NCBI RefSeq assembly: GCF_002736105.1
Contig: NZ_CP024123.1
Coordinates: 2,782,001 to 2,846,000, forward strand
From: Solibacillus sp. R5-41
GTDB lineage: Bacteria > Bacillota > Bacilli > Bacillales_A > Planococcaceae
Length of the DNA: 64,000 bases
Direction of reading: 5' to 3'
The notes beneath the pieces were generated by a model. It saw only the letters and a program-made list of their open reading frames with translations, ran no database searches and had not been told where the DNA came from. Positions 1 through 64,000 of this stretch are shown piece by piece. A program made the translations under genes and the position numbers. How positions within the stretch are numbered: position 1 is the first letter of the stretch; every line of letters starts with the position of its first letter.

Positions 1-105
1 CATTTGCTGTTGAAAAAGCTCTTTCGTTAATTGTTGAATATTCGACTGCGCCAACGAAAAAGGCGGTGTATATGTACCGACAGAAGCTATTTTTGGCAAG
101 GTCAT
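1..105 (-). CDS. Thiolase-fold synthase (KAS III / type III PKS-like), N-terminal fragment
   Basis: Only the first 33-35 codons lie in the window, and the gene runs off the left edge. The readable start, MTLPKIASVGTYTPPFSL, has the look of a beta-ketoacyl synthase III or type III polyketide synthase N-terminus, where a first beta-strand is followed by G-x-Y-x-P-P. Two starts are possible. The ATG at 105 is only 2 nt from the AAGGAG motif, while a TTG at 99 has an 8-nt spacing and gives MPKIASVG, so the TTG is preferred. Family assignment from so short a piece is tentative. The gene points away from the coat gene to its right. Confidence 0.4.
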   Translation of the reverse strand, partial: MTLPKIASVGTYTPPFSLAQSNIQQLTKELFQQQM

Positions 106-342
106 GTCTCCTTTTAAAAAATGCATTTCTACCAATATATTAAATGAACGAGAAAAATATAACGTTTTCCTACATGATAATGAGTAAACGGGATGCGTCA
201 ATTACACAATTGCCTTTCCATATATTTATATCTCACTAATATCCCCCTAGCTCCCCCGATTACGGAACAGCTAGAGGGACAGTTTAATTTATTGATTCTG
301 CATGTATGGGAAACAAATCTCCATTAATTAAAATTCACTTTG

Positions 343-876
343 TTATCGGTGACCGTGTGATTTTCCGCATTTGCAATTACAAATATGTGGTCTAAATGGT
401 GTTCCACACATCGTATGCGTTTCACAACATTCATTTACAACAGATTCCGTATGTGGGAAATGATATTGATGATGCATCATATGTCGATTAATAGTAGTCA
501 TATGTGAAGGTGAAATGTGTGGTATCACTTCATTTGTCACGATTGTTTGCTCATACTGACGTGTTGGTGATACGCGCGGTGCCTCGAATTGAGTAGGTCC
601 TGTTTGTGTCGGCAACTGTGTTGGCGATTGCGATTGCATCGGCATCTCCATCGGCATACCCATTGTCATATCCATTGGCATTTGCATTGGCATCTGCATT
701 GGCATCTGCATTGGCATCTGCATCGGCATTTGCATCGGCATTTGCATCGGCATTTGCATCGGCATTTGCATTGGCATTTGCATTGGCATTTGCATTGGCA
801 TTTGTTGCTGCGGGAAACCTTGAGTAAATTGCTCACTATTCATGTCAAATTGATTGTACCAATTACCATTATTCAT
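343..876 (-). CDS. CotD-like spore coat protein with MPMQ tandem repeat
   Basis: A 177-residue protein. The second half (about residues 100-177) matches the CotD inner spore coat pattern: a repeated P-H-I-x-P-S-H-x-T-x-x-N run, then H-x-Y-H-F-P-H-T-E-S, then a Cys/His-rich tail ending CNCKCGKSHGHR. The first half carries about ten perfect Met-Pro-Met-Gln tetrapeptides (about residues 26-68) decaying into MDMTMGMPMEMP. Such coat proteins assemble on the forespore in the mother cell. A strong GAAGGAGG motif precedes the ATG. A CATATGTTA sequence about 40 nt upstream resembles a sigma-K minus-10 element (CATAnnnTA), consistent with late mother-cell expression but not proof. The repeat should be length-variable between strains. 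Confidence 0.75.
   Translation of the reverse strand: MNNGNWYNQFDMNSEQFTQGFPQQQMPMQMPMQMPMQMPMQMPMQMPMQMPMQMPMQMPMQMPMQMPMDMTMGMPMEMPMQSQSPTQLPTQTGPTQFEAPRVSPTRQYEQTIVTNEVIPHISPSHMTTINRHMMHHQYHFPHTESVVNECCETHTMCGTPFRPHICNCKCGKSHGHR
646..807. repeat. 12-bp tandem repeat inside the coat gene
   Basis: On the + strand the unit is CATTTGCATTGG or CATCTGCATCGG, repeated about ten times in phase with the MPMQ codons of the leftward coat gene. Purine and pyrimidine positions drift only at third codon positions, so the array is under protein-level constraint. Long open frames on the + strand through this stretch are by-products of the repeat. Confidence 0.85.
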
Positions 877-986
877 CTAACGTCCTCCTTCTTGATGAGT
901 TTTGTATCCTTATTAACATATGAAACGGAAATACAATGAACTATTTGTATGCCTATACGTTTGATGGTACGATTTGAAGGTAGACC

Positions 987-1736
987 ATGACGACTAACAA
1001 TATTAAGAAGAATTGGGTGTGGAAACGAATGAATTTACAAACGGTTATGCAAGAGCTAGAGGCTTTAGGTAAGGAACGATCGAAAAAAATGTATCAATCT
1101 AACGGTGCACGTGAGCCACTTTTCGGCACGACGACGGGTTCTATGAAACCAATTGCCAAAATGATTAAAAAAAATCAACCTTTAGCAGAAGAGCTTTACG
1201 CTACGGGCAATTATGACGCCATGTATTTTGCCGGAGTTATCGCGGACCCTGCAGTCATGACGAAGGATGATTTCGAGCGCTGGATTGACGGTGCGTATTT
1301 TTATATGCTATCTGATTACGTCGTTGCTGTGACATTAGCTGAATCGGTTCTTGCCCAAGAAATCGCGGATACATGGATAGAAAGTGGCGAGGAATTAAAA
1401 ATGTCTGCGGGCTGGAGTTGCTATTGCTGGCTTTTAGGTAACCGCAAAGACACTGAATTTTCAGAGCAAAAACTCTTAGGCATGCTTGAAACCGTTAAAA
1501 ATTCGATTCATGATGCGCCGGAACGTACAAAATCTGCGATGAATAATTTCATATACACAACAGGGGTTTCCTTTTTGCCACTACATGAAAAGGCAATGAA
1601 AATCGCCCAAGCAGTCGGTACAGTCGAAATCAAAAAGGTTAATAAAAAAAGTAGTTTTGTGAACGCCTATGAAAGCATTCAGAAAGAAGTAGAAAAAGAA
1701 CGTATTGGTTTCAAACGCAAATATGTAAGATGTTAA
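987..1736 (+). CDS. AlkD-like DNA alkylation repair protein
   Basis: A 249-residue all-helical protein of the AlkD/HEAT-repeat DNA glycosylase family. Typical features are the N-terminal stretch ELEALGKERSKKMYQSNGA, then a basic helix (GSMKPIAKMIKKNQ), and the WxxSxxxW-type segment around DTWIES and SAGWSCYCWLLG. Family members remove alkylated (N3/N7-methyl) purines from DNA. An AAGG motif sits 6 nt before the ATG at 987. A second ATG at 1029 matches the usual family start (MNLQTVMQEL) but has a weak ribosome site. A terminator follows at once. Confidence 0.72.
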   Translation: MTTNNIKKNWVWKRMNLQTVMQELEALGKERSKKMYQSNGAREPLFGTTTGSMKPIAKMIKKNQPLAEELYATGNYDAMYFAGVIADPAVMTKDDFERWIDGAYFYMLSDYVVAVTLAESVLAQEIADTWIESGEELKMSAGWSCYCWLLGNRKDTEFSEQKLLGMLETVKNSIHDAPERTKSAMNNFIYTTGVSFLPLHEKAMKIAQAVGTVEIKKVNKKSSFVNAYESIQKEVEKERIGFKRKYVRC

Positions 1737-1746
1737 GAACACAGAG

Positions 1747-1781
1747 CATGTTGAATTTATACACATTCAACATGTTTTTTT
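1747..1781 (+). terminator. Intrinsic terminator of the AlkD-like gene
   Basis: A 10-bp stem (CATGTTGAAT / ATTCAACATG) with an 8-nt loop is followed by a run of seven T. Confidence 0.85.
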
Positions 1782-1836
1782 ATGAAGGTTTTTTTAGGAT
1801 GATTGGAGAATAAATTAATATACGAGGAGGGCTAAA

Positions 1837-2160
1837 ATGGATATCATCAAACTGACTATTATGCCAATTATCGTTGCACTCATAGCAACGGCTATTTTTA
1901 TGAAAATTTATAAAAATAAAGAAAAGGTAGATCATGGCTTTGCCTTCAATTATTTCAAACTATCCTATAGAAGAAAAATGATTCGAACACTTTACTCTTT
2001 CCTCGTTTTAATGGTGGCATTCGTCATTTTATATGCAGCTTCACCTTTAAGATTTCGCTATCTGCTATTCCTACTGCTATTTTCGGTTATCGGATTTATC
2101 ATTCAGTTTCTCTATAACTATAAAATGTGGAAACAAGAGCAAAACACACCCCCTGTTTAA
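1837..2160 (+). CDS. Small membrane protein, unknown function
   Basis: A 107-residue protein with three likely membrane segments (about residues 3-23, 52-70 and 74-93). Basic loops (KIYKNKEK, SYRRKMIR) lie between them and a hydrophilic C-terminus ends in TPPV. The ribosome site GAGGAGGG is 6 nt before the ATG. I do not recognise the family. It is the last + strand gene before the leftward accessory block starts. Confidence 0.65.
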   Translation: MDIIKLTIMPIIVALIATAIFMKIYKNKEKVDHGFAFNYFKLSYRRKMIRTLYSFLVLMVAFVILYAASPLRFRYLLFLLLFSVIGFIIQFLYNYKMWKQEQNTPPV

Positions 2161-2529
2161 GGGTAAAACTCTAAAAAGCCTTTATCAATACAATATTTAC
2201 CGCAACAGAATCAATGACACCGACCCGAACGGACTTTTCCGGATAACCGCCTGATGTTGAATTAAAATAAAGCTTGATTAAATATCTTTCTAAATCCCTT
2301 GATATCACAGTATAGAAAAAGCCATCATTTTGAATAAAGATCGATCAAAACGATAGCTTTTCATAATTTTTTATGGACTGTTTTTTATAAATAAGATTAT
2401 TTATTTTAAAGATCTTTATTTCACTAAAGTACACCAATAGTTTAGGTACAATCCTTCACAAGTTATATTCGATTTCTCATTCGAAAGTGATGACTGTTAT
2501 ACTCTATAAGTTACCTTTAGGAAACATGC
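2161..2529. other. Gene-free stretch with possible RHS-core remnant
   Basis: No complete gene is visible. In one + strand frame (about 2166-2252) the reading LYQYNIYRNRINDTDPNGLF, then RITA and a stop, resembles the end of the RHS core (N-L-Y-x-Y-x-x-N-x-P-I-N-x-x-D-P-x-G-L), so this may be the last scrap of an RHS-repeat protein. The rest (2253-2529) is AT-rich with no clear signal. Confidence 0.35.
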
Positions 2530-3303
2530 TTACCTTTTATAATCAATAAAATATGTATCATATGATTCTTGAAAATTATACCCAAGTTTTTGGGCTAATT
2601 TAACAGATTCCTCATTAGCACCATCCCAACTAGGGTACTTTCCTCTATCCAGACAATCCAAAATCAAGGTAGAAGCTATTATTGTTGCTAATCCTTTCCT
2701 TCTATGGTTAGGGTGACTGGCCACTTCAATCTCAATCCCATCATCATATATACTAAATGATGTAGCAGCAGAAACAACTTGGCCTTCATTCAAAATAGCA
2801 AAACCTACTCCCCTATTGATAAAATCATCAATAGAATCAAACTGACTTACAAAGTCTTCTGAAAGTTCATGGAAAGACGGTTCTGTTGCTATCTTTTTAT
2901 CTATACGCTTAATTTCATATCCTTCTGGTAATATAGATAGTAGGGTCTGTAAATGTTTTTTATCTAAATGCTCTGGTTTCTTTTTAAATCTGTAACGTTG
3001 AAACTTCTCAATAGAACCAACATGAAACGTTTCAATGCGATTTTTCCATTCATCGGAATCAACAATTGCAAGTGCAAAATCCGGTAGATTACAAAGTAAT
3101 TCTTCAGCTTCCTTCGCCTCGGAATTTCCAGCAAAAAACACAAAGATCCCAACTGTTATTTGTGCAACCGTTGGATTCTCGAGATCATCAACCCAAGCAG
3201 ATCCCATATGCCCTTGAAGATATGAAAGAATAATAGTACTATCAATTTTTTCAAACATTGAGATTAACTTTTCCCTAACATTTATATCTGCTTCAAAAAT
3301 CAT
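2530..3303 (-). CDS. GNAT-family acetyltransferase (GNAT_acetyltran-type)
   Basis: A 257-residue protein. The C-terminal half carries the GNAT fold: a GQVVSAATSF strand, an acidic strand GIEIEVASHPNHRRKGLA containing the acetyl-CoA motif (R-R-K-G-L-A), and a closing segment SWDGANEESVKLAQKLGY. The N-terminal half (residues 1-120) is the extra domain seen in Bacillus PF12746-like acetyltransferases. The substrate is unknown. It is the leftmost gene of the accessory block. No palindromic repeat is seen next to its 3' end. Confidence 0.75.
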   Translation of the reverse strand: MIFEADINVREKLISMFEKIDSTIILSYLQGHMGSAWVDDLENPTVAQITVGIFVFFAGNSEAKEAEELLCNLPDFALAIVDSDEWKNRIETFHVGSIEKFQRYRFKKKPEHLDKKHLQTLLSILPEGYEIKRIDKKIATEPSFHELSEDFVSQFDSIDDFINRGVGFAILNEGQVVSAATSFSIYDDGIEIEVASHPNHRRKGLATIIASTLILDCLDRGKYPSWDGANEESVKLAQKLGYNFQESYDTYFIDYKR

Positions 3304-3424
3304 TCAATTCCTTCTTCCTTGAGTAATATTTTTCCCATCATTATCCATATTACCATATAAACTTAAAAATTAGAATTGCATTAATTGTTAATTTATTTAT
3401 TTTACAGGCTTTTTGATGAAGTTT

Positions 3425-3565
3425 TCTGCTACATTAGTTTAATAAGAAATTAAGGCTTTCTGAACAGCTCAATAATCATCAAGTATAGCAAGCGTTAGCC
3501 CAATAAAGAAAAAAAGAGTTGCTTATGCAACTCAACGATATTTAATTAACACCACCGTCGTTGAA
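3425..3565. repeat. Palindromic cassette-type repeat R1 (one and a half units)
   Basis: It begins CTGCTACATTAGTTTAATAAG, reaches a second core CGTTAGCCCAATAAAG at 3493, and then starts another unit with hairpin GAGTTGC-TTAT-GCAACTC (3516-3533). It ends with CACCACCGTCGTTGAAG. It lies directly 3' of the leftward membrane gene that stops at 3580. On that gene's sense strand, the hairpin plus following T-run reads as a terminator. Confidence 0.7.
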
Positions 3566-3579
3566 GAAGAAAAAGTGGC

Positions 3580-4275
3580 TTATTCAACAATCGCGTCCGA
3601 TTGATGAATATCTTTTTTATTCTTGTCTTGTAATTTATCTTGCTGCACAGCAAAAAATCTTCGAACTGGGATATTTATATAAAAGAACAACCCCATAATG
3701 AGAATCGCGAAAATCCACCCTGCGATTTGTTTATAAATCAACATTCCACCATAACCATCAATTCCATACTTTTTAAGTAGAAATACTGTTAATCCTGCCA
3801 TAAATAGACCTCTGACAATGAAAACAACCTGAATGAATTGAAACCATATAAAGATTCCTTTTTGAAAAAATAATGTTGTACTGTCCTTTCGTGCATAACC
3901 TTGCAAATAAGCAAAATCAACAGCAAAGTATAAAGAAAAAGGACGCTTAAAAATCAAAGCAATAAAGTAAATAACTGTATAAAACAGACCTAAATATACC
4001 CCATTCCATATCATTTGCTCTGCTGATCCTGATATCAGATTAATAGCGGTTCCTAGTGCCAATGAGCCTATGATAAATAATCCTGTTATGTTAAATTGCT
4101 TATCTAATATAAATCGATAACAGGTATAAACAAATCCCGGAATTGTTGAAATCAGCATTGCTGCATAATCTCCAAAAGGTTCCTTCCCATAATTCCATAT
4201 AATATAAGGTAATGCTGCATAAAAAATCAAATCCAATAAAATTAACCTTTTGTTTGAACGTTGTCTTTTTACCAT
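3580..4275 (-). CDS. VC0807-like integral membrane protein
   Basis: The protein has about 231 residues and five or six membrane segments, including LLDLIFYAALPYIIWNY near the N-terminus. It has the general look of the VC0807 / septation-protein-A-like group. The start chosen is the internal ATG at 4275 (MVKRQRSNK) behind GGAGGGGG; an ATG 12 nt further upstream is also possible. The last 25 residues are charged. Function unknown. It is a single-gene unit with repeats on both sides (R1 at its 3' end, R2 upstream). Confidence 0.65.
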   Translation of the reverse strand: MVKRQRSNKRLILLDLIFYAALPYIIWNYGKEPFGDYAAMLISTIPGFVYTCYRFILDKQFNITGLFIIGSLALGTAINLISGSAEQMIWNGVYLGLFYTVIYFIALIFKRPFSLYFAVDFAYLQGYARKDSTTLFFQKGIFIWFQFIQVVFIVRGLFMAGLTVFLLKKYGIDGYGGMLIYKQIAGWIFAILIMGLFFYINIPVRRFFAVQQDKLQDKNKKDIHQSDAIVE

Positions 4276-4380
4276 ATCCCCCTCCATTTATCCCCATACA
4301 GCTTCGCACTTATTTATACATATATGCGCTTTAACTATATAATTTTACCCGATTGACGAATAAGCAAAACATTATTCTTA

Positions 4381-4474
4381 TACTAAACTGCACCTTTAGT
4401 TTAATAAGAAAAAAGCTGTCTAAGCTGAGCTGCTCAACGCTCTTCAAGTAATGCACCGCGTTTGCTTAATAAAC
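4381..4474. repeat. Palindromic cassette-type repeat R2
   Basis: It reads TACTAAACTGCACCTTTAGT and continues TTAATAAGAAAAAAGCTG. A GAGCTGCTC core and CTTCAAGTAATGCACC follow, then GCGTTTGCTTAATAAAC. Arm and centre order match the family. It ends 12 nt before the stop codon of the leftward acetyltransferase at 4486, placing it on that gene's 3' side. Confidence 0.75.
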
Positions 4475-4485
4475 TATTTTATGTT

Positions 4486-4956
4486 TTAACAGACCTTTTT
4501 ATAAAATATAAGGGTTGTGTTATCGTTTAATTTCTTGCTTACTCCTGTTTTTCTATAACCCATTTTTTCGTATAAATAACAATTTCGTTCTTCCTCTAAG
4601 ATTGTAGCTAATTCCCACGTAGTTGCTTGAGGGAACATACCTTCAATTAAATTTATAACCAACTGAGCTATCCCTTTTCCTTGGTGAGTAGGCAAAATAA
4701 ACATAGGACTGATCCAAAACTGTACGTCTTCTCTCCAAAAAACAAAGATAGCTCCCACAAGCATATTATCCGCTACTATCTTGTAAAAACTACCATTATG
4801 TTGATTTATTCTTGATATTACTTTATCAATAGTTTCATTTGCTGGGTTTGTTTTGTAATCCTCATACTTATTCAACAAAGGCATAAAGGCTTTAACCTGA
4901 AGATCAAAAATAGCTTGTGCATCGATTTCAATTGCTTTATCCAATCTAAGTTCCAT
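4486..4956 (-). CDS. GNAT-family N-acetyltransferase
   Basis: The protein has 156 residues with a complete GNAT domain. Motif A is ISPMFILPTHQGKGIAQLVI, containing the Q-x-x-G-x-G/A acetyl-CoA pyrophosphate loop (HQGKGIAQ). The final strand reads YLYEKMGYRKTGVSKKL. The start is the ATG at 4956, 7 nt after AAGGTG. Substrate unknown. It sits just downstream of the ClbS-like gene (5003) in the same direction with 46 nt between them, so the two may be co-transcribed. Repeat R2 follows its stop. Confidence 0.8.
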   Translation of the reverse strand: MELRLDKAIEIDAQAIFDLQVKAFMPLLNKYEDYKTNPANETIDKVISRINQHNGSFYKIVADNMLVGAIFVFWREDVQFWISPMFILPTHQGKGIAQLVINLIEGMFPQATTWELATILEEERNCYLYEKMGYRKTGVSKKLNDNTTLIFYKKVC

Positions 4957-5002
4957 TATTTTCACCTTCTTTATATTTTTAATGAAACAGTAACGTTTTC
5001 AT

Positions 5003-5521
5003 TTATACATCCAAGTTATGTAACATTTTCGCAATAACTGAACATTTTTTGATTGCCCATTTGTAATGGTCAACTGTATTCGCTGCAAAATAACTATAAA
5101 GGTTACTTGTTTTTGACCATTTATACTGTTTTTTCATGATGATTTCTTCATATGTATGAGATTCAATTAATTGGACAACACGCCTATGACTTAGTGTCAC
5201 TTTTTTTATTGCATTTGTTAGTGATTCGTCCTGGTAGTTTGTCCAAATTTGATCGTTTAATTTACCTAGCGTACGCCACTTATAACCCGGTGCTGGCATT
5301 GCAGGGGTATCGCCATTCATCCCTTCGTTGTACCATCGTTCAAGCATCGCATGCCATTCATATAAATGCATGAGAATGTCACGAAAGTTTTTATCACGAT
5401 CTGTTATATCAACAGAAAGTTTTCGTTTACGTGTTGGAACACTTTCGATAATTGTAAATAATTGATCAAAGCTTTCCTGGATTGCTATTAAAAAGAGTTC
5501 TTTTGAATTAACTGTCGGCAT
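5003..5521 (-). CDS. ClbS/DfsB-family four-helix bundle protein
   Basis: The protein has 172 residues and begins MPTVNSKELFLIAIQESFDQ. The family marks are the helix ending DKNFRDILMHLYEWHAMLERWY, a conserved P-A-P-G-Y-K-W linker, and a final aromatic segment AANTVDHYKWAIKKC. ClbS proteins of the DinB-like superfamily hydrolyse or sequester reactive small molecules such as colibactin. DfsB members are named for diffusible factor cyclisation. Enzyme role here is inferred only. The start is the ATG at 5521 with GGAGAATAGAG before it; an upstream GUG-type extension lacks a good ribosome site. Confidence 0.75.
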   Translation of the reverse strand: MPTVNSKELFLIAIQESFDQLFTIIESVPTRKRKLSVDITDRDKNFRDILMHLYEWHAMLERWYNEGMNGDTPAMPAPGYKWRTLGKLNDQIWTNYQDESLTNAIKKVTLSHRRVVQLIESHTYEEIIMKKQYKWSKTSNLYSYFAANTVDHYKWAIKKCSVIAKMLHNLDV

Positions 5522-5851
5522 CTCTATTCTCCATTCTCCTATTATCCCTTTGAAAAAAAGTTTGATTTTTTTAGACATCCTTATTTCACTACCCTCCTCT
5601 GTTAGTGAAGTTTTTATTTTTCTATGTATACTCTTTCTAGTAATTTAGAAATAATCCCTTTATAAAATAATATTTTTGGAGGTATGTATTTTGTAAATAT
5701 CAAAAGCATGGGAAACTAATGAATCTAAAAAGAGTATTGAAGGTTTTTCTCGTCTATACCATCGTTTAAAATTTCTTTTTTAGTTATGAGAAAGAGAATC
5801 TCTCAGTATAATAGACTAAATTTTATTCAACAAGATTTGAGGTGAGTTCCT

Positions 5852-6793
5852 ATGTTTTCAATACTGCTAGCTATAAGCATTGGAGCCGTTTTTGCTATGC
5901 AAACAGCTATCAATGCTCAATTACGAAAAGTTGTGATTTCTCCTTTTTTAGCTTCAATGCTATCATTCGCTGTAGGGTTCATCTTCTTAGCTATCACAAT
6001 ATTAGTTAGTGGTTTACCATTAGGTATTCCATTAGAGTTATTCTCAAGCCAACCTATTTTTATTTGGCTAGGGGGGATTTGTGGTGCAATTGCTATAACC
6101 ACCAATATACTTTTATTCCCTAAATTAGGAAGTGTACAAACATCTATAATACCAATTTTGGGAATAACCTTGATGAGTATGTTAATAGATAATTATGGTT
6201 GGTTTAAATCCATTCCATATTCTTTCGGCTTGAACCGAGTCATTGGGGTTTTACTGGTCATAATAGGTGTTTTTTTTGCTGTGGCTATACCGAGAATGAA
6301 AACTAAACAAAATCCTTCCGAAGCAGCTATGAAAAACATGTTAAATCAATGGATTTGGCGTTTAGTAGGCATAATAGCAGGAATGTTACTGGCTATACAA
6401 ATTGCTATCAATGGTCAGTTAGGGCTAGTTCTGAACTCTCCTTCCCACGCAGCCTTTGTTTCATTTTTTGTAGGTACTATTACGTTAATTATGGTTGTTG
6501 GGGCAATGGACCGTTCTTACACAAATATTAAAGAGCCTATTAAGCAGTCAGCTCCTTGGTGGGTATGGACTGGAGGTATACTAGGAGGGTCTTATGTCCT
6601 GATAAATGTATATCTTGTTGATCAAATCGGAAATGGACAAACTGTAGTCCTTGCTTTATTTGGTCAAATCACTGGTAGCTTGATAGTAGAGAAATTCGGT
6701 TTGTTTAACTCTTTAAAAAAACCAATTAAACTAATACAAATATTCGGTTTAATCGTTATGATAGTTGGTGTCTTTTTAATCCAGATATTCTAA
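5852..6793 (+). CDS. DMT-superfamily transporter, two YdcZ domains
   Basis: The protein has 313 residues and about ten membrane helices in two homologous halves. Half one starts FSILLAISIGAVFAMQTAIN, and half two at about residue 170 starts LVGIIAGMLLAIQIAINGQL. The paired A-x-Q-x-A-I-N-x-Q-L signatures are those of the DUF606/YdcZ (PF04657) group of drug/metabolite transporters. Substrate unknown. The ribosome site is GAGGTGAG. It is one of the few rightward genes in the accessory block and has its own terminator, not a palindromic cassette repeat. Confidence 0.82.
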   Translation: MFSILLAISIGAVFAMQTAINAQLRKVVISPFLASMLSFAVGFIFLAITILVSGLPLGIPLELFSSQPIFIWLGGICGAIAITTNILLFPKLGSVQTSIIPILGITLMSMLIDNYGWFKSIPYSFGLNRVIGVLLVIIGVFFAVAIPRMKTKQNPSEAAMKNMLNQWIWRLVGIIAGMLLAIQIAINGQLGLVLNSPSHAAFVSFFVGTITLIMVVGAMDRSYTNIKEPIKQSAPWWVWTGGILGGSYVLINVYLVDQIGNGQTVVLALFGQITGSLIVEKFGLFNSLKKPIKLIQIFGLIVMIVGVFLIQIF

Positions 6794-6855
6794 ATAACTT
6801 CATTATACGTTCTTTTGGGGAAGCACTTAACTTCTTTAAAAAGGTATACTTTTAA

Positions 6856-6890
6856 AACACTCTAAAAGTATACTTTTAGAGTGTTTGTAT
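6856..6890 (+). terminator. Perfect 30-nt palindrome / terminator
   Basis: AACACTCTAAAAGTA is followed directly by its exact reverse complement. The stem starts in the region after the YdcZ-type gene and the following bases are TTTGT. It can act in both directions, between the rightward transporter and the leftward short ORF at 6956. Confidence 0.7.
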
Positions 6891-6955
6891 AATATCCTAA
6901 AATAATTTTAAACGTATACAATCATTTCCCTCTCTTTGTAAATAGTAAACATTCT

Positions 6956-7180
6956 TCATCTTGATAAAATTAAATCCTCAGGTAATTCTGGAGAAATCCA
7001 TCCAAAAAGGGAGTCGCTACGTTCCTTCAGGTATTGTGTAGTAATGTTATTTAAAAGAAAATAAAAAACATTTACTGTACCTTCGCCAAGCTCTGTCGTC
7101 TCCCACTGTCGTTGAATTTTTCTTTCGATAATTTGGTCTTCAATTTCTGCAATTAATTCATCTACAATTGCTAGCCACAA
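6956..7180 (-). pseudogene. Short leftward ORF, probably a 5'-truncated gene
   Basis: The 74-codon frame (WLAIVDELIAEIEDQIIERK and on) has protein-like composition but no good start. The only initiator is a TTG without a ribosome site, and the open frame continues upstream through FILHIRIWLLIDDEEL to a stop without meeting an ATG. This suggests that the N-terminus has been lost. I do not recognise the family. Confidence 0.4.
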
Positions 7181-7361
7181 TTCTTCATCATCTATTAAAA
7201 GCCAAATTCTAATATGTAAAATAAAGATTGCTTAATAATTCTGTGTTGATATGCCGAATTTCTTCTTATTCCACTATGGTCAATATTTGGAAAAATCCCG
7301 AAATATAGTATGTAATTTTTGATATAATTACATATAACAATATATATTAAGGAGTGACTAT

Positions 7362-8054
7362 ATGAAAAAATTACTTATAGTAACAAGTTATTTAGGCTTT
7401 TTTATATTAGGAGGTTTAACCTTTACTTACCTCTCAACAACGGAAGCAGCAAGCAATATGAAAAAGATTAGCGTATTTCAAGATAAAATCAATTACTATG
7501 TAGATAAGGTTGAAAAAAAACCACTCGAGGGTCAATCTGGCTTTATTTATGAAGGTACTACTTATGTTCCAATGCGTTTTATTGCTGAGTCTTTAGGGGA
7601 AAAAGTGACATGGGATGGAAAATCAAAATCCGTATATATTGGTAATGTTCCAAAATTCATCTCTTTAAAAGATGTAAAACCTATTGGGAGTGATGAAGAC
7701 CACTTCTTCCATTACCCAAGCACTATTATTATTAGTACCGGAGAAAAGTTTGAACAATCCTATCAACTTGGTGGATATCATGGTGGGGGGGCTGTACAAG
7801 ATCATACAGTTGAATACTTAGCTAATGGAAATTACAAAGGATTCGAAACATATTTAGCACCAGTTAAAAAGCTAGTGGCGGGCTCTTTCGGCATAGGTTC
7901 TATGAAAATTTACGCAGATAATAAATTGATTTATGATAGTGGATCGATAAAAGAAAAGGTAAAGGTTAATGTTAATTTAGACGGTGCTTCAAAAGTAAAA
8001 TTTGAAATTGAAGGCAGTGGTTTAGGTATATTAGACCCTAAACTTATTCAATAA
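7362..8054 (+). CDS. Secreted stalk-domain / NPCBM-like protein
   Basis: A 230-residue exported protein. A signal peptide (MKKLLIVTSYLGFFILGGLT) ends near TTEAAS. Residues about 40-95 are a copper-amine-oxidase-N-like stalk domain with the hallmark TYVPMRFIAESLGEKVTWDG. Residues 115-230 resemble an NPCBM/NEW2 carbohydrate-binding module (GGYHGGGAVQDHTVEY, FETYLAP, KIYADNKLIYDS). It is probably bound to or active at the cell wall; the ligand is not known. The ribosome site AAGGAGTG is 6 nt before the ATG. Confidence 0.75.
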   Translation: MKKLLIVTSYLGFFILGGLTFTYLSTTEAASNMKKISVFQDKINYYVDKVEKKPLEGQSGFIYEGTTYVPMRFIAESLGEKVTWDGKSKSVYIGNVPKFISLKDVKPIGSDEDHFFHYPSTIIISTGEKFEQSYQLGGYHGGGAVQDHTVEYLANGNYKGFETYLAPVKKLVAGSFGIGSMKIYADNKLIYDSGSIKEKVKVNVNLDGASKVKFEIEGSGLGILDPKLIQ

Positions 8055-8724
8055 TTTAACAAAGTAAATATAGAAGAATCTGAAACCTAAAAGAAGTTTT
8101 TATAATGGAGTTCCATTATACGATTGAATTTTTTTAAAACAGATTCTTCTTTTCTCGCAAATCAGGTTTTATCGGCTCATTTAATCTAACTTCATTTCAA
8201 CCCAACAAGACAATGACCTTTTCCGCAACATTTAATGTAGTAATGTACGCTTAAGTCATCAATTGTTCATTTAAGTATATGGCTCTCCTAATGCAAAACG
8301 ATAAGGATTACAAAAGGAGCCATTTCCTTTTTGTACAGCATTTAACTCTTTCCAGCTACATTTTCAGTTGAAATCGAGGTGTCACCATAGGCAGACATTT
8401 AGATAATTCCACAATGTTTTCATTGGATGCAGCAATCCATTTATGTAAATAAAAGAACTGAGTGAGAAATAAAGCTCAGTTCTTTTGCAGAAATCCAGTT
8501 TCATAAATGTACGATTATATTATTTCCGTACACCTACAAAATTAAAGGCAGCTTAATGCCATAACGTTGCTATAAATTTGTAAGTCAATATAGTTGCTAG
8601 TTTATTAGACATTGAAAATTCACATAGAAATCATAGAGCTAGTCACAGGCTAAATAAGAAAAAACGCCTTCCTTATGAAGACTGTTTCATCCTTACGTGT
8701 CCTGTGATGATATCCATTTATTAA
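8055..8724. other. Gene-free stretch with several hairpins
   Basis: It contains a terminator for the stalk-domain gene (8072-8155: AGAAGAATCTG / CAGATTCTTCT, with an inner TATAATGGA / TCCATTATA stem). A GGCTCTCCT / AGGAGCC pair lies near 8281-8325. A terminator-like stem AAGAACTGAG / CTCAGTTCTT at 8453-8484 is followed by TT. At 8650-8680 the text GGCTAAATAAGAAAAAACGCC looks like a decayed cassette-type repeat on the 3' side of the peptidase gene. I see no coding region. Confidence 0.5.
8072..8155 (+). terminator. Terminator after stalk-domain gene
   Basis: The outer stem AGAAGAATCTG / CAGATTCTTCT closes a long loop that holds a second stem TATAATGGA / TCCATTATA. A TTTT run follows. Confidence 0.6.
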
Positions 8725-10698
8725 TCATAAAACCCTAAAATCTTTCATACTTTCTCCAAGAATATAGTGGGAAAACCACATCAAATTCTGCTTCATAATA
8801 GCCACATTAATTCCTGGCTGGTCCGAACTATATGCCATTCCTTTAAAAATAACTAATTCTGTATCAACTTCCATATCCCTTAATCCTTGATATAGCTCAT
8901 ATGCATTCGGAGCAGGAATTCTTGCATCCTTTTCACCATGTTGGATTAAAGTGGGCGTACAGGATGATTTAATATATGTCATTGGTGATGTTTTAGTATA
9001 TATCTCTGGATCATTCCATGGATTATTTCCTAAATACATCTTAATAAAGTAAGGTATATCTGTATTTACATAATGGGTACTCCAATTAGTAATTCCACCT
9101 CCAACTGAAATAGCTTTAAACCTACTACTAAATGTAGAACAGAAAGCTGATATATATCCCCCGTTGCTCCACCCCATAACCCCTACTCTATCTTTATCTG
9201 CAATCCCATTGTCAACTAGTTTATCCACTCCAGATATAATATCGTCGTAGTCAGCAATTCCCAGTTTTCTATAGTTTGCTTTTAAGAATTCATTACCATA
9301 ACCAGAACTTCCCCTGTAGTTTGGTTCTAAAATGATAAAGCCTTTTTCGATAAACTGTTCAATAGGATACTTCTCATTAAAACAGTCTGAAAATATTGGA
9401 AATGATGCCCAAGCCGGACCACCATGGATCACCACTAATAAGGGATATTTTTTATTTGCGTCAAACTCTACTGGGGTTGATAAAACTCCCTCTATTTCAA
9501 GACCATCACTACTTTGCCATGAGATTATTTCCCTGTTACTTTTAAGCTTTCCTTTGAAATAACTATTTTCATTCGTTATTTTTTTATCGTCTAAATAGAT
9601 TTCAAAGGTTTCATTTGTTATTGCCTTACTATAGGATATATAATTTCCATCCCTTGTTATAGAAGCATCCATTATAAAGCCATCTACTTTTTCGCTTAAC
9701 ATTTCCACAGTGCCATTCTCAGATAACAACCCAATAAGATAATTAGTTTTATTCTGCCATCTAATTAAAATTCCTTTAGCTGTCCACCGTATTGGAATAA
9801 CCGAACTGTCAAAATCTATTAAAGGTTGAATTAGCTCTCCATTATTAATATCATATATTTCTAGTGTACTGTCTTGAATATGGGTCTTATAATAATCCTT
9901 CTCCCTTATGCTTGCTGAATAACATATTTTGCTGCCTTCAGGAGAAAAGCAAACGCTCCCTCCCAACAACTTATCTATATTCATCTTTTGTAGCACTCTA
10001 GCTTTAATATCTAGTATGAATAGATCTCCATTAATGTAATCTCCCATATTTGGGCTTGAAGTAGCCATAAATACAGCCTTTTTCCCATCATTTGAAATAT
10101 CAAATTCATGGATATGAAAATCCTTACCATCAGTTAGTTGATAAACAATGCTTTTTTCGTGTTTGTATTTATCATTTTGTAGCACTTTTTCTATTTCAAT
10201 GTAATATAAACAACTATTCTGGTATTCCTTACCCACATAATGAAAGTCTCCATATAATTCCTTACGTTTCTTTATCGCCTCAGATTCTTTTGACTGTGCA
10301 ATATAATAAAGCCCCTTGCCAGTAGGCTCCCATTTGAATTTACTGACCCCTTCTTTTTCATCAGTGATTTGAACTCCACTATTACCATCTATTGACTTAA
10401 CAAAGATCTGATTTTTCTTATTATCCCCGTCACCAATTGGGCTAAGGTATGCGATATTTCTAGAATCTGGAGACCATAATGGGTACGTACAATCTATATC
10501 TCCAGTTGTTAATAGGTAACACTGCCCCTTATCTTTTTCATATATCCATACATGATTCCTATATTTATTGTCTTTCCAGTTAGTTGTCTTCTTGACAAAT
10601 GCTACGTTTTTGCCATTATCACTTATGTTTGTACCTGATAAGGTTGGTAATGAAATAATCTCATCTATACTTAGATATGTTTTTTCATTCATTTTCAT
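8725..10698 (-). CDS. S9-family peptidase (acylaminoacyl-peptidase-like), catalytic His apparently absent
   Basis: The protein has 657 residues. Residues 1-380 form a beta-propeller of WD40-like/TolB-like blades (SPDSRNIAYLSP, SNDGKKAVFMA). The C-terminal alpha/beta-hydrolase has the oxyanion segment VIHGGPAWAS, nucleophile GWSNGG and acid GEKDARIP. The usual third residue lies in G-M-x-H-x-x-x-K-P; here the text is FKGMAYSSDQPG, with Tyr where His is expected. The family cleaves oligopeptides or acylated N-termini in the cytosol. If the His is really gone, the protein may be inactive or work differently. ATG with GAGGGGG ribosome site. Confidence 0.8.
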   Translation of the reverse strand: MKMNEKTYLSIDEIISLPTLSGTNISDNGKNVAFVKKTTNWKDNKYRNHVWIYEKDKGQCYLLTTGDIDCTYPLWSPDSRNIAYLSPIGDGDNKKNQIFVKSIDGNSGVQITDEKEGVSKFKWEPTGKGLYYIAQSKESEAIKKRKELYGDFHYVGKEYQNSCLYYIEIEKVLQNDKYKHEKSIVYQLTDGKDFHIHEFDISNDGKKAVFMATSSPNMGDYINGDLFILDIKARVLQKMNIDKLLGGSVCFSPEGSKICYSASIREKDYYKTHIQDSTLEIYDINNGELIQPLIDFDSSVIPIRWTAKGILIRWQNKTNYLIGLLSENGTVEMLSEKVDGFIMDASITRDGNYISYSKAITNETFEIYLDDKKITNENSYFKGKLKSNREIISWQSSDGLEIEGVLSTPVEFDANKKYPLLVVIHGGPAWASFPIFSDCFNEKYPIEQFIEKGFIILEPNYRGSSGYGNEFLKANYRKLGIADYDDIISGVDKLVDNGIADKDRVGVMGWSNGGYISAFCSTFSSRFKAISVGGGITNWSTHYVNTDIPYFIKMYLGNNPWNDPEIYTKTSPMTYIKSSCTPTLIQHGEKDARIPAPNAYELYQGLRDMEVDTELVIFKGMAYSSDQPGINVAIMKQNLMWFSHYILGESMKDFRVL

Positions 10699-11375
10699 AA
10701 ATAATCCCCCTCGTAACTAATTTCCGGTAGTAAGACATCATATAAAACAACCTAAACTCTGAATCATAATCTGTTGGGCATAAACGAAAATTCCTAACGC
10801 TAGGAACAATTCTTTGAACTCCTCGACTAAATCATAGCAAGTCGTCGGGACGGATGAGACTTGATTCCTGCCAAAACCCGACCTGTTATAAGAAAAGGTT
10901 AATGTTTTGGCGATAATTGGTCTTTAACTTATTCCCTTCAATTATAAGCTTCACACTATTAATATTTCTACGATATTTGTAATACTATGTAGTTTTTTAT
11001 AAATTTTCCATTTTTTATTTTGTAACTTAAACTGAAACCACTCCAATTGAAATCTGTGGAATACCTTTTGATAAGTTGCTTACTTCCTAGTTTTTTGTCG
11101 TTTTAAACATTTCACATTGGATCACCGAAATCTACTTGGTGTTTTGTACAAAAAAAGAGCTACTAAAAGTAGCTCGATTGACTTATATTGGTAATTTTCT
11201 TTATCCAGCAGGCTGAAAGCTTTCATGACCCGTTAGGTCCTTTGAGTAGTGCATCAACACGATTTCGGCCATTGAGGTGCTCCGGGCGACCGTAGCGCTT
11301 GTTCTCCAATACGTGAATACATTGTGAAAGTTGATGCCTACTTTAAGATGCTTATAATATCATTGATGAATTAAT
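10699..11375. other. Gene-free stretch
   Basis: AT-rich intergenic DNA. It contains a short stem GAGCTAC-TAAAA-GTAGCTC near 11157-11176 that can serve as a terminator centre, and CCCGTTAGGTCC near 11230, which resembles the core of the cassette-type repeats but without clear arms. An imperfect stem CCTAACG-CTAGG lies near 10791. No gene is supported. Confidence 0.4.
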
Positions 11376-11897
11376 TCAATACTCTCTATCCAGTATTGAA
11401 TAAAAATGTTGATCATGCCATTGGTTATTCCAGAACAGTTCTTCTTGAAATGTTCCCTCTCTTCTCATACCCAGGCTCTCCATTAATTTTATAGATTCAA
11501 GATTGTTACAATTACACATTCCAACTACTTTATGAGCTTGTAATTTTTCGAATGCAAACTCTATTAAAAGTTTCGTTGCTTCATACCCAAAACCGTTTCC
11601 TTGGTAAATAGGAAGAATTGCAAAACCAAGTTCCCAACTCTTTCTATGCTCTACATAACTCCAAATTTGGGCCAGACCAATTGGTTTAACTTCTCCCGCT
11701 ATAGTGCTTTTGACAATAAAATCATAACTATACTGAGTATTCATCTTTTGTAGGTACTTTTCTCTAACGACTTTCATATCTGATTCAATATATTCTTCAA
11801 ATAACCAAATATCTTTATTGCATTCTAGTTCACAAATAAAATCCAAATCATCCGGAGTAACTCTTGAAAGAATTACATTTTTTCCATCAAGCTTCAT
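11376..11897 (-). CDS. RimJ/RimL-type GNAT N-acetyltransferase
   Basis: A 173-residue protein starting MKLDGKNVILSRVTPDDLDF, typical of the RimJ/RimL group that acetylates N-termini or small amines. The acetyl-CoA motif is AILPIYQGNGFGYEATKLLI (Q-x-x-G-x-G). The ending SIKLMESLGMRREGTFQEEL is the standard C-terminal strand pair. The start at 11897 has GGAAGTG 8 nt before it; a longer frame upstream has no ribosome site. Substrate unknown. Confidence 0.82.
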   Translation of the reverse strand: MKLDGKNVILSRVTPDDLDFICELECNKDIWLFEEYIESDMKVVREKYLQKMNTQYSYDFIVKSTIAGEVKPIGLAQIWSYVEHRKSWELGFAILPIYQGNGFGYEATKLLIEFAFEKLQAHKVVGMCNCNNLESIKLMESLGMRREGTFQEELFWNNQWHDQHFYSILDREY

Positions 11898-12114
11898 AAT
11901 AATCACTTCCTTGCCTTTAAAAATTATCCGTAAATTTCCTGTAAAGTTATATTTATGCACTCCATCTTTAAAAAGTATAAATCACAAGAACCACTTTAAC
12001 TTCATAAGGAACGATTGATAGTGTCACATTCATCAGAAATCCACCTCTGAAATCTCATTGACTTAAATCTCGTATCTTAAATTAATTTCGTCATAGATTG
12101 TCATTTATCCTTTT

Positions 12115-12207
12115 TGAACAAAACTGCTACGTTAGCACAATAAGAAAAAAAGAATTCTCTATGCAGCTCAATGACCTTCAAGTAAAGCACCCCGTTAGCT
12201 TAATAAA
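12115..12207. repeat. Palindromic cassette-type repeat R3
   Basis: It reads TGAACAAAACTGCTACGTTAGC, then ACAATAAGAAAAAAAG, centre ATGCAGCTCAATGACCTTC, then AAGTAAAGCACCCCGTTAGC and TTAATAAAAC. It lies between the RimJ-like gene's promoter side and the 3' end of the lipoprotein gene (stop at 12216). The right-hand core ends 9 nt from that stop. Confidence 0.8.
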
Positions 12208-12215
12208 ACTTAACT

Positions 12216-12665
12216 TTAATTCTTAATTAAGGAACCTCCAATAGTAAAGTGATGTTCGTCGTCAACAGTATGCATATAACCTTTTAATTGAATATGAGGA
12301 TTATCTATTCCTAACAAAGATTTATCACCTATACCTTCATATCGCATAAAAACATTTAATGTTATCTTTTCCCCTGGTTGAATATCTAATTTGTTTCCAT
12401 CAGCTTCAACTTTATACTCATTACCTTTATAAGCGCTTTCACCGTTTTTTATAGGGAAGGAAACAAAAACATTATTTTGCTTTATAACATAATCACTACC
12501 ATTTGTTAATTTTATGGAATATGATATCCCTTCATCTAGCTTATTCTGTTCAATTAACTCTAGCTTGATTTTATCCATATCATTTACATTGATATTTTTT
12601 TCACTAACGCACCCTACTAATAATACTAAGGTTAAAATAAAAGAGGTTAATAATTTTAGATTCAA
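12216..12665 (-). CDS. Small lipoprotein, unknown function
   Basis: The precursor has 149 residues with a lipoprotein signal peptide. The hydrophobic stretch LLTSFILTLVLL leads into the lipobox L-V-G-C at about residue 19. The mature part is a beta-rich domain (ISYSIKLTNGSDYVIKQNN, QPGEKITLNVFMRYEG) of the immunoglobulin-like kind seen in envelope lipoproteins of bacilli. The preferred start is the TTG at 12665, with GAGGG 6 nt upstream; the ATG 6 nt further up overlaps its own ribosome site. It is a single-gene unit flanked by repeats R3 and R4. Confidence 0.7.
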   Translation of the reverse strand: MNLKLLTSFILTLVLLVGCVSEKNINVNDMDKIKLELIEQNKLDEGISYSIKLTNGSDYVIKQNNVFVSFPIKNGESAYKGNEYKVEADGNKLDIQPGEKITLNVFMRYEGIGDKSLLGIDNPHIQLKGYMHTVDDEHHFTIGGSLIKN

Positions 12666-12751
12666 AGACATCCCTCACTTTCCATTATTACCCATTACCA
12701 CATTAACATAAAATTCCACTTGTGAGGTGTTATTAATTGAACTCGCCTTGT

Positions 12752-12844
12752 AGAACTAAACTGCTCTTTCAGTTCAATAAGAAAAAAGAGCTGCATATGC
12801 AACTCCATGATCTTCAAGTAAAGCTCACCGTTAGTTCAATAAAA
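12752..12844. repeat. Palindromic cassette-type repeat R4 (best-preserved copy)
   Basis: The left arm GAACTAAACTGCTCTTTCAG is followed by TTCAATAAGAAAAAAGAGC. The central stem is GAGCTGC / GCAACTC, then CTTCAAGTAAAGCTCACC and the right arm GTTAGTTCAATAA. The outer arms GAACTAA and TTAGTTC are reverse complements. Read on the gene-sense (minus) strand, the central stem is followed by TTTTTTCTT, a standard intrinsic terminator, for the MsrA gene (stop at 12972). Confidence 0.85.
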
Positions 12845-12971
12845 ACCGAGACTCTAATTAAACAATCGCGCCGAATCGTTGAAAATGATTAAACAGTTCT
12901 GTTCCACTTATTATATGGTAAAGCATTACTGAAAACTGTAGATTCCATAAACCATCTTATAATAATCTTCC

Positions 12972-13442
12972 TTACTTATACCTACTTAATATTTCTTCTG
13001 GAATATGACAATAATCATTTGGACATCTAGCTAACCTATCTTGATGTTCTTCTGCACTTCTCATATAGTTTTTAAGAGGTAATACTTCAACAACTATAAG
13101 GTCATAATCGTTTCTCTCAACAAGAAACGCCTTCGCATCTTTTAAGTGTTCAGGCTTTTCACTATATACGCCTGTTCTGTATTTCTCGCCAACATCCTGT
13201 CCTTGTTTATTCAAACTGTATGGATCAATGATTTCAAAAAAATATCCCATTAATTCCTTGATTGTTACAACTGTCGGATCAAATCCTGTTTTTACACATT
13301 CGGCGTACCCATCATAATCACCCTCAAGTGTATGACTTGTTCCATTAGCTCTTCCTGCTTCTGTAAACTTAACTCCAGGTAAAGTTTTTATAAAAGCTTG
13401 TACTCCCCATAAACATCCACCTGCAAAATATACTACTTCCAT
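12972..13442 (-). CDS. msrA: Peptide methionine sulfoxide reductase A
   Basis: The protein has 156 residues. The active-site motif near the N-terminus is AGGCLWGVQAF (usual G-C-F-W), with Cys10 as the attacking residue. The family segments EGDYDGYAECVKTGFDPTVV and IIDPYSLNKQGQDVGEKYRTGVY follow. The enzyme reduces methionine-S-sulfoxide in proteins. It is a stand-alone copy without msrB, inside the accessory array. The ribosome site is AGAGGTGA. The Phe-to-Leu change in the motif is conservative. Confidence 0.9.
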   Translation of the reverse strand: MEVVYFAGGCLWGVQAFIKTLPGVKFTEAGRANGTSHTLEGDYDGYAECVKTGFDPTVVTIKELMGYFFEIIDPYSLNKQGQDVGEKYRTGVYSEKPEHLKDAKAFLVERNDYDLIVVEVLPLKNYMRSAEEHQDRLARCPNDYCHIPEEILSRYK

Positions 13443-14041
13443 ATTGACTCACCTCTTTGTTTAAAAATAAAAAAATCATTCCAAGTAAATAGGAGGAAAA
13501 AGATGTAGTTACTAAGTCTACTACTAATTAAAATAATGACATTTTTATTATTCCACATTATGGCCCGATTGTAGAGCACAAGTCAAACAACGCTCATCAA
13601 CTAAACTACCACGGTAGTTCAAAAATAAGGCTATGTTATAGAAATAGGGTGATTTGTAACGTTAAAGAATCCGCTATATATGCAAGATTTTATTCAAAAT
13701 ATGATCCAGTGCAATTTCTTTTGAACAGCATTGAAAGCTTTGTTGTATCTAAGTTCAAACGATAGTGTACGATAAGGTGTATATGAATGAAATACAGAAA
13801 AACACTTAATACATTGGTATGACAACGTTTTAAGTGTTTTACTTCGTCCCAAAATTTTGATTTGGGAACGTTTTTTAGATTTAGTTTGTATATCTTATAA
13901 CCCTTTAAATTTAGGCTGTTATAAAATTACATTTTACTAAACAATTGAATAAAAGTGTTCAGTAAGGGGTTTCATTCTGAGGTAAGGAATTAAAAAAGGG
14001 TCCCTCCGCTGGAAGTAACTCTAAATATTAAATATAAAGGA
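13443..14041. other. Gene-free stretch with a partial repeat and two hairpins
   Basis: The segment at 13602-13626 (AACTAAACTACCACGGTAGT and TCAA) is a partial cassette-type repeat (R5) with arms AACTAAACTACC / GGTAGTT. Two stem-loops follow: 13798-13840 (AAACACTTA / TAAGTGTTTT) and 13847-13876 (TCCCAAA / TTTGGGA with a T-run). No coding region seen. Confidence 0.5.
13602..13626. repeat. Partial cassette-type repeat R5
   Basis: Only the left-hand simple site is present: AACTAAACTACC-ACG-GTAGTTCAA, an inverted pair. The hairpin and right core are missing. Confidence 0.5.
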
Positions 14042-14242
14042 CTATTTGAACTTTTGAGGTTCCTTAACTTTCATTGAAGCTACTTCTCCGCAATTCGTAC
14101 AAATAGTCAAGATTAGTGGCGAACTCGAAAAATGGAGCATATCGAGCTTAACGGGTTTTACATTTGACATAGATCCGCCTAATTCACCTTGTGCGAAGGA
14201 ATCATTACCACAAGCCTTACAAACTAATTTATCATTTTCCAC
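14042..14242 (-). CDS. Small zinc-ribbon protein
   Basis: A 66-residue protein with two Cys pairs, CKAC (residues 8-11) and CTNC (about 48-51), spaced as in a single zinc ribbon. Between them is a glycine-rich loop and LDMLHFSSSPLILTI. It starts with GTG, 5 nt after GAGGTGATGAT. Function unknown; such ribbons are common as small nucleic-acid or protein-binding modules. About 40 nt of non-coding DNA separate it from a half repeat upstream. Confidence 0.6.
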   Translation of the reverse strand: MENDKLVCKACGNDSFAQGELGGSMSNVKPVKLDMLHFSSSPLILTICTNCGEVASMKVKEPQKFK

Positions 14243-14295
14243 ATCATCACCTCGTTATACAATTAATGTAAATCTTCTCATAAACATGACATAGC

Positions 14296-14320
14296 AAAAG
14301 CCCCCGTTAGTTGAATAAGG
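14296..14320. repeat. Half cassette-type repeat R6
   Basis: AAAGCCCCCGTTAGTTGAAT followed by AAGG is the right-hand core only. It lies 24 nt 3' of the stop codon of the leftward membrane gene at 14344. Confidence 0.6.
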
Positions 14321-14343
14321 AACTTCAATATTAGTGGGTAATA

Positions 14344-14736
14344 TTATTTATACTTCTTTGAATATACAAATTCTGTAATCGGAAGAGTTACAAATGTAAG
14401 ACCGACCACAATAAGTAAAGGAAAGTTCTCAATATCATTTAAATTAGTTACCCCTTCAGAGATAAAAAGAATTAAACCTGACAATATCATCAGCACAAAA
14501 TAACCTATCTTAGCACTTTGGGTTTCAATATGCTTGTCTAACTCGTCCTTCTCTTTAGCACCTTCGTGATTACCCCATACAAGAGAATTAAAAAAATATG
14601 ATAAGGCAATAAAACTAAAAAATATAGAATTACCATCTATAGTTCCATATCGTAACCATCTGTAAATCGTAATTCCGGCTAATGTACAAAATAATATAAA
14701 GGTTAAAACAACAATAATTTTTTTGGATTTATTCAT
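14344..14736 (-). CDS. Small membrane protein paired with an XRE regulator
   Basis: A 130-residue protein with four membrane segments (IIVVLTFILFCTLAGITIY, a second near FFSFIALSYFFNSLVW, and two in the C-terminal half). It resembles the DUF2178-like proteins found beside YgzD-type regulators. The start at 14736 uses a GGAGGT inside the end of the regulator gene, and the two frames overlap by 8 nt (ATGAATAA). They are therefore translationally coupled. Function unknown. Confidence 0.65.
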   Translation of the reverse strand: MNKSKKIIVVLTFILFCTLAGITIYRWLRYGTIDGNSIFFSFIALSYFFNSLVWGNHEGAKEKDELDKHIETQSAKIGYFVLMILSGLILFISEGVTNLNDIENFPLLIVVGLTFVTLPITEFVYSKKYK

Positions 14737-14944
14737 TCTTTTTACCTCCATTCACCAATGGTATAAATAAACCCTCCATAGTGATTCCTAAATACTTCGT
14801 TAAATCAAATGCCAACTGTAAACTTGGGTCATATTTATTGTTCTCAATCGCGTTAATCGTCTGCCTACTTACATTACATAACTCTGCTAATTTACCTTGT
14901 GAAAAACTGTTTTTTTCTCTGTATTCCTTAATTCTATTTTCCAT
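14729..14944 (-). CDS. YgzD-like XRE-family transcriptional regulator
   Basis: A 71-residue protein that is almost all helix-turn-helix: MENRIKEYREKNSFSQGKLA, then ELCNVSRQTINAIENNKYDP. The recognition helix reads SRQTINAIE. The closing segment LAFDLTKYLGITMEGLF is typical of this compact group. It probably controls its own two-gene unit with the membrane protein that overlaps its stop. Confidence 0.82.
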   Translation of the reverse strand: MENRIKEYREKNSFSQGKLAELCNVSRQTINAIENNKYDPSLQLAFDLTKYLGITMEGLFIPLVNGGKKNE

Positions 14945-15399
14945 TCAATATTCCACCGCCATATTTCCGAGGTGTAAAAAACCTTTTACATCTCGATAGT
15001 AAAACAAGCCAAATAAATTGTCGAATGTATTTTACATATCCTTTGGCTTATTCTTTCTTATATACTTGACAGTTCTTTAATTTTTACCAATTCTTCGTCT
15101 ATTCCACTCATTATATTAAACGCCCCATCGCATAATCGAATGATTTCGAACGCTACTTTTTGCTGCTCCTGTGAGATTCCTGCCGAAACAGCAAGTATTG
15201 CTCCCTCAGTCAAAAGCTAGTAGATTCTTATTACACATTACTTAAAAAATTAATTTTAATGTAACTTTTAGGATTTCCCTTTATTTTGGTGAATTAAACG
15301 ATAAAATTATTTATAGAAATAAATCCTGACAGAACAGAGCATTTAAAGACAGGTATTTAAAGTGAAATAATTTTACTATTTAATTAAGGAGGAAAAAGC
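14945..15399. other. Divergent intergenic region with a gene remnant
   Basis: This lies between the XRE gene (leftward) and the AraC gene (rightward). Part is a decayed leftward coding fragment described separately. The rest, 15215-15399, is AT-rich and must hold the AraC-gene promoter. The ribosome site AAGGAGG is at about 15387. Confidence 0.5.
15061..15214 (-). pseudogene. C-terminal fragment of a lost leftward gene
   Basis: One minus-strand frame reads LLTEGAILAVSAGISQEQQK, then VAFEIIRLCDGAFNIMSGID, then EELVKIKELSSI and a stop. It begins right after an in-frame TAG with no initiator. The composition is protein-like, so it looks like the last 52 codons of a gene whose start has been deleted. 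Family not recognised. Confidence 0.4.
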
Positions 15400-16254
15400 A
15401 TGTCAGCTTGGTTAGAATCGTTACAAAAAGCAATTAACTATATCGAAGAAAATTTATTAAAAGAAATTTCGATAGTGGACATTGCAAATGAAGCAAACTC
15501 TTCTGCATTCAATTTTCAACGAACATTTGGATTATTAACAGAGATCTCAGTAGGTGAATATATTCGGCGGAGAAGATTGACTTTGGCAGCAGACGAGTTA
15601 AAAAGAACAGACAGTAAGATTATCGACCTTGCATTTAAGTATGGCTATGACACTCCCGAGGCTTTTTCAAAAGCCTTTAGGCGTCAGCATGAGGTTTCAC
15701 CAAGTGACGCTAGGAAAAATATTGGCAAGATTAAATCATATAACCGCCTCGTAATAGAGGTGAGATTGAGAGGGGCAGAACCAATGAAATATCAAATCGT
15801 AGAACGTGAAGGCTTACAAGCAATAGGTGTAAAAAAAGAATTTTTACTTGAGAATAATGGCAATTTAATCGGAATCCCTAAAATGTGGGATGAATTAAAT
15901 AGTGATGGCACTACTGACAAGCTAGCACAAATTAATAATGGACAAATTAAAGGAGTTCTTGGTATTTGTGTAGCAAAACCTAATGAGAAAATTGACTATT
16001 GGGTTGCTACAGACTATGCAGGTGACGTTAAAGATGGATTTGAAGTAATCGAACTTCCAGCTTCTAAATGGGGAGTTTTTGAAGTACATGGTCCAATGCC
16101 TGATGCAATGACAAAGGTTTGGAAACAAATTTTTTCTGAATGGTTCCCTGCTAACGGATATCAACATGCAGGAACACCAGAGTTCGAAATGTATACAGAA
16201 GATGATCCATTCAGTCCAGATTGCTATTCAGAAATTTGGGTTCCATTAAAATAA
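15400..16254 (+). CDS. AraC-family regulator with GyrI-like effector domain
   Basis: The protein has 284 residues. Residues 1-105 are two HTH motifs of the AraC/XylS type (LLKEISIVDIANEANSSAFN; KIIDLAFKYGYDTPEAFSKA). Residues 125-284 are a GyrI-like/SOUL-type small-molecule binding domain (KYQIVEREGLQAIGVKKEF; WVATDYAG; FEVIELPASKWGVFEVHGPM). This is the MarA/Rob/BltR-like architecture that senses amphipathic compounds. Target genes unknown; the divergent neighbour is not an obvious partner. It has its own terminator and no cassette-type repeat. Confidence 0.87.
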   Translation: MSAWLESLQKAINYIEENLLKEISIVDIANEANSSAFNFQRTFGLLTEISVGEYIRRRRLTLAADELKRTDSKIIDLAFKYGYDTPEAFSKAFRRQHEVSPSDARKNIGKIKSYNRLVIEVRLRGAEPMKYQIVEREGLQAIGVKKEFLLENNGNLIGIPKMWDELNSDGTTDKLAQINNGQIKGVLGICVAKPNEKIDYWVATDYAGDVKDGFEVIELPASKWGVFEVHGPMPDAMTKVWKQIFSEWFPANGYQHAGTPEFEMYTEDDPFSPDCYSEIWVPLK

Positions 16255-16268
16255 TTTGAAATAGATGT

Positions 16269-16304
16269 CCCATTAGTCGATGCCAAAACGACTAGTGGGA
16301 TTTT
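16269..16304 (+). terminator. Terminator of the AraC-type gene
   Basis: Stem CCCATTAGTCG / CGACTAGTGGG (10 of 11 pairs) with a 9-nt loop is followed by ATTTTT. Confidence 0.8.
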
Positions 16305-16534
16305 TGAATAGAGGCTAGATATCCTTTCCGAGACTAAACGGAGAGTTATCAGAGACCAAACGAGGCAACGAGGCCTCATCTTTGAAATACTTATATTTAA
16401 ATAGACACGCTGTATCCCATAAAAATAAATGATACGTTGAGAATAAACAGACCTGGATTATTCACCGTTTTCTTTGTGTGAGAGGCTGTTAGCTTCTTTG
16501 TCTTTTCACACATTAATGCTTATGACAAAACTTG

Positions 16535-16557
16535 TAGCGCTGCTGCGTTAGTTTAAG
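16535..16557. repeat. Cassette-type repeat core upstream of 16669
   Basis: GCGCTGCTGCGTTAGTTTAA has the family's core (GCGTTAGTTTAA) but no clear hairpin. It is 3' of the leftward acetyltransferase gene, like the other copies. Confidence 0.45.
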
Positions 16558-16668
16558 TGTAACATTTCAAAAATGGAGTGCCGAATATCCACCTGATGTT
16601 TTGGACGTAAAAATAAACCATCATAATGATCTTGTTTAACTAAAGCCCCCGAGAGTGGAAGAAGAAAA

Positions 16669-17178
16669 CTAAAATATATTTCTAATATCTTCCCAACCAT
16701 ACACAAGTTCGGAAAGTTTTTTCTCTGAAATCTCAACTTCAACAGTATCTATTTTTTTTCCACCAAGTGATTCATAAAATAGACGAGAAATATTATCTTC
16801 TAAGACAAGAACAAGCATAGAGTTTAATCCCAATTCTGTAATCTCTTTAATTATCGGTTTAACAAGTGCTTTTCCAATACCATTGCCCTGATACTCTTTT
16901 AAAATGTATATTGCATATAACTCCCCTTCGAACCCTTTGTAATTCCCACTTCTTTCTATACCACCAGAAGAAAAACCAACAATTTCCCCTTCCTTGTTTT
17001 CTGCTACAAATACTCCGCCATTAGGAATATTGTTTTCCCATAATTGTTCTCTACTTTCGTATGTTAACTTATTTAAATATTGGTCTGAAATTATATTCTT
17101 ATATGTAGTTTTCCAACAATCAACGTGTACTTTAGCTATTCCCTTTGCATCAGATAAAACTGCTTTTCTAATGTTCAT
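16669..17178 (-). CDS. GNAT-family N-acetyltransferase
   Basis: A 169-residue protein starting MNIRKAVLSDAKGIAKVHVD, a typical PaiA-like GNAT entry. The acetyl-CoA loop is YILKEYQGNGIGKALVKPII (Q-x-x-G-x-G). The last strand reads SRLFYESLGGKKIDTVEVEI. The start at 17178 follows GAGAGGAATTA; a frame extending 18 nt further has no better signal. Substrate unknown. The upstream side carries repeat R8. Confidence 0.82.
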   Translation of the reverse strand: MNIRKAVLSDAKGIAKVHVDCWKTTYKNIISDQYLNKLTYESREQLWENNIPNGGVFVAENKEGEIVGFSSGGIERSGNYKGFEGELYAIYILKEYQGNGIGKALVKPIIKEITELGLNSMLVLVLEDNISRLFYESLGGKKIDTVEVEISEKKLSELVYGWEDIRNIF

Positions 17179-17230
17179 TAATTCCTCTCCCCTCATTGCA
17201 ATAAATATTACAATATAATATCGATTTCTA

Positions 17231-17328
17231 ATTCAACTAACCTGCTACGTTAGTACAAGAAGAAAATACTCCCCTAAAGGCAGCTCTGTTCTGCTAAGCC
17301 ACCGTTAGTTGAAGAAGGATTGCACCTA
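17231..17328. repeat. Palindromic cassette-type repeat R8
   Basis: The left arm ATTCAACTAACCTGCTACGT is followed by TAGTACAAGAAGAAAATAC. The centre is AGGCAGCTCTG and the right core is CCACCGTTAGTTGAAGAAGG. The outer arms TTCAACTAAC and GTTAGTTGAA are exact reverse complements (10 bp). It is on the 3' side of the DUF2441 gene (stop at 17373). Confidence 0.8.
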
Positions 17329-17372
17329 TATCTCGGTAAAACGAAAACAAGTTGTTACTAACAAGTTTGATT

Positions 17373-17966
17373 TTAAGCAGTGAAATCATCAATAACTTCA
17401 ACCACTTCTATTTTCCCGTCGATTAAGAGTTCAGGAAGCTCGTTTTTCACATTACCCTGCCAATATTGTCTAGCTTGTTCCATTTTCCGAGAGAATGGAA
17501 CCCCATCTTCTTTTGGTAAAAGGTTTCCATCCCCCTCAAAGGATTTTCCAATAACTCTAAGTTTAACAATTTGCAAAACCTTCCGATTATATGAATCAAA
17601 TAATTCTTTCCATTTCAATATGTCTTCATAGTTTTTTGTCGCGTATAAACAAGACATTCTAGAAGGGTATTCTGGATATTCTTGTAGTCTGACCATTTCT
17701 ACTATTACTTCTCTAATAGCTCTTATTGTTTGGTCCGAATACTTAATAACTACATCAGCATTTTCTTTATTCAAATACAAGCCTTCATTTGAATAATGTT
17801 CTTGTAAAATTCGAAAAAAATCTTCTCCTTTAGAATTCGATTGTTCTCTTTCAAAAAAGAAGCTAAATAAGGTATTTCTTTGATTCTTATCAAAGCTTAT
17901 TATTTGACCTATACTCATTTTTTGCCTAGTAACAATGTGATAAACATACAGCTCATTCTCTTTCAT
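17373..17966 (-). CDS. DUF2441-domain protein
   Basis: A 197-residue protein. The opening [19 protein letters not shown], the middle [20 protein letters not shown] with [20 protein letters not shown], and the tail [11 protein letters not shown] are characteristic of DUF2441, an uncharacterised family common in Bacillus that resembles ADP-ribosyl-transferase-like or nucleoside-binding folds (weak inference). The ribosome site is AGGAGATAAAC. The function is not known. Confidence 0.75.
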
Positions 17967-18022
17967 TGTTTATCTCCTATCTGTCTTCACCTAAATTAAT
18001 TCTTACAAAAAAGGGGTACCTT

Positions 18023-18050
18023 ATTGAACTAATCACACCCGTTAGTTTAA
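18023..18050. repeat. Minimal cassette-type repeat R9
   Basis: TTGAACTAATCACACCCGTT followed by AGTTTAA is the inverted arm pair with only a 9-nt spacer and no central hairpin. It lies 43 nt 3' of the acetyltransferase gene that stops at 18093. Confidence 0.6.
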
Positions 18051-18092
18051 GTAGGGAGCCTTGCAGTTTTGTGCAGACACATCCTATTAGTG

Positions 18093-18575
18093 TCAAACTA
18101 ATTTCTTCTCCATTGTCCAGTAAGTATCGTGCCAGCCAATATGTACATATCCTAATTGTTCGTATAAGCGACAAGCTGGATTTCTTGGATCTACGCTTAA
18201 ACATAATTTCTGATACCCATAATTTATTGCTTCTGTTTCGAGCGCACGCATTAAAGCATTTCCAATTCCTTTACCCCGAAATTCTTTAAGGATGGCAATG
18301 CCGATTTCTGGCGTTTCATCATCACCATAGCCCTTTTGTTCTTCATCAAACAGACGTAACCAAATGGCACCAATTGCTTGTTTGTCATTTTCCGCAATCA
18401 ATCCAATATCACCGCTTTGTTCCCCCCATCTCTCTACATATTTTGAGACAGATGGTTCGTCTAATATTGTTCGTGGAAAAGGTTTTTGTCCTTCTGGTAC
18501 AAATGCGGACTCATACACCATATCCTGCAAGAAGGGGATATCGTGTCTTTCAAGACTTCTTATTTCGAAACTCAC
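18093..18575 (-). CDS. GNAT-family N-acetyltransferase
   Basis: A 160-residue GNAT protein. Motif A is GIAILKEFRGKGIGNALMRA (R-x-x-G-x-G), and the last part is NPACRLYEQLGYVHIGWHDT. It starts with GTG, 9 nt after GGAGG. The local base composition is similar to its neighbours. Substrate unknown. Repeats lie on both sides (R9 at the 3' end, R10 upstream). Confidence 0.82.
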   Translation of the reverse strand: MSFEIRSLERHDIPFLQDMVYESAFVPEGQKPFPRTILDEPSVSKYVERWGEQSGDIGLIAENDKQAIGAIWLRLFDEEQKGYGDDETPEIGIAILKEFRGKGIGNALMRALETEAINYGYQKLCLSVDPRNPACRLYEQLGYVHIGWHDTYWTMEKKLV

Positions 18576-18659
18576 AGTATTGAACCTCCATTCCTTCCTG
18601 AAACTTTGAATTACTGATTTAAATTATTTCGACAAAATAAACTTTCAATCCTTTAAAGC

Positions 18660-18732
18660 TTCTCAAAGCGTTTGAAGAGCTGTCTAAGCAGCTCAATGTT
18701 CTTCATGTAAAGCATCCAGTTAGTTGAATAAG
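18660..18732. repeat. Palindromic cassette-type repeat R10
   Basis: The centre is GAGCTG-TCTAAG-CAGCTC (18677-18694), followed by AATGTTCTTCATGTAAAGC, ATCCAGTTAGTTGAATAAG. The left arm is decayed (CTTCTCAAAGCGTTTGAA). The right core ends 12 nt before the stop of the leftward membrane gene at 18744. Confidence 0.75.
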
Positions 18733-18743
18733 TAATTTAATTT

Positions 18744-19448
18744 CTAAATAAAGCGATATTTACGTGAAAATTGCGTGATAACCAAAATAATTGTTAACCC
18801 TACAACGAGATACCATATTATTTTAAAAGGAACTATGAACATTAATACACCAAATGATATAGCTGTTAAAGTGCTAACTGTAATTGATTGTATACTCGTA
18901 AATTTATCTTTAATAAAATAATAAAAAGTGAATGGTAGTGCTAAAGTAAATATCGGAATATAAATTGTTATAAAAGATGTTTTAATCAGAGATATTGAAA
19001 GTACTGCTATTATGAAACCTATTGACGTAGTAAGCGTTCTTCCTACAAATACTTTACCTGAAAAATAGCCGTATAGCAGAATAATCAAAATCGCTAAACA
19101 GGCACAAATTCCTATTATTAAAACAAATGAATGACCTATGAAAAAAGCTGACATTGAGAAACAAACTAAAGAAACGAATGGCAACAGCAATATTGAAGGA
19201 TTTTGCACTTTTTTTATATTCATTACATTTGTAAAACCTACAAGAAATATTAAAGTAAATGGAATCGTCAAATATCCTAATTCGATGTGATTAATATGAA
19301 TTACCTCTAGTTTGCCGACCATTATTATTACAAGTGACGCACAAATTTGACCAATCAATGACCAAATGCTTGATAATTTATAAGCTTGAGTAAGCTTGTC
19401 CGTAATTACAATTGAAACGATACCAATAAATAAAGCTAAATATAACAA
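18744..19448 (-). CDS. MraY/WecA-like membrane protein lacking the catalytic loop
   Basis: The protein has about 234 residues and eight or more membrane segments. The order SSIWSLIGQICASLVIIMVG, then a short loop with IELGYLTIPFTLIFLVGFTN, matches the middle of polyprenyl-phosphate N-acetylhexosamine transferases (MraY, WecA, TagO). There the next text should be x-N-x-I-D-G-L-D-G; here it is VMNIKKVQNPS. The first third of the family (with its D-D motif) is also absent. It is therefore probably a degenerate or repurposed paralogue. The start is a TTG after GGGAGGGG. Confidence 0.6.
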   Translation of the reverse strand: MLYLALFIGIVSIVITDKLTQAYKLSSIWSLIGQICASLVIIMVGKLEVIHINHIELGYLTIPFTLIFLVGFTNVMNIKKVQNPSILLLPFVSLVCFSMSAFFIGHSFVLIIGICACLAILIILLYGYFSGKVFVGRTLTTSIGFIIAVLSISLIKTSFITIYIPIFTLALPFTFYYFIKDKFTSIQSITVSTLTAISFGVLMFIVPFKIIWYLVVGLTIILVITQFSRKYRFI

Positions 19449-19555
19449 ATTTTCCCCTCCCAAGATAATTCTTTAGAAATACTTAAAGTTAAATACCCCA
19501 AATCAAATAATACCTTATGTGTAAAAAAACAACATGAATACTCTGGTAATGTTTA

Positions 19556-19699
19556 TTGAACTAACCTCCCTCTATAAACACTGATGTATCAACAGTTCCC
19601 ACCACTTCTTGGTTATTTTATAATCCGATTTTCTTATGGAAGATAGGTTTCAATTACCTGTGCTTTATTGATATTGCAGAATCGTCTCGGTTAGTTGAA
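19556..19699. repeat. Long cassette-type repeat variant R11 (144 nt)
   Basis: The outer arms are an exact 11-bp inverted pair, TTGAACTAACC at 19556-19566 and GGTTAGTTGAA at 19689-19699. The interior (about 120 nt) is unlike the other copies and lacks the GAGCTGC hairpin. The right arm is 60 nt 3' of the acetyltransferase gene that stops at 19759. Confidence 0.75.
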
Positions 19700-19758
19700 T
19701 CATTAGGATACAGAAATTGATAAATTTAACAGTTCCCCTTTAATGGAATGGCAGGTAA

Positions 19759-20235
19759 TCAGAGTCGCAATACGGTTATTGGCTCGTTGTCGCAGATTTC
19801 GCCGTTGTCACTGAAGCCAAAGCTTTCATAAAGTTTTTTGGCTGCGAAGTTATCAGTCCCATATGGGATCCAGCAGTAACGTGCTGGCCCCGCTGGAAAG
19901 GTACGTATAAATTCCAAGATTTTTTTCATGGCTTCCCGACCGTAGCCCCTGTTCTGGTATTGCTTGTCAATCATCAGTCTCAAGATGCAATAACTGTCAT
20001 CTGCTATTGATGGAAGTTCGTATCCGGTGATTCCATAAGTCAGCATAACAAAACCAACCGGCTGCTCATCCGCGTAAATGGCAAACGGAAATGGTTGTCC
20101 CCCATTGGATGCAAGGACATAACACGATGCCACGCTTGACAGATTGGAAGCAACGAAGCGGCGTTGTTCTTCTGAAACTTCCAGGTTAAATATGGCGCGG
20201 CGGTTTTCCAATGTAATTTTTCTAAGCTCAATCAT
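19759..20235 (-). CDS. GNAT-family spermidine-acetyltransferase-like protein (BltD-like)
   Basis: The protein has 158 residues. MIELRKITLENRRAIFNLEV, then DSYCILRLMIDKQYQNRGYG and REAMKKIL, then NFAAKKLYESFGFSDNGEI, matches diamine/spermidine N-acetyltransferases such as BltD. The acetyl-CoA loop is Q-N-R-G-Y-G. The coding sequence is clearly richer in G and C than its neighbours, suggesting a separate source. The start is the ATG 8-9 nt after GGGAGAA. Flanked by repeats R11 and R12. Confidence 0.82.
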   Translation of the reverse strand: MIELRKITLENRRAIFNLEVSEEQRRFVASNLSSVASCYVLASNGGQPFPFAIYADEQPVGFVMLTYGITGYELPSIADDSYCILRLMIDKQYQNRGYGREAMKKILEFIRTFPAGPARYCWIPYGTDNFAAKKLYESFGFSDNGEICDNEPITVLRL

Positions 20236-20730
20236 GCATTGCTTCTCCCTTCATCATCTAAATTAGTATCGTAATCAATGATATTTCATTGATTCCAATT
20301 CAACTTAGTAATTTAAAATCAAAAATGTAAAATCCCTATTGAACTAAGCTGTTCAACGGGCTTAAAGTAAAGTACCCGTTAGTTCAAGATAAATTACTCT
20401 ATCCTTCCTAATAGCATTGCCATTGATAGTAAAATGCTAACGTAAAAATATTTTTTCAACATTCCCACCCAATTTAACATTATTAATAAATTCAATTAAA
20501 TAATAACATATATGTAAATTATTGTTTAATAAAGATTTTAGGTCCCAAAGCCTGGTTTGGGGATATACAGTTCGTAAACAGCCAAAAGCAAACACCCCAC
20601 TCATCACTTGAATGGGGTGTATTGTTACCTAACTTATATTTTGGTACGTTTATTAAGTTTATTTTGTATACTTTATTAATCCTTATTTCACTAAAGCATC
20701 TGTTAGGGATGTAATGAATATTTAGTGAAA
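20236..20730. other. Gene-free stretch with repeat R12 and a terminator
   Basis: Repeat R12 is at 20339-20387. A stem with ACACCCCA / TGGGGTGT (20592-20620) is followed by ATTGTT. The remainder is AT-rich and shows no coding frame. Confidence 0.55.
20339..20387. repeat. Short cassette-type repeat variant R12 (49 nt)
   Basis: The outer arms TTGAACTAA / TTAGTTCAA are exact reverse complements. The interior GCTGTTCAACGGG ... CTTAAAGTAAAGTACCCG keeps the AAGTAAAG..CACCCG part but lacks the central hairpin with its T-run. The nearest leftward gene on this 3' side is the membrane gene at 20731, about 340 nt away. Confidence 0.75.
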
Positions 20731-21162
20731 TTATAACGAAATTTTCCTTTTATTATTTTTTAGTAACGAAACCAAATAAACAGTGAGGTAACCAAATAAA
20801 CCAAGTAATATTTGGATTAAGCTTAATACAAATAATGCTGATGTTGGTAAGTACCATTCTCCCAACAAAATAGTTGGAATAACAGTACAAGAGAAAAATA
20901 AAGCTCCCATAGTGAAGGTCATTATAAATATTTTTTTATCTTTCTTTATAAATCCGTAAGTTGAAGCAATGCCATTTCCGATCCCAAAAACAATCATTCC
21001 AAATAAAGCTAAACTCGCCCAATTATTAAATGGCAAAACGCCTAGCCACTCTTGCGGAAACGTATCGAAAACACCTCTTTCTAAAAACATTGACACGCCC
21101 AAATAAAAAGCACCTAAACACAATAATAAATTATAAGAATTTAAAATATTTTTTAGTAGCAT
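20731..21162 (-). CDS. Four-helix membrane protein, unknown function
   Basis: A 143-residue protein with four membrane segments: NSYNLLLCLGAFYLGVSMFL, WASLALFGMIVFGIGNGIAS, FIMTFTMGALFFSCTVIPTI and FVLSLIQILLGLFGYLTVYL. Short charged ends (NNKRKISL). The ribosome site AGGGAGG is before the ATG. I do not recognise the family, although it resembles small hydrophobic DUF proteins often found in Bacillus accessory regions. Confidence 0.65.
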   Translation of the reverse strand: MLLKNILNSYNLLLCLGAFYLGVSMFLERGVFDTFPQEWLGVLPFNNWASLALFGMIVFGIGNGIASTYGFIKKDKKIFIMTFTMGALFFSCTVIPTILLGEWYLPTSALFVLSLIQILLGLFGYLTVYLVSLLKNNKRKISL

Positions 21163-21525
21163 TTTCCCTCTACCTCCCTTTATTACTGCATTGAATAAAC
21201 TGCGTTGTCCGAGTAAAAATCGTTAATCCGTAAAGTTAAATAGAAAACACTAATATATATTGACGTATCAGCGCACCTACTCAAAACAAAAAGGTTCTTA
21301 TCAAGAATAATATTCTACTCCCTATTATCGTTTCCTCTCGTTTCCACTATCCTACCCCGTTAGCCATTCATGAAGTGCACCCCAAACACTTCACCACAGA
21401 AAACGAAAGATGATTAAGTTCTTTCAAGGGTGCTGAAGTACAAACCTTCTCTAAGCATGGTTATTAGAAGCTTTTGAAATGCCTGTTGAACTATTATCCA
21501 CGTTAGCTAAGAGGATGTTTTATGA
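21163..21525. other. Gene-free stretch
   Basis: No gene is seen. Near 21484-21508 a minimal cassette-type repeat (R13) TTGAACTATTATCCACGTTA, then GCTAA, lies close to the 3' end of the nucleotidyltransferase gene (stop at 21526). Confidence 0.5.
21484..21508. repeat. Minimal cassette-type repeat R13
   Basis: TTGAACTATTATCCACGTTA, then GCTAA: degenerate arms with a 9-10 nt spacer and no central hairpin, 18 nt from the stop of the leftward gene at 21526. Confidence 0.5.
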
Positions 21526-22251
21526 TTAAAGGTTATCTTTCCCTAATGAAAACCCTTCAAATAGTCGCCCACCGTATGGTTCTAGAACCTTTTCACTTAG
21601 TTGAATAATTTTTCTTTTCTCTCCTGTTTTATAAAAAGTATCAAAGGCTTCAACGTATTCTTCGGTAAATTTTACATCGTAATGCTTCAATGCACGAATA
21701 ACCCATTTTGAAGAACCTATCCAACGACCATTAGTTCTTAAAACAAATTCTTGAACAAGCTCAGCTAATGTGTTCGCAATAAATATTTCTTCAGCTCTAT
21801 TATTACAACCTATAAAATCATCCAGGGCATCAGTTATAAAATAACGCTTTGTCGTAATTATTTGTTCTGTCCATCTTTCAGGTCCCTTTTCTAACATCTC
21901 TTTAGCTTCTTCTTTTATAGAATCAATAATTCCTTCATCTTTTAAAATAATACCTTCTAATAACATTCTTTGCATAGAAGGCTTAGCATCTTTATAATCC
22001 ATTTCGAAAAATTGTTTATAGGAAGTTGAATTATGTACGAAAATCTCTATTGGCCAACCGAAATCAATCAATGACTCCCTGTACGAGGAGGTTATACTTT
22101 TTTCAAAAACGACGATATCCAGATCAGAGGTATCTGTTTCCTCTCCTCTTACAACACTTCCAGCCAATACAGCTCCTTGACAGGAAGGGAAGCGCTTATT
22201 AATAAACCGTTTGGCTGCTTCTACTGGATTTAACTTTTTAGTATTTCCCAT
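21526..22251 (-). CDS. Nucleotidyltransferase-fold protein
   Basis: The protein has 241 residues. The nucleotidyltransferase motif is complete: AGSVVRGEETDTSDLDIVVF, that is G-S-x9-D-x-D, with a third acidic residue in WPIEIFVHN. The C-terminal helices (residues 110-240) look like the helical domain of aminoglycoside nucleotidyltransferase-like or DUF4111-type proteins. It could modify a small molecule or act on RNA. The start is the ATG at 22251, 6 nt after GAGGTG. Confidence 0.77.
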   Translation of the reverse strand: MGNTKKLNPVEAAKRFINKRFPSCQGAVLAGSVVRGEETDTSDLDIVVFEKSITSSYRESLIDFGWPIEIFVHNSTSYKQFFEMDYKDAKPSMQRMLLEGIILKDEGIIDSIKEEAKEMLEKGPERWTEQIITTKRYFITDALDDFIGCNNRAEEIFIANTLAELVQEFVLRTNGRWIGSSKWVIRALKHYDVKFTEEYVEAFDTFYKTGEKRKIIQLSEKVLEPYGGRLFEGFSLGKDNL

Positions 22252-22337
22252 TAACTTCACCTCAAACTATTTGAATTTCTACTAACTAAAATTCATTATC
22301 AAGCCTCAATATTCTGTTCCGTTATTTTAACAACGGA

Positions 22338-22823
22338 TTAACTATTTAATTCTTTCGTTAAATTCTCAATTGCAGACAATACTTCTTTCATATTTGCTTC
22401 GTTGTTCATATTATTTCTGGCATGAAGGAGGACTGGCCTTATGGATTCGATTGAACGTCCGAAATCATACATCCATTCATAACGTGGAACCATCCAAGTA
22501 TGGAAATGATGTATTGTATCTTCATTATAAAAATAATATACATGCTCAATATTCAATACTTCCCTCTGAGCCTGCCTAATTTTTGTTAAAAGATTAACAT
22601 AATCTAATTTTTCTGCTTCAGTTAATTCATCGAAGCACTTAATATGTCGTTTAGAGGCTAAAATGATTAACCCTTTTATTGGATATGCCACATCTTGATG
22701 TGCATGAAAGTATTCCGTTTCTATAACAACTCCACCATCAGGTTCAATTAATCCACTTGTCAATGCACAACTCAAACATTCAACTTCTACACTTTTCCCG
22801 TTTGACAATATTGTTTTCCTCAC
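22338..22823 (-). CDS. HIT-like protein with altered histidine triad
   Basis: The protein has 161 residues. The segment CLSCALTSGLIEPDGGVVIE near the start and then HIKCFDELTEAEKLDYVNLL matches HIT-superfamily hydrolases/transferases. The triad normally reads H-x-H-x-H; here it is IHHFHTWMVPR, so the third histidine is a tryptophan. An N-terminal Cys pair (C16, C19) is also present. Starts with GTG. It sits upstream of the nucleotidyltransferase gene in the same direction with 86 nt between, a pairing that could be functional. Confidence 0.7.
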   Translation of the reverse strand: MRKTILSNGKSVEVECLSCALTSGLIEPDGGVVIETEYFHAHQDVAYPIKGLIILASKRHIKCFDELTEAEKLDYVNLLTKIRQAQREVLNIEHVYYFYNEDTIHHFHTWMVPRYEWMYDFGRSIESIRPVLLHARNNMNNEANMKEVLSAIENLTKELNS

Positions 22824-22867
22824 AGATAGTTTCCCCTTTCAATCATTTGGATTATTATAAAATAAGG

Positions 22868-22918
22868 GCTGACTAAACAGTTACAAAACTAACAAGTAAC
22901 GCTCTCCGTTAGTTCAAC
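22868..22918. repeat. Short cassette-type repeat R14
   Basis: CTGACTAAACAGTTACAAAAC, then TAACAAGTAACGCTCTCCGT and TAGTTCAAC. The right core matches the family, the left arm is partial, and the hairpin is replaced by a shorter interior. It is 3' of the acetyltransferase gene at 23049 and is the last copy of the array. Confidence 0.6.
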
Positions 22919-23048
22919 ATGACAAAACCTCAAATTATCATCTCTCTAATTGAAAATTAAAAGTAAACAATCTGAAAAGAATTATGTTTTTTGTTTTAAA
23001 TCCCCAGAAAAACGAATAATCAGTATTATATTTCGAATAAAAATTTTT

Positions 23049-23534
23049 CTATAGTTCTTTACTTAATATTTCTCCTGGTAACCCATCAATTTCACATAAC
23101 TTCTCCGAGATAAATCCTTGTTTAATTAAAATTTTCCTTGAAGCAATATTATCTGGATCTATAATGGCTTTTAGTGTCTTTACTTGAGTTTCTATAGCTT
23201 TTTCAATCAATACTTTCGCTATCTCACTTCCGTATCCCATACCCCAATGCTCTGGCTTTATCATATAGCCAATTTCTGCTATTCCATCGTTTTCTTCATC
23301 CAAAGTTAAATGTCCAAGTCCAATAAATTCATTTTTTGAACTATCGTTTATTTTATATGAGCCGAAATGTTCTAATAATTCATTGCGTTTCAATAGCTTT
23401 TGGAAATCTGATTGAGCTTCTTCAAAAGGAATAGCGTACTCAGTAATTTGTGCCATTACTTTCTCATTAGAAACAAGACTGAAATATTCAGGAAAATCAA
23501 CCTCTTGAAATTTTAGTAAATTTAGATTGTGCAT
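23049..23534 (-). CDS. RimJ/RimL-type GNAT N-acetyltransferase
   Basis: The protein has 161 residues and begins MHNLNLLKFQEVDFPEYFSL. The acetyl-CoA motif is GYMIKPEHWGMGYGSEIAKV (W-G-M-G-Y-G). The final part is NIASRKILIKQGFISEKLCE. This is the N-terminal-acetyltransferase-like GNAT type. The ribosome site AGGAGG precedes the ATG. Seventh GNAT gene in the accessory block and its last gene before the glycine cleavage operon. Confidence 0.82.
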   Translation of the reverse strand: MHNLNLLKFQEVDFPEYFSLVSNEKVMAQITEYAIPFEEAQSDFQKLLKRNELLEHFGSYKINDSSKNEFIGLGHLTLDEENDGIAEIGYMIKPEHWGMGYGSEIAKVLIEKAIETQVKTLKAIIDPDNIASRKILIKQGFISEKLCEIDGLPGEILSKEL

Positions 23535-23997
23535 TGTATTCCTCCTAATTTTCCCTTTTTTAAAAATACTTCCTATTTTTATATTAACTTATATGCGAAA
23601 ACTTCGACACTTTTTCGTTTAGTAACTTTTCTGAATTTTAAACAGACTTCATTACAATGCCACCCTGAACCATTAATACTTTCATTTATTTCGCCGTAAA
23701 ACATGCTATTGATAATTCTGCCATCGTTCATTCGATAATAAAGCGGGATCAAACGGAAGAGGGGGTCATTCCAGTGAGTGATGAGGCAATTGAAAAAAGG
23801 AGTTCGAAAATGAATTTAAAAAATAGGGATGATGTTTTTTGTTTCGAATGCATCACGTAAAAACCTTTAATCATAGTAAAAAAGCCACGAGCAATTTTTT
23901 AGCTCATGACTTTTCTAATCACTTTTAATCACAAAAAACAATAGCCTATCAAAACCAAAATGATTTGATAGGCTATTATAACAATTAACAATTAAAA
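23535..23997. other. Gene-free stretch with a decayed frame and terminators
   Basis: A + strand frame at about 23690-23862 reads HAIDNSAIVHSIIKRDQTEE, then GVIPVSDEAIEKRSSKMNLK, then NRDDVFCFECIT and stop, without an evident start; it may be a gene scrap. Stem AAGCCACGAGCAA / TTAGCTCATGACTT near 23882-23915 is terminator-like. The gcvPB terminator is listed separately. Confidence 0.4.
23941..23975 (-). terminator. Terminator of the glycine cleavage operon
   Basis: Stem ATAGCCTATCAAA / TTTGATAGGCTAT (13 bp) with a 9-nt loop; the minus-strand transcript continues into TGTTTTTTGTG. It closes gcvT-gcvPA-gcvPB. Confidence 0.85.
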
Positions 23998-25458
23998 TTA
24001 TTTAGTATAACGTAGAATTGGTGTACGTGCTGCACGCGTTTCGTCTAAACGATTAATAACTGTTGTATGTGGTGCTTCTTGAACGATTGAAGGATTTTCG
24101 ATCGTTTCTTGTGCAATTTGAATCATTGTATCACAGAATGCATCTAATGTTTCTTTTGATTCTGTTTCAGTTGGCTCAATCATTAACGCCTCTTCCACGT
24201 TTAATGGGAAGTAAGTTGTTGGTGGATGGTAGCCAAAGTCTAACAGGCGTTTCGCGATATCAAGAGTACGCACACCTAATTTCTTTTGACGACGACCTGA
24301 TAAAACAAATTCATGCTTACAATGACGGTTAAATGGTAAATCAAAATGCTCTTCTAAGCGACGCATCATATAGTTTGCATTTAATACTGCATATTCTGTT
24401 ACTGCTTTTAAGCCATCTGGACCCATAGTACGGATATACGTATACGCACGAACGTTAATACCGAAGTTTCCGTAGAATGGTTTTACACGTCCGATTGATT
24501 GAGGACGGTTGTAATCGAAGTGGAAAGTACCATCTTCTTTTTTCACTAATACTGGCTTTGGTAAGTATGGAATTAAATCTGCTTTCACCCCTACTGGACC
24601 TGAACCTGGACCACCGCCACCGTGTGGACCTGTGAATGTTTTGTGTAAGTTTAAGTGTACGCAGTCAAAGCCCATATCGCCAGGACGTGCTTTACTCATA
24701 ACCGCGTTTAAGTTGGCACCATCATAGTACACTTTACCGCCTACTTCATGAATAATCGCAGCCATGTCTAAAATATTTTCTTCAAATAAACCAAGTGTAT
24801 TCGGATTTGTTAACATAAGTGCCGCTGTATCTGGACCAACTACACGACGTAAATCTTCAAGGTCAACTAAGCCATCTTCACCTGATTTGATTGTAATTGT
24901 TTCAAAGCCTGCTACTGTAGCAGAAGCTGGGTTTGTACCGTGTGCAGAGTCAGGAACGATAACTTTGTTACGATGCCCTTCTCCGTTTGCTTCATGGAAG
25001 GCACGAATCATCATTAATGCTGTCCACTCACCATGTGCACCTGCAGCTGGTTGTAGTGTTACTTCATCCATACCTGTAATTTCTTCTAATGAAGTTTGTA
25101 AATCATATAATAATTCCATTGCCCCTTGCACCGTTGACTCATCTTGTAATGGGTGAACGTTTGCAAAACCAGCATAGCGCGCTACTGATTCGTTAATTTT
25201 TGGATTGTACTTCATTGTACAAGAACCAAGTGGGTAGAAGCCTGAATCTACGCCGTGGTTGCGACGAGATAAAGCTGTATAGTGACGCATAATATCTAGC
25301 TCAGATACTTCTGGAAGTTCTGCTGCTTCTTGACGGACAAGCTCAGCTGGTAATAAGTCTGTAAGGTCGAAATCTGGCACGTCTAATGGCTCTAAGTTGT
25401 AGCCTACGCGACCTTCTTTCGTAATTTCAAAAATGAGTGATTGGTTTTCGTTATGCAT
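23998..25458 (-). CDS. gcvPB: Glycine dehydrogenase (decarboxylating), subunit 2
   Basis: A protein of 486 residues, the PLP-binding half of the two-subunit P-protein. The PLP lysine is K273 in [20 protein letters not shown]. Other marks are [22 protein letters not shown] and [11 protein letters not shown]. With GcvPA it decarboxylates glycine and transfers the aminomethyl group to the lipoyl arm of GcvH (not encoded here). The start chosen is the ATG at 25458 (MHNENQSL), overlapping the gcvPA stop by 8 nt. A frame extending 10 codons upstream lies inside gcvPA and is rejected. Confidence 0.95.
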
Positions 25459-26797
25459 TGTGAGCCCCCATTTCCGCAACAAGCGCATCGATTTCTTCTT
25501 TTGTGCGAATTTCTGTTACTGCGATTAATGCGTGATTTTCTAATTCTGGGTAAACGCGACCTAAGTCAAATCCACCGATAATGCCTTTTTCAATTAATGC
25601 TTTGTTAATTTCTGTAACTGATTTATTCGTTTTTACAACGATTTCATTGAAGTGCGCACCTTGATACAGCACTGTAAATCCAGCTGCTTCAAAAGCATTT
25701 TTTGCATAGCGCGTCTTTACGATGTTTTGCTTCGCCATTTCTTGCATACCTTGTTTCCCAAGTGCTGTCATCGCAACAGATGCTGCAAGGGCAAGTAATG
25801 CTTGGTTTGAACAAATGTTTGAAGTCGCTTTATCACGACGAATATGTTGTTCACGTGCTTGTAATGTTAATACATAACCACGGCGGCCATCTTGGTCAAC
25901 TGTTTCACCAACTAAACGACCTGGTACTTTACGCATTAATTTTGTTGTTACCGCAAAGTAACCACAGTGAGGACCACCATAACCTTCTGCAATACCAAAG
26001 ACCTGCGCATCCCCAACTGTAATGTCTGCACCTAATTTACCTGGAGGTGTTAAAACGCCAAGTGCTAATGGGTTTGCCGAAACGATGAATAACCCTTTTG
26101 CTTCATGCGCAATATCCGCCATTGCTTGTAAGTTTTCTACTTGACCAAAGAAGTTAGGATATTGAACGATAACACCTGCTGTTTGATCATCTACTAAATT
26201 ATTTAATGCTTCAATATCTGTTACGCCATCTTTTGTCGGAATTGTTACGACTTCAATTGACTGACCGTATGCATAAGTGGCAACAACATCTTTATATTCT
26301 GGGTGTACTGTACCCGAAACAAGTAATTTTTTACGACGTGTGTGACCTGCTGCTAACATACCCGCCTCAGCTAATGATGTACCGCCATCATACATTGAAG
26401 AGTTCGCTAAATCCATGCCCGTTAACTCTGCAATCATCGTTTGGAATTCAAAGATTGCTTGTAATTCCCCTTGAGAAATTTCAGGCTGGTATGGTGTATA
26501 TGCTGTATAAAACTCAGAACGTGAAATAACATGGTCTACGATAACTGGTTTGTAGTGATTGTAAACACCCGCGCCTAAAAACGATACATTCGATGCTGTA
26601 TCTTTATTTTTCGCTGCAAGTTGCGCTAATTCTTTCGTTAATGCCGCTTCTGATTTCGCTTCTTTAATATTGTATAAACCTTGGAAGCGTACTTGTTCAG
26701 GAATGTCAGCAAATAGCTCATCCACACTAGAAACTCCAATACGCTCTAACATTTCTTGCTTGTCTTGTTCCGTCATTGGTAAATAACGATGTTTCAT
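25451..26797 (-). CDS. gcvPA: Glycine dehydrogenase (decarboxylating), subunit 1
   Basis: The protein has 448 residues and is the non-PLP half of the P-protein. It shows the family text [20 protein letters not shown] at the start, [40 protein letters not shown] and [13 protein letters not shown]. The ribosome site is AGAGGG before the ATG. It is second in the operon, 21 nt after gcvT, and its stop overlaps the gcvPB start, coupling production of the two subunits. Confidence 0.95.
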
Positions 26798-26818
26798 ACG
26801 TAACCCTCTTTTCGAATT

Positions 26819-27922
26819 TTATTTACTGCGTTTATAGAATGGTTTTTCGACAATAACAGCTTTCGCTAGTTTATTGCGAATTTCGATTTCTACTTCCATT
26901 CCTATTTCTGCAAATGTTGCGTCAATTAAAGCCATTCCAATATTGCGTTTTGTCATTGGTGATTGAGTACCTGTTGTAACCTCACCAATTTCTTGACCAT
27001 CTTTAAATACTTTATAGCCGTGACGTGGAATTCCTTTATCAATCATTTCAACGCCAACAGATTTACGTGGTAAGCCGTCTTCTTTTTGTGCGATTAATGC
27101 TTCTTGTCCAATGAATTTCGGCTCTTTTTGAAGTTTTACCGCAAAGCCAATTCCAGCTTCTAATGGCGAAATGTCTTGTGAAAGTTCTTGCCCGTATAAT
27201 GGTAAGCATGCTTCAAAGCGTAACGTATCACGTGCACCTAACCCAGCTGCAATGACACCTTGCTCTTTACCCGCATGTAAAATTTTATCCCATAAATCAA
27301 CAATCGCAACCGGTGTTCCGTAAATTTCAAAACCGTCCTCGCCTGTATAACCACTGCGTGAAACTAATACATTATGGCCTGATACATTCACGTTATCTTG
27401 GAATTTGAAATACTTAATTGTTGTTAAGTCTGTATCCGTTAACGTTTGTAATACTTCTTCTGATAGTGGTCCTTGTAGGGCAATTTGTGCAAAGTCATCA
27501 GAGGCATTTGTAATTGTCACATCGCCTTCTACATGTTCCTTCATCCAAGCAAAGTCTTTATCAATATTCGAAGCATTTACACATAGTAAATAACGTGTTT
27601 CATCTAAACGATAAGTTAATAAATCGTCTACTACGCCGCCATTTTCATAGCATAATGCACTATATTGTGCGCCACCAATCGCAATTTTTGAAATGTCATT
27701 TGATAATAATTTTTGTAAGTAAGGAAGCGCATCTGGACCTTCCACGAAAATTTCACCCATGTGTGAAACATCAAATAAGCCAGCACGGTTACGAACTGCA
27801 TCGTGCTCTTCTTTAATTGAAGAGAATTGTACCGGTAAATCCCAACCACCAAAATCAATTGTTTTCCCACCGTATTTTGCATATTCATCAAATAGCGGTG
27901 TTCGTTTTAATTCATTTGTCAT
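26819..27922 (-). CDS. gcvT: Aminomethyltransferase (T-protein)
   Basis: A 367-residue protein with the standard opening [20 protein letters not shown] and [12 protein letters not shown], the folate-binding FDVSHMGEI, and the C-terminal barrel ([19 protein letters not shown]). It transfers the methylene group from GcvH-bound aminomethyl to tetrahydrofolate and frees ammonia. It is the first gene of the operon and is controlled by the glycine riboswitch at about 28,256-28,460. AAGGAGG ribosome site. Confidence 0.95.
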
Positions 27923-27962
27923 GTAAAGTCCTCCTTTAATTTATGTAGTTGCTTTTCTAGAT

Positions 27963-28163
27963 CAATTACGCCTAGGCGTAATTGCGTCCAGATTTTTTTC
28001 AAGCCCGCTCGAAAAACTCCTCTAAAAATCTGTGACATCCGCCGGGGGCTTCAACTTGATTCAGCCTGGGTTTAAACCCAACTGAATTAAGGTTATGCTT
28101 TGTATTCATCCGCCACTTATAGAAGTGGCAGACTTCTGCTGAAACAAGTTGAATAATTTAAGC
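27963..28163. repeat. Structured intergenic repeat, copy B
   Basis: Stem 1 is CAATTACGCC / GGCGTAATTG, then CGTCC. Stem 2 is CAGATTTTT / AAAAATCTG. The conserved block is GTGACATCCGCCGGGGGCTT. Stem 3 has arms CAACTTGATTCAGC / GCTGAAACAAGTTG enclosing GGGTTTAAACCC and ATTCATCCGCCACTTATAGA. It sits in the leader between the riboswitch and gcvT. Confidence 0.75.
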
Positions 28164-28255
28164 AAGGTCAACCCTTTTTCATGCCAATTAAATAGGAATA
28201 AAGACGCCCAAATTTACTAAAAAGCAAAAAAATAGACAGACGAATCCCATTTAAT

Positions 28256-28460
28256 GAGATTCCCTGTCCTTGCACCTGAAAGTTACACCTAAAATTGAAA
28301 TTCCATTCACATTTTAGGCTTTCCCCTTTGGTGGCTGTAATATAACATCACAGCACTCTCCAGAGTTGCGTCCAATACGAGTCTTTTTGCCTGAGAGATT
28401 CATAGATCTTCTATTTGCTCCTTCGGCGACGTGACTTCACGTTCTCTCCCCGTATCTTCA
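28256..28460 (-). promoter_or_regulatory. Tandem glycine riboswitch
   Basis: On the minus strand the first aptamer has GGGGAGAG, CGCCGAAGGAGCAAAT, then ATCTCTCAGGCAAAAAGAC and GGAC; the second has CTCTGGAGAG, GCCACCAAAGGGGAAAGCC, and CAGGTGCAAGGACAGGG. This is the two-aptamer arrangement that senses glycine and switches on gcvT expression. It lies 340-540 nt before gcvT, with repeat B in between, an unusually long leader. Confidence 0.9.
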
Positions 28461-28587
28461 TCCGCGTTGCTATAAAATTGACTTGTTTCCCAAGACAACC
28501 TTTAGCAATATCCTAACATTGAATGTAATGTGAACGCAATCTTTTTTTAATAACAGATAAAAAACGAACTTTATTCGATATTTTAAA

Positions 28588-29103
28588 TTAATTATTCGCT
28601 TTTAGACGATTCACTTGGAATGCAATATACTCGACAATTTGTCTTAACGAACGATTGGCTGTCAATACTTGAATATGGCCAGCTTCTCGATAAAATTTCC
28701 TTCTGTACAAATACAGGTCCTTCAGTTCTTTCTCCGTGGAAGTTTGGACAATTGGACGGTTTTTATCGTTTCGAATACGTGTGTAAATATCGTCAAATAG
28801 TGCATCTAAGAAAAATACTAAGCCTGTCCTTCTCATAATTTTGCGGTTTTCTTCACGAATCGCAACACCACCACCTGTCGCGATTATGCAGGCTTCATCT
28901 CGGAAAGAACGTAAAAATTCGGTTTCAATTTCTCGAAAACGTGCCTCTCCGTATTTTTCAAATAGTTCAGGTATTGTCATTCCTTGTTGCCTTACAATTT
29001 CATGATCCATATCATAATAAGGCATTTTAAGAAAAAAACTTAAGCGCCTACCGATAGCACTTTTCCCGCATCCCATAAAGCCCACTAAATATATTTTTCG
29101 CAT
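28588..29103 (-). CDS. aroK: Shikimate kinase
   Basis: The protein has 171 residues. The Walker A motif GFMGCGKSAIG is at residues 7-17. The shikimate site has DMDHEIVRQQGMTIPELFEK and ATGGGVAIREENR, the lid has RNDKNRPIV. It phosphorylates shikimate in chorismate synthesis. The start is the ATG at 29103, 6 nt after AAGGTG; three upstream codons (GTG ATT TGC) are not needed. It lies just 3' of the comG operon in the same direction, as in other bacilli. Confidence 0.92.
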   Translation of the reverse strand: MRKIYLVGFMGCGKSAIGRRLSFFLKMPYYDMDHEIVRQQGMTIPELFEKYGEARFREIETEFLRSFRDEACIIATGGGVAIREENRKIMRRTGLVFFLDALFDDIYTRIRNDKNRPIVQTSTEKELKDLYLYRRKFYREAGHIQVLTANRSLRQIVEYIAFQVNRLKANN

Positions 29104-29121
29104 GCAAATCACCTTCTTCTA

Positions 29122-29331
29122 TCAATTACGTCTCGGTGTTATCGAGGTCTGTATGATACAGGTCAGTTAGCCACTGTCGCGTAATTGCGACAAACTTTGT
29201 CTAACACCCTCAATTAAATAGTGCTATTCACCGGGGTCTTTATCTTCGTTCAGTACTGGTTTAACAGAAAAAACGAACTCTGCATTCATCTCTCCACCTA
29301 TTAAAGTGGGAGTTTTAAGCTGAACGAGGAT
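29122..29331. repeat. Structured intergenic repeat, copy C (diverged)
   Basis: It contains CAATTACGTCTCGG, GCGTAATTGCGACAAACTTTG, and TCACCGGGGTCTT. The last stem has arms TCGTTCAG / CTGAACGA enclosing CATTCATCTCTCCACCTATT and AAAGTGGGAG. It shares most of its order with copy B. Its end lies 16 nt 3' of the comGG stop. Confidence 0.6.
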
Positions 29332-29347
29332 AAACGTGCTACTTCAA

Positions 29348-29560
29348 TTAATCGTTAAAAGTACTTAGTATATTTATCGTAGCACGAACGTAAATAGATT
29401 CCAATGAGTTATATGTTTTTAATTGTGCAAAATAGGCATTTGTATATAGTAATGCAGCCCCTGTCACAATAAATAGTAAAACAATTGCAAATGGAAAAAT
29501 AATTCCCCGTTCATTCTTTAGCAAGCGGTAAAACCAAGCGCCTTTCCCTCTTCGTCCCAT
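29348..29560 (-). CDS. comGG: ComGG-like minor pseudopilin, short
   Basis: A 70-residue protein, shorter than the roughly 120 residues usual for ComGG. After a basic N-terminus (RRGKGAWFYRLLKNERGI) it has one membrane helix, IIFPFAIVLLFIVTGAALLY, and a short C-terminal part. It is the last comG gene and overlaps the end of comGF. The structured repeat C follows 16 nt after the stop, so the gene may have lost its 3' part. Assignment rests mostly on operon position. Confidence 0.65.
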   Translation of the reverse strand: MGRRGKGAWFYRLLKNERGIIFPFAIVLLFIVTGAALLYTNAYFAQLKTYNSLESIYVRATINILSTFND

Positions 29561-29966
29561 CTCGCATCACAACTTTCACTAATAATTCATTACCTTCAAT
29601 CGTTAAATCCCATACATCCACATAGGGTAAAAGGATTTCATTCCCGCCTTTATTGGATCGTTTACGAATATGCAATCCAGAACGGTCAAAAATAAAATAG
29701 CGATCCACCTCATCAATAAGTTCTAATTGTAAGCTCGTACTTGAATTCAGTTTGCCTGTTAACGAGCGCTCATTGTACTGATTAAGGTCATAAATAAATA
29801 ATTCCCAATTGACTTCTTCTTTCATTTTTTCAAGAGTAATAATTTCCCGAAACCCAAAAATTAATAGTAAGCTTATATTGGCAAATAATATAAAAATTAT
29901 GAGTTGGAAAATACTTTCTAAAAATGTAAATCCCCGTTCATCCCATCTTTTTGTTTGGATTAAACG
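29511..29966 (-). CDS. comGF: ComGF-like minor pseudopilin
   Basis: The protein has 151 residues. The prepilin-type N-terminus KRWDERGFTFLESIFQLIIF has the cleavage glycine and Glu+5. The C-terminal domain (LYDLNQYNER, LELIDEVDRYFIFDRSG, LPYVDVWDLTIEGNELLVKV) matches the ComGF pattern. The ATG at 29966 overlaps the comGE stop (ATGCGTTTAA). It takes part in the DNA-uptake pseudopilus. Confidence 0.85.
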   Translation of the reverse strand, partial: RLIQTKRWDERGFTFLESIFQLIIFILFANISLLLIFGFREIITLEKMKEEVNWELFIYDLNQYNERSLTGKLNSSTSLQLELIDEVDRYFIFDRSGLHIRKRSNKGGNEILLPYVDVWDLTIEGNELLVKVVMRDGTKRERRLVLPLAKE

Positions 29967-30253
29967 CATAGTTGGTGTTCCTCTACATCCACAGAATAAG
30001 TTACACAAACAGTACCAGTATCAAAATCCCAAAAGTAAGAAATGCCTTCAATTTCTTGCATGCCATTCCATTCGCCATATCGTTGCTGCAGTAATGCGCC
30101 ATTGAATGCCACTTCAGCAGCATGTGCTTGCCGTTTTTGTAGCTCCAACTGTTGTTTCATATGATAGGTTAGTGGAACGAGGCTCGTACTCAAAAAAAAT
30201 AATATTACGACAGCCAACAATGCCTCAACAAAAGAAAAGCCTTGTTCATTCAT
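29960..30253 (-). CDS. comGE: ComGE-like minor pseudopilin
   Basis: A 97-residue protein starting MNEQGFSFVEALLAVVILFF, a class III prepilin signal (G-F-S-F-V-E). The remaining short domain reads LQQRYGEWNGMQEIEGISYF. GAGG lies 5 nt before the ATG. The gene overlaps both comGD and comGF by a few bases. Confidence 0.85.
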   Translation of the reverse strand: MNEQGFSFVEALLAVVILFFLSTSLVPLTYHMKQQLELQKRQAHAAEVAFNGALLQQRYGEWNGMQEIEGISYFWDFDTGTVCVTYSVDVEEHQLCV

Positions 30254-30695
30254 TCCTCGTTACTCTCCCTTTCCCTATGTTAATATGGTAACTATATATT
30301 TCTCCCTCATAATGAAAAGCCATGCTTCCAAATGATTGCAAATTACCATTCGTTCGAAAATATAACCTTGGATTTGGTGCTGATAAATATAATTGCATCC
30401 CTTCTGGTAAATGTGAGCGGTACAGGATTTCCTGTCCTACAAAATATTTAATGACCAGTTCGGTATTGTCATATATGTCGATGATTACCGGTCGTTGTTC
30501 TTCAATTGCCTTCATTTGTGCCATGCGCATTAATATTTCCACTTCGTCCATTGTTTTTAATACTGTGAGCCGGTTGAATTTGTCATGTGAAAAATATAGG
30601 ATGGACGAACATAAAATCATGATTACTGCCAATACGACTAACATTTCCATTAACGTAAAGCCTTGTTCATTACGAAGGCTTCGTTTAATTCCCAC
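30246..30695 (-). CDS. comGD: ComGD-like minor pseudopilin
   Basis: A 149-residue protein with prepilin signal RNEQGFTLMEMLVVLAVIMI. The body is a small beta-rich domain (IIDIYDNTELVIKYFVGQEI; FRTNGNLQSFGSMAFHYEGE). It starts with GTG at the end of comGC. A member of the competence pseudopilus. Confidence 0.88.
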   Translation of the reverse strand: MGIKRSLRNEQGFTLMEMLVVLAVIMILCSSILYFSHDKFNRLTVLKTMDEVEILMRMAQMKAIEEQRPVIIDIYDNTELVIKYFVGQEILYRSHLPEGMQLYLSAPNPRLYFRTNGNLQSFGSMAFHYEGEIYSYHINIGKGRVTRNE

Positions 30696-31005
30696 TTGCT
30701 TGCGAGGTAGATGCTACCTTCCCTTCTCCGTCAATCGTTACCTGCTCACCATTTGGACATTCTTTATTTGATTCTGGAATATAACCGGCCGTCACTAAAT
30801 CATCAATTGACGTTGGGTAGCTTTTATTTTCCAGCTTATACGCCTCGACCTGCCCCTGAATCATAACTACATAGGCATCGCATCCTTTTTTATCAATGGA
30901 CGCGAAATGTTTGGAGACATTTGGAATCGTTACCAGAATTAAAATAGAGATAATTAACAGCACTACCAACATTTCCACTAAAGTGAAACCTCGTTCATTT
31001 TTCAT
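30685..31005 (-). CDS. comGC: Major competence pseudopilin ComGC
   Basis: The protein has 106 residues, MKNERGFTLVEMLVVLLIIS, with the cleavage Gly-Phe and Glu+5. The family text KKGCDAYVVMIQGQVEAYKL has one conserved Cys and a second lies in SNKECPNGEQV, giving the usual disulfide. The start at 31005 follows GAGAGGAG. It is the main subunit of the DNA-uptake pseudopilus and is processed by ComC. Confidence 0.93.
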   Translation of the reverse strand: MKNERGFTLVEMLVVLLIISILILVTIPNVSKHFASIDKKGCDAYVVMIQGQVEAYKLENKSYPTSIDDLVTAGYIPESNKECPNGEQVTIDGEGKVASTSQASGN

Positions 31006-31018
31006 GTCGTTACTCCTC

Positions 31019-32095
31019 TCAAATAAAATCAAGTACATCATACATTGGAATCAAGATGCTTAAATATGCAGCAATAACACAAGCTGCAATAATCATAAAT
31101 AAAAGCGGCTGAATTATCGTCATCAAAAAACGGATTGTCACCTGCAAGCGTTTATCTAATAGCTCACAATATAAAATCAATTCCCGCCCGAGCATCCCAC
31201 TAGCTTCCCCGTGCGCAATAAAATGCTCAAACTTCGGATAAAAAAAACCATCAATTTGAACCGCATCCGCCAATGAATCCCCTAATATTACTTTTTCTTG
31301 TAGTAGTTGTGCGACATAGGCAATTTGGATTTGGTGTTCTTGGTTTTTTAGATGGCCAAGCGCTTGTTGTAAGGAAAAGCCTGCAAGTAGTAAATTTCCT
31401 AATACCCTTGAAAAATGGCGGGTTAATAGTAATTTCCAAAAGTGGCCGAGCAAAGGGATTTTAAATAGGAGCGTTAACTGAAGGTCGACACGTTTGCGTT
31501 TAATGTAGTAGATAAAAGTCATCACAATACTAAACGTGATCACTACGAGCCCAATAATGTAATCGGGCATATGCAATAAGAAGGAGGACCATTGCACACT
31601 CGTCGATACTTCATTTTGAGCTCTTGATGTGACCATGGTCGAAATGTTTGGTAAAAAATACGTGCGGAAAGCAAGAAATAACCCCATTAAAAATACAAAT
31701 AATAATACGGGATAGGACAGCACCTTCACTAATTTCAATTTCATCTCCTGTTGAAAGGTTAATTGCTGTGAAACGATTTGAACGGTTTCAGCTAACTGTC
31801 CAGTCATTTCCGAGAGTTCAATCGACACCAAATACTGTTTTTCTAAACCTAATAGATTTAAAACTTGTGTAGCGCCACCACCGTCTTGAAGTACCTCACT
31901 TACTTTTCGTTGAAGATCCTCATATTGCTTTATATGAAATGGTAAGAGCATTTGTATAGAATGCGGAAAAGTATACCCTTCTTTAAGCAAGTCCCCCATC
32001 CTCTCTAAAAATACCGGAAAATCCAACACTTTCACTTTCCGATAACTAGTAATACTAAGATTTGCAAAACGCCTCCTAAGAAGAGGTAGGTTCAT
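31019..32095 (-). CDS. comGB: Competence type IV pilus assembly protein ComGB
   Basis: A 358-residue GspF/PilC-type membrane protein with two repeated domains, each with the family mark ([40 protein letters not shown]). Three membrane segments lie at about 120-145, 170-195 and 325-350 ([20 protein letters not shown]). It platforms pseudopilus assembly with the ATPase ComGA. It overlaps the comGA stop by 20 nt. Confidence 0.93.
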
Positions 32096-32441
32096 ACAGC
32101 TTCACCCCTAGTTTTGCCCTTTGACCGGCTAATGTTTGATCATAGGGGAGCATATATTTTCCTTGGTGGGCTATTTCATTCAAAGCGGCTTCAAGTGTGG
32201 TTTCAGATAATATTTCAAACAATGCTTTTTGCTCATCCTGCTCCGTGCTAATTAACGTTTGCGTAACGACGGCTATAAGCATTTGTCGCATCTCTTCAAC
32301 AGAAACATCTAAATCCATCAAGCGATATAGACAATTGATTGTATCTTTTGCATGGACGGTTGAAATTACCAAATGTCCGGTGAAAGCGGCTTCAATGGCA
32401 ATTTTCGCCGTTTCTTTATCGCGAATTTCTCCAACCATTAT
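32076..32441 (-). pseudogene. comGA: comGA, 3' fragment (interrupted by the mobile element)
   Basis: About 122 codons of the traffic ATPase Com[42 protein letters not shown] (the Asp/Glu Walker B side and the His-box H-A-K-D). No native start is present; the open frame extends 33 nt into the element with a TTG and no ribosome site. The matching 5' part is 20.6 kb away at 53,073-53,714. While the element is in place the operon is polar and competence should be off. Confidence 0.92.
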
Positions 32442-32455
32442 GATGGATTTTATAT

Positions 32456-32477
32456 ATATGTTTTTTACGTTCAAAAT
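32456..32477 (+). repeat. Left terminal inverted repeat of the element
   Basis: ATATGTTTTTTACGTTCAAA, then AT. It matches the reverse complement of 53,041-53,062 at 18 of 22 positions. It may be a recombinase arm site. It overlaps a hairpin GTTCAAAATAATCC / GGATTATTTATATTTTGAAC (32,469-32,518). Confidence 0.6.
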
Positions 32478-33310
32478 AATCCATTTATTGATATATCAGG
32501 ATTATTTATATTTTGAACACAAAAAAACCTATTAGATTGTTTATTAACACAACCCAATAGGTCCTATAAATTGTTTAATACAAAGAAACAAAGAAAATAA
32601 AAAGCTTTTTATTATTTTAATCGAATAAACATTAGTTTTTAATATTATTTAGTACAATTAAGTAAATTCTTTGCTAAAAGTTTTCCTGTACATAATTATC
32701 ATCAAATATTATATAGAAATTCCCCAATATAAAGATTACATTACACTGTGTGTAAATAGATTTGGATGGAAACTCTAACATAAATTAAATTTTCGTATTA
32801 ATTATCCTATTTCTTCCTATTCGGTTTGAGTAAAGTACTGTGTAAAAATTAAAGTCTTTGAAGTTCTTACATCCCATAAGTCTAATACATTAGCTACATA
32901 GCCAAAACGATTTTCCAACTATATTCGCCTCCAATTTAATGTCGCTCTATTAGTACATTATTTCAAAGATCATTTACATAAGACTTTATTGCAATAAATT
33001 AAAAATTTAATGTTATACCTTTTGTTATTCAATTATTTTTAGACGAATTGTAATATTAGTGCAACACCCAAGTTTAAAAAAAGACCCTCAAAACTTTTGG
33101 GTATTGGGAAATGGATAAAGTCATTTTCGAACGTGGCTAAACAAAGGGCTGTATAGACATTTTCATTTAACATGAAAGAAAGGAATCTTGATTAGATATC
33201 CGTAATTTGGATTAATATTAGTTGTTCGCCAAGCATAAGACTTCCAACATGCATGTATAGATAACAATAAAACCTGCTAGATTAATTATTAATATAAATT
33301 TAGGAAATTA
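32475..33310. other. Gene-free left end of the element
   Basis: About 830 nt of AT-rich DNA. Apart from the terminal hairpin it has a stem CCTATTAGATTGT / ACAACCCAATAGG at 32,528-32,561 (11 of 13 pairs, with A/T tracts on both sides), a likely bidirectional terminator. I see no open frame with protein-like composition. Non-coding ends of this kind are usual for large transposons. Confidence 0.6.
32528..32561. terminator. Hairpin near the left end of the element
   Basis: Stem CCTATTAGATTGT / ACAACCCAATAGG. It may insulate the element from comGA transcription. Confidence 0.5.
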
Positions 33311-34306
33311 TTAACTCTTTAAACAATTTAAAATATCATTAGCCAAAATCTTTGATCCAGCAGCACCCTTTAGATATCTTAAATCTCCAGTTGATAACCA
33401 ATCAATTTCTTTTAAGTTCATTAATATTTGAGCAATCTTAACTGAATCTGGCTGTTGAGATTTCGTTAAATAATTTTCATTAATAACTTCATTTCCTGAT
33501 ATTGAGAGAGCATTTAAGCATGTAATATGTGTCATTCTGAAGAGCTTATTATCTTCCCATTCATTTGGGAATAACTCTTTTATTGTATTAAAGTAAAACA
33601 AACATAAATTAAGCTTTTTCTCTTTAGACAAATTATCTAATTGTGACTTCTTAGTTAAAAGCTTCACCATATTATACAAGTTCTGCAGAGTAATATTTTT
33701 TTCCTTACTTCTCCTCCCCGTAAGTGTCCCTTTATTAAAGAAGGGACTTTCTGGCTTTAAAATCAGATTTGTTGCAACCCAACTTATTTCATCATTATTT
33801 CTGTTTAAATATCTACTTAATGAAGTCCCAATTCCCCTTGCTTTTGTATTAATTACATCGAATAATTTAATTTCCTCATCATCATCCAAATAATGAAATG
33901 CTAAAAATGGTACATTAAGTGTGCAGTCTGTTTCGTTTATATATTCTTTAATTCCGCCTAGACGGTGCTGCCCATCCATCAATGTTGCTTTCTTTTTACA
34001 TATTAATCTTCCCAAATTTGGACGTTGTTTATCATAAGCATGAAATTCCCAGTTACCACTAGCATTTAATAAAATCGGTGTGTATAAGGAACCTTCTCCT
34101 TGCGATAAGTAACTTGCGAAATCATGACAACGTTTGGTATTTATCGGTCGTTGATATCCTTTGCCGGAATGATCATTGTACAACTTGGAATATGAAAAAG
34201 TTACTGCTACTTGAGAAGAAACAAACCCCTGATAAGCTACTCTCCCTCTCATTTTAGATTGAATAACATTCTCTATCGCTATATTGGATGGTAAATTATT
34301 ACTCAT
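33311..34306 (-). CDS. DGQHR-domain (DndB-like) protein
   Basis: The protein has 331 residues. The signature is CKKKATLMDGQHRLGGIKEY, the DGQHR motif that gives the family its name; upstream is GYQRPINTKRCHDFASYLSQ. DndB, the known member, regulates DNA phosphorothioation genes, and DGQHR proteins often occur in defence islands. No dndCDE genes are seen here, so this is probably a stand-alone member. The ribosome site AAGGAG is 7 nt before the ATG. It is divergent from the XRE gene at 34,456. Confidence 0.8.
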   Translation of the reverse strand: MSNNLPSNIAIENVIQSKMRGRVAYQGFVSSQVAVTFSYSKLYNDHSGKGYQRPINTKRCHDFASYLSQGEGSLYTPILLNASGNWEFHAYDKQRPNLGRLICKKKATLMDGQHRLGGIKEYINETDCTLNVPFLAFHYLDDDEEIKLFDVINTKARGIGTSLSRYLNRNNDEISWVATNLILKPESPFFNKGTLTGRRSKEKNITLQNLYNMVKLLTKKSQLDNLSKEKKLNLCLFYFNTIKELFPNEWEDNKLFRMTHITCLNALSISGNEVINENYLTKSQQPDSVKIAQILMNLKEIDWLSTGDLRYLKGAAGSKILANDILNCLKS

Positions 34307-34427
34307 ATATATTCTCCTTTTATCAAATTTATAATCATTTTAATACTAATCAATAATATAAACTAAAAACTATTAACTTTAAAGTTATTTTTTTTATATT
34401 TTAATGGTATGTGATATTTATTTGACC

Positions 34428-34451
34428 TCACCTAGTCTAAAAGTGAGGTGA
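34428..34451. promoter_or_regulatory. Palindrome over the XRE gene's ribosome site
   Basis: TCACCT (34,428) and AGGTGA (34,446) form an exact inverted pair with a 12-nt spacer; the right arm is the Shine-Dalgarno of the XRE gene. It may be an autoregulatory operator or an RNA hairpin hiding the ribosome site. Confidence 0.4.
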
Positions 34452-34455
34452 TATT

Positions 34456-34809
34456 ATGTTTAATTTAACAAAAAGAGTAGGTAAAAATATTAGAGCTATT
34501 AGAAAGGCCCAAAATTTAACTATTGATGAATTAGCCGAAAAATGTGATTTTCAGGCACCATACCTATCTGATGTAGAACGCGGAGAGAGAAATATAACTC
34601 TACAGACTCTAACAAAAATATTAGATGCTTTAGATGTACACCCTGGGAGAGTATTAATTCCTGAAAAAAAGTCTGATTTAGATATTGGAGATGTAAAAGA
34701 AGAACTGTTACAAGTTCTATTAAGTTCTCTTGAAGACAAAAGCGAAAATGATATTAGAATGTTATTAAATGTTTCTAATGAAATATTTAATACGTATAAG
34801 AAAAAATAA
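34456..34809 (+). CDS. XRE-family regulator
   Basis: A 117-residue protein with an HTH at residues 8-62: KRVGKNIRAIRKAQNLTIDE, LAEKCDFQAPYLSDVERGER, NITLQTLTKILDALDVHPGR. Its C-terminal tail (70-117) is acidic and probably helical (dimerisation). It is the only rightward gene in the element and is likely a local controller of the divergent DGQHR gene or the defence operon. The ribosome site is GAGGTGA. Confidence 0.85.
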   Translation: MFNLTKRVGKNIRAIRKAQNLTIDELAEKCDFQAPYLSDVERGERNITLQTLTKILDALDVHPGRVLIPEKKSDLDIGDVKEELLQVLLSSLEDKSENDIRMLLNVSNEIFNTYKKK

Positions 34810-34811
34810 AA

Positions 34812-34850
34812 AACAAACAGCTAGTTGATTAAATTCATCAGCTGTTTGTT
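34812..34850 (-). terminator. Terminator of the Septu-like operon / XRE gene
   Basis: Exact 11-bp stem AACAAACAGCT / AGCTGTTTGTT. On the minus strand it is followed by TTTTTATTTTTTC, so it mainly serves the leftward operon. Confidence 0.75.
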
Positions 34851-34969
34851 AACAATTCAGGTTTAATTCCTATTCAATTAAAGAGTTTCAGAAGGCCTAT
34901 AATTATGTGAATGCTTAGTTCCGGTATTATGGCTACTGGAACTTACGTGGGAGTTAGATGAAGAAAGGG

Positions 34970-34991
34970 AAGGGCTGTTGTGACAGCCCTT
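34970..34991 (+). terminator. Second stem-loop between convergent genes
   Basis: AAGGGCTGT-TGTG-ACAGCCCTT, an exact 9-bp stem followed by CTTGTTGT. Confidence 0.55.
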
Positions 34992-35079
34992 CTTGTTGTA
35001 CCACTAACACCATCCAAAATTTTAATATTGAGTAATATTTTCACTCGTAATTTTGCCTATTATGAATTGATTGTATCAA

Positions 35080-35931
35080 TTAATTCGTTGCATTTTTATC
35101 AATATACTGATTTAAAAAAGGTTTAATAATTTGTCTTGCAAGAGCTGAGTACTCTCTTTTACTATCCATATAATTAATTAGGAACTGAAATTCACTTTTT
35201 ATTTTATCTTCCCAATCATTGACTAGTTCAATGTCTTTTTCGTTTAGTTTGTCAATTTGGACAAGAAACCATTTGATTAAATCTATTTTTTGCTTAATTT
35301 CTTTGGCAACCTGTTCTCTTGCATCGACCAAATCTTTTCTTCTTAGACCATAGGTATCAATTGATACAATTCCCATAAAACTTAATCCTTCAACAGTTCC
35401 ATCTTCATTAAATTTTAAGTGTTCGTCAGGTTTGTCTATACAAGGGTGTAAAAGTAGCCTTTTTTCATAATATTCATATCCCGGTTGTATGGCTCTATTT
35501 GACTCATTAATAATTGGAAATAAATTAGCTTTTCCTAGTAACTCGGTTTCATTAGAATCAATTTCTTGTGTTCTGCGTCTGTTACAATCAATACATGAGG
35601 GTAACAGATTTCCCCAATTTGATCCTAGCCAGTAGTATCCTGGTTTTTGTAAATGGCCGTTTACAAAAACCCCACCCTTCGGACGATAATGTTCCACATC
35701 AACTGGATGTACTCTAGCGTAATTACTTTCACAATAAGCACATTTCTTGTGAAAAAGTGAATTAAACGCTAATTTTATTGATGGATCTTTATATACTTCA
35801 TAAGGAAATGACTTTGTTTTATTACCATCTTTAGAATAGAATTTAGTTGCAAGGTTAGCTTCCTTTATACCTTTTCCATTGCTTGTTAAAATATTTGGTG
35901 GATTAATTTTATTTCGATCAACAAAAATCAT
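35080..35931 (-). CDS. HNH endonuclease (PtuB-like)
   Basis: The protein has 283 residues. The HNH nuclease shows C64-A-Y-C67, D78-V-E80-H81-Y-R-P-K, then W106-G-N108 and C113-I-D-C116: two Cys pairs for structural zinc, with His81 as the catalytic-type histidine and Asn108. This is the arrangement of the small HNH subunit in Septu and retron-Ec78-like systems, where it cuts DNA or RNA after the ATPase senses phage. The start lies 2 nt after the stop of the ATPase gene, so the two are co-translated. The active site is complete here, unlike in its partner. Confidence 0.82.
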   Translation of the reverse strand: MIFVDRNKINPPNILTSNGKGIKEANLATKFYSKDGNKTKSFPYEVYKDPSIKLAFNSLFHKKCAYCESNYARVHPVDVEHYRPKGGVFVNGHLQKPGYYWLGSNWGNLLPSCIDCNRRRTQEIDSNETELLGKANLFPIINESNRAIQPGYEYYEKRLLLHPCIDKPDEHLKFNEDGTVEGLSFMGIVSIDTYGLRRKDLVDAREQVAKEIKQKIDLIKWFLVQIDKLNEKDIELVNDWEDKIKSEFQFLINYMDSKREYSALARQIIKPFLNQYIDKNATN

Positions 35932-35933
35932 AT

Positions 35934-38159
35934 CTATTCACCTTTATAATCCAATGAGGAAATAATGTTTGAAATTCTTTGAACTGTTTCTTCTTTTAAA
36001 GAATTAATTTCACCACGTTTTATGGTTTCTTTTTCTTTTGCAAGAAACTGATCAATAGCTTTATACATTAGTTGGTCTCGCGGAGTTTCTCCTAATAATT
36101 TCATCTCTTCTAGTTCCCCTTGTATGTTCTCTAGTTCGTTTCGATTATCCTCTGTCAAAAAGCTTTCGGATAGAAGAAAATAATATCTATCAAATAATGT
36201 TTCTATATCAGGATCTATTGTACTTTTTAGACCAAAGTACGGAGATGTAAGTATTTGATCTACCCGCAAAGCCTCAGGGGAAGGTAAATTCTCTATTGAT
36301 GATAATCTGTGGTGCTTATCTCTCCTCAAAACCATTATTTCGTCTTTCATCAAGCTTCTAAGTACAAGAGGTTCATGACTTGTTGCAATGAATTGAATAC
36401 GAGGGAAAGTTTCTTTAAGTTTTTTTACTATTTGCATCTTCCAACGGGGATGTAAATGAACGTCCAATTCATCTAATAGAACAATTCCTTGAGCATATTC
36501 ACTATCTTGCCATATTTCTTGTAAGACCATCATTATATCGCAAGCAAGGGCAAGGATTGATTGGTATCCGTCACTTAATTCATATAATGTTGTTTTTGTT
36601 CCAAACAATGTTACTAAGATTTCTCTCTTACCTGTAGTTTTATTAAGTCTTCTTATGAACCTATAATTTTCATCTATTGCAAACAACCTCTTAATTGTAT
36701 CAACTGCGTCTTTAAATTTCCTTACACTTAACTTAGATAACCATAACTCGGCATCTACCAATGAAGAAGTAGGGTTAAATAGGTTATCACATCTAATAGC
36801 CCTATTCCTATTAACGACAGTATCTGATCCAGTATTTGAAGAGAGTAGTCGTGTTGAACCATACCCCATCAGTAAAACAGGTGCGTCTTCAATATTTCTT
36901 TTAAATTCAGCATTCTCTTTATTAAAAAATAGCTCTACCGGTTCTTTTCTCCCGGAAAGATAGACTTTAACATATCCGGATTTAGACTTTTTGTATAAAA
37001 AACTCCTAGCATCTAAGTTACTAATTTTATTTCTACTAGTTCTATCCATAAGTGCTAATGCAATAGCTTTAAGTATCGTACTTTTACCTGTGCTATTTTC
37101 TCCTAAAATTAAAAACCATGGAGCATTCCCCTCGTTGTTAGGAGATATGTCGATTGTTAGATTTTCAATCGTTTTAAAATTCTTTATCTCAACTTTTTCA
37201 ATATAGACCGATTTTTTAAAATATAAATGGAGCTTACTCTTATTATTTAGATCATAGCTATCCCCTCTGATTAAATAATCATTATAGTTAACTAGTGAAT
37301 CCTGCTGTTTTTTACCTATTGGTGGAAGTTGATTAGTCTTCATTATTTTTGTCCATTCATTACTAAATGATAAATTATTTAGTAAATCTATGTTTTCCAT
37401 CAAAACATGTATAATAAATTGCCTTTTCATTAATAAAAATGGTTCGCTCTCACCTTTAAATAGTTTCAGTAAACGACGTTCATACTCAACTATGATGGGG
37501 TACTGATTATTATTCTTATGCTGTTTGAACTCAGTGATTAGTTCGGTCATTACAAACTTAAGTTGTAAAATTTCTTCATTCCTTAGTTCTAGAAGTTCTT
37601 GCCTATTCAACCCGTAAATATCAATAGTTAATCTTCCTCGTTTTGTATCACTTATCATCAAACCTGTATTAAAATCATAGAAAAAATGTTTTTCGGGTTG
37701 GTCATTACATGGATCTATAAGAAGTGGCTCTTCTTTTTGTAAATCAATCCCAGTAGTATAAGGTAGTGCTCTCTCTCCTTTTATAGGAAATAAATTACTC
37801 TTATGTTTATTACACTCTTTACAACATAGGTATAAATTTGACCAATCATATCGTAACCACCAGTAGTGTTCTTCACTTATTTTACCTTTAAGGTCCATAG
37901 CCTTTATACTGGGTCTAAATCGTTCAACTGCAGAGGTTTTCTTGTTAATTAGACGTTTTTCACAAAAAGCACATTTATTGAAAAAGGCTACCATTAGCAA
38001 ATCAAGTATTGGACTATTTATTTGATACTTTGGTTTAAAATAAATGTTATCTCGTAACTTGGAATCTTGACTATAGAAAGTATTTAATCGCATATTTTCG
38101 TAATTAATTTCCTCAAGATTAAAGAATTCTGGTTCCTTAGGGCGTGTAAGACCTATCAT
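35934..38159 (-). CDS. HNH-like/AAA ATPase fusion (PtuA-like)
   Basis: The protein has 741 residues. Residues about 55-125 are an HNH-like domain with C63-x-x-C66, E79-R80-F-R-P, N108 and C113-x-x-C116 at almost the same spacing as in the downstream nuclease, but with Arg where that has the key His, so it is probably catalytically dead. Residues 320-660 are an SMC/RecF-type AAA_21 ATPase: Walker A ILGENSTGKST (K359), and YELSDGYQSILALACDI, then Walker B GIVLLDELDVHLHPRWK with the H-loop FIATSHEP. Septu PtuA is the closest known arrangement; the N-terminal domain is unusual. Confidence 0.82.
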   Translation of the reverse strand: MIGLTRPKEPEFFNLEEINYENMRLNTFYSQDSKLRDNIYFKPKYQINSPILDLLMVAFFNKCAFCEKRLINKKTSAVERFRPSIKAMDLKGKISEEHYWWLRYDWSNLYLCCKECNKHKSNLFPIKGERALPYTTGIDLQKEEPLLIDPCNDQPEKHFFYDFNTGLMISDTKRGRLTIDIYGLNRQELLELRNEEILQLKFVMTELITEFKQHKNNNQYPIIVEYERRLLKLFKGESEPFLLMKRQFIIHVLMENIDLLNNLSFSNEWTKIMKTNQLPPIGKKQQDSLVNYNDYLIRGDSYDLNNKSKLHLYFKKSVYIEKVEIKNFKTIENLTIDISPNNEGNAPWFLILGENSTGKSTILKAIALALMDRTSRNKISNLDARSFLYKKSKSGYVKVYLSGRKEPVELFFNKENAEFKRNIEDAPVLLMGYGSTRLLSSNTGSDTVVNRNRAIRCDNLFNPTSSLVDAELWLSKLSVRKFKDAVDTIKRLFAIDENYRFIRRLNKTTGKREILVTLFGTKTTLYELSDGYQSILALACDIMMVLQEIWQDSEYAQGIVLLDELDVHLHPRWKMQIVKKLKETFPRIQFIATSHEPLVLRSLMKDEIMVLRRDKHHRLSSIENLPSPEALRVDQILTSPYFGLKSTIDPDIETLFDRYYFLLSESFLTEDNRNELENIQGELEEMKLLGETPRDQLMYKAIDQFLAKEKETIKRGEINSLKEETVQRISNIISSLDYKGE

Positions 38160-38526
38160 CTATTTCATCCTTTTTTTACTTTTTTCATACAGTTTCACGC
38201 GAAAACTATTTAGGGATACTGTGTGGTAAAAGTTAGTAATATATTAGTAAATATACTAACACATTATGCTAAAATTAGACATAATCGCAAAATACTTTGT
38301 GATTTCTGTCTGTTTTCATAGTCAGGTAAAGTCTCAACTAAATCGAATTAAGAAAGTTGATGTATCTAATTAAAAAACGGGGCTAGAGTTGAACAAGAGT
38401 TTAAACTATTTTAACCCAAAATTGTGTAGTATCACACTTAAGCTAACGGAGGTTTTAATTGTAGAAGATGCAGAAATCGCAAACCCAGACGTTTTGAACA
38501 ATGATTTATCAAAATGAATTAAAAAA
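38160..38526. other. Gene-free stretch inside the element
   Basis: It contains a palindrome GTTAGTA / TACTAAC at 38,232-38,260 upstream of the Septu-like operon (possible operator). A + strand scrap near 38,448-38,518 reads LIVEDAEIANPDVLNNDLSK and stop behind GGAGG but with no proper start, perhaps a remnant. Confidence 0.4.
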
Positions 38527-39474
38527 CTATGAATATATTAACTTTAATGATAGTTGTTCTACGATAGGTAAATCATAGAATTCAGAAGAAGGAATCATAT
38601 GTATTTGTTGTTCATTTACACCTATTTGTTTTAATTGTTTTCTAAACATATCGATTTCATTTTCACAATAATAATAAATGTTCCATTTCACATCTTCCCC
38701 AATACTTTCCTTTATTTCTTTGAAATATGGTAAATCCACAGCACTTAGAGAATGACCAATAATCAATATTTTATCAATAGAATCGTAATTTAATGAGAAT
38801 AATAGAGGCATATTTTCCTTTACGTCCTTATATGTATTGGAACAATATTCAGCTAATATTTCATATATAGGCGAGCTTTGTTCATCCCCTTTATTTTGAG
38901 ATTCGCTACATTTTTTATTGAAATAAGCGATTCTATCTAAATTTGAATGTCCTAACACCAAATCGTCGTCAGAATTTACAACACCATGTATATGTAAAAC
39001 TCTATCTTTTTTAATACTGTAGACTTCTTCTAATGTAGTAGTGTAGTTAAAGTTTATAAATATATCAGGACTGCTTTCTTTGATAAAAGTAGTTTTTTTA
39101 TTCGCACCATCTAACTCTTGACTTACTTCTTCAATCCAATCTTTCAAATAGATAGTTAATTTTTCAATATAGTTGAATTCTTCTCCAAAATGATAACTTA
39201 AAGTATCTTCTATACCAACATTGCCACTTTCTAATCCTAAATCTGTATTTTGATACATTTTTTCATAGAGAGTATCTTCATGTATATTAGCTAAATTAAA
39301 TTCGATATCATTCCAAAGGAATTTTTTTAATCCCTCTCCCCACAAAGTATATTTTTCTTCAAACTCGTTTAAAAAAATAGTATGATGTTCTTTTAAAAAC
39401 ATACGGAAATTCCAATAATGCGTAGGCAAACCATGCCCTAAATCAAAACCATTTCCAATAATAAATAAATTCAT
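38527..39474 (-). CDS. AbiH-family abortive infection protein
   Basis: The protein has 315 residues and the AbiH entry MNLFIIGNGFDLGHGLPTHY, a nucleotide-binding-like loop (G-N-G-F-D) seen in all AbiH proteins. Later come SPDIFINFNYTTTLEEVYSI, VLHIHGVVNSDDDLVLGHSN and ILIIGHSLSAVDLPYFKEI, all family marks. AbiH was found in lactococci as a single-gene phage resistance determinant; its mechanism is not known. The start is the ATG at 39474, 6 nt after GGAG; an ATG four codons upstream is weaker. Adjacent to the HEPN-type gene (89 nt). Confidence 0.85.
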   Translation of the reverse strand: MNLFIIGNGFDLGHGLPTHYWNFRMFLKEHHTIFLNEFEEKYTLWGEGLKKFLWNDIEFNLANIHEDTLYEKMYQNTDLGLESGNVGIEDTLSYHFGEEFNYIEKLTIYLKDWIEEVSQELDGANKKTTFIKESSPDIFINFNYTTTLEEVYSIKKDRVLHIHGVVNSDDDLVLGHSNLDRIAYFNKKCSESQNKGDEQSSPIYEILAEYCSNTYKDVKENMPLLFSLNYDSIDKILIIGHSLSAVDLPYFKEIKESIGEDVKWNIYYYCENEIDMFRKQLKQIGVNEQQIHMIPSSEFYDLPIVEQLSLKLIYS

Positions 39475-39563
39475 TTTTCTCTCCATCTCTTATTTATAAA
39501 TTTTCCAAGAAATACTTACTTAATCATTCAGGTAATGTTACTTTTTCCTTTAGGTTGATAATA

Positions 39564-41195
39564 TTACTCCAATTTTTGTTGTGCTTCGTCGAATATTAAG
39601 TCGAAGCAGTCATTAATTAATTTATTAATACAATAATAGATGAGAGCATTTTCACTTTTTAATCCGATCTCCCCATATAGTATACCTGCACTCAAATTAT
39701 GCGCTATCCTGTTTCTAAATTTAGACAAACCCAAATATTCATCACTATTTAAAATTCTTTTAACAGTATTTAATACTTCATCATTACTGTTAAAAGTGAC
39801 CGATTTCAAGTCTTTAAAGTATTTTAAATTTTCTATACCTCTTGTAGAAGCATAATACTGTGAAAATTTATCAAACGTAGCATAAATTCTAGACATACTA
39901 GCATTTATAAACATTCGCTTGTCAATAAAACCCGAGATATCTATTCCTAAAACATCATTCCAATATCCTACAAAAGTATTATTTTCTAATCTATAAACAT
40001 CAAAAATACATTTTTGTATTTCTTCAAGTCTAAAGAAAATATCCCACAAGATTTGAAGTTCCAAATTATTTTTTTTATTTCCTTTTGGAAGTTTAAGTAA
40101 AATATTGAAAACTGCCTTTTTCTTTAAATCAATCCCTTTAATATTAAATTTCTCATTCATCTGTATCTCATGTAAAGTATGCTTTTCATATTCATTCTTC
40201 ATCGGAATCTGTAAACTATCAAATTGATTACAACTTATCTTAGCATCCTTAACAATTTCTAATAAAACCGAATATAATTGCTCTATTGCCAAAATAGTTT
40301 TACTTACTTTGGGTTTTAGATAAACACCATCAAAGGAGTTAGCACTTTTTTCCATAAATAATTTTTTAGCATTCCTATCCGATGATTTTCTATTTATTTC
40401 TTGAATATGAATAGAAGCATTATGAGTATTATTATTTCTGATAGAACTAATATGCTTGGTACTATTTTGAATATAACTAAATAGCTCTTTATAAATTGGT
40501 GTAGTTTTTTCATCTAATTCCTTAGAAAGAAAATCGATTATTTTATAAGTTTTATTCGCCTCTATTTTACTTTTGAATTTGAATCCATATTTCAAACCTA
40601 TATATACTACTAATCTTTCAAATGCATACCATATAGCTTCGATGGCGTTATAAAAGAAAAACCTTGCCGAATAAAAAGGGCGATCCTCTTTAGTTTTATT
40701 AACTTCAAGGGTAATATCAAAAAGAGCTAAATCTTGGCATGCTCTCACAAGGAAATAATGAATATCCTCTATTAAATTTACTATAAATCCAAAGTTAGTT
40801 GGCTTTTCTGGAATTGCGGTTTTTCCTTCTTTAATCATATAGTTTACAACAAAATCATCTATATCAATCTCTGTAAACATTTTCTTTTCAAAAAGATAAT
40901 TTAGTCTATCCCCTTCTTCTTTTCTAATATTTCCAAAAGAAATAGATTTTGAAAATTTCAGGAAGTGTTCTAGTTGAATTTTTTCGTTAAAGTAAAACAA
41001 TTCTTCAATCTCATCTCTATTAAAAAAACCATTAAAATTATCTTCTTCCAATTTTTCTAGGTGTACCTCACAACCATTAAAGCATTCTACTATATCCCCT
41101 TTAAGCATACGAATTGAAAATTCATTACACTCTGTACACAAAATTTTTCTATAAAATTTTGTGAAATCACTTTTTGTAAAGTCAAGATTGATCAT
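39564..41195 (-). CDS. Zinc-ribbon protein with two HEPN-type motifs, unknown function
   Basis: A 543-residue protein without a recognised overall family. The N-terminus has four Cys (C20-T-E-C23 and C38-F-N-G-C42), probably a zinc ribbon. Two R-x4-H motifs of HEPN type occur: R253-N-N-N-T-H258 and R494-N-R-I-A-H499, each in a helical context (YIQNSTKHISSIRNNNTHNA; EYLGLSKFRNRIAHNLSAGI). HEPN domains are RNases in many toxin-antitoxin and abortive systems. AGGAGG ribosome site. It lies between AbiH and the broken Avs-like gene. Confidence 0.65.
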   Translation of the reverse strand: MINLDFTKSDFTKFYRKILCTECNEFSIRMLKGDIVECFNGCEVHLEKLEEDNFNGFFNRDEIEELFYFNEKIQLEHFLKFSKSISFGNIRKEEGDRLNYLFEKKMFTEIDIDDFVVNYMIKEGKTAIPEKPTNFGFIVNLIEDIHYFLVRACQDLALFDITLEVNKTKEDRPFYSARFFFYNAIEAIWYAFERLVVYIGLKYGFKFKSKIEANKTYKIIDFLSKELDEKTTPIYKELFSYIQNSTKHISSIRNNNTHNASIHIQEINRKSSDRNAKKLFMEKSANSFDGVYLKPKVSKTILAIEQLYSVLLEIVKDAKISCNQFDSLQIPMKNEYEKHTLHEIQMNEKFNIKGIDLKKKAVFNILLKLPKGNKKNNLELQILWDIFFRLEEIQKCIFDVYRLENNTFVGYWNDVLGIDISGFIDKRMFINASMSRIYATFDKFSQYYASTRGIENLKYFKDLKSVTFNSNDEVLNTVKRILNSDEYLGLSKFRNRIAHNLSAGILYGEIGLKSENALIYYCINKLINDCFDLIFDEAQQKLE

Positions 41196-41384
41196 AAAAT
41201 AATTCCTCCTAGCAAATAGCTTTCTTAATAAACTTCATTAAATTAAAAATTAATAGAAATATGCAATTTTATAAAAAATAGTGATTCGATATTTATGGAT
41301 TAATAAAAAAGGAGCATTATTTAATGCCCCTCTATATATCTTTTAATGTCATTAGCTAATAATTTATAGTACCTGCTTCCCCTT

Positions 41385-44300
41385 TTAAACAATAGACTCT
41401 CGTAACATAAACCCAACAGTAGAACCTCTATTAACTAAAAAGTTCAAAATAGTTATTACCTTATTGCGTAAAGCAGGGGTTCTTTTGAAAATCAATCGAT
41501 TTTCTTCTATATATCGCTGCATGTACTCTTCTATATAATATTCTGTATTTACTTCTAATTTTTTATGTTCTAAATGTGAATTATTTTTAATAATCACATA
41601 CAACCATTCAATTCCTTGTGATAAGAAATTATAACCGACACTATTTAAAACTTTACTGATAGAGTACAAAACACTCGGCTTAAAACCAATTTCATAACTC
41701 ATATGCCTGAAGAATAAATGTCTTTCTTCCTTTAAAGAATGCCAAGATTTCATTTTTTCGCCCCACCAAGGGAACGCAAATAAATATGTTCTTACAATTT
41801 TATCAATATCATCGTAATATTCTCTAGAAGATATATCTCTGTCTCTTTGTTCAGTTTGCCTACATAGAGAAATTACAACCGGTTGTAATTGACTCCATAT
41901 ATTCCAAAAATCATCATATTTATTGACTTTATCTTGAATAAAAATAATGTCTCTTAAAAGCCATTCAAAAACTTCAACATTATTGATATTTGAAGATAAA
42001 TGCTTTATAAGTCTTTTTTGCTCTAATAGTGGAATAGACATAATATATTCCGCCAACCACTGGATATATTTCATCTCAACTTCTATATTTCTTTTTAAAT
42101 CATCTCTTCTCTTACGCTCTTCCTTAAATAATGTTTCCCAAATAACCTTTCCAATTTCAATTGTCATATCCCTTGTTTCTTCATGAAACGGAGATAAGCA
42201 CATACTCAAACTTAGTAGTTCAGAATAATTTAATGTTGAGAAATCGTCCGGAACAAAACATGACCTATTTAAAATAGAATAAATTGTCTGCTTATGCTGA
42301 TTTAAAAATTCATTTTGTGTAATTCCATTATAAATTTTAACTGATAAATCATAAATGGACTTCAATTCCATATAACAACTGATAATCTCTAAAGATTTTA
42401 TGTCATTTAAATTCCACATTTTATTAGAAAATGCCTTAATTGCTACTTCATTAGAATCTAATATCAATAGTAGGAATATAAAAAACGATTCTTTTAAAAT
42501 CACATCATTTTGTGCTTCACTTATTATTAATGGTAAAACATCAATACATGCATCGATTCCTGTTCCAACTTGTTTCATATTAAATGTACCGATATTTGAA
42601 TTAATATAACCTAAAATATTCTCTAAACAGTAAATAGTTTCTTCCTCAGAAATCTCTTCCTTAAAATCTCTAAAAAGGACAACAAAGGTATATATAGGGG
42701 CATAATTTATTAATGAAAGAAAATTACTATCTTTACTTTCAAAAATTTCTTTAGCCTTATGAAAAGCTAGAGACGGATTTTCTTCATAATCACTATATTT
42801 TTCATATTCCGACAGATTTTCTTCAAACCTAAATTTTGCCCACATATTTAAATCTACGCCATTTAACCTTTCCTTACGTTCCTTACTTTGTTGATTTTGA
42901 ATTTCAGTTAATGACTTTGGTAATTCAGTAACCAATGGCATATAAATATCTCCATCTTTTTCAATGGAATTAGTAATGTCCGGCTTTAATTTTCTGATAT
43001 CCATTCTATAGTATGCAAATTGGAAAATTTCTTCAAATTGTTCTATTTTTTCGAAAACTTTATCAAGTTGGCTATACAAAATTTTATTTCTTTCCTCTAA
43101 AAATTCTGCTGATACTTCTTCTAAATTTAATTGATATTCAAGAATTACATCTTCTAGTATTTTCTTTCTAAAGGCTTGGTTATTAGTCCTTATTCTCTCA
43201 TCTGTATATAATTTATTAGCTGGAACTACATCTTTCAAAAAATTCGAGCTAAATTCATGAGAAGCTCGAATTTTATCTAATACAAAAATCTCTTTTGATG
43301 GAATTAAAATACATGCAATTTTAAATAACCTTTGAGGATATGCTTCCACTAAACTCACTACAACTGAGGTTAAGGCTGCTGATTTTGAACTCAATAATTT
43401 TATAGAAATATTCTCCAAAACATCTGGGATATCTTTTAGAACTAGTAATAACCATCTCTCTAATGCCATTAGAATACTTTCAAGTAAATTAGGGGCTGGA
43501 TGTGTACCTCTATGCATTAACCACAGGCGTTGACTAGCTATTTGCTCTATTTCTTTCCCATTAGGTAAAGTAATTTTTATTGTTAATGTTTCATCATACT
43601 TATTTACTAATTCTGAACTACAATAATCTTGAGTTATCTTATCGAACAAATTAATAATGAAATCTATTGTTTCCCAAGGGCTGGACTGTAATAATCTAAA
43701 TATAGGAGTTTGAAAAGCACTAGATGGATAATATTCGCGACTTGTTAAATCATTTAACCCAAAAGAATCTTCAATTTCATGAGAATTATAAAATACGTTC
43801 TTTTTTTTAAAAAACCAATATTTATTTGCTAAAGCAAAAATTAATTTTGGATTAGAGTCAGCTAAATTCCCACAATTATATACATTAGATAATGCTTGCT
43901 TACACAAATCATAATATTTATGCATATGATTGAAACTTGTATCTGCAGTTACCTCTTCTACGATGACAGATAGCTCGCCATCAATTTCCCAGGCACTTGA
44001 TAATATCACATTATTTATTTTCTCTATCTTTTTATCATTAAGCTTATAGGTTAAAGATTTTTCAGTTTTTACTTGTTCATATAAATATAATGCAATTAAT
44101 CCTGCATGCTTAGTTTCGATTCCTTTTACGTTATGCAAAGTCCAATTAAATAAGCATTCAGTTACTAACATTATATTTTGAGGATTCCATTTAATTGTTG
44201 TTAAATTTTCATTAATAAAATTAAAAGTATATCTCCATCCTGCACCAGTTGGTTTTGTAGATCTATACAGGTTTACTGACTTTTTTTCTTCAGAATTAAG

Positions 44301-46075
44301 AATTTTATCCCAAAAATTATTATTTATAATTCTACAAGTCGTATTTAATAAAAATAATGCTCTATAAAATAATTTATATTCATCTTTAGCTAGTATAGGT
44401 TCTATAAGATTTAATGAAATTTTGTAATCTTCAATACTCATCAAAGTTACCAAAATTTCATCTTGCCATATAGTAGAAACTTCATTAGAATAAAATATTT
44501 CAAGGATAAAATCTGTAATTCTTTCTGTTTCTTGTACTAGCTTCTCTTTAAGCCATAATCGCAGATTTTTCCTAACAATTAAACTATCTCCAACTTCTTC
44601 AAAGAAACTTTTGCAGTCAACTTTCTTCTTGTATAACCCTTCAAATATATGGTTTAATACAAGTTCTTCATAAATATCATGACTCAAAGAATATCCTCTC
44701 ATAGTTTCATCATAAAATAATATTTCATCTTCTTTAAGTCCCTCTATTGCTTCTGAATCATCATTTAGTTGATATTCATAATAATATTCACCTTTATTTG
44801 CACAAGATAGGACTATATTATAAATAGTTTATTCTCTACGAATCTCCAACTGTCTATAATAGTTTGTACTTTTAATTTTATATGTCCAGATGCTTTCTAT
44901 AAATTTTTCCATTGTAGAAATATCACTACTATTTTCACATGCAATCTCCATATATAATAAAAAAGATTACATATTAGATTTATATATGGCTCTTCTTTTG
45001 GAAGTAGGATATCTGAATCTTGTAATAAATTTTGTAATTCTATTTTTGTTAAAGTCTCTATCTTTAATTCTTGATAACCTGTCCCATATAAAAAAGTATT
45101 AATAAAATTATCTTTGTGTACTGTCCTAATTGTGAATATAATTTTCCACCCATATTTGATTAATAATTTCACAAACTCAATAAATGTATCTCGGTTATTC
45201 ATTATTAAGGTTTTTTCAGTTGAATCAATTAAACAAATTTTTCTCTCTGCATCTTTATACAGTTTTAAGTAATCCTCAAAAGTATAGTCTCCAAATTTCC
45301 TTGAAAATTCTGCAAAAGTAGTAACATCAAAATCTGTTGCTTTAAAAGCAATAGTAGCCCCGCTTTCATTTTCTAATAAGTCTTTTGCAAAACCTGACTT
45401 CCCAGAACCTCCATCACCATGAATAATTAAACATGGTTTCTCAGATTCATAAAAAGAAGTGGGATTGAATTTGTTATTTTTAATTTTAAGTTCTTGATTT
45501 TTATAGATTATAGTCGATTTTATATTTTCCAATTTATTTTGACTGTGAAGTTTAGTTTGAGCTAAATATCCCTTAATCCCCGAATCTGGATTAAAAAAAT
45601 AATCCCTAATAAGTTCTAATTCTGGCTTCATCAACATTATTTCAAAATTACTTTTGACTCGCCATTCCACTAAGATCTCTCTCTCAAGACCATATTCCTC
45701 AATTTCTTCTTGATATTTAGGTTTAACTGTATCTTTCTTGCTACTAGTACTTAGTTCTTTGTTTGTGTAAATTATAAATTTATCGATTTCAGGGTATTTA
45801 TTTTTTGCACCTTCAATTGCATTATTTAATTCCGTTTTTTTATCGGCAATACTTGTCGTTGCATCGTAATATTTCGCTTGAAATCCAATCCATTCGTCTC
45901 CAATTTTCACAGGTAAAGTTTCTACATATGGCTGATTAAAGTATCTAAATATTCCTGTTTCAATTTTAAACTCATTACAAAAGAGTATATACGAGAAATG
46001 TTCAAATGCGTCTCTAGTATTTACGGTAAACTTATATTGAAATACATTCCAGTTAATTGCTATATCTTTATACAT
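41385..46075 (-). pseudogene. Avs/AVAST-like STAND NTPase with nuclease domain, disrupted
   Basis: Read as one gene of about 1,560 codons. Residues 1-150 are a Mrr-like nuclease domain (IETGIF ... ETLPVKIGDEWIGFQAKYYD; Q-A-K at 66-68). A STAND ATPase follows: Walker A HGDGGSGKS (K226), Walker B RKICLIDSTEKT. The long C-terminal part (over 1,000 residues) is helical and repeat-like, as in phage-sensing Avs proteins. Two lesions break it. A run of six T (44,959-44,964) needs one more T to continue NLFLLYMEIACENSSDISTM, and an in-frame TAA sits at 44,829-44,831 (LEIRRE-stop-TIYNIVLS). The frame after it runs on without a break. Avs4-like by architecture, not proven. Confidence 0.8.
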
Positions 46076-46851
46076 AATATAACCTCTTAATTTATTTTTT
46101 ATTATTCTTCTAGCTCTATGGCAGACATCTTTCTTTCCGTGTTTTAAGGTTGAATTATTAATTTTGTAAAAATTAAGTTGCTCTTTTTACCAAGTTTCAT
46201 GACTATCAGGAAACTTTTGCAGCACTCGCATAACTTTTATAAAGTCTCCTAGTTAACCATCAATTTGGATATCCATTAATGATTGCCGCTCTAATCACTA
46301 GGTCAGTTGGTTTCCACCTGAATTAGCTGTTGTTCGTTTGTTACTGTCATTGATAAAATTCCTTTGTGTATTTTCATCTTCAAAACTACGCTTTTTATGA
46401 GTATTACCAAGAATTTTAATATTTTCGTTACGGATATATATTCATGCTTTTGTTTATCCATTTCAATAACATCAAAGTTATCTGTTGTTCCTTCTATCAC
46501 TTCGTCTAAAGTAAATTCTGCATATTTCCCACGTCATTTTTAGTATGTAATGTGTATTTCTTCGCCTCTTTTGATTTTTTACTTTGATCCAGCTACGCCG
46601 ATGCTACAAAGCAATAGACAGTTTACTTGAAAATAACGAGTTAATTCTTTTGAGCAGGTACAACGAGTTGCAGATTCATTTGAAAAATATGTTTAAAAAA
46701 CTACAGTATTTTTATTCAAGTTTTTAGCTGCTTCATAAAGTTCTTTGTACATTTCGATAATAGCTTGTTATTTATTCACCAATGATGTACACCCGTGTTC
46801 ATCGTTTCAAATAAAGTGGTTAATGTCGATAAGTTTAAACAGAGGGGGATA
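46076..46851. pseudogene. Degenerate leftward coding region between defence and recombinase modules
   Basis: Scattered minus-strand pieces have protein-like text but no continuous frame: EMYKELYEAAKNLNKNTVVF near 46,700-46,760; then AEFTLDEVIEGTTDNFDVIE and MDKQKHEYISVTKI near 46,460-46,520, shifting frame to KILGNTHKKRSFEDENTQRN, then FINDSNKRTTANSGGNQLT near 46,310-46,420. It looks like one former gene (or two) now decayed by frameshifts. Family not recognised. Confidence 0.45.
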
Positions 46852-47478
46852 CTAATCTTCTAAATCATTAAACAAGTCTTCAATTTCACTGTTATTTTTC
46901 ATGACATTCTGAATGTTATAATTAAAGTTTTTGATTAAATTCTTATCTATATTCAATAAAAATTCTTCCTGCATCTTCATTAGATGTTTCGATTTATCCA
47001 TAATATTACTCTGACTAAAAGAAAAAAGTATTGTTTCTAGGTGATGATTTTTGTAATTCATTTTTTCTATTTTATCTTTTAATACGCCAACTTTTTCCTC
47101 AAGTGGTTTTTGTTTATTTAATAACGCAAGATAATCTTTCTCTAATTGCTGCAATAATTTTTTTAAATTAGTTGGATTATCCTTAAGATCGTATATAGAA
47201 TGTAGGGCTTTAAGAAAATCTATATCAATATATTTTATTTCAAATCTTTTTTGATTATAATTATCGATAATAATTCTTCCTTGTCTGTTAGGGATTCTCC
47301 AAAAAGATATATTTATTTCATCTTTAGGATATTTAAACTCACCCTTAGCCAATAAATCGTTAAAGTAAAGATGAACTTCTTTATACTCTAGTTTAGAAGT
47401 TTTCCCATGTTCTTCGACATATGTGTCTAAAAATTCCTCTACCATTTTAACGTCTAGCTCTATTTTATTTCTCCCCAT
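46852..47478 (-). CDS. TnpC-like accessory protein with coiled coil
   Basis: A 208-residue protein starting MGRNKIELDVKMVEEFLDTY. A long coiled coil is predicted at about residues 110-150 (LLQQLEKDYLALLNKQKPLE, EKVGVLKDKIEKMNYKNHHL). Its position, last in a recombinase operon and overlapping the preceding gene by 14 nt, equals that of tnpC in Tn554, which stimulates transposition. It is longer than Tn554 TnpC. The start ATG at 47478 follows GAGGTG. Confidence 0.6.
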   Translation of the reverse strand: MGRNKIELDVKMVEEFLDTYVEEHGKTSKLEYKEVHLYFNDLLAKGEFKYPKDEINISFWRIPNRQGRIIIDNYNQKRFEIKYIDIDFLKALHSIYDLKDNPTNLKKLLQQLEKDYLALLNKQKPLEEKVGVLKDKIEKMNYKNHHLETILFSFSQSNIMDKSKHLMKMQEEFLLNIDKNLIKNFNYNIQNVMKNNSEIEDLFNDLED

Positions 47479-49081
47479 TTTCAATCACCTCTAAACAGAA
47501 AAATTGTTCAAAATTCTTATACTGCAACATTAAGGATTCCAGCTTTTTTGCTTTGATTTTTAGATCATTATCTAGAGGCTTTTCAACCTCAACCATTGTT
47601 TTGAAATTTTGAATCATATTAAATAAAGAAATTATTTCAAAAAAAACTAGTTTTATCTCATCCATTTTTTTATTTCTATGTTCTGTCAATACCTCTTTAT
47701 AAACAAGTACATCATTTTTAGTAATTTTCCAAAAATCACAATCAAAACAACTTTTTACAGGACACTTCATTTCATCTTCAGTGCAAAATCCTATCAATAC
47801 ATCATGCTTTTTTTCATTCAATTCATTGTCTGCTACTATTCGCTTCTTAAAAGTTCTAAACAACGTATGCACATTGTAATCTGAATCATATTTAAACGCA
47901 TTAAATATATTTATTAAATCTAAATCAATTAAGTTCTCGATGTGCGACGAATAATGGTTTTGTGTAAATATTGATGTATGCCCTGATAACTCTGCAATTT
48001 CATGAGAATTATATCCTTGCCTCACTAAATTTATAATTGCCAAATGCCTTGTAACTATTGGTGTGAAAAGTTTGATATCTTCTTTATAATTTTCTAACTC
48101 TTGGCTATTAAAAACAATAGAAATATACTTTTTTAAAGCATAATCTAGATTGCCTCTATTAAAATATTCAGGTAATCTTTGATTCCTTTTTCCTATTATA
48201 GGTAAAGATTTTCTACTAAATAACGTAATTGAACTTCCATATTCACGTGATTCTCTATAATATTTCCTGATAGTCTTGTATAAATTTTCAGGAATTACCA
48301 CCTTTGTAATATTAACCCTTTTATTGTAAGCTTTATTTCTTTTAATTTTTAAATAAATTTTGTTGTTTTCCTTAGTTATGTCTTTATATTTTAATTTGGC
48401 CGCTTCGATAGGCAGAATTGGAACGAACATCGATAACTCCCACCATATTTTAATTAAATAATGTAAAATTTGTACCCTTACAGGTTTCTTTTTCATAATT
48501 CCTTCAAATTCTTTAATTTTATTATGAAAAATCAATAAAAACTTCGTACTAGGTAACAATCTAACGTTGTCATTATACTTAAAACTTAATTTAGAAAAAT
48601 AATTTATAACTTCTACCTTAAGTAAATCCTCAACATAAAAACCAAAATTGATAATTGAAATAGCAATAGTTTTTTGTTTATTGTCTGAAAACTTCTTGAA
48701 TAATAAGCTCAAACTTTCTGTGTTAAGTTTATTAAGATATAAGGATTTTTCGATATAGTCACACAAAACATATAATGAGCGATCAATATTGCGCAAACTA
48801 TATAAAGAGAGATTACTGGCTACCCAACATTTTAAAAGCAACTTTAAATTTCCATCATAATTAAAAATTAAAGAAGTACTATAGTTTGTTGATACTTTTG
48901 AGAAATTAAATGTTATTATTAAATTGTTTTCTTCACAGAATATCTCCCATATATCTTCGTTAATATTACATCTATTATACTTAGATGCGTTTTCCCATTT
49001 TTTTAATGTTTTTTCAGTAACTTCTAAAGTATACTCGTCAAACTCTTCATGATTTAAAATACTTAATGCACCATCATTCAA
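47465..49081 (-). CDS. Tyrosine recombinase-like protein, third of the set
   Basis: The protein has 538 residues. The C-terminal recombinase part has LFTPIVTRHLAIINLVRQGY (box II Arg) and ELSGHTSIFTQNHYSSHIEN (His and the nucleophilic Tyr). The first catalytic Arg, normally in G-L-R-x-x-E-L, is replaced by PILPIEAAKL, so this subunit may be unable to cleave alone. After the Tyr comes a Cys cluster CTEDEMKCPVKSCFDCDFW, as in the larger recombinase. Start: TTG at 49081, 6 nt after GGAGGTG. Confidence 0.7.
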   Translation of the reverse strand: MNDGALSILNHEEFDEYTLEVTEKTLKKWENASKYNRCNINEDIWEIFCEENNLIITFNFSKVSTNYSTSLIFNYDGNLKLLLKCWVASNLSLYSLRNIDRSLYVLCDYIEKSLYLNKLNTESLSLLFKKFSDNKQKTIAISIINFGFYVEDLLKVEVINYFSKLSFKYNDNVRLLPSTKFLLIFHNKIKEFEGIMKKKPVRVQILHYLIKIWWELSMFVPILPIEAAKLKYKDITKENNKIYLKIKRNKAYNKRVNITKVVIPENLYKTIRKYYRESREYGSSITLFSRKSLPIIGKRNQRLPEYFNRGNLDYALKKYISIVFNSQELENYKEDIKLFTPIVTRHLAIINLVRQGYNSHEIAELSGHTSIFTQNHYSSHIENLIDLDLINIFNAFKYDSDYNVHTLFRTFKKRIVADNELNEKKHDVLIGFCTEDEMKCPVKSCFDCDFWKITKNDVLVYKEVLTEHRNKKMDEIKLVFFEIISLFNMIQNFKTMVEVEKPLDNDLKIKAKKLESLMLQYKNFEQFFCLEVIENGEK

Positions 49082-49102
49082 AAAATTCACCTCCAAAGAT
49101 AT

Positions 49103-51709
49103 TTATTTAGGCTTTTGTAGTTTTAACATCTGCCCCTTAAATTCATCAAAATCTTTGGTCATTAAATACTCTATAGATTCTTTACCATATTTTTTGGAAA
49201 AAAATATTAACTGCTTTAAATCTCTAATAATGAGATTATATATTTTCTTTTTATATCCATTCATTCCTTCTGAAAACTCTATTGATTTAAATAGCTCCAG
49301 GTTAGCAAAAAGTTCTTTTATTAAAACATTTACTGAATAAAAATGAGGTACATGGAATACACAATTTTCACAATCCCTTATCATATCAACACAGTTCTTG
49401 AATAAACAACTAATATTTTTGGTTTTACTAATGTTGATTCCAGATACAATTCCCATATAATCATTTATAATTTTTGTTTTATTGTTATTCTCAAAATAAT
49501 CTTTTATATCTATCATATCATTATCAGAAGATTTTATTATGTCTTCGATTATTTGTTGCATTTCTAACGTATCCCCAAAAATATTATTCATCCCTTTTAT
49601 TATTTCATATTTACTGTCAAACTCTAGTTCTTCGAAATTACTTTTTGTAAATTTCACTAGATTTTCATATAGATATCCAAAAAAACCGATATCATAGACT
49701 TCCGAAAGTGTTGCATCCAATCGTTCCTGAGTGACAATAATATATTTCCCTGTACTTACACTATTCCTCTTATGTCCTCTTAGAGTTGCAGCAGCTTCTC
49801 CCACTGAGTTATTGTATATTTCCGATTCAACTTGGTCCACAAGTGTCATCAGTGTTTTATTCATCTTTTTTGATTTAAACTCTATATTTTCTCCAAAAAA
49901 ACTATTTACAACACTATCTGGAAATTTATTGGATTCCAATATAATTTCTCCAACCTTTACAATATTACTGCTTGCCATTTTTAACTGATAACATATTAAA
50001 GCATATGCAAAAGATCTCTTAAGCTCTTCGGGACAATAAATAAGAGCCTTTGTGTTATTTTTTGTATGTATATATGTAACACTACACACATAAAATATAA
50101 TTTCTTCTAATGTATCATCAGTTATATTTCTTTCATTTAAATCATATATAGTTTTAATATTATATTTTGTGAGTAATTCTGGGATGTTAGCCTTGAAATC
50201 AATAGCATTTTGGCTGCGTAATGCTGTAAAAATGTGGAGTAAACTATATAACCAAAACTCAATGTATACTGAATTTTGATTATTTAATACCTTGTTGTTG
50301 ATTATATAGCTTATATGTCTTGAGAGGTCTTTTACTGTATTATATATTATTTTATACTCCTCATATGAATATAACCCTGTTTCTAACCCCACCCTTGCTC
50401 TACCTACAATTAAGTCGCTAGTGTTAATAGTTCTAATTCCTTTAGTTACCAGAACTTTATTTAGAATATTCAAAAACTTCCTGATTTCCATTCTATATAC
50501 TATTGGAACTTCCGAACTAAAAAGAGCTAATTTAATTTCTGCATTTTTGAAATCATATATCTCGTTACCTCTATTGAATTGATATAAAGTTATAGTCGTA
50601 TTCTTTAACTTAATAATTAGATTTTTGGTACTCGCACGCACTTTTTTGGCGAATTTTAATTCTGAATTCACATGTTTGAACCACTCATTCCAAGTTATGT
50701 TTTTCAAGCCATTTATATCAATACCATTTAACTTTAATAATTCAAAGTATGTGCTTATGCTATCCAAGTTGAAATCCAATAATATATTTTTTGATTCGTT
50801 ATTAAACCGTAAAACTTTTAAATATTCATCAAATTCTTGTTTATTATATAAAATTGACTTATTTTTATATCTTTGTGTCCTCAATAAATTGGGGATTTCA
50901 ACTTTAGTTAGCGATGCCAGTAACTCACCTTTCTCTTTAACTAATCCCTCATTTCTTACTAAATCTTTTATCTCATCTAAGTCATAGTAATTCATTTCAA
51001 ATTCTTCACTTAATTGAGCTTGCTTATTCAATAAAACTTTAAAGTCATTTTTTTTTATAAAGACTTTTTTTTTAAATCCTCTAATTGTTAATATATTTTT
51101 ATCCTTTAGCTCAGCATAAAATGAGTCTTTATTTATACTCAGCCGTTGCATTGCATAATTTAATTCTATTACCTCATTAATATTTATAAGACTATTTGAA
51201 TCACTTTTTTTTATAAATGTGGTTTTTGTAAATTTTAACATCTCATAAAACTTAACACCTTCAATTTTTAACTTTTTAATAAATGTTAATTGATCTGAGT
51301 ACATTCCATTTTCATTAAACGCATTATCTATTGAAATAAAATCATTTTGAAATTTTTTTATAGATTCCATCATATAAAAAATATCATTTTCGTTATTGAT
51401 TCTCAAAGGTAGTCTAGTTTCTTTTAAGCCAATATCCTTAGCAAATTCATAAACTTTTTTTAAGTTATTACTATTTGAACTTATTCCAGATAAATGAAGT
51501 GATAGATCAGTTAAGGCTACTCCATTCTTTATGATGTGTTCAACTTCTTGAACATATCTATCTAAGTCCTCCTTTGAATACAATACTTTATTACCAACTG
51601 CTTTACGCTTTACAATAGTTTTTTCTACTAGTTTATTAACAAATCGTTTACTTGAACAACCATAGGCGTATAATTGTCTTACTTTGTTAAATGTAATAAA
51701 TTCATCCAT
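49103..51709 (-). CDS. Large tyrosine recombinase (TnpB-like)
   Basis: An 868-residue protein. The N-terminus (FNKVRQLYAYGCSSKRFVNK) resembles a small HTH. The recombinase part has LHIFTALRSQNAIDFKANIP (first Arg), CPEELKRSFAYALICYQLKM (box II) and GEAAATLRGHKRNSVSTGKYI (His box and Tyr). A Cys cluster NCVDMIRDCENCVFH follows, shared with the third recombinase. It is larger than Tn554 TnpB (about 630 residues). It begins 10 nt after the first recombinase gene stops, with AAGGGTG before the ATG. Confidence 0.75.
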   Translation of the reverse strand: MDEFITFNKVRQLYAYGCSSKRFVNKLVEKTIVKRKAVGNKVLYSKEDLDRYVQEVEHIIKNGVALTDLSLHLSGISSNSNNLKKVYEFAKDIGLKETRLPLRINNENDIFYMMESIKKFQNDFISIDNAFNENGMYSDQLTFIKKLKIEGVKFYEMLKFTKTTFIKKSDSNSLININEVIELNYAMQRLSINKDSFYAELKDKNILTIRGFKKKVFIKKNDFKVLLNKQAQLSEEFEMNYYDLDEIKDLVRNEGLVKEKGELLASLTKVEIPNLLRTQRYKNKSILYNKQEFDEYLKVLRFNNESKNILLDFNLDSISTYFELLKLNGIDINGLKNITWNEWFKHVNSELKFAKKVRASTKNLIIKLKNTTITLYQFNRGNEIYDFKNAEIKLALFSSEVPIVYRMEIRKFLNILNKVLVTKGIRTINTSDLIVGRARVGLETGLYSYEEYKIIYNTVKDLSRHISYIINNKVLNNQNSVYIEFWLYSLLHIFTALRSQNAIDFKANIPELLTKYNIKTIYDLNERNITDDTLEEIIFYVCSVTYIHTKNNTKALIYCPEELKRSFAYALICYQLKMASSNIVKVGEIILESNKFPDSVVNSFFGENIEFKSKKMNKTLMTLVDQVESEIYNNSVGEAAATLRGHKRNSVSTGKYIIVTQERLDATLSEVYDIGFFGYLYENLVKFTKSNFEELEFDSKYEIIKGMNNIFGDTLEMQQIIEDIIKSSDNDMIDIKDYFENNNKTKIINDYMGIVSGINISKTKNISCLFKNCVDMIRDCENCVFHVPHFYSVNVLIKELFANLELFKSIEFSEGMNGYKKKIYNLIIRDLKQLIFFSKKYGKESIEYLMTKDFDEFKGQMLKLQKPK

Positions 51710-51719
51710 CAAATCACCC

Positions 51720-52985
51720 TTATTTCCTTAACATTTTACTAACATTCTTTAAATGATCGATATCTTCTTGTTGCATTATTTTAGGAATGACATCTAGGAT
51801 AGTCTTTGCTTTATTTATTAGAACTATTTTATCTCTATATATTTGAGTTGTATCCACACGTTTGTCATGACGCATTAATCTAACATCTTCTAAGTCCCAC
51901 CCTAGATCATCTAATAAAAAATTAGTAAAAACTCCTCGCCCAAAATGAGAACTCCACTCATGAAGAGTTAAATATTCATAAGTTCTTCTATCTTTGATCA
52001 ACATATAATCTAAAAATAGTTCTTTTACATAATTAAATTTTTTTATATAAGTTTGACCACAAATTGGAGTTCCTTTACCCGAAACAAACATTGCATTTGA
52101 AGTTGTTTTTATTTTATTTCTTCGTTTAAGATGTAGAGTATATATCTCATGTGCAATACCTAAATTTAGAACTATTTGGTTTCTAGGAACTTTTACTTGC
52201 TCATGTACTGAAGAGATTTTATTCTCAAATATCTCATCAAACCTATCTAGCACTATTACAATGTAATAAGGGTCTTTATTTGTAATTGTTTTTGGAAAAG
52301 CATCAATAGTAAGGTTTACAACTTCTCCTTTTCTAAGACCTCCAAAAAACTGTAATGCAATACCTAAAGCAATTTCAGGAACAACTGACAAAGTAAATTC
52401 TAGAAATGTCTTCATATACTCTATCCGATTATTAGGAAAATCATGTATTACTTCGCTGCCTAGTAAATTCCCCGTTCTTTCTTCTTTCGCTAAAACCAAA
52501 CCATATTCAGGATGATCAAACATGTTCTTTTTTATGATAATCATTTTATTTTCAATAAACATATTTGCATATACATCAGAGTGTAGTTTTTCATCTAGAT
52601 AGTCCTTATCCTTTAACCATTTAAAAAACCATTCTAAAACTTTAGCTCTTCTTTTATACGTGTATTCTCCTATCTGATTTAGATATATCCTTTCATTCAG
52701 AAAATTCAGATAATTGATAGCGTGCTGAATTTTTATATCTTTTAAACCTATGTCACCTTCCTCTTCAACTATATAGTTAAGGAATCCTTTTAGGTCTTCC
52801 GCATAAGCTTTAATAGTATTAATTTCAAATTTCCTACGCTCTAGAATATCTTCAATAAATCTAGTTATGGGGTGTGGATAAACTATTTCAGAATTAGCAA
52901 ATCGGATTGACATTATTATTTTCGTTTCCTTGGTATTATCAAACGTTAAAACCTCTCTTTGAATCACACAAAATTTATTTTTCAA
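51720..52985 (-). CDS. Tyrosine recombinase (TnpA-like)
   Basis: The protein has 421 residues. The N-terminal SAM-like domain contains TRFIEDILERRKFEINTIKA. All catalytic boxes are present: QFFGGLRKGEVVNLTID (Arg), LHEWSSHFGRGVFTNFLLDD (H-x-x-R) and LMRHDKRVDTTQIYRDK (H and Tyr). The preferred start is a TTG at 52985, 6 nt after AGGGGAGGA; an ATG at 52913 has a poorer site. The same frame is open without a stop right back to the start of the comGA 5' fragment (53,714), so it can also be read as a ComGA-recombinase fusion. Confidence 0.85.
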   Translation of the reverse strand: MKNKFCVIQREVLTFDNTKETKIIMSIRFANSEIVYPHPITRFIEDILERRKFEINTIKAYAEDLKGFLNYIVEEEGDIGLKDIKIQHAINYLNFLNERIYLNQIGEYTYKRRAKVLEWFFKWLKDKDYLDEKLHSDVYANMFIENKMIIIKKNMFDHPEYGLVLAKEERTGNLLGSEVIHDFPNNRIEYMKTFLEFTLSVVPEIALGIALQFFGGLRKGEVVNLTIDAFPKTITNKDPYYIVIVLDRFDEIFENKISSVHEQVKVPRNQIVLNLGIAHEIYTLHLKRRNKIKTTSNAMFVSGKGTPICGQTYIKKFNYVKELFLDYMLIKDRRTYEYLTLHEWSSHFGRGVFTNFLLDDLGWDLEDVRLMRHDKRVDTTQIYRDKIVLINKAKTILDVIPKIMQQEDIDHLKNVSKMLRK

Positions 52986-53040
52986 ACAAAATCCTCCCCT
53001 TCGTTCAAAATAAAACTTTATATTACTAGTGTTTATACTA

Positions 53041-53062
53041 ATTTTAAACGTTTTAAACATAT
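53041..53062 (-). repeat. Right terminal inverted repeat of the element
   Basis: On the minus strand ATATGTTTAAAACGTTTAAA, then AT, matching the left end (32,456-32,477) at 18 of 22 positions. Confidence 0.6.
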
Positions 53063-53072
53063 TTGTATATAT

Positions 53073-53714
53073 AACATCCGGAGAATGGCGTAAAATCGCT
53101 TTTAGCCCTGTCGCATACGTAACGCCCGCGCGCTCATTAACTTGAATTTGTAACAGTTGCTCTTGGCTACTTTCTACTGGGTCTTCAAGTGATATAACGT
53201 GGCGGGATAACTCATTTGAACAATATTGCACGAGGGAATACAATGAAGTCGTTTTACCTGATCCGGTTGCACCACTTATTAATAATAAACCTTGCGACTG
53301 TGTTACAAGCTGACAAAGTTCCGTGGCGGTTTTGGTATCATAGCACAGGGTTGCAATAGGAAGTGTATAATTTTGACGTAATAATCGGATGGCTAAGCTT
53401 TCTTTTTGAAAGGCAGATGGTAAAGTAGAAATTCTGAAGGAATAGTAATGTTTGTTTAGCTGTTTTTGAAAAGCACCACTTTGAGGTTTTCGCTTTTCAC
53501 TAATATCTAAGGAGGATAAAAACTTGAAATAAGAAATCATTCTGTTTGCAACATCACTTTGTAGTTCGCCAGCATGAATAAATTGCCCATACTTTCGAAA
53601 CATAATTTTGTACTGGTGTTCCCCTGGTAATAAGTGCAAATCTGATGCATCAAAATGGCTCGCCCTTAACAGTAACTGCTCACACTTATGTTTTATAATG
53701 GATTCTTGTTCCAT
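53073..53714 (-). pseudogene. comGA: comGA, 5' fragment (interrupted by the mobile element)
   Basis: About 214 codons of the ATPase ComGA: MEQESIIKHKCEQLLLRASH, FDASDLHLLPGEHQYKIMFR, Walker A LLISGATGSGKTTSLYSLV, the Asp box HVISLEDPVESSQEQLLQIQ, and the end ILRHSPDVI. The start at 53,714 has AAGAGGCG about 6 nt before it. ComGA is the cytosolic motor of the competence pseudopilus. The reading frame runs on without a stop into the recombinase gene of the element. Confidence 0.92.
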
Positions 53715-53945
53715 AAAGACGCCTCTTTTCATCATTTTTTCAAGAATAGTACCGCAAAACTATCTTAGCGTTATTATATATTGAAAAATATTGAAAACCT
53801 ATCGAAAGCTAGAAAGTTTCTTTTTGGACAATGTTTTCTATTAAAATCAACCTTTTTACTACAAAATAAGGTAAAATAATCCTAAGGTTCAAATCAATTT
53901 AGATTATACATACATAAATAACAACGAACGGTTGAGGTGATTAAA

Positions 53946-54644
53946 ATGATACATCCTATTAAAATAACTAGTACATTAGCAGATGAGACGAGATTTTCTA
54001 TTTATGAGTATATGTTACAACATAAAAAACACTTTACTGTACAAAATATTGCTGAAGAATTTAAAATTCATTCCAACGTAGCCCGACTACACTTAACGAA
54101 ACTAGCTGAAATTGGCGCAATTTCATCGGAATATTTAAAAACAGGAAAAGGTGGCCGTCCAGGACGTGTATATAAAATAAAACAAGACGGCATCTCATTA
54201 AGCTTCCCCCGACGTGATCCTTCTCTTTTATTAAATTGGTCGTTGGATTTAATTGCAGAGTTAGGTGATGTTGCTTTAGAAAAAGCAAAGCAGCTCAGTT
54301 ATGAGGATGGCAAACAATTCATCCATGAATTATTAATCGAACGAAAACATCGATTACCACTTCCATTTGATGAAAAAGTCAAGCTTTTAACAAATTCAGC
54401 ACAGCTTATCGGCTATATTCCGGAAGTAACTGAAAACGAAGGCGTAAAAACGCTTATTTTCTCGATTTATAATTGTCCATTCCACGATCAAATTACCCGC
54501 CATGGCGAAATTGTTTGTACGTTACACGAATCATATTTACGTGGTCAAGTAGAGATGTTATTTGAAACAGAAGTTTTTTCTCAATTCGAAAGCATGCTAA
54601 ACTCATGTGATTTTTGCAATTATAAAATCGCGATTCAAAAATAA
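53946..54644 (+). CDS. HTH regulator with C-terminal cysteine (SufR-like) domain
   Basis: The protein has 232 residues. Residues 1-75 are a winged HTH of the ArsR/DeoR kind (ITSTLADETRFSIYEYMLQH; NIAEEFKIHSNVARLHLTKL; wing GKGGRPGRVYKI). The C-terminal part carries the Cys pattern NCPFHDQITRHGEIVC, then SCDFCNYKI, reminiscent of the cluster-binding domain of SufR-like regulators. It is divergent from comGA and conserved there in related bacilli. The start at 53,946 has GAGGTG 6 nt before it. Confidence 0.72.
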   Translation: MIHPIKITSTLADETRFSIYEYMLQHKKHFTVQNIAEEFKIHSNVARLHLTKLAEIGAISSEYLKTGKGGRPGRVYKIKQDGISLSFPRRDPSLLLNWSLDLIAELGDVALEKAKQLSYEDGKQFIHELLIERKHRLPLPFDEKVKLLTNSAQLIGYIPEVTENEGVKTLIFSIYNCPFHDQITRHGEIVCTLHESYLRGQVEMLFETEVFSQFESMLNSCDFCNYKIAIQK

Positions 54645-54766
54645 GTCAATAAATTCCACTTGTTTGTCACAACTATTCCATAAGTTGCAGTTTACTTTAT
54701 AGCGCTTCATGTTTTATAATAGATGAGAGATTATTCGATTCTATTTATAAGGAGGGGAATTCTTCA

Positions 54767-55009
54767 ATGAGCAATATGTATAAAGTTATGGCATTCTGGA
54801 CTGCTATTTTCGCCGTTTTGTTCTACCTTGGTGGTATGAACGAGGTTTCGCTATTATTCGTAGGTAATACTGGTTTATTTTTATTATTAGGCTTCTTAAA
54901 TCTTTCAGAGCGCATGTACATGTACATTTTCGGTGCATATTTAACGGTTTTCTTTGCAGGATTTACGTACTACACAACGTTCTTACACACACCGGGTGGA
55001 GGACACTAA
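54767..55009 (+). CDS. yqgY: DUF2626-family membrane protein (YqgY-like)
   Basis: An 80-residue protein with three membrane segments (VMAFWTAIFAVLFYLGGM; LLFVGNTGLFLLLGFL; MYIFGAYLTVFFAGFTYY) ending in HTPGGGH. This is the DUF2626/YqgY text of Bacillus. Function unknown; the family is restricted to bacilli. The GAGGGGA site lies about 7 nt before the ATG. Confidence 0.85.
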   Translation: MSNMYKVMAFWTAIFAVLFYLGGMNEVSLLFVGNTGLFLLLGFLNLSERMYMYIFGAYLTVFFAGFTYYTTFLHTPGGGH

Positions 55010-55021
55010 TACGAAAAACAA

Positions 55022-55053
55022 AACCGACTAGTCAATGGGCTAGTCGGTTTTTG
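55022..55053 (+). terminator. Terminator of the YqgY-like gene
   Basis: Stem AACCGACTAG / CTAGTCGGTT followed by TTTGTTTT. Confidence 0.85.
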
Positions 55054-55086
55054 TTTTCGGAGTTCTGCCCGTCACGTTGTGTTGGT

Positions 55087-55743
55087 CTAAAAACCATTTA
55101 AAAACGGATTTGCATCCATTTCTGCTGCCGGCGTTGTGTAATTGCCATGCCCTGGATAAATGATTGTATCCTCTGGTAAAGACAATAGCTTATCATGTAT
55201 GGACTGCACTAACGTTTTCATCGATCCACCGATTAAATCCGTGCGCCCGACGCTACGTTCAAATAGCGTATCCCCCACTATTGCAAAGCCATCCTCATTA
55301 AAAATAAACGATACACTTCCTGGAGAATGCCCTGGTGTATAGGCTACATCAAATGTAAAATCACTAATCGTAAGCGGTCCTTCTTGACGTAGAATATGCT
55401 CTTCATTTGGCGCTTTTACCATGTAATTTGGGAGTTCTGCATATTTCCCTGAGCCATTTTTTAACGGGTCTGCCAGCCAGCTCACTTCTTTTTCATGCAC
55501 GTAAAGCGGCAGATTCTCAAAGCCTTCTCGCACAGCGTCAACTGCACCAATATGATCAAAATGAGTATGCGTTAATAAAATCGCTAGAGGCTTTAACCCA
55601 TTTTTACGAAGCGTACTCATAATAAAATTCGCATCTTCACCTGGATCAAAAATTAAGCACTCTTTCTTTTTATTGCTCACTATGTAACAATTTGTTTGGA
55701 TTGGTCCAAGTGGGTAAACACGGACGTTATAGTTAACCATCAT
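55087..55743 (-). CDS. yqgX: MBL-fold hydrolase (YqgX-like)
   Basis: The protein has 218 residues. The metallo-beta-lactamase motif is LLTHTHFDHIGAVDAVREGF (T-H-T-H-x-D-H). Downstream are PGHSPGSVSFIF, IVGDTLFERSVGRTDL and the last His in IIYPGHGNYTT. This matches glyoxalase II-like hydrolases. In Bacillus the gene is YqgX. The substrate is unproven. Two ATG codons in tandem follow GGAGG. Confidence 0.88.
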   Translation of the reverse strand: MMVNYNVRVYPLGPIQTNCYIVSNKKKECLIFDPGEDANFIMSTLRKNGLKPLAILLTHTHFDHIGAVDAVREGFENLPLYVHEKEVSWLADPLKNGSGKYAELPNYMVKAPNEEHILRQEGPLTISDFTFDVAYTPGHSPGSVSFIFNEDGFAIVGDTLFERSVGRTDLIGGSMKTLVQSIHDKLLSLPEDTIIYPGHGNYTTPAAEMDANPFLNGF

Positions 55744-55803
55744 AATTCCTCCTATTTTTAAGTAATTGTTTCCTTTCCATTATACCAACTTTCTATTTCC
55801 AAT

Positions 55804-55940
55804 CAATTATGCCTCGGCATAATTGCGTCCGGAATCGGCTTTGTTCTTGCACAAAGTATTCCTTTCCGATTCCGTGACATCCGCCGGAGGCTTAACTTAT
55901 TTCAGCGGATATTTGAATATCCGCTGAAATAAGTTATAGC
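55804..55940. repeat. Structured intergenic repeat, copy A
   Basis: Stem 1 is CAATTATGCC / GGCATAATTG. Stem 2 is CGGAATCGG / CCGATTCCG. The conserved block is GTGACATCCGCCGGAGGCTT. Stem 3 is AACTTATTTCAGCGGATA / TATCCGCTGAAATAAGTT. The order matches copy B at 27,963 while stem sequences differ with pairing kept. Confidence 0.8.
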
Positions 55941-56058
55941 ATTCGTTCATATAAACGTCATTTTTAGTCCTCGACAAACGAACTGGAAACCTTTACAATA
56001 AAGGAGGAATATTGTTAGCGACATTATTTGTTAATGTCGAAAAGGAGTGTCAATTTTA

Positions 56059-56238
56059 ATGAACTTATTAATGGTTATTTTCGGTTTAGTTGCAATTTTT
56101 GGCGTAGTTGGCGTATTCCAATCAATCAAAGAAAAAAACATTTTAGCAATTGCTTTTAACGCAGCAGCTGCAGGTGTTTTTGGTTGGTTCGTGATCATGA
56201 CGGTTTTAAACCAAGGCTATCCACCAACTCATCATTAA
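56059..56238 (+). CDS. yqgW: DUF2759-family small membrane protein (YqgW-like)
   Basis: A 59-residue protein starting MNLLMVIFGLVAIFGVVGVF, with two membrane segments and the ending NQGYPPTHH. This is the DUF2759/YqgW type, restricted to bacilli and of unknown function. The start at 56,059 uses AAAGGAG upstream; an in-frame GTG at 56,047 overlaps that site and is rejected. A terminator follows at 56,243-56,279. Confidence 0.8.
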   Translation: MNLLMVIFGLVAIFGVVGVFQSIKEKNILAIAFNAAAAGVFGWFVIMTVLNQGYPPTHH

Positions 56239-56242
56239 TCGC

Positions 56243-56279
56243 AAAAAACATATCGCTTATGTTAGCGGTATGTTTTTTA
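56243..56279 (+). terminator. Terminator of the YqgW-like gene
   Basis: Stem AACATATCGC / GCGGTATGTT with a G:U-type mismatch, followed by TTTTA. Confidence 0.7.
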
Positions 56280-56292
56280 TTTTCCATAGAAT

Positions 56293-56329
56293 AAGAAAAA
56301 GCGCCTCAATATAGAGACGCTTTTTCTTA
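56293..56329 (-). terminator. Terminator of the LtaS-type gene
   Basis: Stem AAGAAAAAGCGCCTC / GAGACGCTTTTTCTT; A/T-rich arms make it usable in both directions. Confidence 0.8.
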
Positions 56330-58225
56330 TTTAACAGAATCTGTTTTTAAATTCCCTGTCTTTTCATCATAGAAACGAAGTAGGTCTCCATTAATTATCG
56401 CATCGTTATATTCTAATTCTTTCGTCGCACGATCAATAAATGGCTGACAGTTTTCGATTTCAGTTTCTTCCCCTGTACCACGGTCATAACAAACGTCACC
56501 CGCATATACTAACTCGTCTGTAATTACACGACCGTCACGGAAAATAACAAAGTCTTCATGTTCCTCTGAAAATAAATCTGCCCCTAGTTGCATATCCTTC
56601 GACGTCTCAATACCAAGTAAGTGTAATAACGTCGGACGTAAATCTAATTGTCCAGATACTTTATCAATCACTTGTCCATCATTAGAACCCGGAATATGGA
56701 TGAATAATGGAACCGATTGTAATAAAGCACTATCCATCGGTGTAATTTCTTCCTTACCTAAATATTGCGCCATTGCTTTATTATGGTTTTCAGAAATTCC
56801 ATAATGATCCCCATACATTACAATAATCGAATTTTCATAGATGCCTTGCTCTTTTAAATCGTCAAAGAAGTTTTTAACAGATTCATCTAAGTAGCGAACC
56901 GTTTGGAAATAACGATTTAACGTACCCGAATTTGAATCAAACTCTGGAATTAAAACATCCTCTTCATCTAAATAGAATGGATAGTGGTTTGTTAATGTAA
57001 TTAAACGACTATAAAATGGTTGTGGCATTTCCGCCATATGCTTTGCAGACTGTTCAAAGAATGGAATATCCTTTAGTCCCCAGTTTACAGACTCTTCTTC
57101 TTTTACCTCATATGACTCAACATCATAAAATTTATCAATGTTAAATGACTGATAGATCATATCACGGTTCCAAAACGACTTATTATTGGCATGCATGACA
57201 TTTGTGAAGTATCCATTTTCCCCTAATCGTTCGGCAAACGTATTGTACGTATTACCACCATGTGTGAAGAATACCGCACCACGACCTAAACCATATAATG
57301 AGTTTTCAAAAATAAATTCCGAGTCAGATGTTTTTCCTAATCCCGTTTGATGGTAGAAATCATTGAAATAATACGTGTCTTTGTCCTGTGTTAATGAATT
57401 AAGGAAAGGTGTAATTACTTCTCCATTCATTTCCTGGTTAATAACAAATGTTTGTAATGATTCTAGTGATACAGCAATGACATTACGTCCTTCGTATTTA
57501 CCAAGCATTTGGGCATTTGGCTCTGCTTGATTAGCACGGATATAGTTATTTACCTCAACTAATTCACTGCCATCCGCTAATGCACGTTGAGCAGATGATT
57601 TTGATTGAATGTAAATATCATAAAGATGGTAATTGTACGTCCCTATATTTTTCACTAATAATTCGCGGTCAAAGCTTCGTGTTAAAAGCTGTGGACGTTC
57701 TGTTTCTGCTAAACCTAAATTTAAAAAGAAAACTGCTGCTGCCATCACAAAATAAGCTTTACGCGCATCTTTACGAACTGGTAACAATCCAGCCTCATTT
57801 TTTGGAATAAATTTAATTGCGATTAACAAAATGAATACATCGATAAAGTATAATATGTCTATCGGATTAATAATTTCCTTTGCTGACGTTCCAAGTCCAC
57901 TAAAGTTACTCGTTTGGAACAGTACTGGCAATGTTACAAAGTCATTATAGAAACGATAAAAAGCAACGTTTCCGTATAATACGAAAGCAAGCACAATGCT
58001 TCCACCTAAGATATAGCGATTTCTCGACTTTTGCGTTTTGAAAAACAATGATAAGCCATAGAAGAATAATAAGAAGCTAACCGGGTTGATGATCAAAATA
58101 AAGACTTGCATCATATTTTCTAACTTCATATCAAAACTTGTTTCATATACAATAACCGTTTTAATCCAAGTTGCTATTATAGCAATCGCTAATATCGAAT
58201 GTTTAGGCCATTTAAAAGATTTCAT
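56327..58225 (-). CDS. Lipoteichoic acid synthase, LtaS family (YqgS-like)
   Basis: A 632-residue membrane enzyme. Five membrane segments fill residues 12-170. The extracellular sulfatase-like domain follows: SLESLQ (metal-binding E255), GLGKTSDSEF with T299 as the nucleophile, and GDHYGISENHNK (metal). These are the LtaS catalytic residues at almost the same numbers as in S. aureus. It polymerises glycerol-phosphate from phosphatidylglycerol into lipoteichoic acid. In Bacillus the gene near comG is yqgS, an LtaS paralogue, and its exact paralogue status cannot be fixed here. Confidence 0.9.
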   Translation of the reverse strand: MKSFKWPKHSILAIAIIATWIKTVIVYETSFDMKLENMMQVFILIINPVSFLLFFYGLSLFFKTQKSRNRYILGGSIVLAFVLYGNVAFYRFYNDFVTLPVLFQTSNFSGLGTSAKEIINPIDILYFIDVFILLIAIKFIPKNEAGLLPVRKDARKAYFVMAAAVFFLNLGLAETERPQLLTRSFDRELLVKNIGTYNYHLYDIYIQSKSSAQRALADGSELVEVNNYIRANQAEPNAQMLGKYEGRNVIAVSLESLQTFVINQEMNGEVITPFLNSLTQDKDTYYFNDFYHQTGLGKTSDSEFIFENSLYGLGRGAVFFTHGGNTYNTFAERLGENGYFTNVMHANNKSFWNRDMIYQSFNIDKFYDVESYEVKEEESVNWGLKDIPFFEQSAKHMAEMPQPFYSRLITLTNHYPFYLDEEDVLIPEFDSNSGTLNRYFQTVRYLDESVKNFFDDLKEQGIYENSIIVMYGDHYGISENHNKAMAQYLGKEEITPMDSALLQSVPLFIHIPGSNDGQVIDKVSGQLDLRPTLLHLLGIETSKDMQLGADLFSEEHEDFVIFRDGRVITDELVYAGDVCYDRGTGEETEIENCQPFIDRATKELEYNDAIINGDLLRFYDEKTGNLKTDSVK

Positions 58226-58407
58226 ATCCTAACATCCTCCTATTAATTAAATTTGTTTTTATTATATTTCTATATAAAAATAATAACTTTCAATGAAACA
58301 AAATATATCTTAATATTTTTCGCCTAATTTATCAATCAATTTGTTTTTTGAAAATCACACTAGTAATAAGTACGTTTTACTTACAAAAAAGTTTCATGGC
58401 AAAATAT

Positions 58408-58433
58408 AAAACAGCGGCAAATTCCGCTGTTTT
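58408..58433. terminator. Short bidirectional terminator
   Basis: AAAACAGCGG-CAAATT-CCGCTGTTTT, 10-bp stem between the LtaS-type gene's promoter side and the yqgQ gene. Confidence 0.65.
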
Positions 58434-58507
58434 CAAGTTATACTTTCGTTTAATCGTTTCAAATCCACTGAAAATAAGCAAGTATTAAAACGATACCCTT
58501 TATTATA

Positions 58508-58723
58508 CTACAATTGATTTGATTTTGCTTCTTTTATCTTTCGTTCCTCTTGACGCAAAATTAACAACGCCATTTGAAAATCTTTAATATCCAATACATT
58601 CGCCTTGTATAGTTCTTTTATTTCATCTTCCATCAAATATAAATCACCTATACGGTCACGCGTGTATATATAAATACCATAATTTTTTAATAAGCTAATA
58701 ATATCTAATATCGATTGCATCAT
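58508..58723 (-). CDS. yqgQ: YqgQ-family protein
   Basis: A 71-residue protein matching YqgQ: SILDIISLLKNYGIYIYTRD, RIGDLYLMEDEIKELYKANV and LLILRQEERKIKEAKS. It is a small helical bundle of unknown function, conserved next to yqgN/glucokinase in bacilli. GGAGG precedes the ATG. It follows the cyclo-ligase gene by 15 nt, in one operon. Confidence 0.85.
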   Translation of the reverse strand: MMQSILDIISLLKNYGIYIYTRDRIGDLYLMEDEIKELYKANVLDIKDFQMALLILRQEERKIKEAKSNQL

Positions 58724-58738
58724 TGTTCCTCCCGTGAA

Positions 58739-59302
58739 CTATTGACAGTTCATTCGTCGTTTATCCGTAATTAGTATATGAACAGGGATATCATGTGGTT
58801 CTCTCGGGATGTTGTCCATTAGCTGCTCTTCAAAAGCAAGCGAAATCAACTTACCCTGAAATGCTGGCAAGTAACGATCATAATACCCGCCCCCGAAGCC
58901 TATGCGATAACCATCCGTACCAAAAACGACACCAGGTACTATGATAACATCTATTTCATTTTTTTTCACAAGTTCTGTACACGCAGGGATCGGCTCTAAA
59001 ATATCTTTAAAGGCACGCTCTGTTTGAATAAAACTGTCAATTTCATAAAACTCCATCGTATGATCTACCGGCTCGCATTTCGGAACAACTACTTGTTTTC
59101 CTAATTGCCAAAGTTGCTCGATAATTGCTGTAGTATCCACTTCAGGTCGATTGCCAATTGTAATGGCGATCGTTGTTGCGTCTTGAATTATCTGCTCGTC
59201 CAATAATTTTTTGGCAATCCTAAGCGAGCGGTTTCGATAGTCGCTATAGGATAAATTATTTAATTGCTGTAACACCCTAACGCGTTGCTGCTTCTTTTCC
59301 AT
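58739..59302 (-). CDS. 5-formyltetrahydrofolate cyclo-ligase (YqgN-like)
   Basis: The protein has 187 residues. The signature GVVFGTDGYRIGFGGGYYDR is complete, as is the folate-side VPKCEPVDHTMEFYEI. It converts 5-formyl-THF to methenyl-THF with ATP. In Bacillus it is yqgN. Its ATG follows GTAGGGGA. Co-transcribed with yqgQ. Confidence 0.9.
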   Translation of the reverse strand: MEKKQQRVRVLQQLNNLSYSDYRNRSLRIAKKLLDEQIIQDATTIAITIGNRPEVDTTAIIEQLWQLGKQVVVPKCEPVDHTMEFYEIDSFIQTERAFKDILEPIPACTELVKKNEIDVIIVPGVVFGTDGYRIGFGGGYYDRYLPAFQGKLISLAFEEQLMDNIPREPHDIPVHILITDKRRMNCQ

Positions 59303-59507
59303 ATTATTCCCCTACCTTCGAATATTTACACAAAAGCTTGTTAAAATACATGAAAAATTGCAAGCCCCCTGCATTATGTAAAAATCAAAAAAATTCAACT
59401 CGTGCAATATTTAGCGAGTTGATTCCTTTCTTCTATGTAAATAACTATAGATTTGTATATTTTTCGATTTAGAATATTGGCCAAAACTAGACAAAATAAC
59501 AGTAAAA

Positions 59508-59534
59508 AGCCAAAACCAACAAGTGGTTCTGGCT
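59508..59534 (-). terminator. Terminator of rpmG
   Basis: Stem AGCCAaaACCA / TGGTtcTGGCT with a 5-nt loop; the minus-strand transcript continues TTTTTACTG. Confidence 0.7.
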
Positions 59535-59544
59535 AATTGAGCAA

Positions 59545-59694
59545 TTACTTTGTTTCACGGTGAGTAGTGTATTTCTTCTCACGAGAGCAATATTTTTTAA
59601 GTTCAAGACGCTCTGGATTGTTACGCTTGTTCTTTTTAGAAATATAGTTACGTTCGCCGCAGTCTGTGCAAGCTAAAGTAATATTTACGCGCAT
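59545..59694 (-). CDS. rpmG: 50S ribosomal protein L33
   Basis: A 49-residue protein, [49 protein letters not shown]. It has the L33 features, with the first Cys pair C-T-D-C kept and the second reduced to one Cys, and the ending H-R-E-T-K. It binds 23S rRNA in the large subunit. ATG at 59,694 after GGAGGG; an extra ATG codon lies directly upstream. It was found by reading the sequence, as the frame is too short for a typical ORF cutoff. Confidence 0.92.
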
Positions 59695-59859
59695 CATTAA
59701 CCCTCCCACTCTAATTCAAGAATTCTAATTTAAAATTGAGCATGATTTATACGACTTACCCATTATAACATGTTTTAATAAAAAATCCAGTATGATTTAA
59801 TAATTTGTTTTATATGATAAAATAGATGCAAGAAACATTCAAAAATAGGAGGATTCAGA

Positions 59860-60324
59860 ATGGATATCGCATCGATTATTATGTTGATCGGAATCGTTTT
59901 TATTATTATTTCCATGTTCTTAAGGGATAAATCAAATAAAGTTGAAAGTGATTTAGAAGACTTATCAATTAATATTTATCAGGAAACGAACGCTCTAAAG
60001 CGCCGCATCAAAATGGTGGAAGAGGAACTTTTAGTAGAACCCAACTTCCAAGTAAAATCGCCAAATAAATTACCTGCGAAACAAAAGGACGCAATGGAGA
60101 CTTTTCACCAAGTCGCTGCTCAAGTGAAGGCCGCTCAAGCATATACTTCCCAAGTGAGGCCACCTGCGCCACCTGCGCAAATAGCAAAGCCTATTAATGG
60201 CATTTTAGTAAGCCAAGTTCTCGCGTTAAATGGACAAGGACTTTCTATTGAAGAAATTAGTAAGCGTTCTACATTAACACATGCGCAAATACAATTAATT
60301 ATCGCTACGGGGGGCCGTTTATGA
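59860..60324 (+). CDS. Membrane-anchored protein, SwrB / DUF6115-like
   Basis: A 154-residue protein with one N-terminal membrane segment (IIMLIGIVFIIISMFL), a coiled region (DLEDLSINIYQETNALKRRI), a Pro/Ala-rich linker (RPPAPPAQIAKPINGI) and a C-terminal HTH-like tail (LNGQGLSIEEISKRSTLTHA). This order resembles SwrB / DUF6115 proteins of bacilli. The next gene overlaps by 4 nt. Role not established. Confidence 0.6.
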   Translation: MDIASIIMLIGIVFIIISMFLRDKSNKVESDLEDLSINIYQETNALKRRIKMVEEELLVEPNFQVKSPNKLPAKQKDAMETFHQVAAQVKAAQAYTSQVRPPAPPAQIAKPINGILVSQVLALNGQGLSIEEISKRSTLTHAQIQLIIATGGRL

Positions 60325-60803
60325 AAACTTCCTTTCGTGCATTTGGCATCGGTTTATTTATAGCAGGCGCGAGCTTTACGTTGTATGAAAAGTTTGGTCC
60401 GAGTGGAGCCATACAAGATGTTTCACAATACGAAGAACAACTTGCGGCCTATGAAAAGCAAATCGCAAGTTTAAAACAACAGCTTAAAACTGGAAATGAG
60501 CCAAATGTTGCAACAAAAGAGACGAAGAACAATGCGCCGAAAAGCGAACAACCGAATGATTCATCCGATGAACAGGATGTCGTAACACGTACCATATACA
60601 TATATGAAAATATGTCACTTTATGATATTGGTCAGCAACTAGAAGCAGAGCAAATCGTAAAAAATGGCCGCGAAATCGAGCTCTACTTGTCAAAGCCTGA
60701 GTTTTCTCGTTCCATCCAAAAAGGCGCCTTTGAATTACACTCCGATATGACAGTCAACCAAATTGCTAAAACACTGACAGGCAAAAAAGCGGAAGCAGAA
60801 TAG
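60321..60803 (+). CDS. MltG/YceG N-terminal-like membrane protein
   Basis: A 160-residue protein. After an N-terminal membrane segment (FRAFGIGLFIAGASFTLYEK) and coiled coil (YEEQLAAYEKQIASLKQQLK) comes an MltG/YceG-like LysM domain (MSLYDIGQQLEAEQIVKNGR, SIQKGAFELHSDMTVNQIAK). The catalytic part of MltG is absent, so it is a short homologue, perhaps regulatory. It is translationally coupled to the gene before it. Confidence 0.7.
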   Translation: MKTSFRAFGIGLFIAGASFTLYEKFGPSGAIQDVSQYEEQLAAYEKQIASLKQQLKTGNEPNVATKETKNNAPKSEQPNDSSDEQDVVTRTIYIYENMSLYDIGQQLEAEQIVKNGREIELYLSKPEFSRSIQKGAFELHSDMTVNQIAKTLTGKKAEAE

Positions 60804-60841
60804 AACATGTTACAAATTCAAATCGGATAATAATCTTTTTA

Positions 60842-60880
60842 AACATGCGTATGAAAGAAAGGTACGCATGTTATTTTTTA
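60842..60880 (+). terminator. Terminator of the SwrB/MltG-like pair
   Basis: Stem AACATGCGTA / TACGCATGTT with an 11-nt loop, then ATTTTTT. Confidence 0.85.
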
Positions 60881-60932
60881 TAGGCCAATGTGAATAGTTG
60901 GTGAATAAGTAAATATGAAAGGAAGTGTTCAA

Positions 60933-61586
60933 ATGATACGAAGTAAAGCAGCACTCATAAGTTCCTTTGTAATTTTATGCGTATGCATTTTTTTATCTTT
61001 CCCATTTCCTAACAATCGAATGTTAGACGCACGTGCCACATTCATGTCTTTTCCAATTAAAAATCAAGATGGCTATATTACAGTCGGCATCTTTGGATCT
61101 GTTTTATTTGTAATCGCGATAATTTTACTTTTTATCGGCGTAAAGCAGTATCATTTCCGAATATTACTCATCGTTTTAATCGCATTCGCACTGGTACCAA
61201 ACCAACTGATTACCTTGTACCAAGAAACATTCGCAAGTGGCATTTCAGCGATTTCATATGATGGCAAAGGTCAGTGCGATTTTGAGAATGTAAGTGAAGA
61301 CAAGTTAACTGGTGAATGCAACTTTGTATTACATAATCGGAGTAATGAAGCAGTGTCATTTGAGTTACAGTTTTTAGATTCATTTTTTATGGACGACGGA
61401 ATACGAATGGAATCGCTCATGAATGTAGCGGGTCCACATACGATTACGATTGAGGCCAATCACAAAAAATCCATTCATATGAAGGAATTACTTAATTTAA
61501 CCAATGTCCCGAACCATGTTGAAAGTGGTTCCTCAAGCAATATTCATTTTAAATTAATAGAGGGGAAAGCTTCTCGCACTTTATAG
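60933..61586 (+). CDS. Membrane protein, unknown function
   Basis: The protein has 217 residues, starting MIRSKAALISSFVILCVCIF, with three membrane segments in the first 105 residues and a beta-rich external domain (GQCDFENVSEDKLTGECNFV, NEAVSFELQFLDSFFMDDGI) with two cysteines that may form a disulfide. Function unknown. The start at 60,933 follows GGAAGTG; an ATG 18 nt before has no better site. Confidence 0.6.
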   Translation: MIRSKAALISSFVILCVCIFLSFPFPNNRMLDARATFMSFPIKNQDGYITVGIFGSVLFVIAIILLFIGVKQYHFRILLIVLIAFALVPNQLITLYQETFASGISAISYDGKGQCDFENVSEDKLTGECNFVLHNRSNEAVSFELQFLDSFFMDDGIRMESLMNVAGPHTITIEANHKKSIHMKELLNLTNVPNHVESGSSSNIHFKLIEGKASRTL

Positions 61587-61610
61587 AGGTGTTCTTTACG
61601 CAGCATGTTA

Positions 61611-61651
61611 AAAAGACGCATTCGAAAACTATCATTTCGGATCCGTCTTTT
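61611..61651. terminator. Bidirectional terminator between convergent genes
   Basis: AAAAGACG / CGTCTTTT enclosing ATTCGAAA-CTATCA-TTTCGGAT. Confidence 0.7.
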
Positions 61652-61653
61652 CT

Positions 61654-62529
61654 TCATTTAAAATAATTCTTCACATATGAAATAAATTGCGTGGTTGCTG
61701 TAGAATTTTTTTGATTGTCTAAATAGGCAATACCTATTTCCCGTTTGCAATTTACCGCATCCACCGGAATCATTTTCACCTCATATTGTTCTATTCCTTT
61801 AATAGAAGGAATTAAAGAAACACCTAGCCCACTTTCCACAAGCCCTGCCAACGTATGTACCTCTTCCCCTTCAAATGCCACGTTTAATGGAAAGCCTTCT
61901 TGTAGAAACAGTTCATCAACCGATTTACGCAATGAATTGCCCTTTTTGATCGAAATAAAAGGGCGTTCGGCAAACTCCTCCACCTTAATCGATTCCTTTT
62001 TGCTAAGGACATCATTTTTCGGAACAATTAAAAACAATTCCTCTTCCCATAATTTTTCCCAATAAATATACGATTTATATTCAAGAGGGGATATTAAACA
62101 TACATCCAATTGACCATCCTCCAATTTTTCCAGTAAAACCCCCGAATTACTTTGCGTCAATTGAAATTTCATGTGTGGGTATACGGTCCGAATATCGTTC
62201 ATTAAAGCAGGAATTACTTTTAGTCCAAGCGTATGCATAAAGCCGATTGCGACTTCACCAAACCCTGGTGAAATGATGTTTTGTAAATCTTCACGTGCCT
62301 TATCATAATCGCGCAGTAATTGCTCCGTGCGTTCTAGAAAAAAACGACCGTATCGATTTAATCGGATTGCCCTACCATGCCGATCAAATAATTGAACACC
62401 CAGACTTGCTTCTAATTGGGAAATCGATTTGCTTAAGGCTGGTTGTGTCATATGTAATTGTTCTGCTGCACGCGACATATTTTCATAATGCGCAACCGTT
62501 TTAAAGTAGATTAACGGTAAAAGTTCCAC
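61654..62529 (-). CDS. LysR-family regulator
   Basis: The protein has 291 residues. The N-terminal HTH is FKTVAHYENMSRAAEQLHMT, QPALSKSISQLEASLGVQLF, DRHGRAIRLNRYG. The substrate-binding domain follows. It is divergent from the MFS transporter at 62,659 and probably regulates it and itself. The start is taken as the GTG at 62,529, 8 nt after AGGGGA; a longer frame up to 62,568 includes the ribosome site and is rejected. Confidence 0.87.
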   Translation of the reverse strand: MELLPLIYFKTVAHYENMSRAAEQLHMTQPALSKSISQLEASLGVQLFDRHGRAIRLNRYGRFFLERTEQLLRDYDKAREDLQNIISPGFGEVAIGFMHTLGLKVIPALMNDIRTVYPHMKFQLTQSNSGVLLEKLEDGQLDVCLISPLEYKSYIYWEKLWEEELFLIVPKNDVLSKKESIKVEEFAERPFISIKKGNSLRKSVDELFLQEGFPLNVAFEGEEVHTLAGLVESGLGVSLIPSIKGIEQYEVKMIPVDAVNCKREIGIAYLDNQKNSTATTQFISYVKNYFK

Positions 62530-62658
62530 TTTGCACATCCCCTTATAACTTTTTTTTATAAGCGACATAAAAACAATGAATTATCTTTATTATGGCACTT
62601 TCCTTATACTGATGGAAATAGCATATCAAATTTAGTACGACTTGTGAGGTTTTCGTCG

Positions 62659-63873
62659 ATGAATTACATACAAAAAGGAACAAAACAATTTACACTTACG
62701 AACTTAGCACTATTTGCTGCTGGATTTATTACATTCGCGAATCTTTATGTAACACAACCTTTAATGCCACAGTTTGCACATGATTACGGTGTCTCTCCTG
62801 CTGTTGCAAGCTTATCTCTTTCTGTTGCTACATGTGTACTCTCCTTTAGTTTAATCCTTTTCGGGTCTCTATCAGAAGCATGGGGACGAAAAAAATTAAT
62901 GACCATCTCAATCATCGCTGCCTCATTTTTAACAATTACACTCGCCTTTGCACCAACATTTGAAGTGTTATTAATGCTTCGAGTCGTGCAAGGTTTTGTA
63001 TTTGCAGGCGTTCCAGCTATTGCAATGGCCTATTTAGGTGAAGAAATGGAGCCGGCAAGCTTAGGGACCGCAATGGGTTTATACATTAGTGGAAATGCGA
63101 TTGGAGGACTTTCTGGGCGAGTCATTATGGGCATGATGACCGACTTCTTTAACTGGCGGATTGGGATGCTCGTTTTAGGATTATTAAGCTTAGTCATTTG
63201 CCTGTACTTCATTTGGGCTTTACCACCATCGAAACATTTTAAACCGCGTCCACTTCAATTGAAAGCAATGACCCAATCTTTATTCCAGCATTTAAAAGAT
63301 CCAGGGCTCGTTTGTTTATTCGGCATTGCTTTTACGCTTATGGGCAGCTTTGTCACGATGTTCAACTATATTGGATTTAAGCTTCTCGATGCACCGTACA
63401 ATTTAAGTGCAACCGTTGTTGGTTGGATTTTTGTCGTTTATTTAGTTGGATCCTGGAGTTCCACATGGTTTGGTAGCTTATCCGATCGCTTCGGTCGACA
63501 GCACGTGCTCTACATTGGCATTTTTATTATGATGACCGGTGGATTGCTTACATTACCAGAAAGCCTACTTGTAAAAATTATTGGGATCACTATGTTTACA
63601 TTTGGATTTTTTGGCTCGCACTCGATTGCCAGTGGTTGGGTAAGTCGACGCGCTTTAAAAAACAAAGCTCAAGCTTCATCACTCTACTTATTCGCCTATT
63701 ATTTCGGGTCGAGTGTTGGGGGAACTTTAGGTGGTGTATTCTGGGTACGCTACGGATGGACTGGCATTATTGTGTATATTACAAGCGCGTTAGCTATCAC
63801 CTTCACACTTGCCGCCGTCATCCATTTTATTAATCACTCCCATGCAACCATTGCTACAAAAGCTCAAGCCTAA
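62659..63873 (+). CDS. MFS efflux transporter (YnfM-like)
   Basis: The protein has 404 residues and 12 membrane segments. The MFS loop 2-3 motif is GSLSEAWGRKKLMT and the mirror loop is GSLSDRFGRQHVLY. Text such as NLYVTQPLMPQFAHDYGVSP is typical of YnfM/AraJ-like drug or sugar efflux proteins. Substrate unknown. It is divergently paired with the LysR gene, a common regulator-transporter arrangement. The start at 62,659 has GAGG 9 nt before it. Confidence 0.88.
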   Translation: MNYIQKGTKQFTLTNLALFAAGFITFANLYVTQPLMPQFAHDYGVSPAVASLSLSVATCVLSFSLILFGSLSEAWGRKKLMTISIIAASFLTITLAFAPTFEVLLMLRVVQGFVFAGVPAIAMAYLGEEMEPASLGTAMGLYISGNAIGGLSGRVIMGMMTDFFNWRIGMLVLGLLSLVICLYFIWALPPSKHFKPRPLQLKAMTQSLFQHLKDPGLVCLFGIAFTLMGSFVTMFNYIGFKLLDAPYNLSATVVGWIFVVYLVGSWSSTWFGSLSDRFGRQHVLYIGIFIMMTGGLLTLPESLLVKIIGITMFTFGFFGSHSIASGWVSRRALKNKAQASSLYLFAYYFGSSVGGTLGGVFWVRYGWTGIIVYITSALAITFTLAAVIHFINHSHATIATKAQA

Positions 63874-63880
63874 ACAAAAA

Positions 63881-63918
63881 AGCAGATTCATTCGACTAAT
63901 TCGAATGAGCCTGCTTTT
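63881..63918. terminator. Bidirectional terminator after the MFS gene
   Basis: AAAGCAG...CATTCGA / TCGAATG...CTGCTTTT; serves both the MFS gene and the leftward gene that follows. Confidence 0.8.
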
Positions 63919-63924
63919 ATCTAA

Positions 63925-64000
63925 TTATTGTCGAACCCAAGTAAGTCCTAGCGTTCCTTCACCAGCATGTACGCCTACGCAAGCTGAAAGAGGTGTTGGG
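63925..64000 (-). CDS. DegV-family protein, C-terminal fragment
   Basis: Only the last 24 codons are in the window: PTPLSACVGVHAGEGTLGLT, then WVRQ and stop. The G-V-H-A-G-x-G-x-L-G-L ending is that of DegV-type fatty-acid-binding proteins (normally G-T-H-T-G-P-G-x-L-G). The gene runs off the right edge. Confidence 0.65.
   Translation of the reverse strand, partial: PTPLSACVGVHAGEGTLGLTWVRQ

Follow-up and report, generated by a model that had tools for sequence, protein, structure and literature searches.

The repeats that lie between about 3.4 and 22.9 kb of the window (the whole 64,000-nt stretch of Solibacillus sp. R5-41 analyzed here) are very probably sites at which the gene cassettes of an integron-like system recombine, a system with a dif-like site and a recombinase of its own, in which the recombinase gene and small terminators are themselves cassettes. 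Judged from sequence comparison, the array in the window is a degenerate outlier of this genome-wide system.

The site and the array in the window

The element that repeats is a 27-bp near-palindrome, TTSAACTAAC-CTGCNNC-GTTAGTTSAA, whose size and symmetry are those of a dif-like site. The sequence-only reading had described a single long repeat element that included a GAGCTGC/GCAGCTC hairpin. What is present instead is one or two 27-bp sites, the long form being two sites around a movable terminator segment, and the hairpin belongs to these separate mobile segments. The units repeated most often between sites are short terminator segments, which in the sense of the genes fold as a hairpin followed by a T-run. 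A 91-nt two-site form folds as DNA no better than chance (z -1.33; 22 of 200 shuffles were as good), and a search of positions 2300-24000 against Rfam 15 gave nothing above the gathering score and two sub-threshold matches.

A 36-nt site model with two types of left arm, built from 126 + 86 sites of arrays outside the window only, gave 14 matches above 8 bits on the + strand, all between 3432 and 22907 and 13 of them above 15 bits, in agreement with the earlier count of about 14 copies. The + strand of the window outside that interval gave zero matches above 8 bits with the same model, and the - strand gave three, at 38448, 34947 and 17242. Across 60 scans of Markov-shuffled controls the top score was 11.0 and the second 7.5. 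Extra partial sites lie near 16546, 18718, 19556 and 19690.

The genes of the array are on the - strand, and the sites are on the + strand. A degenerate site with core C at 3432 (3417..3446, 21.0 bits) precedes the remnant of a terminator segment on the - strand (3503..3550, repeat family D8, predicted hairpin 3533-3516) and a 235-aa cassette ORF without Pfam match (3580..4287). The site with core C at 4394 (4379..4408, 34.8 bits) is followed by a terminator segment with a degenerate second site (4412..4474, - strand, repeat family D3) and a gene for a GNAT acetyltransferase (4486..4965), another of which lies at 11376..11960. Sites 12130 and 12193 (33.9 and 16.6 bits) enclose a 63-nt terminator-type mini-cassette (12115..12207) next to a 151-aa ORF without Pfam match (12216..12671), and sites 12767 and 12829 (25.2 and 21.8 bits) enclose a terminator mini-cassette with a predicted hairpin at 12806-12787 (12752..12843) ahead of a gene for peptide methionine sulfoxide reductase (12972..13442, PF01625). 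Then come a degenerate site at 13612 (13597..13626, 23.8 bits), a site at 14305 (14290..14319, 34.0 bits) and a 135-aa cassette ORF (14344..14751). Sites 16546 and 16650 flank a segment of the 105-nt class (16531..16665; 36.0 bits for 16650, GTTAGTTTAA at 16547) beside a GNAT acetyltransferase (16669..17196), and sites 17248 and 17303 (44.5 and 21.4 bits) flank a 55-nt terminator-type mini-cassette (17233..17317) beside a DUF2441 protein (17373..17966, PF10386). A short site at 18040 (18024..18054, 19.6 bits) adjoins a further GNAT acetyltransferase (18093..18575), and a terminator segment with a site, its core near 18718, occupies 18671..18733 of the + strand (repeat family D3, GTTAGTTGAA at 18719). 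An apparent remnant of an IS110-family element separates the two halves of one site (19553..19700, + strand); its ends match by eye those of the 1.79-kb element described below. The array continues with a GNAT acetyltransferase (19759..20235), site 20377 with perfect outer arms (20339..20387, 26.9 bits), a 143-aa ORF without Pfam match (20731..21162), a nucleotidyltransferase-domain protein (21526..22260, PF01909) and a degenerate site at 22907 (22892..22921, 8.1 bits, GTTAGTTCAA at 22908).

The copies had been placed 10-60 nt from the stops of leftward genes. This is true for part of the array, with core-to-stop spacings of 23 nt (12193/12216), 39 nt (14305/14344), 19 nt (16650/16669) and 53 nt (18040/18093), but not at 12829/12972 (143 nt) or 20377/20731 (354 nt). 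The repeats were also said to be absent at rightward genes, and no site lies within 250 nt of the 3' ends of the three long ones (5852-6793, 7362-8054 and 15400-16254). The genes had been called unrelated, which fits most of the remainder but not the GNAT families matched by 7 of the 20 window proteins scanned. The locus is empty in nine of the ten congeners compared (ten of 15 were taken in), and the tenth holds different contents. The window array is best read as a side array that is old and degenerate and has no recombinase, similar to a CALIN, on an island absent from most congeners compared.

Genome-wide arrays and cassette movement

The genome has seven arrays, their intervals set by eye from site clusters, with 265 sites in one orientation versus 15 in the opposite one; the arrays are chromosomal and reach up to about 155 kb. 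In the stretches of the genome retrieved, the sign of the GC skew switches between 1.82 and 2.04 Mb. Between the oriented 27-bp sites lie several types of cassette: a gene together with the region upstream of it, a non-coding terminator segment of 55-105 nt, an IS, or the recombinase gene. Cassettes of integrons are promoterless; here, the distance from gene start to the next core has a median of about 103 nt (106 single-gene cassettes). An IS110-family element is inserted in sites in ten copies; the idea that the 1.79-kb element in sites is a group II intron was rejected, as it encodes an IS110-family transposase. None of ten longer cassette proteins was matched by PADLOC.

Sequence comparison found copies of one cassette beside differing neighbours. 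Of 524 ends of homology between arrays, 190 fall 25 nt or less from a site, about eightfold more than with random placement (mean 24.6, sd 5.0, maximum 43 in 200 trials). HSPs that overlap the ten IS110 copies were dropped from this count, and all four ends are at sites in only 8 of 131 homologous pairs, one of the 8 being another IS110-type unit that was kept. Cassettes that the genome has in common with Psychrobacillus (95%) and with S. palustris (90-99.5%) have their ends at sites in both genomes of each pair. Close strain pairs that differ by exactly one cassette were sought and none was found, and no clean empty site was obtained for the copy at 0.34 Mb. Two patterns had been named in advance as speaking against a cassette system, namely repeats scattered over the genome without link to the 3' ends of genes, or strain comparisons in which repeat and gene never move together. 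Neither was seen: the sites are clustered in arrays and linked to the 3' ends of genes, and genes bounded by sites move. Strong comparative evidence argues for site-specific recombination, by which copies of genes, small terminators and the recombinase gene would have moved cleanly between sites.

The likely point of exchange comes from pairs of sites that share one flank only, where comparison places the ancestry switch at an invariant CGTTAG, although its invariance follows from the site selection itself; in the noIS rows of this comparison, pairs with the IS motif were left out. An early idea that the two centre bases segregate as heteroduplex was weakened once IS copies were removed. In the proposed scheme, the P0001-family recombinase would exchange strands at CGTTAG and excise cassettes as circles, and these would be re-inserted at other sites in a single orientation.

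The array recombinase

The array recombinase (P0001 family) is a XerA/XerD-like tyrosine recombinase, probably of about 278 aa with a TTG start. It scores 89.2 bits against the IntI model TIGR02249 (cut-off 265) and 223.5 against NF040815 (cut-off 220), and falls below the cut-offs for XerC (200 vs 335) and XerD (206 vs 330). Sequence matching to the PDB places it closer to XerA/XerD, with IntI4 weaker. A fold search with the predicted structure ranked XerA first and IntI4 eighth; because confidence in the structure is middling (mean pLDDT 73, pTM 0.48), this result is only supporting. The sequence-only reading had proposed to look next to such arrays for a tyrosine recombinase with an IntI-like patch; the one found is XerA/XerD-like and below the IntI model cut-off.

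Relatives of the recombinase are present across Bacillales. With loci of less than 140 nt flank dropped, a site lies within 140 nt past the recombinase stop at 58 of 75 loci (control, 17/1,677), a loose pattern finds one upstream of the start at 49 of 75 (297/1,677 in a loose control), and both are present at 36 of 72. Sites at these loci are oriented with the recombinase in 478 cases versus 77, and 70 of 78 loci favour this orientation, with 4 opposed and 4 tied. As at an attI, a site beside the recombinase start is visible in the flanks and cassettes have one orientation; cassette genes and recombinase diverge from that site, which is the integron layout. Since a site usually also follows the recombinase's own terminator, the gene should be able to move as a cassette. 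Rather than being fixed like the integrase gene of an integron, it is usually a site-bounded unit, and two copies in the genome have 1,001 nt in common (97.6%), beginning and ending at sites.

The recombinase was present in five of six site-rich genomes in a first comparison, and then in 12 of 15 site-rich versus 24 of 135 site-poor genomes, with the cut-off of 12 sites chosen after the counts were seen. The other three site-rich genomes (G097, G113 and G183) had none at E 1e-60, and in G002 it is reduced to a 36-codon remnant. Many of the 24 site-poor genomes carry a recombinase of a branch at 61-67% identity.

Known systems and rival explanations

Features in common with integrons and CALIN are long arrays composed mainly of single small genes that share one orientation, a probable exchange at a GTTAG core, a recombinase diverging from cassette genes, recombinase-less arrays and a cargo of GNAT, NUDIX and unknown genes. 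Unlike integrons, the system has a recombinase that scores under the IntI cut-off, is nearest XerA/XerD and is usually framed by sites, and it has terminators as cassettes. Integron simple sites follow RYYYAAC/GTTRRRY, which the core GTTAGTT does not fit, and one short palindromic site takes the place of the long attC. The proposal at the outset was of an integron-like array that has a non-canonical site and lacks an integrase within the window; genome-wide and cross-species comparisons favour it, except that the unit is the 27-bp site and not a long attC-like hairpin. Measured by its IntI score and by the attC features examined, the proposed Bacillales system is outside the integrons. IS1111/IS110 elements that target attC, ISKpn4 and ISPst6 among them in a passage of PMC11187229, parallel the element in ten copies described above, whose target differs in being a 27-bp site.

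In Acinetobacter, dif (pdif) modules consist of genes between short Xer-type sites, which bound alternate modules in both orientations. The 265-to-15 bias departs from such alternation, and an array recombinase of its own and chromosomal arrays of this length also set the present system apart. PMC13141974 describes dif modules as plasmid-borne and unique to Acinetobacter, dif sites on chromosomes have been reported too, in 2026 (PMC12907356), and IS elements target the sites there (PMC10132070) as here. These modules are a precedent (PMC13141974) for an account in which host XerC/XerD move cassettes at dif-like sites, with the array recombinase as a passenger. This account agrees with the site's size and symmetry and with the lack of the recombinase in some site-rich genomes, but the recombinase occurs together with sites and has them on its flanks, nearly all sites have a single orientation, and the arms are unlike the B. 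subtilis dif sequence, which has zero matches in the genome within 3 mismatches; we regard this account as unlikely.

That the repeats belong to a MITE, IS-derived or terminator family spread to gene ends, with shared units arising by homologous recombination between repeats, is very unlikely. The abundance of short terminator segments with hairpin and T-run would be expected from such a family, but this reading leaves unexplained the ancestry switch at one hexamer on either side, the exact gene units common to genera and the site-framed recombinase; gene content differs between units, homology ends at sites, and 27-bp sites are short for RecA-type exchange. Even less credence is due to the four-gene tyrosine recombinase cluster (2606928-2611482) as driver of the system: it does lie between two sites in the largest array, but relatives of its P0005 (E 1e-60) occur in just 3 of 37 genomes, namely one of five site-rich genomes (G000; not G002, G015, G019 or G020) and the site-poor G009 and G017, and S. 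palustris already implies cassette movement without the cluster.

Returning to the integron-like system with its own recombinase, we consider it reasonably likely that Bacillales have a second, independently evolved integron. Its XerA-type recombinase would travel as one of its own cassettes and act on short dif-like sites exchanged at one core edge, so that the left partner keeps the centre bases and no match between them is needed; mobile terminator cassettes would insulate captured genes, in arrays of about 155 kb, and cassettes would be passed between genera and onto plasmids. Searches among open-access papers turned up no description of such a system. Complete integrons are reported to be almost absent from Firmicutes, for which PMC9024848 lists that of Limnochorda pilosa as the only one, along with a few CALIN. 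A comparable gene-capture system in this phylum would explain part of the accessory-gene flow of environmental Bacillales and would escape tools that search for IntI and attC. It would also be a natural test of how integrons may have originated from Xer-type recombinases, a problem that PMC4792948 addressed through attI x attI reactions.

Sites and arrays

The window occupies 2782001-2846000 of a 4.28-Mb single-contig genome. When arrays outside the window were used to train a site model, the model placed 14 sites on the window's forward strand; all lie within 3432-22907, and the rest of that strand has none. The repeat and the one-sided placement proposed by the sequence-only reading are real. 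An isolated site-like sequence (23.5 bits) lies at window 38448 on the minus strand, in the opposite orientation and outside the array; a run of 12-nt tandem repeats lies within an ORF to the left of the array (611-826). Alignment of the sites gives the consensus TTSAACTAAC-CTGCNNC-GTTAGTTSAA, with a second left-arm type that ends in AAAGC. An idealised site folds into a hairpin in single-stranded DNA, as expected of any palindrome, and a 91-nt two-site form folded no better than its own shuffles. The long repeat of the earlier reading survives as a repeat and not as a single long unit, being two sites that flank a short segment. The short segments tested fold in the gene sense into hairpins followed by a T-run, and terminator-like hairpins were called at window 3533-3516 and 12806-12787; the window contains 15 terminator-like sites, versus 8.7 (sd 3.0) in shuffles. 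These short segments look like putative mobile terminators.

A genome-wide search with the pattern CNNCGTTAGTTBAA returned 156 + 67 matches, versus 1 + 3 for the reversed control. In the fetched stretches, seven array intervals were delimited by eye, on the minus strand at about 1.637-1.652, 1.715-1.717 and 1.736-1.778 Mb, and on the plus strand at about 2.067-2.129, 2.224-2.238, 2.512-2.669 and 2.785-2.805 Mb. Sites in the array orientation number 265 and those opposite to it 15, and ORFs of at least 50 aa divide into 311 in the cassette sense and 70 opposite. The stop lies within 100 nt of the core in 102, and within 60 nt in 71, of the 168 intervals whose first ORF is at least 60 aa and in sense; 53 of 258 intervals are shorter than 120 nt. 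The GC skew changes sign between 1.82 and 2.04 Mb and site orientation flips along with it, and therefore the cassette genes run with replication; the sites at 0.34 Mb may be an exception.

Cassette contents and probable movement

GNAT proteins make up 7 of 20 proteins in the window, with MsrA, a nucleotidyltransferase and DUF families among the rest. An AraC-type rightward gene within the array (window 15400-16254) matches Cass2, a Pfam family named for an integron-associated protein. Twenty proteins chosen from 106 single-gene cassettes comprised three NUDIX and one GNAT, six without a match, and otherwise GrpB, HAD, peptidase, hydrolase, SUKH and DUF families, a lipoprotein signal and an IS110 transposase. 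A 1.79-kb IS110-family element is present in ten copies, each between site halves, with the right half degenerate in some; in this it resembles reported IS elements that target attC and pdif.

Of 524 ends of homology between arrays, 190 fell no more than 25 nt from a site, versus 24.6 (sd 5.0, maximum 43 in 200 trials) for random placement, and in 8 of 131 homologous pairs every one of the four ends was at a site. A cassette carrying a 146-aa ORF has copies near 2098, 2628, 2630 and 2644 kb, and their neighbours differ in part. Units that terminate at sites in both genomes are shared with Psychrobacillus sp. OK032 (1,035 nt, 95% identity) and Solibacillus palustris (several units, 90-99.5% identity). 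At the window locus the flanks lie 154-367 bp apart in nine of the ten congeners compared, and the tenth (G003) has shorter and different contents, including an 88% relative of a unit from another array of the window's genome. A 36-nt element (fetched stretch L083:14311-14346), whose sequence bears no relation to that of the cassette site, occurs in many copies in most or all of the listed congeners.

The point of exchange was approached by comparing site pairs with a common left flank but different right flanks (158 in 20 groups), and vice versa (186 in 24 groups). A strict set, limited to flank identities of 95% or more and cleared of pairs containing the IS, left 15 left-homologous and 29 right-homologous pairs, which are not independent and provide an informative arm type in only four left-homologous groups. 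The left arm was mismatched in 1/15 and 28/29 of these, respectively, the two centre bases in 1/15 and 20/29, the base after GTTAGTT in 9/15 and 2/29, and positions 9-14 in 14/15 and 4/29. With IS pairs included, the centre bases were mismatched in 10 of 37 left-homologous pairs; counted by group, they vary in 1/8 left-homologous and 7/9 right-homologous groups (background mismatch 0.68). This flank-specific pattern suggests that exchange would occur at one edge, as it does in integrons, with no need for matching centre bases.

The recombinase and its distribution

The genome has 22 matches to the tyrosine-recombinase domain. Among them the P0001 family has two intact copies (2647587 and 1751069) and two broken ones (2128070 and 2242211), which lie in four arrays or no more than 4 kb from them. 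This XerA/XerD-like family passes the XerA-type model (223.5 versus a cut-off of 220) and falls below the cut-offs of the IntI (89 versus 265), XerC and XerD models. We take six residues to be catalytic: R153, K177, H243, H269 and Y278, which do not vary across 30 proteins, and R246, which hardly does. Four consecutive tyrosine recombinase genes lie within the largest array (genome 2606928-2611482; L073:6928-11482), and one encodes 654 aa with several SAM-like domains preceding the catalytic domain.

The site upstream of the P0001 recombinase has a right half that is conserved and a left half that varies between genomes, and a second site lies downstream, beyond a terminator-like hairpin. The upstream site was found at 49 of 75 recombinase loci versus 297 of 1,677 control windows, the downstream site at 58 of 75 versus 17 of 1,677, and both together at 36 of 72 loci. 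Over 78 loci, 478 sites are co-oriented with the recombinase versus 77 opposite (70 loci favour, 4 oppose and 4 tie). In L105-L182, the loci of recombinase relatives, many cassettes from different genera open similarly after the recombinase, with TTTAAGTACATTTCTTCACAA following the core.

A scan of genome contigs found 266 relatives of the recombinase; the 78 loci listed include Psychrobacillus, Lysinibacillus, Sporosarcina, Solibacillus, Neobacillus, Bacillus, Mesobacillus and others, and one record labelled Chryseobacterium. Six of 61 related genomes searched have more than 20 sites, and the recombinase (E 1e-60) is present in five of these six versus 3 of the 55 others, the sixth keeping a remnant of it. 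A sample of 150 genomes from the order, every one labelled as the same family, was split at 12 sites, a cut-off chosen after the counts were seen: the recombinase is present in 12 of the 15 genomes at or above it, versus 24 of 135 others (Fisher p 2e-6). A branch at 61-67% identity, mostly single-copy, occurs in L096 (from genome G001) and similar genomes without these sites, and may use a different site.

Plasmids gave 18 records with a match at E 1e-40, five of them at 60% identity or above; the phage matches, in four records, stayed under 35% identity. In Sporosarcina psychrophila, plasmid pSP10-266k carries the recombinase, annotated simply as a tyrosine-type recombinase, amid eight site-looking matches, out of 18 loose-pattern matches on that strand, together with NUDIX, mer, IS110, metallopeptidase and GNAT genes.

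Relation to integrons

Searches of open-access texts turned up no account of arrays of this kind in Bacillales. Tested by IntI and attC criteria, the system does not qualify as an integron. We infer the role of the recombinase from the place of its gene and its co-occurrence with sites. The arrays and the movement of their cassettes are likewise inferred, by comparing sequences, and on that reading the arrays are an integron-like cassette system.
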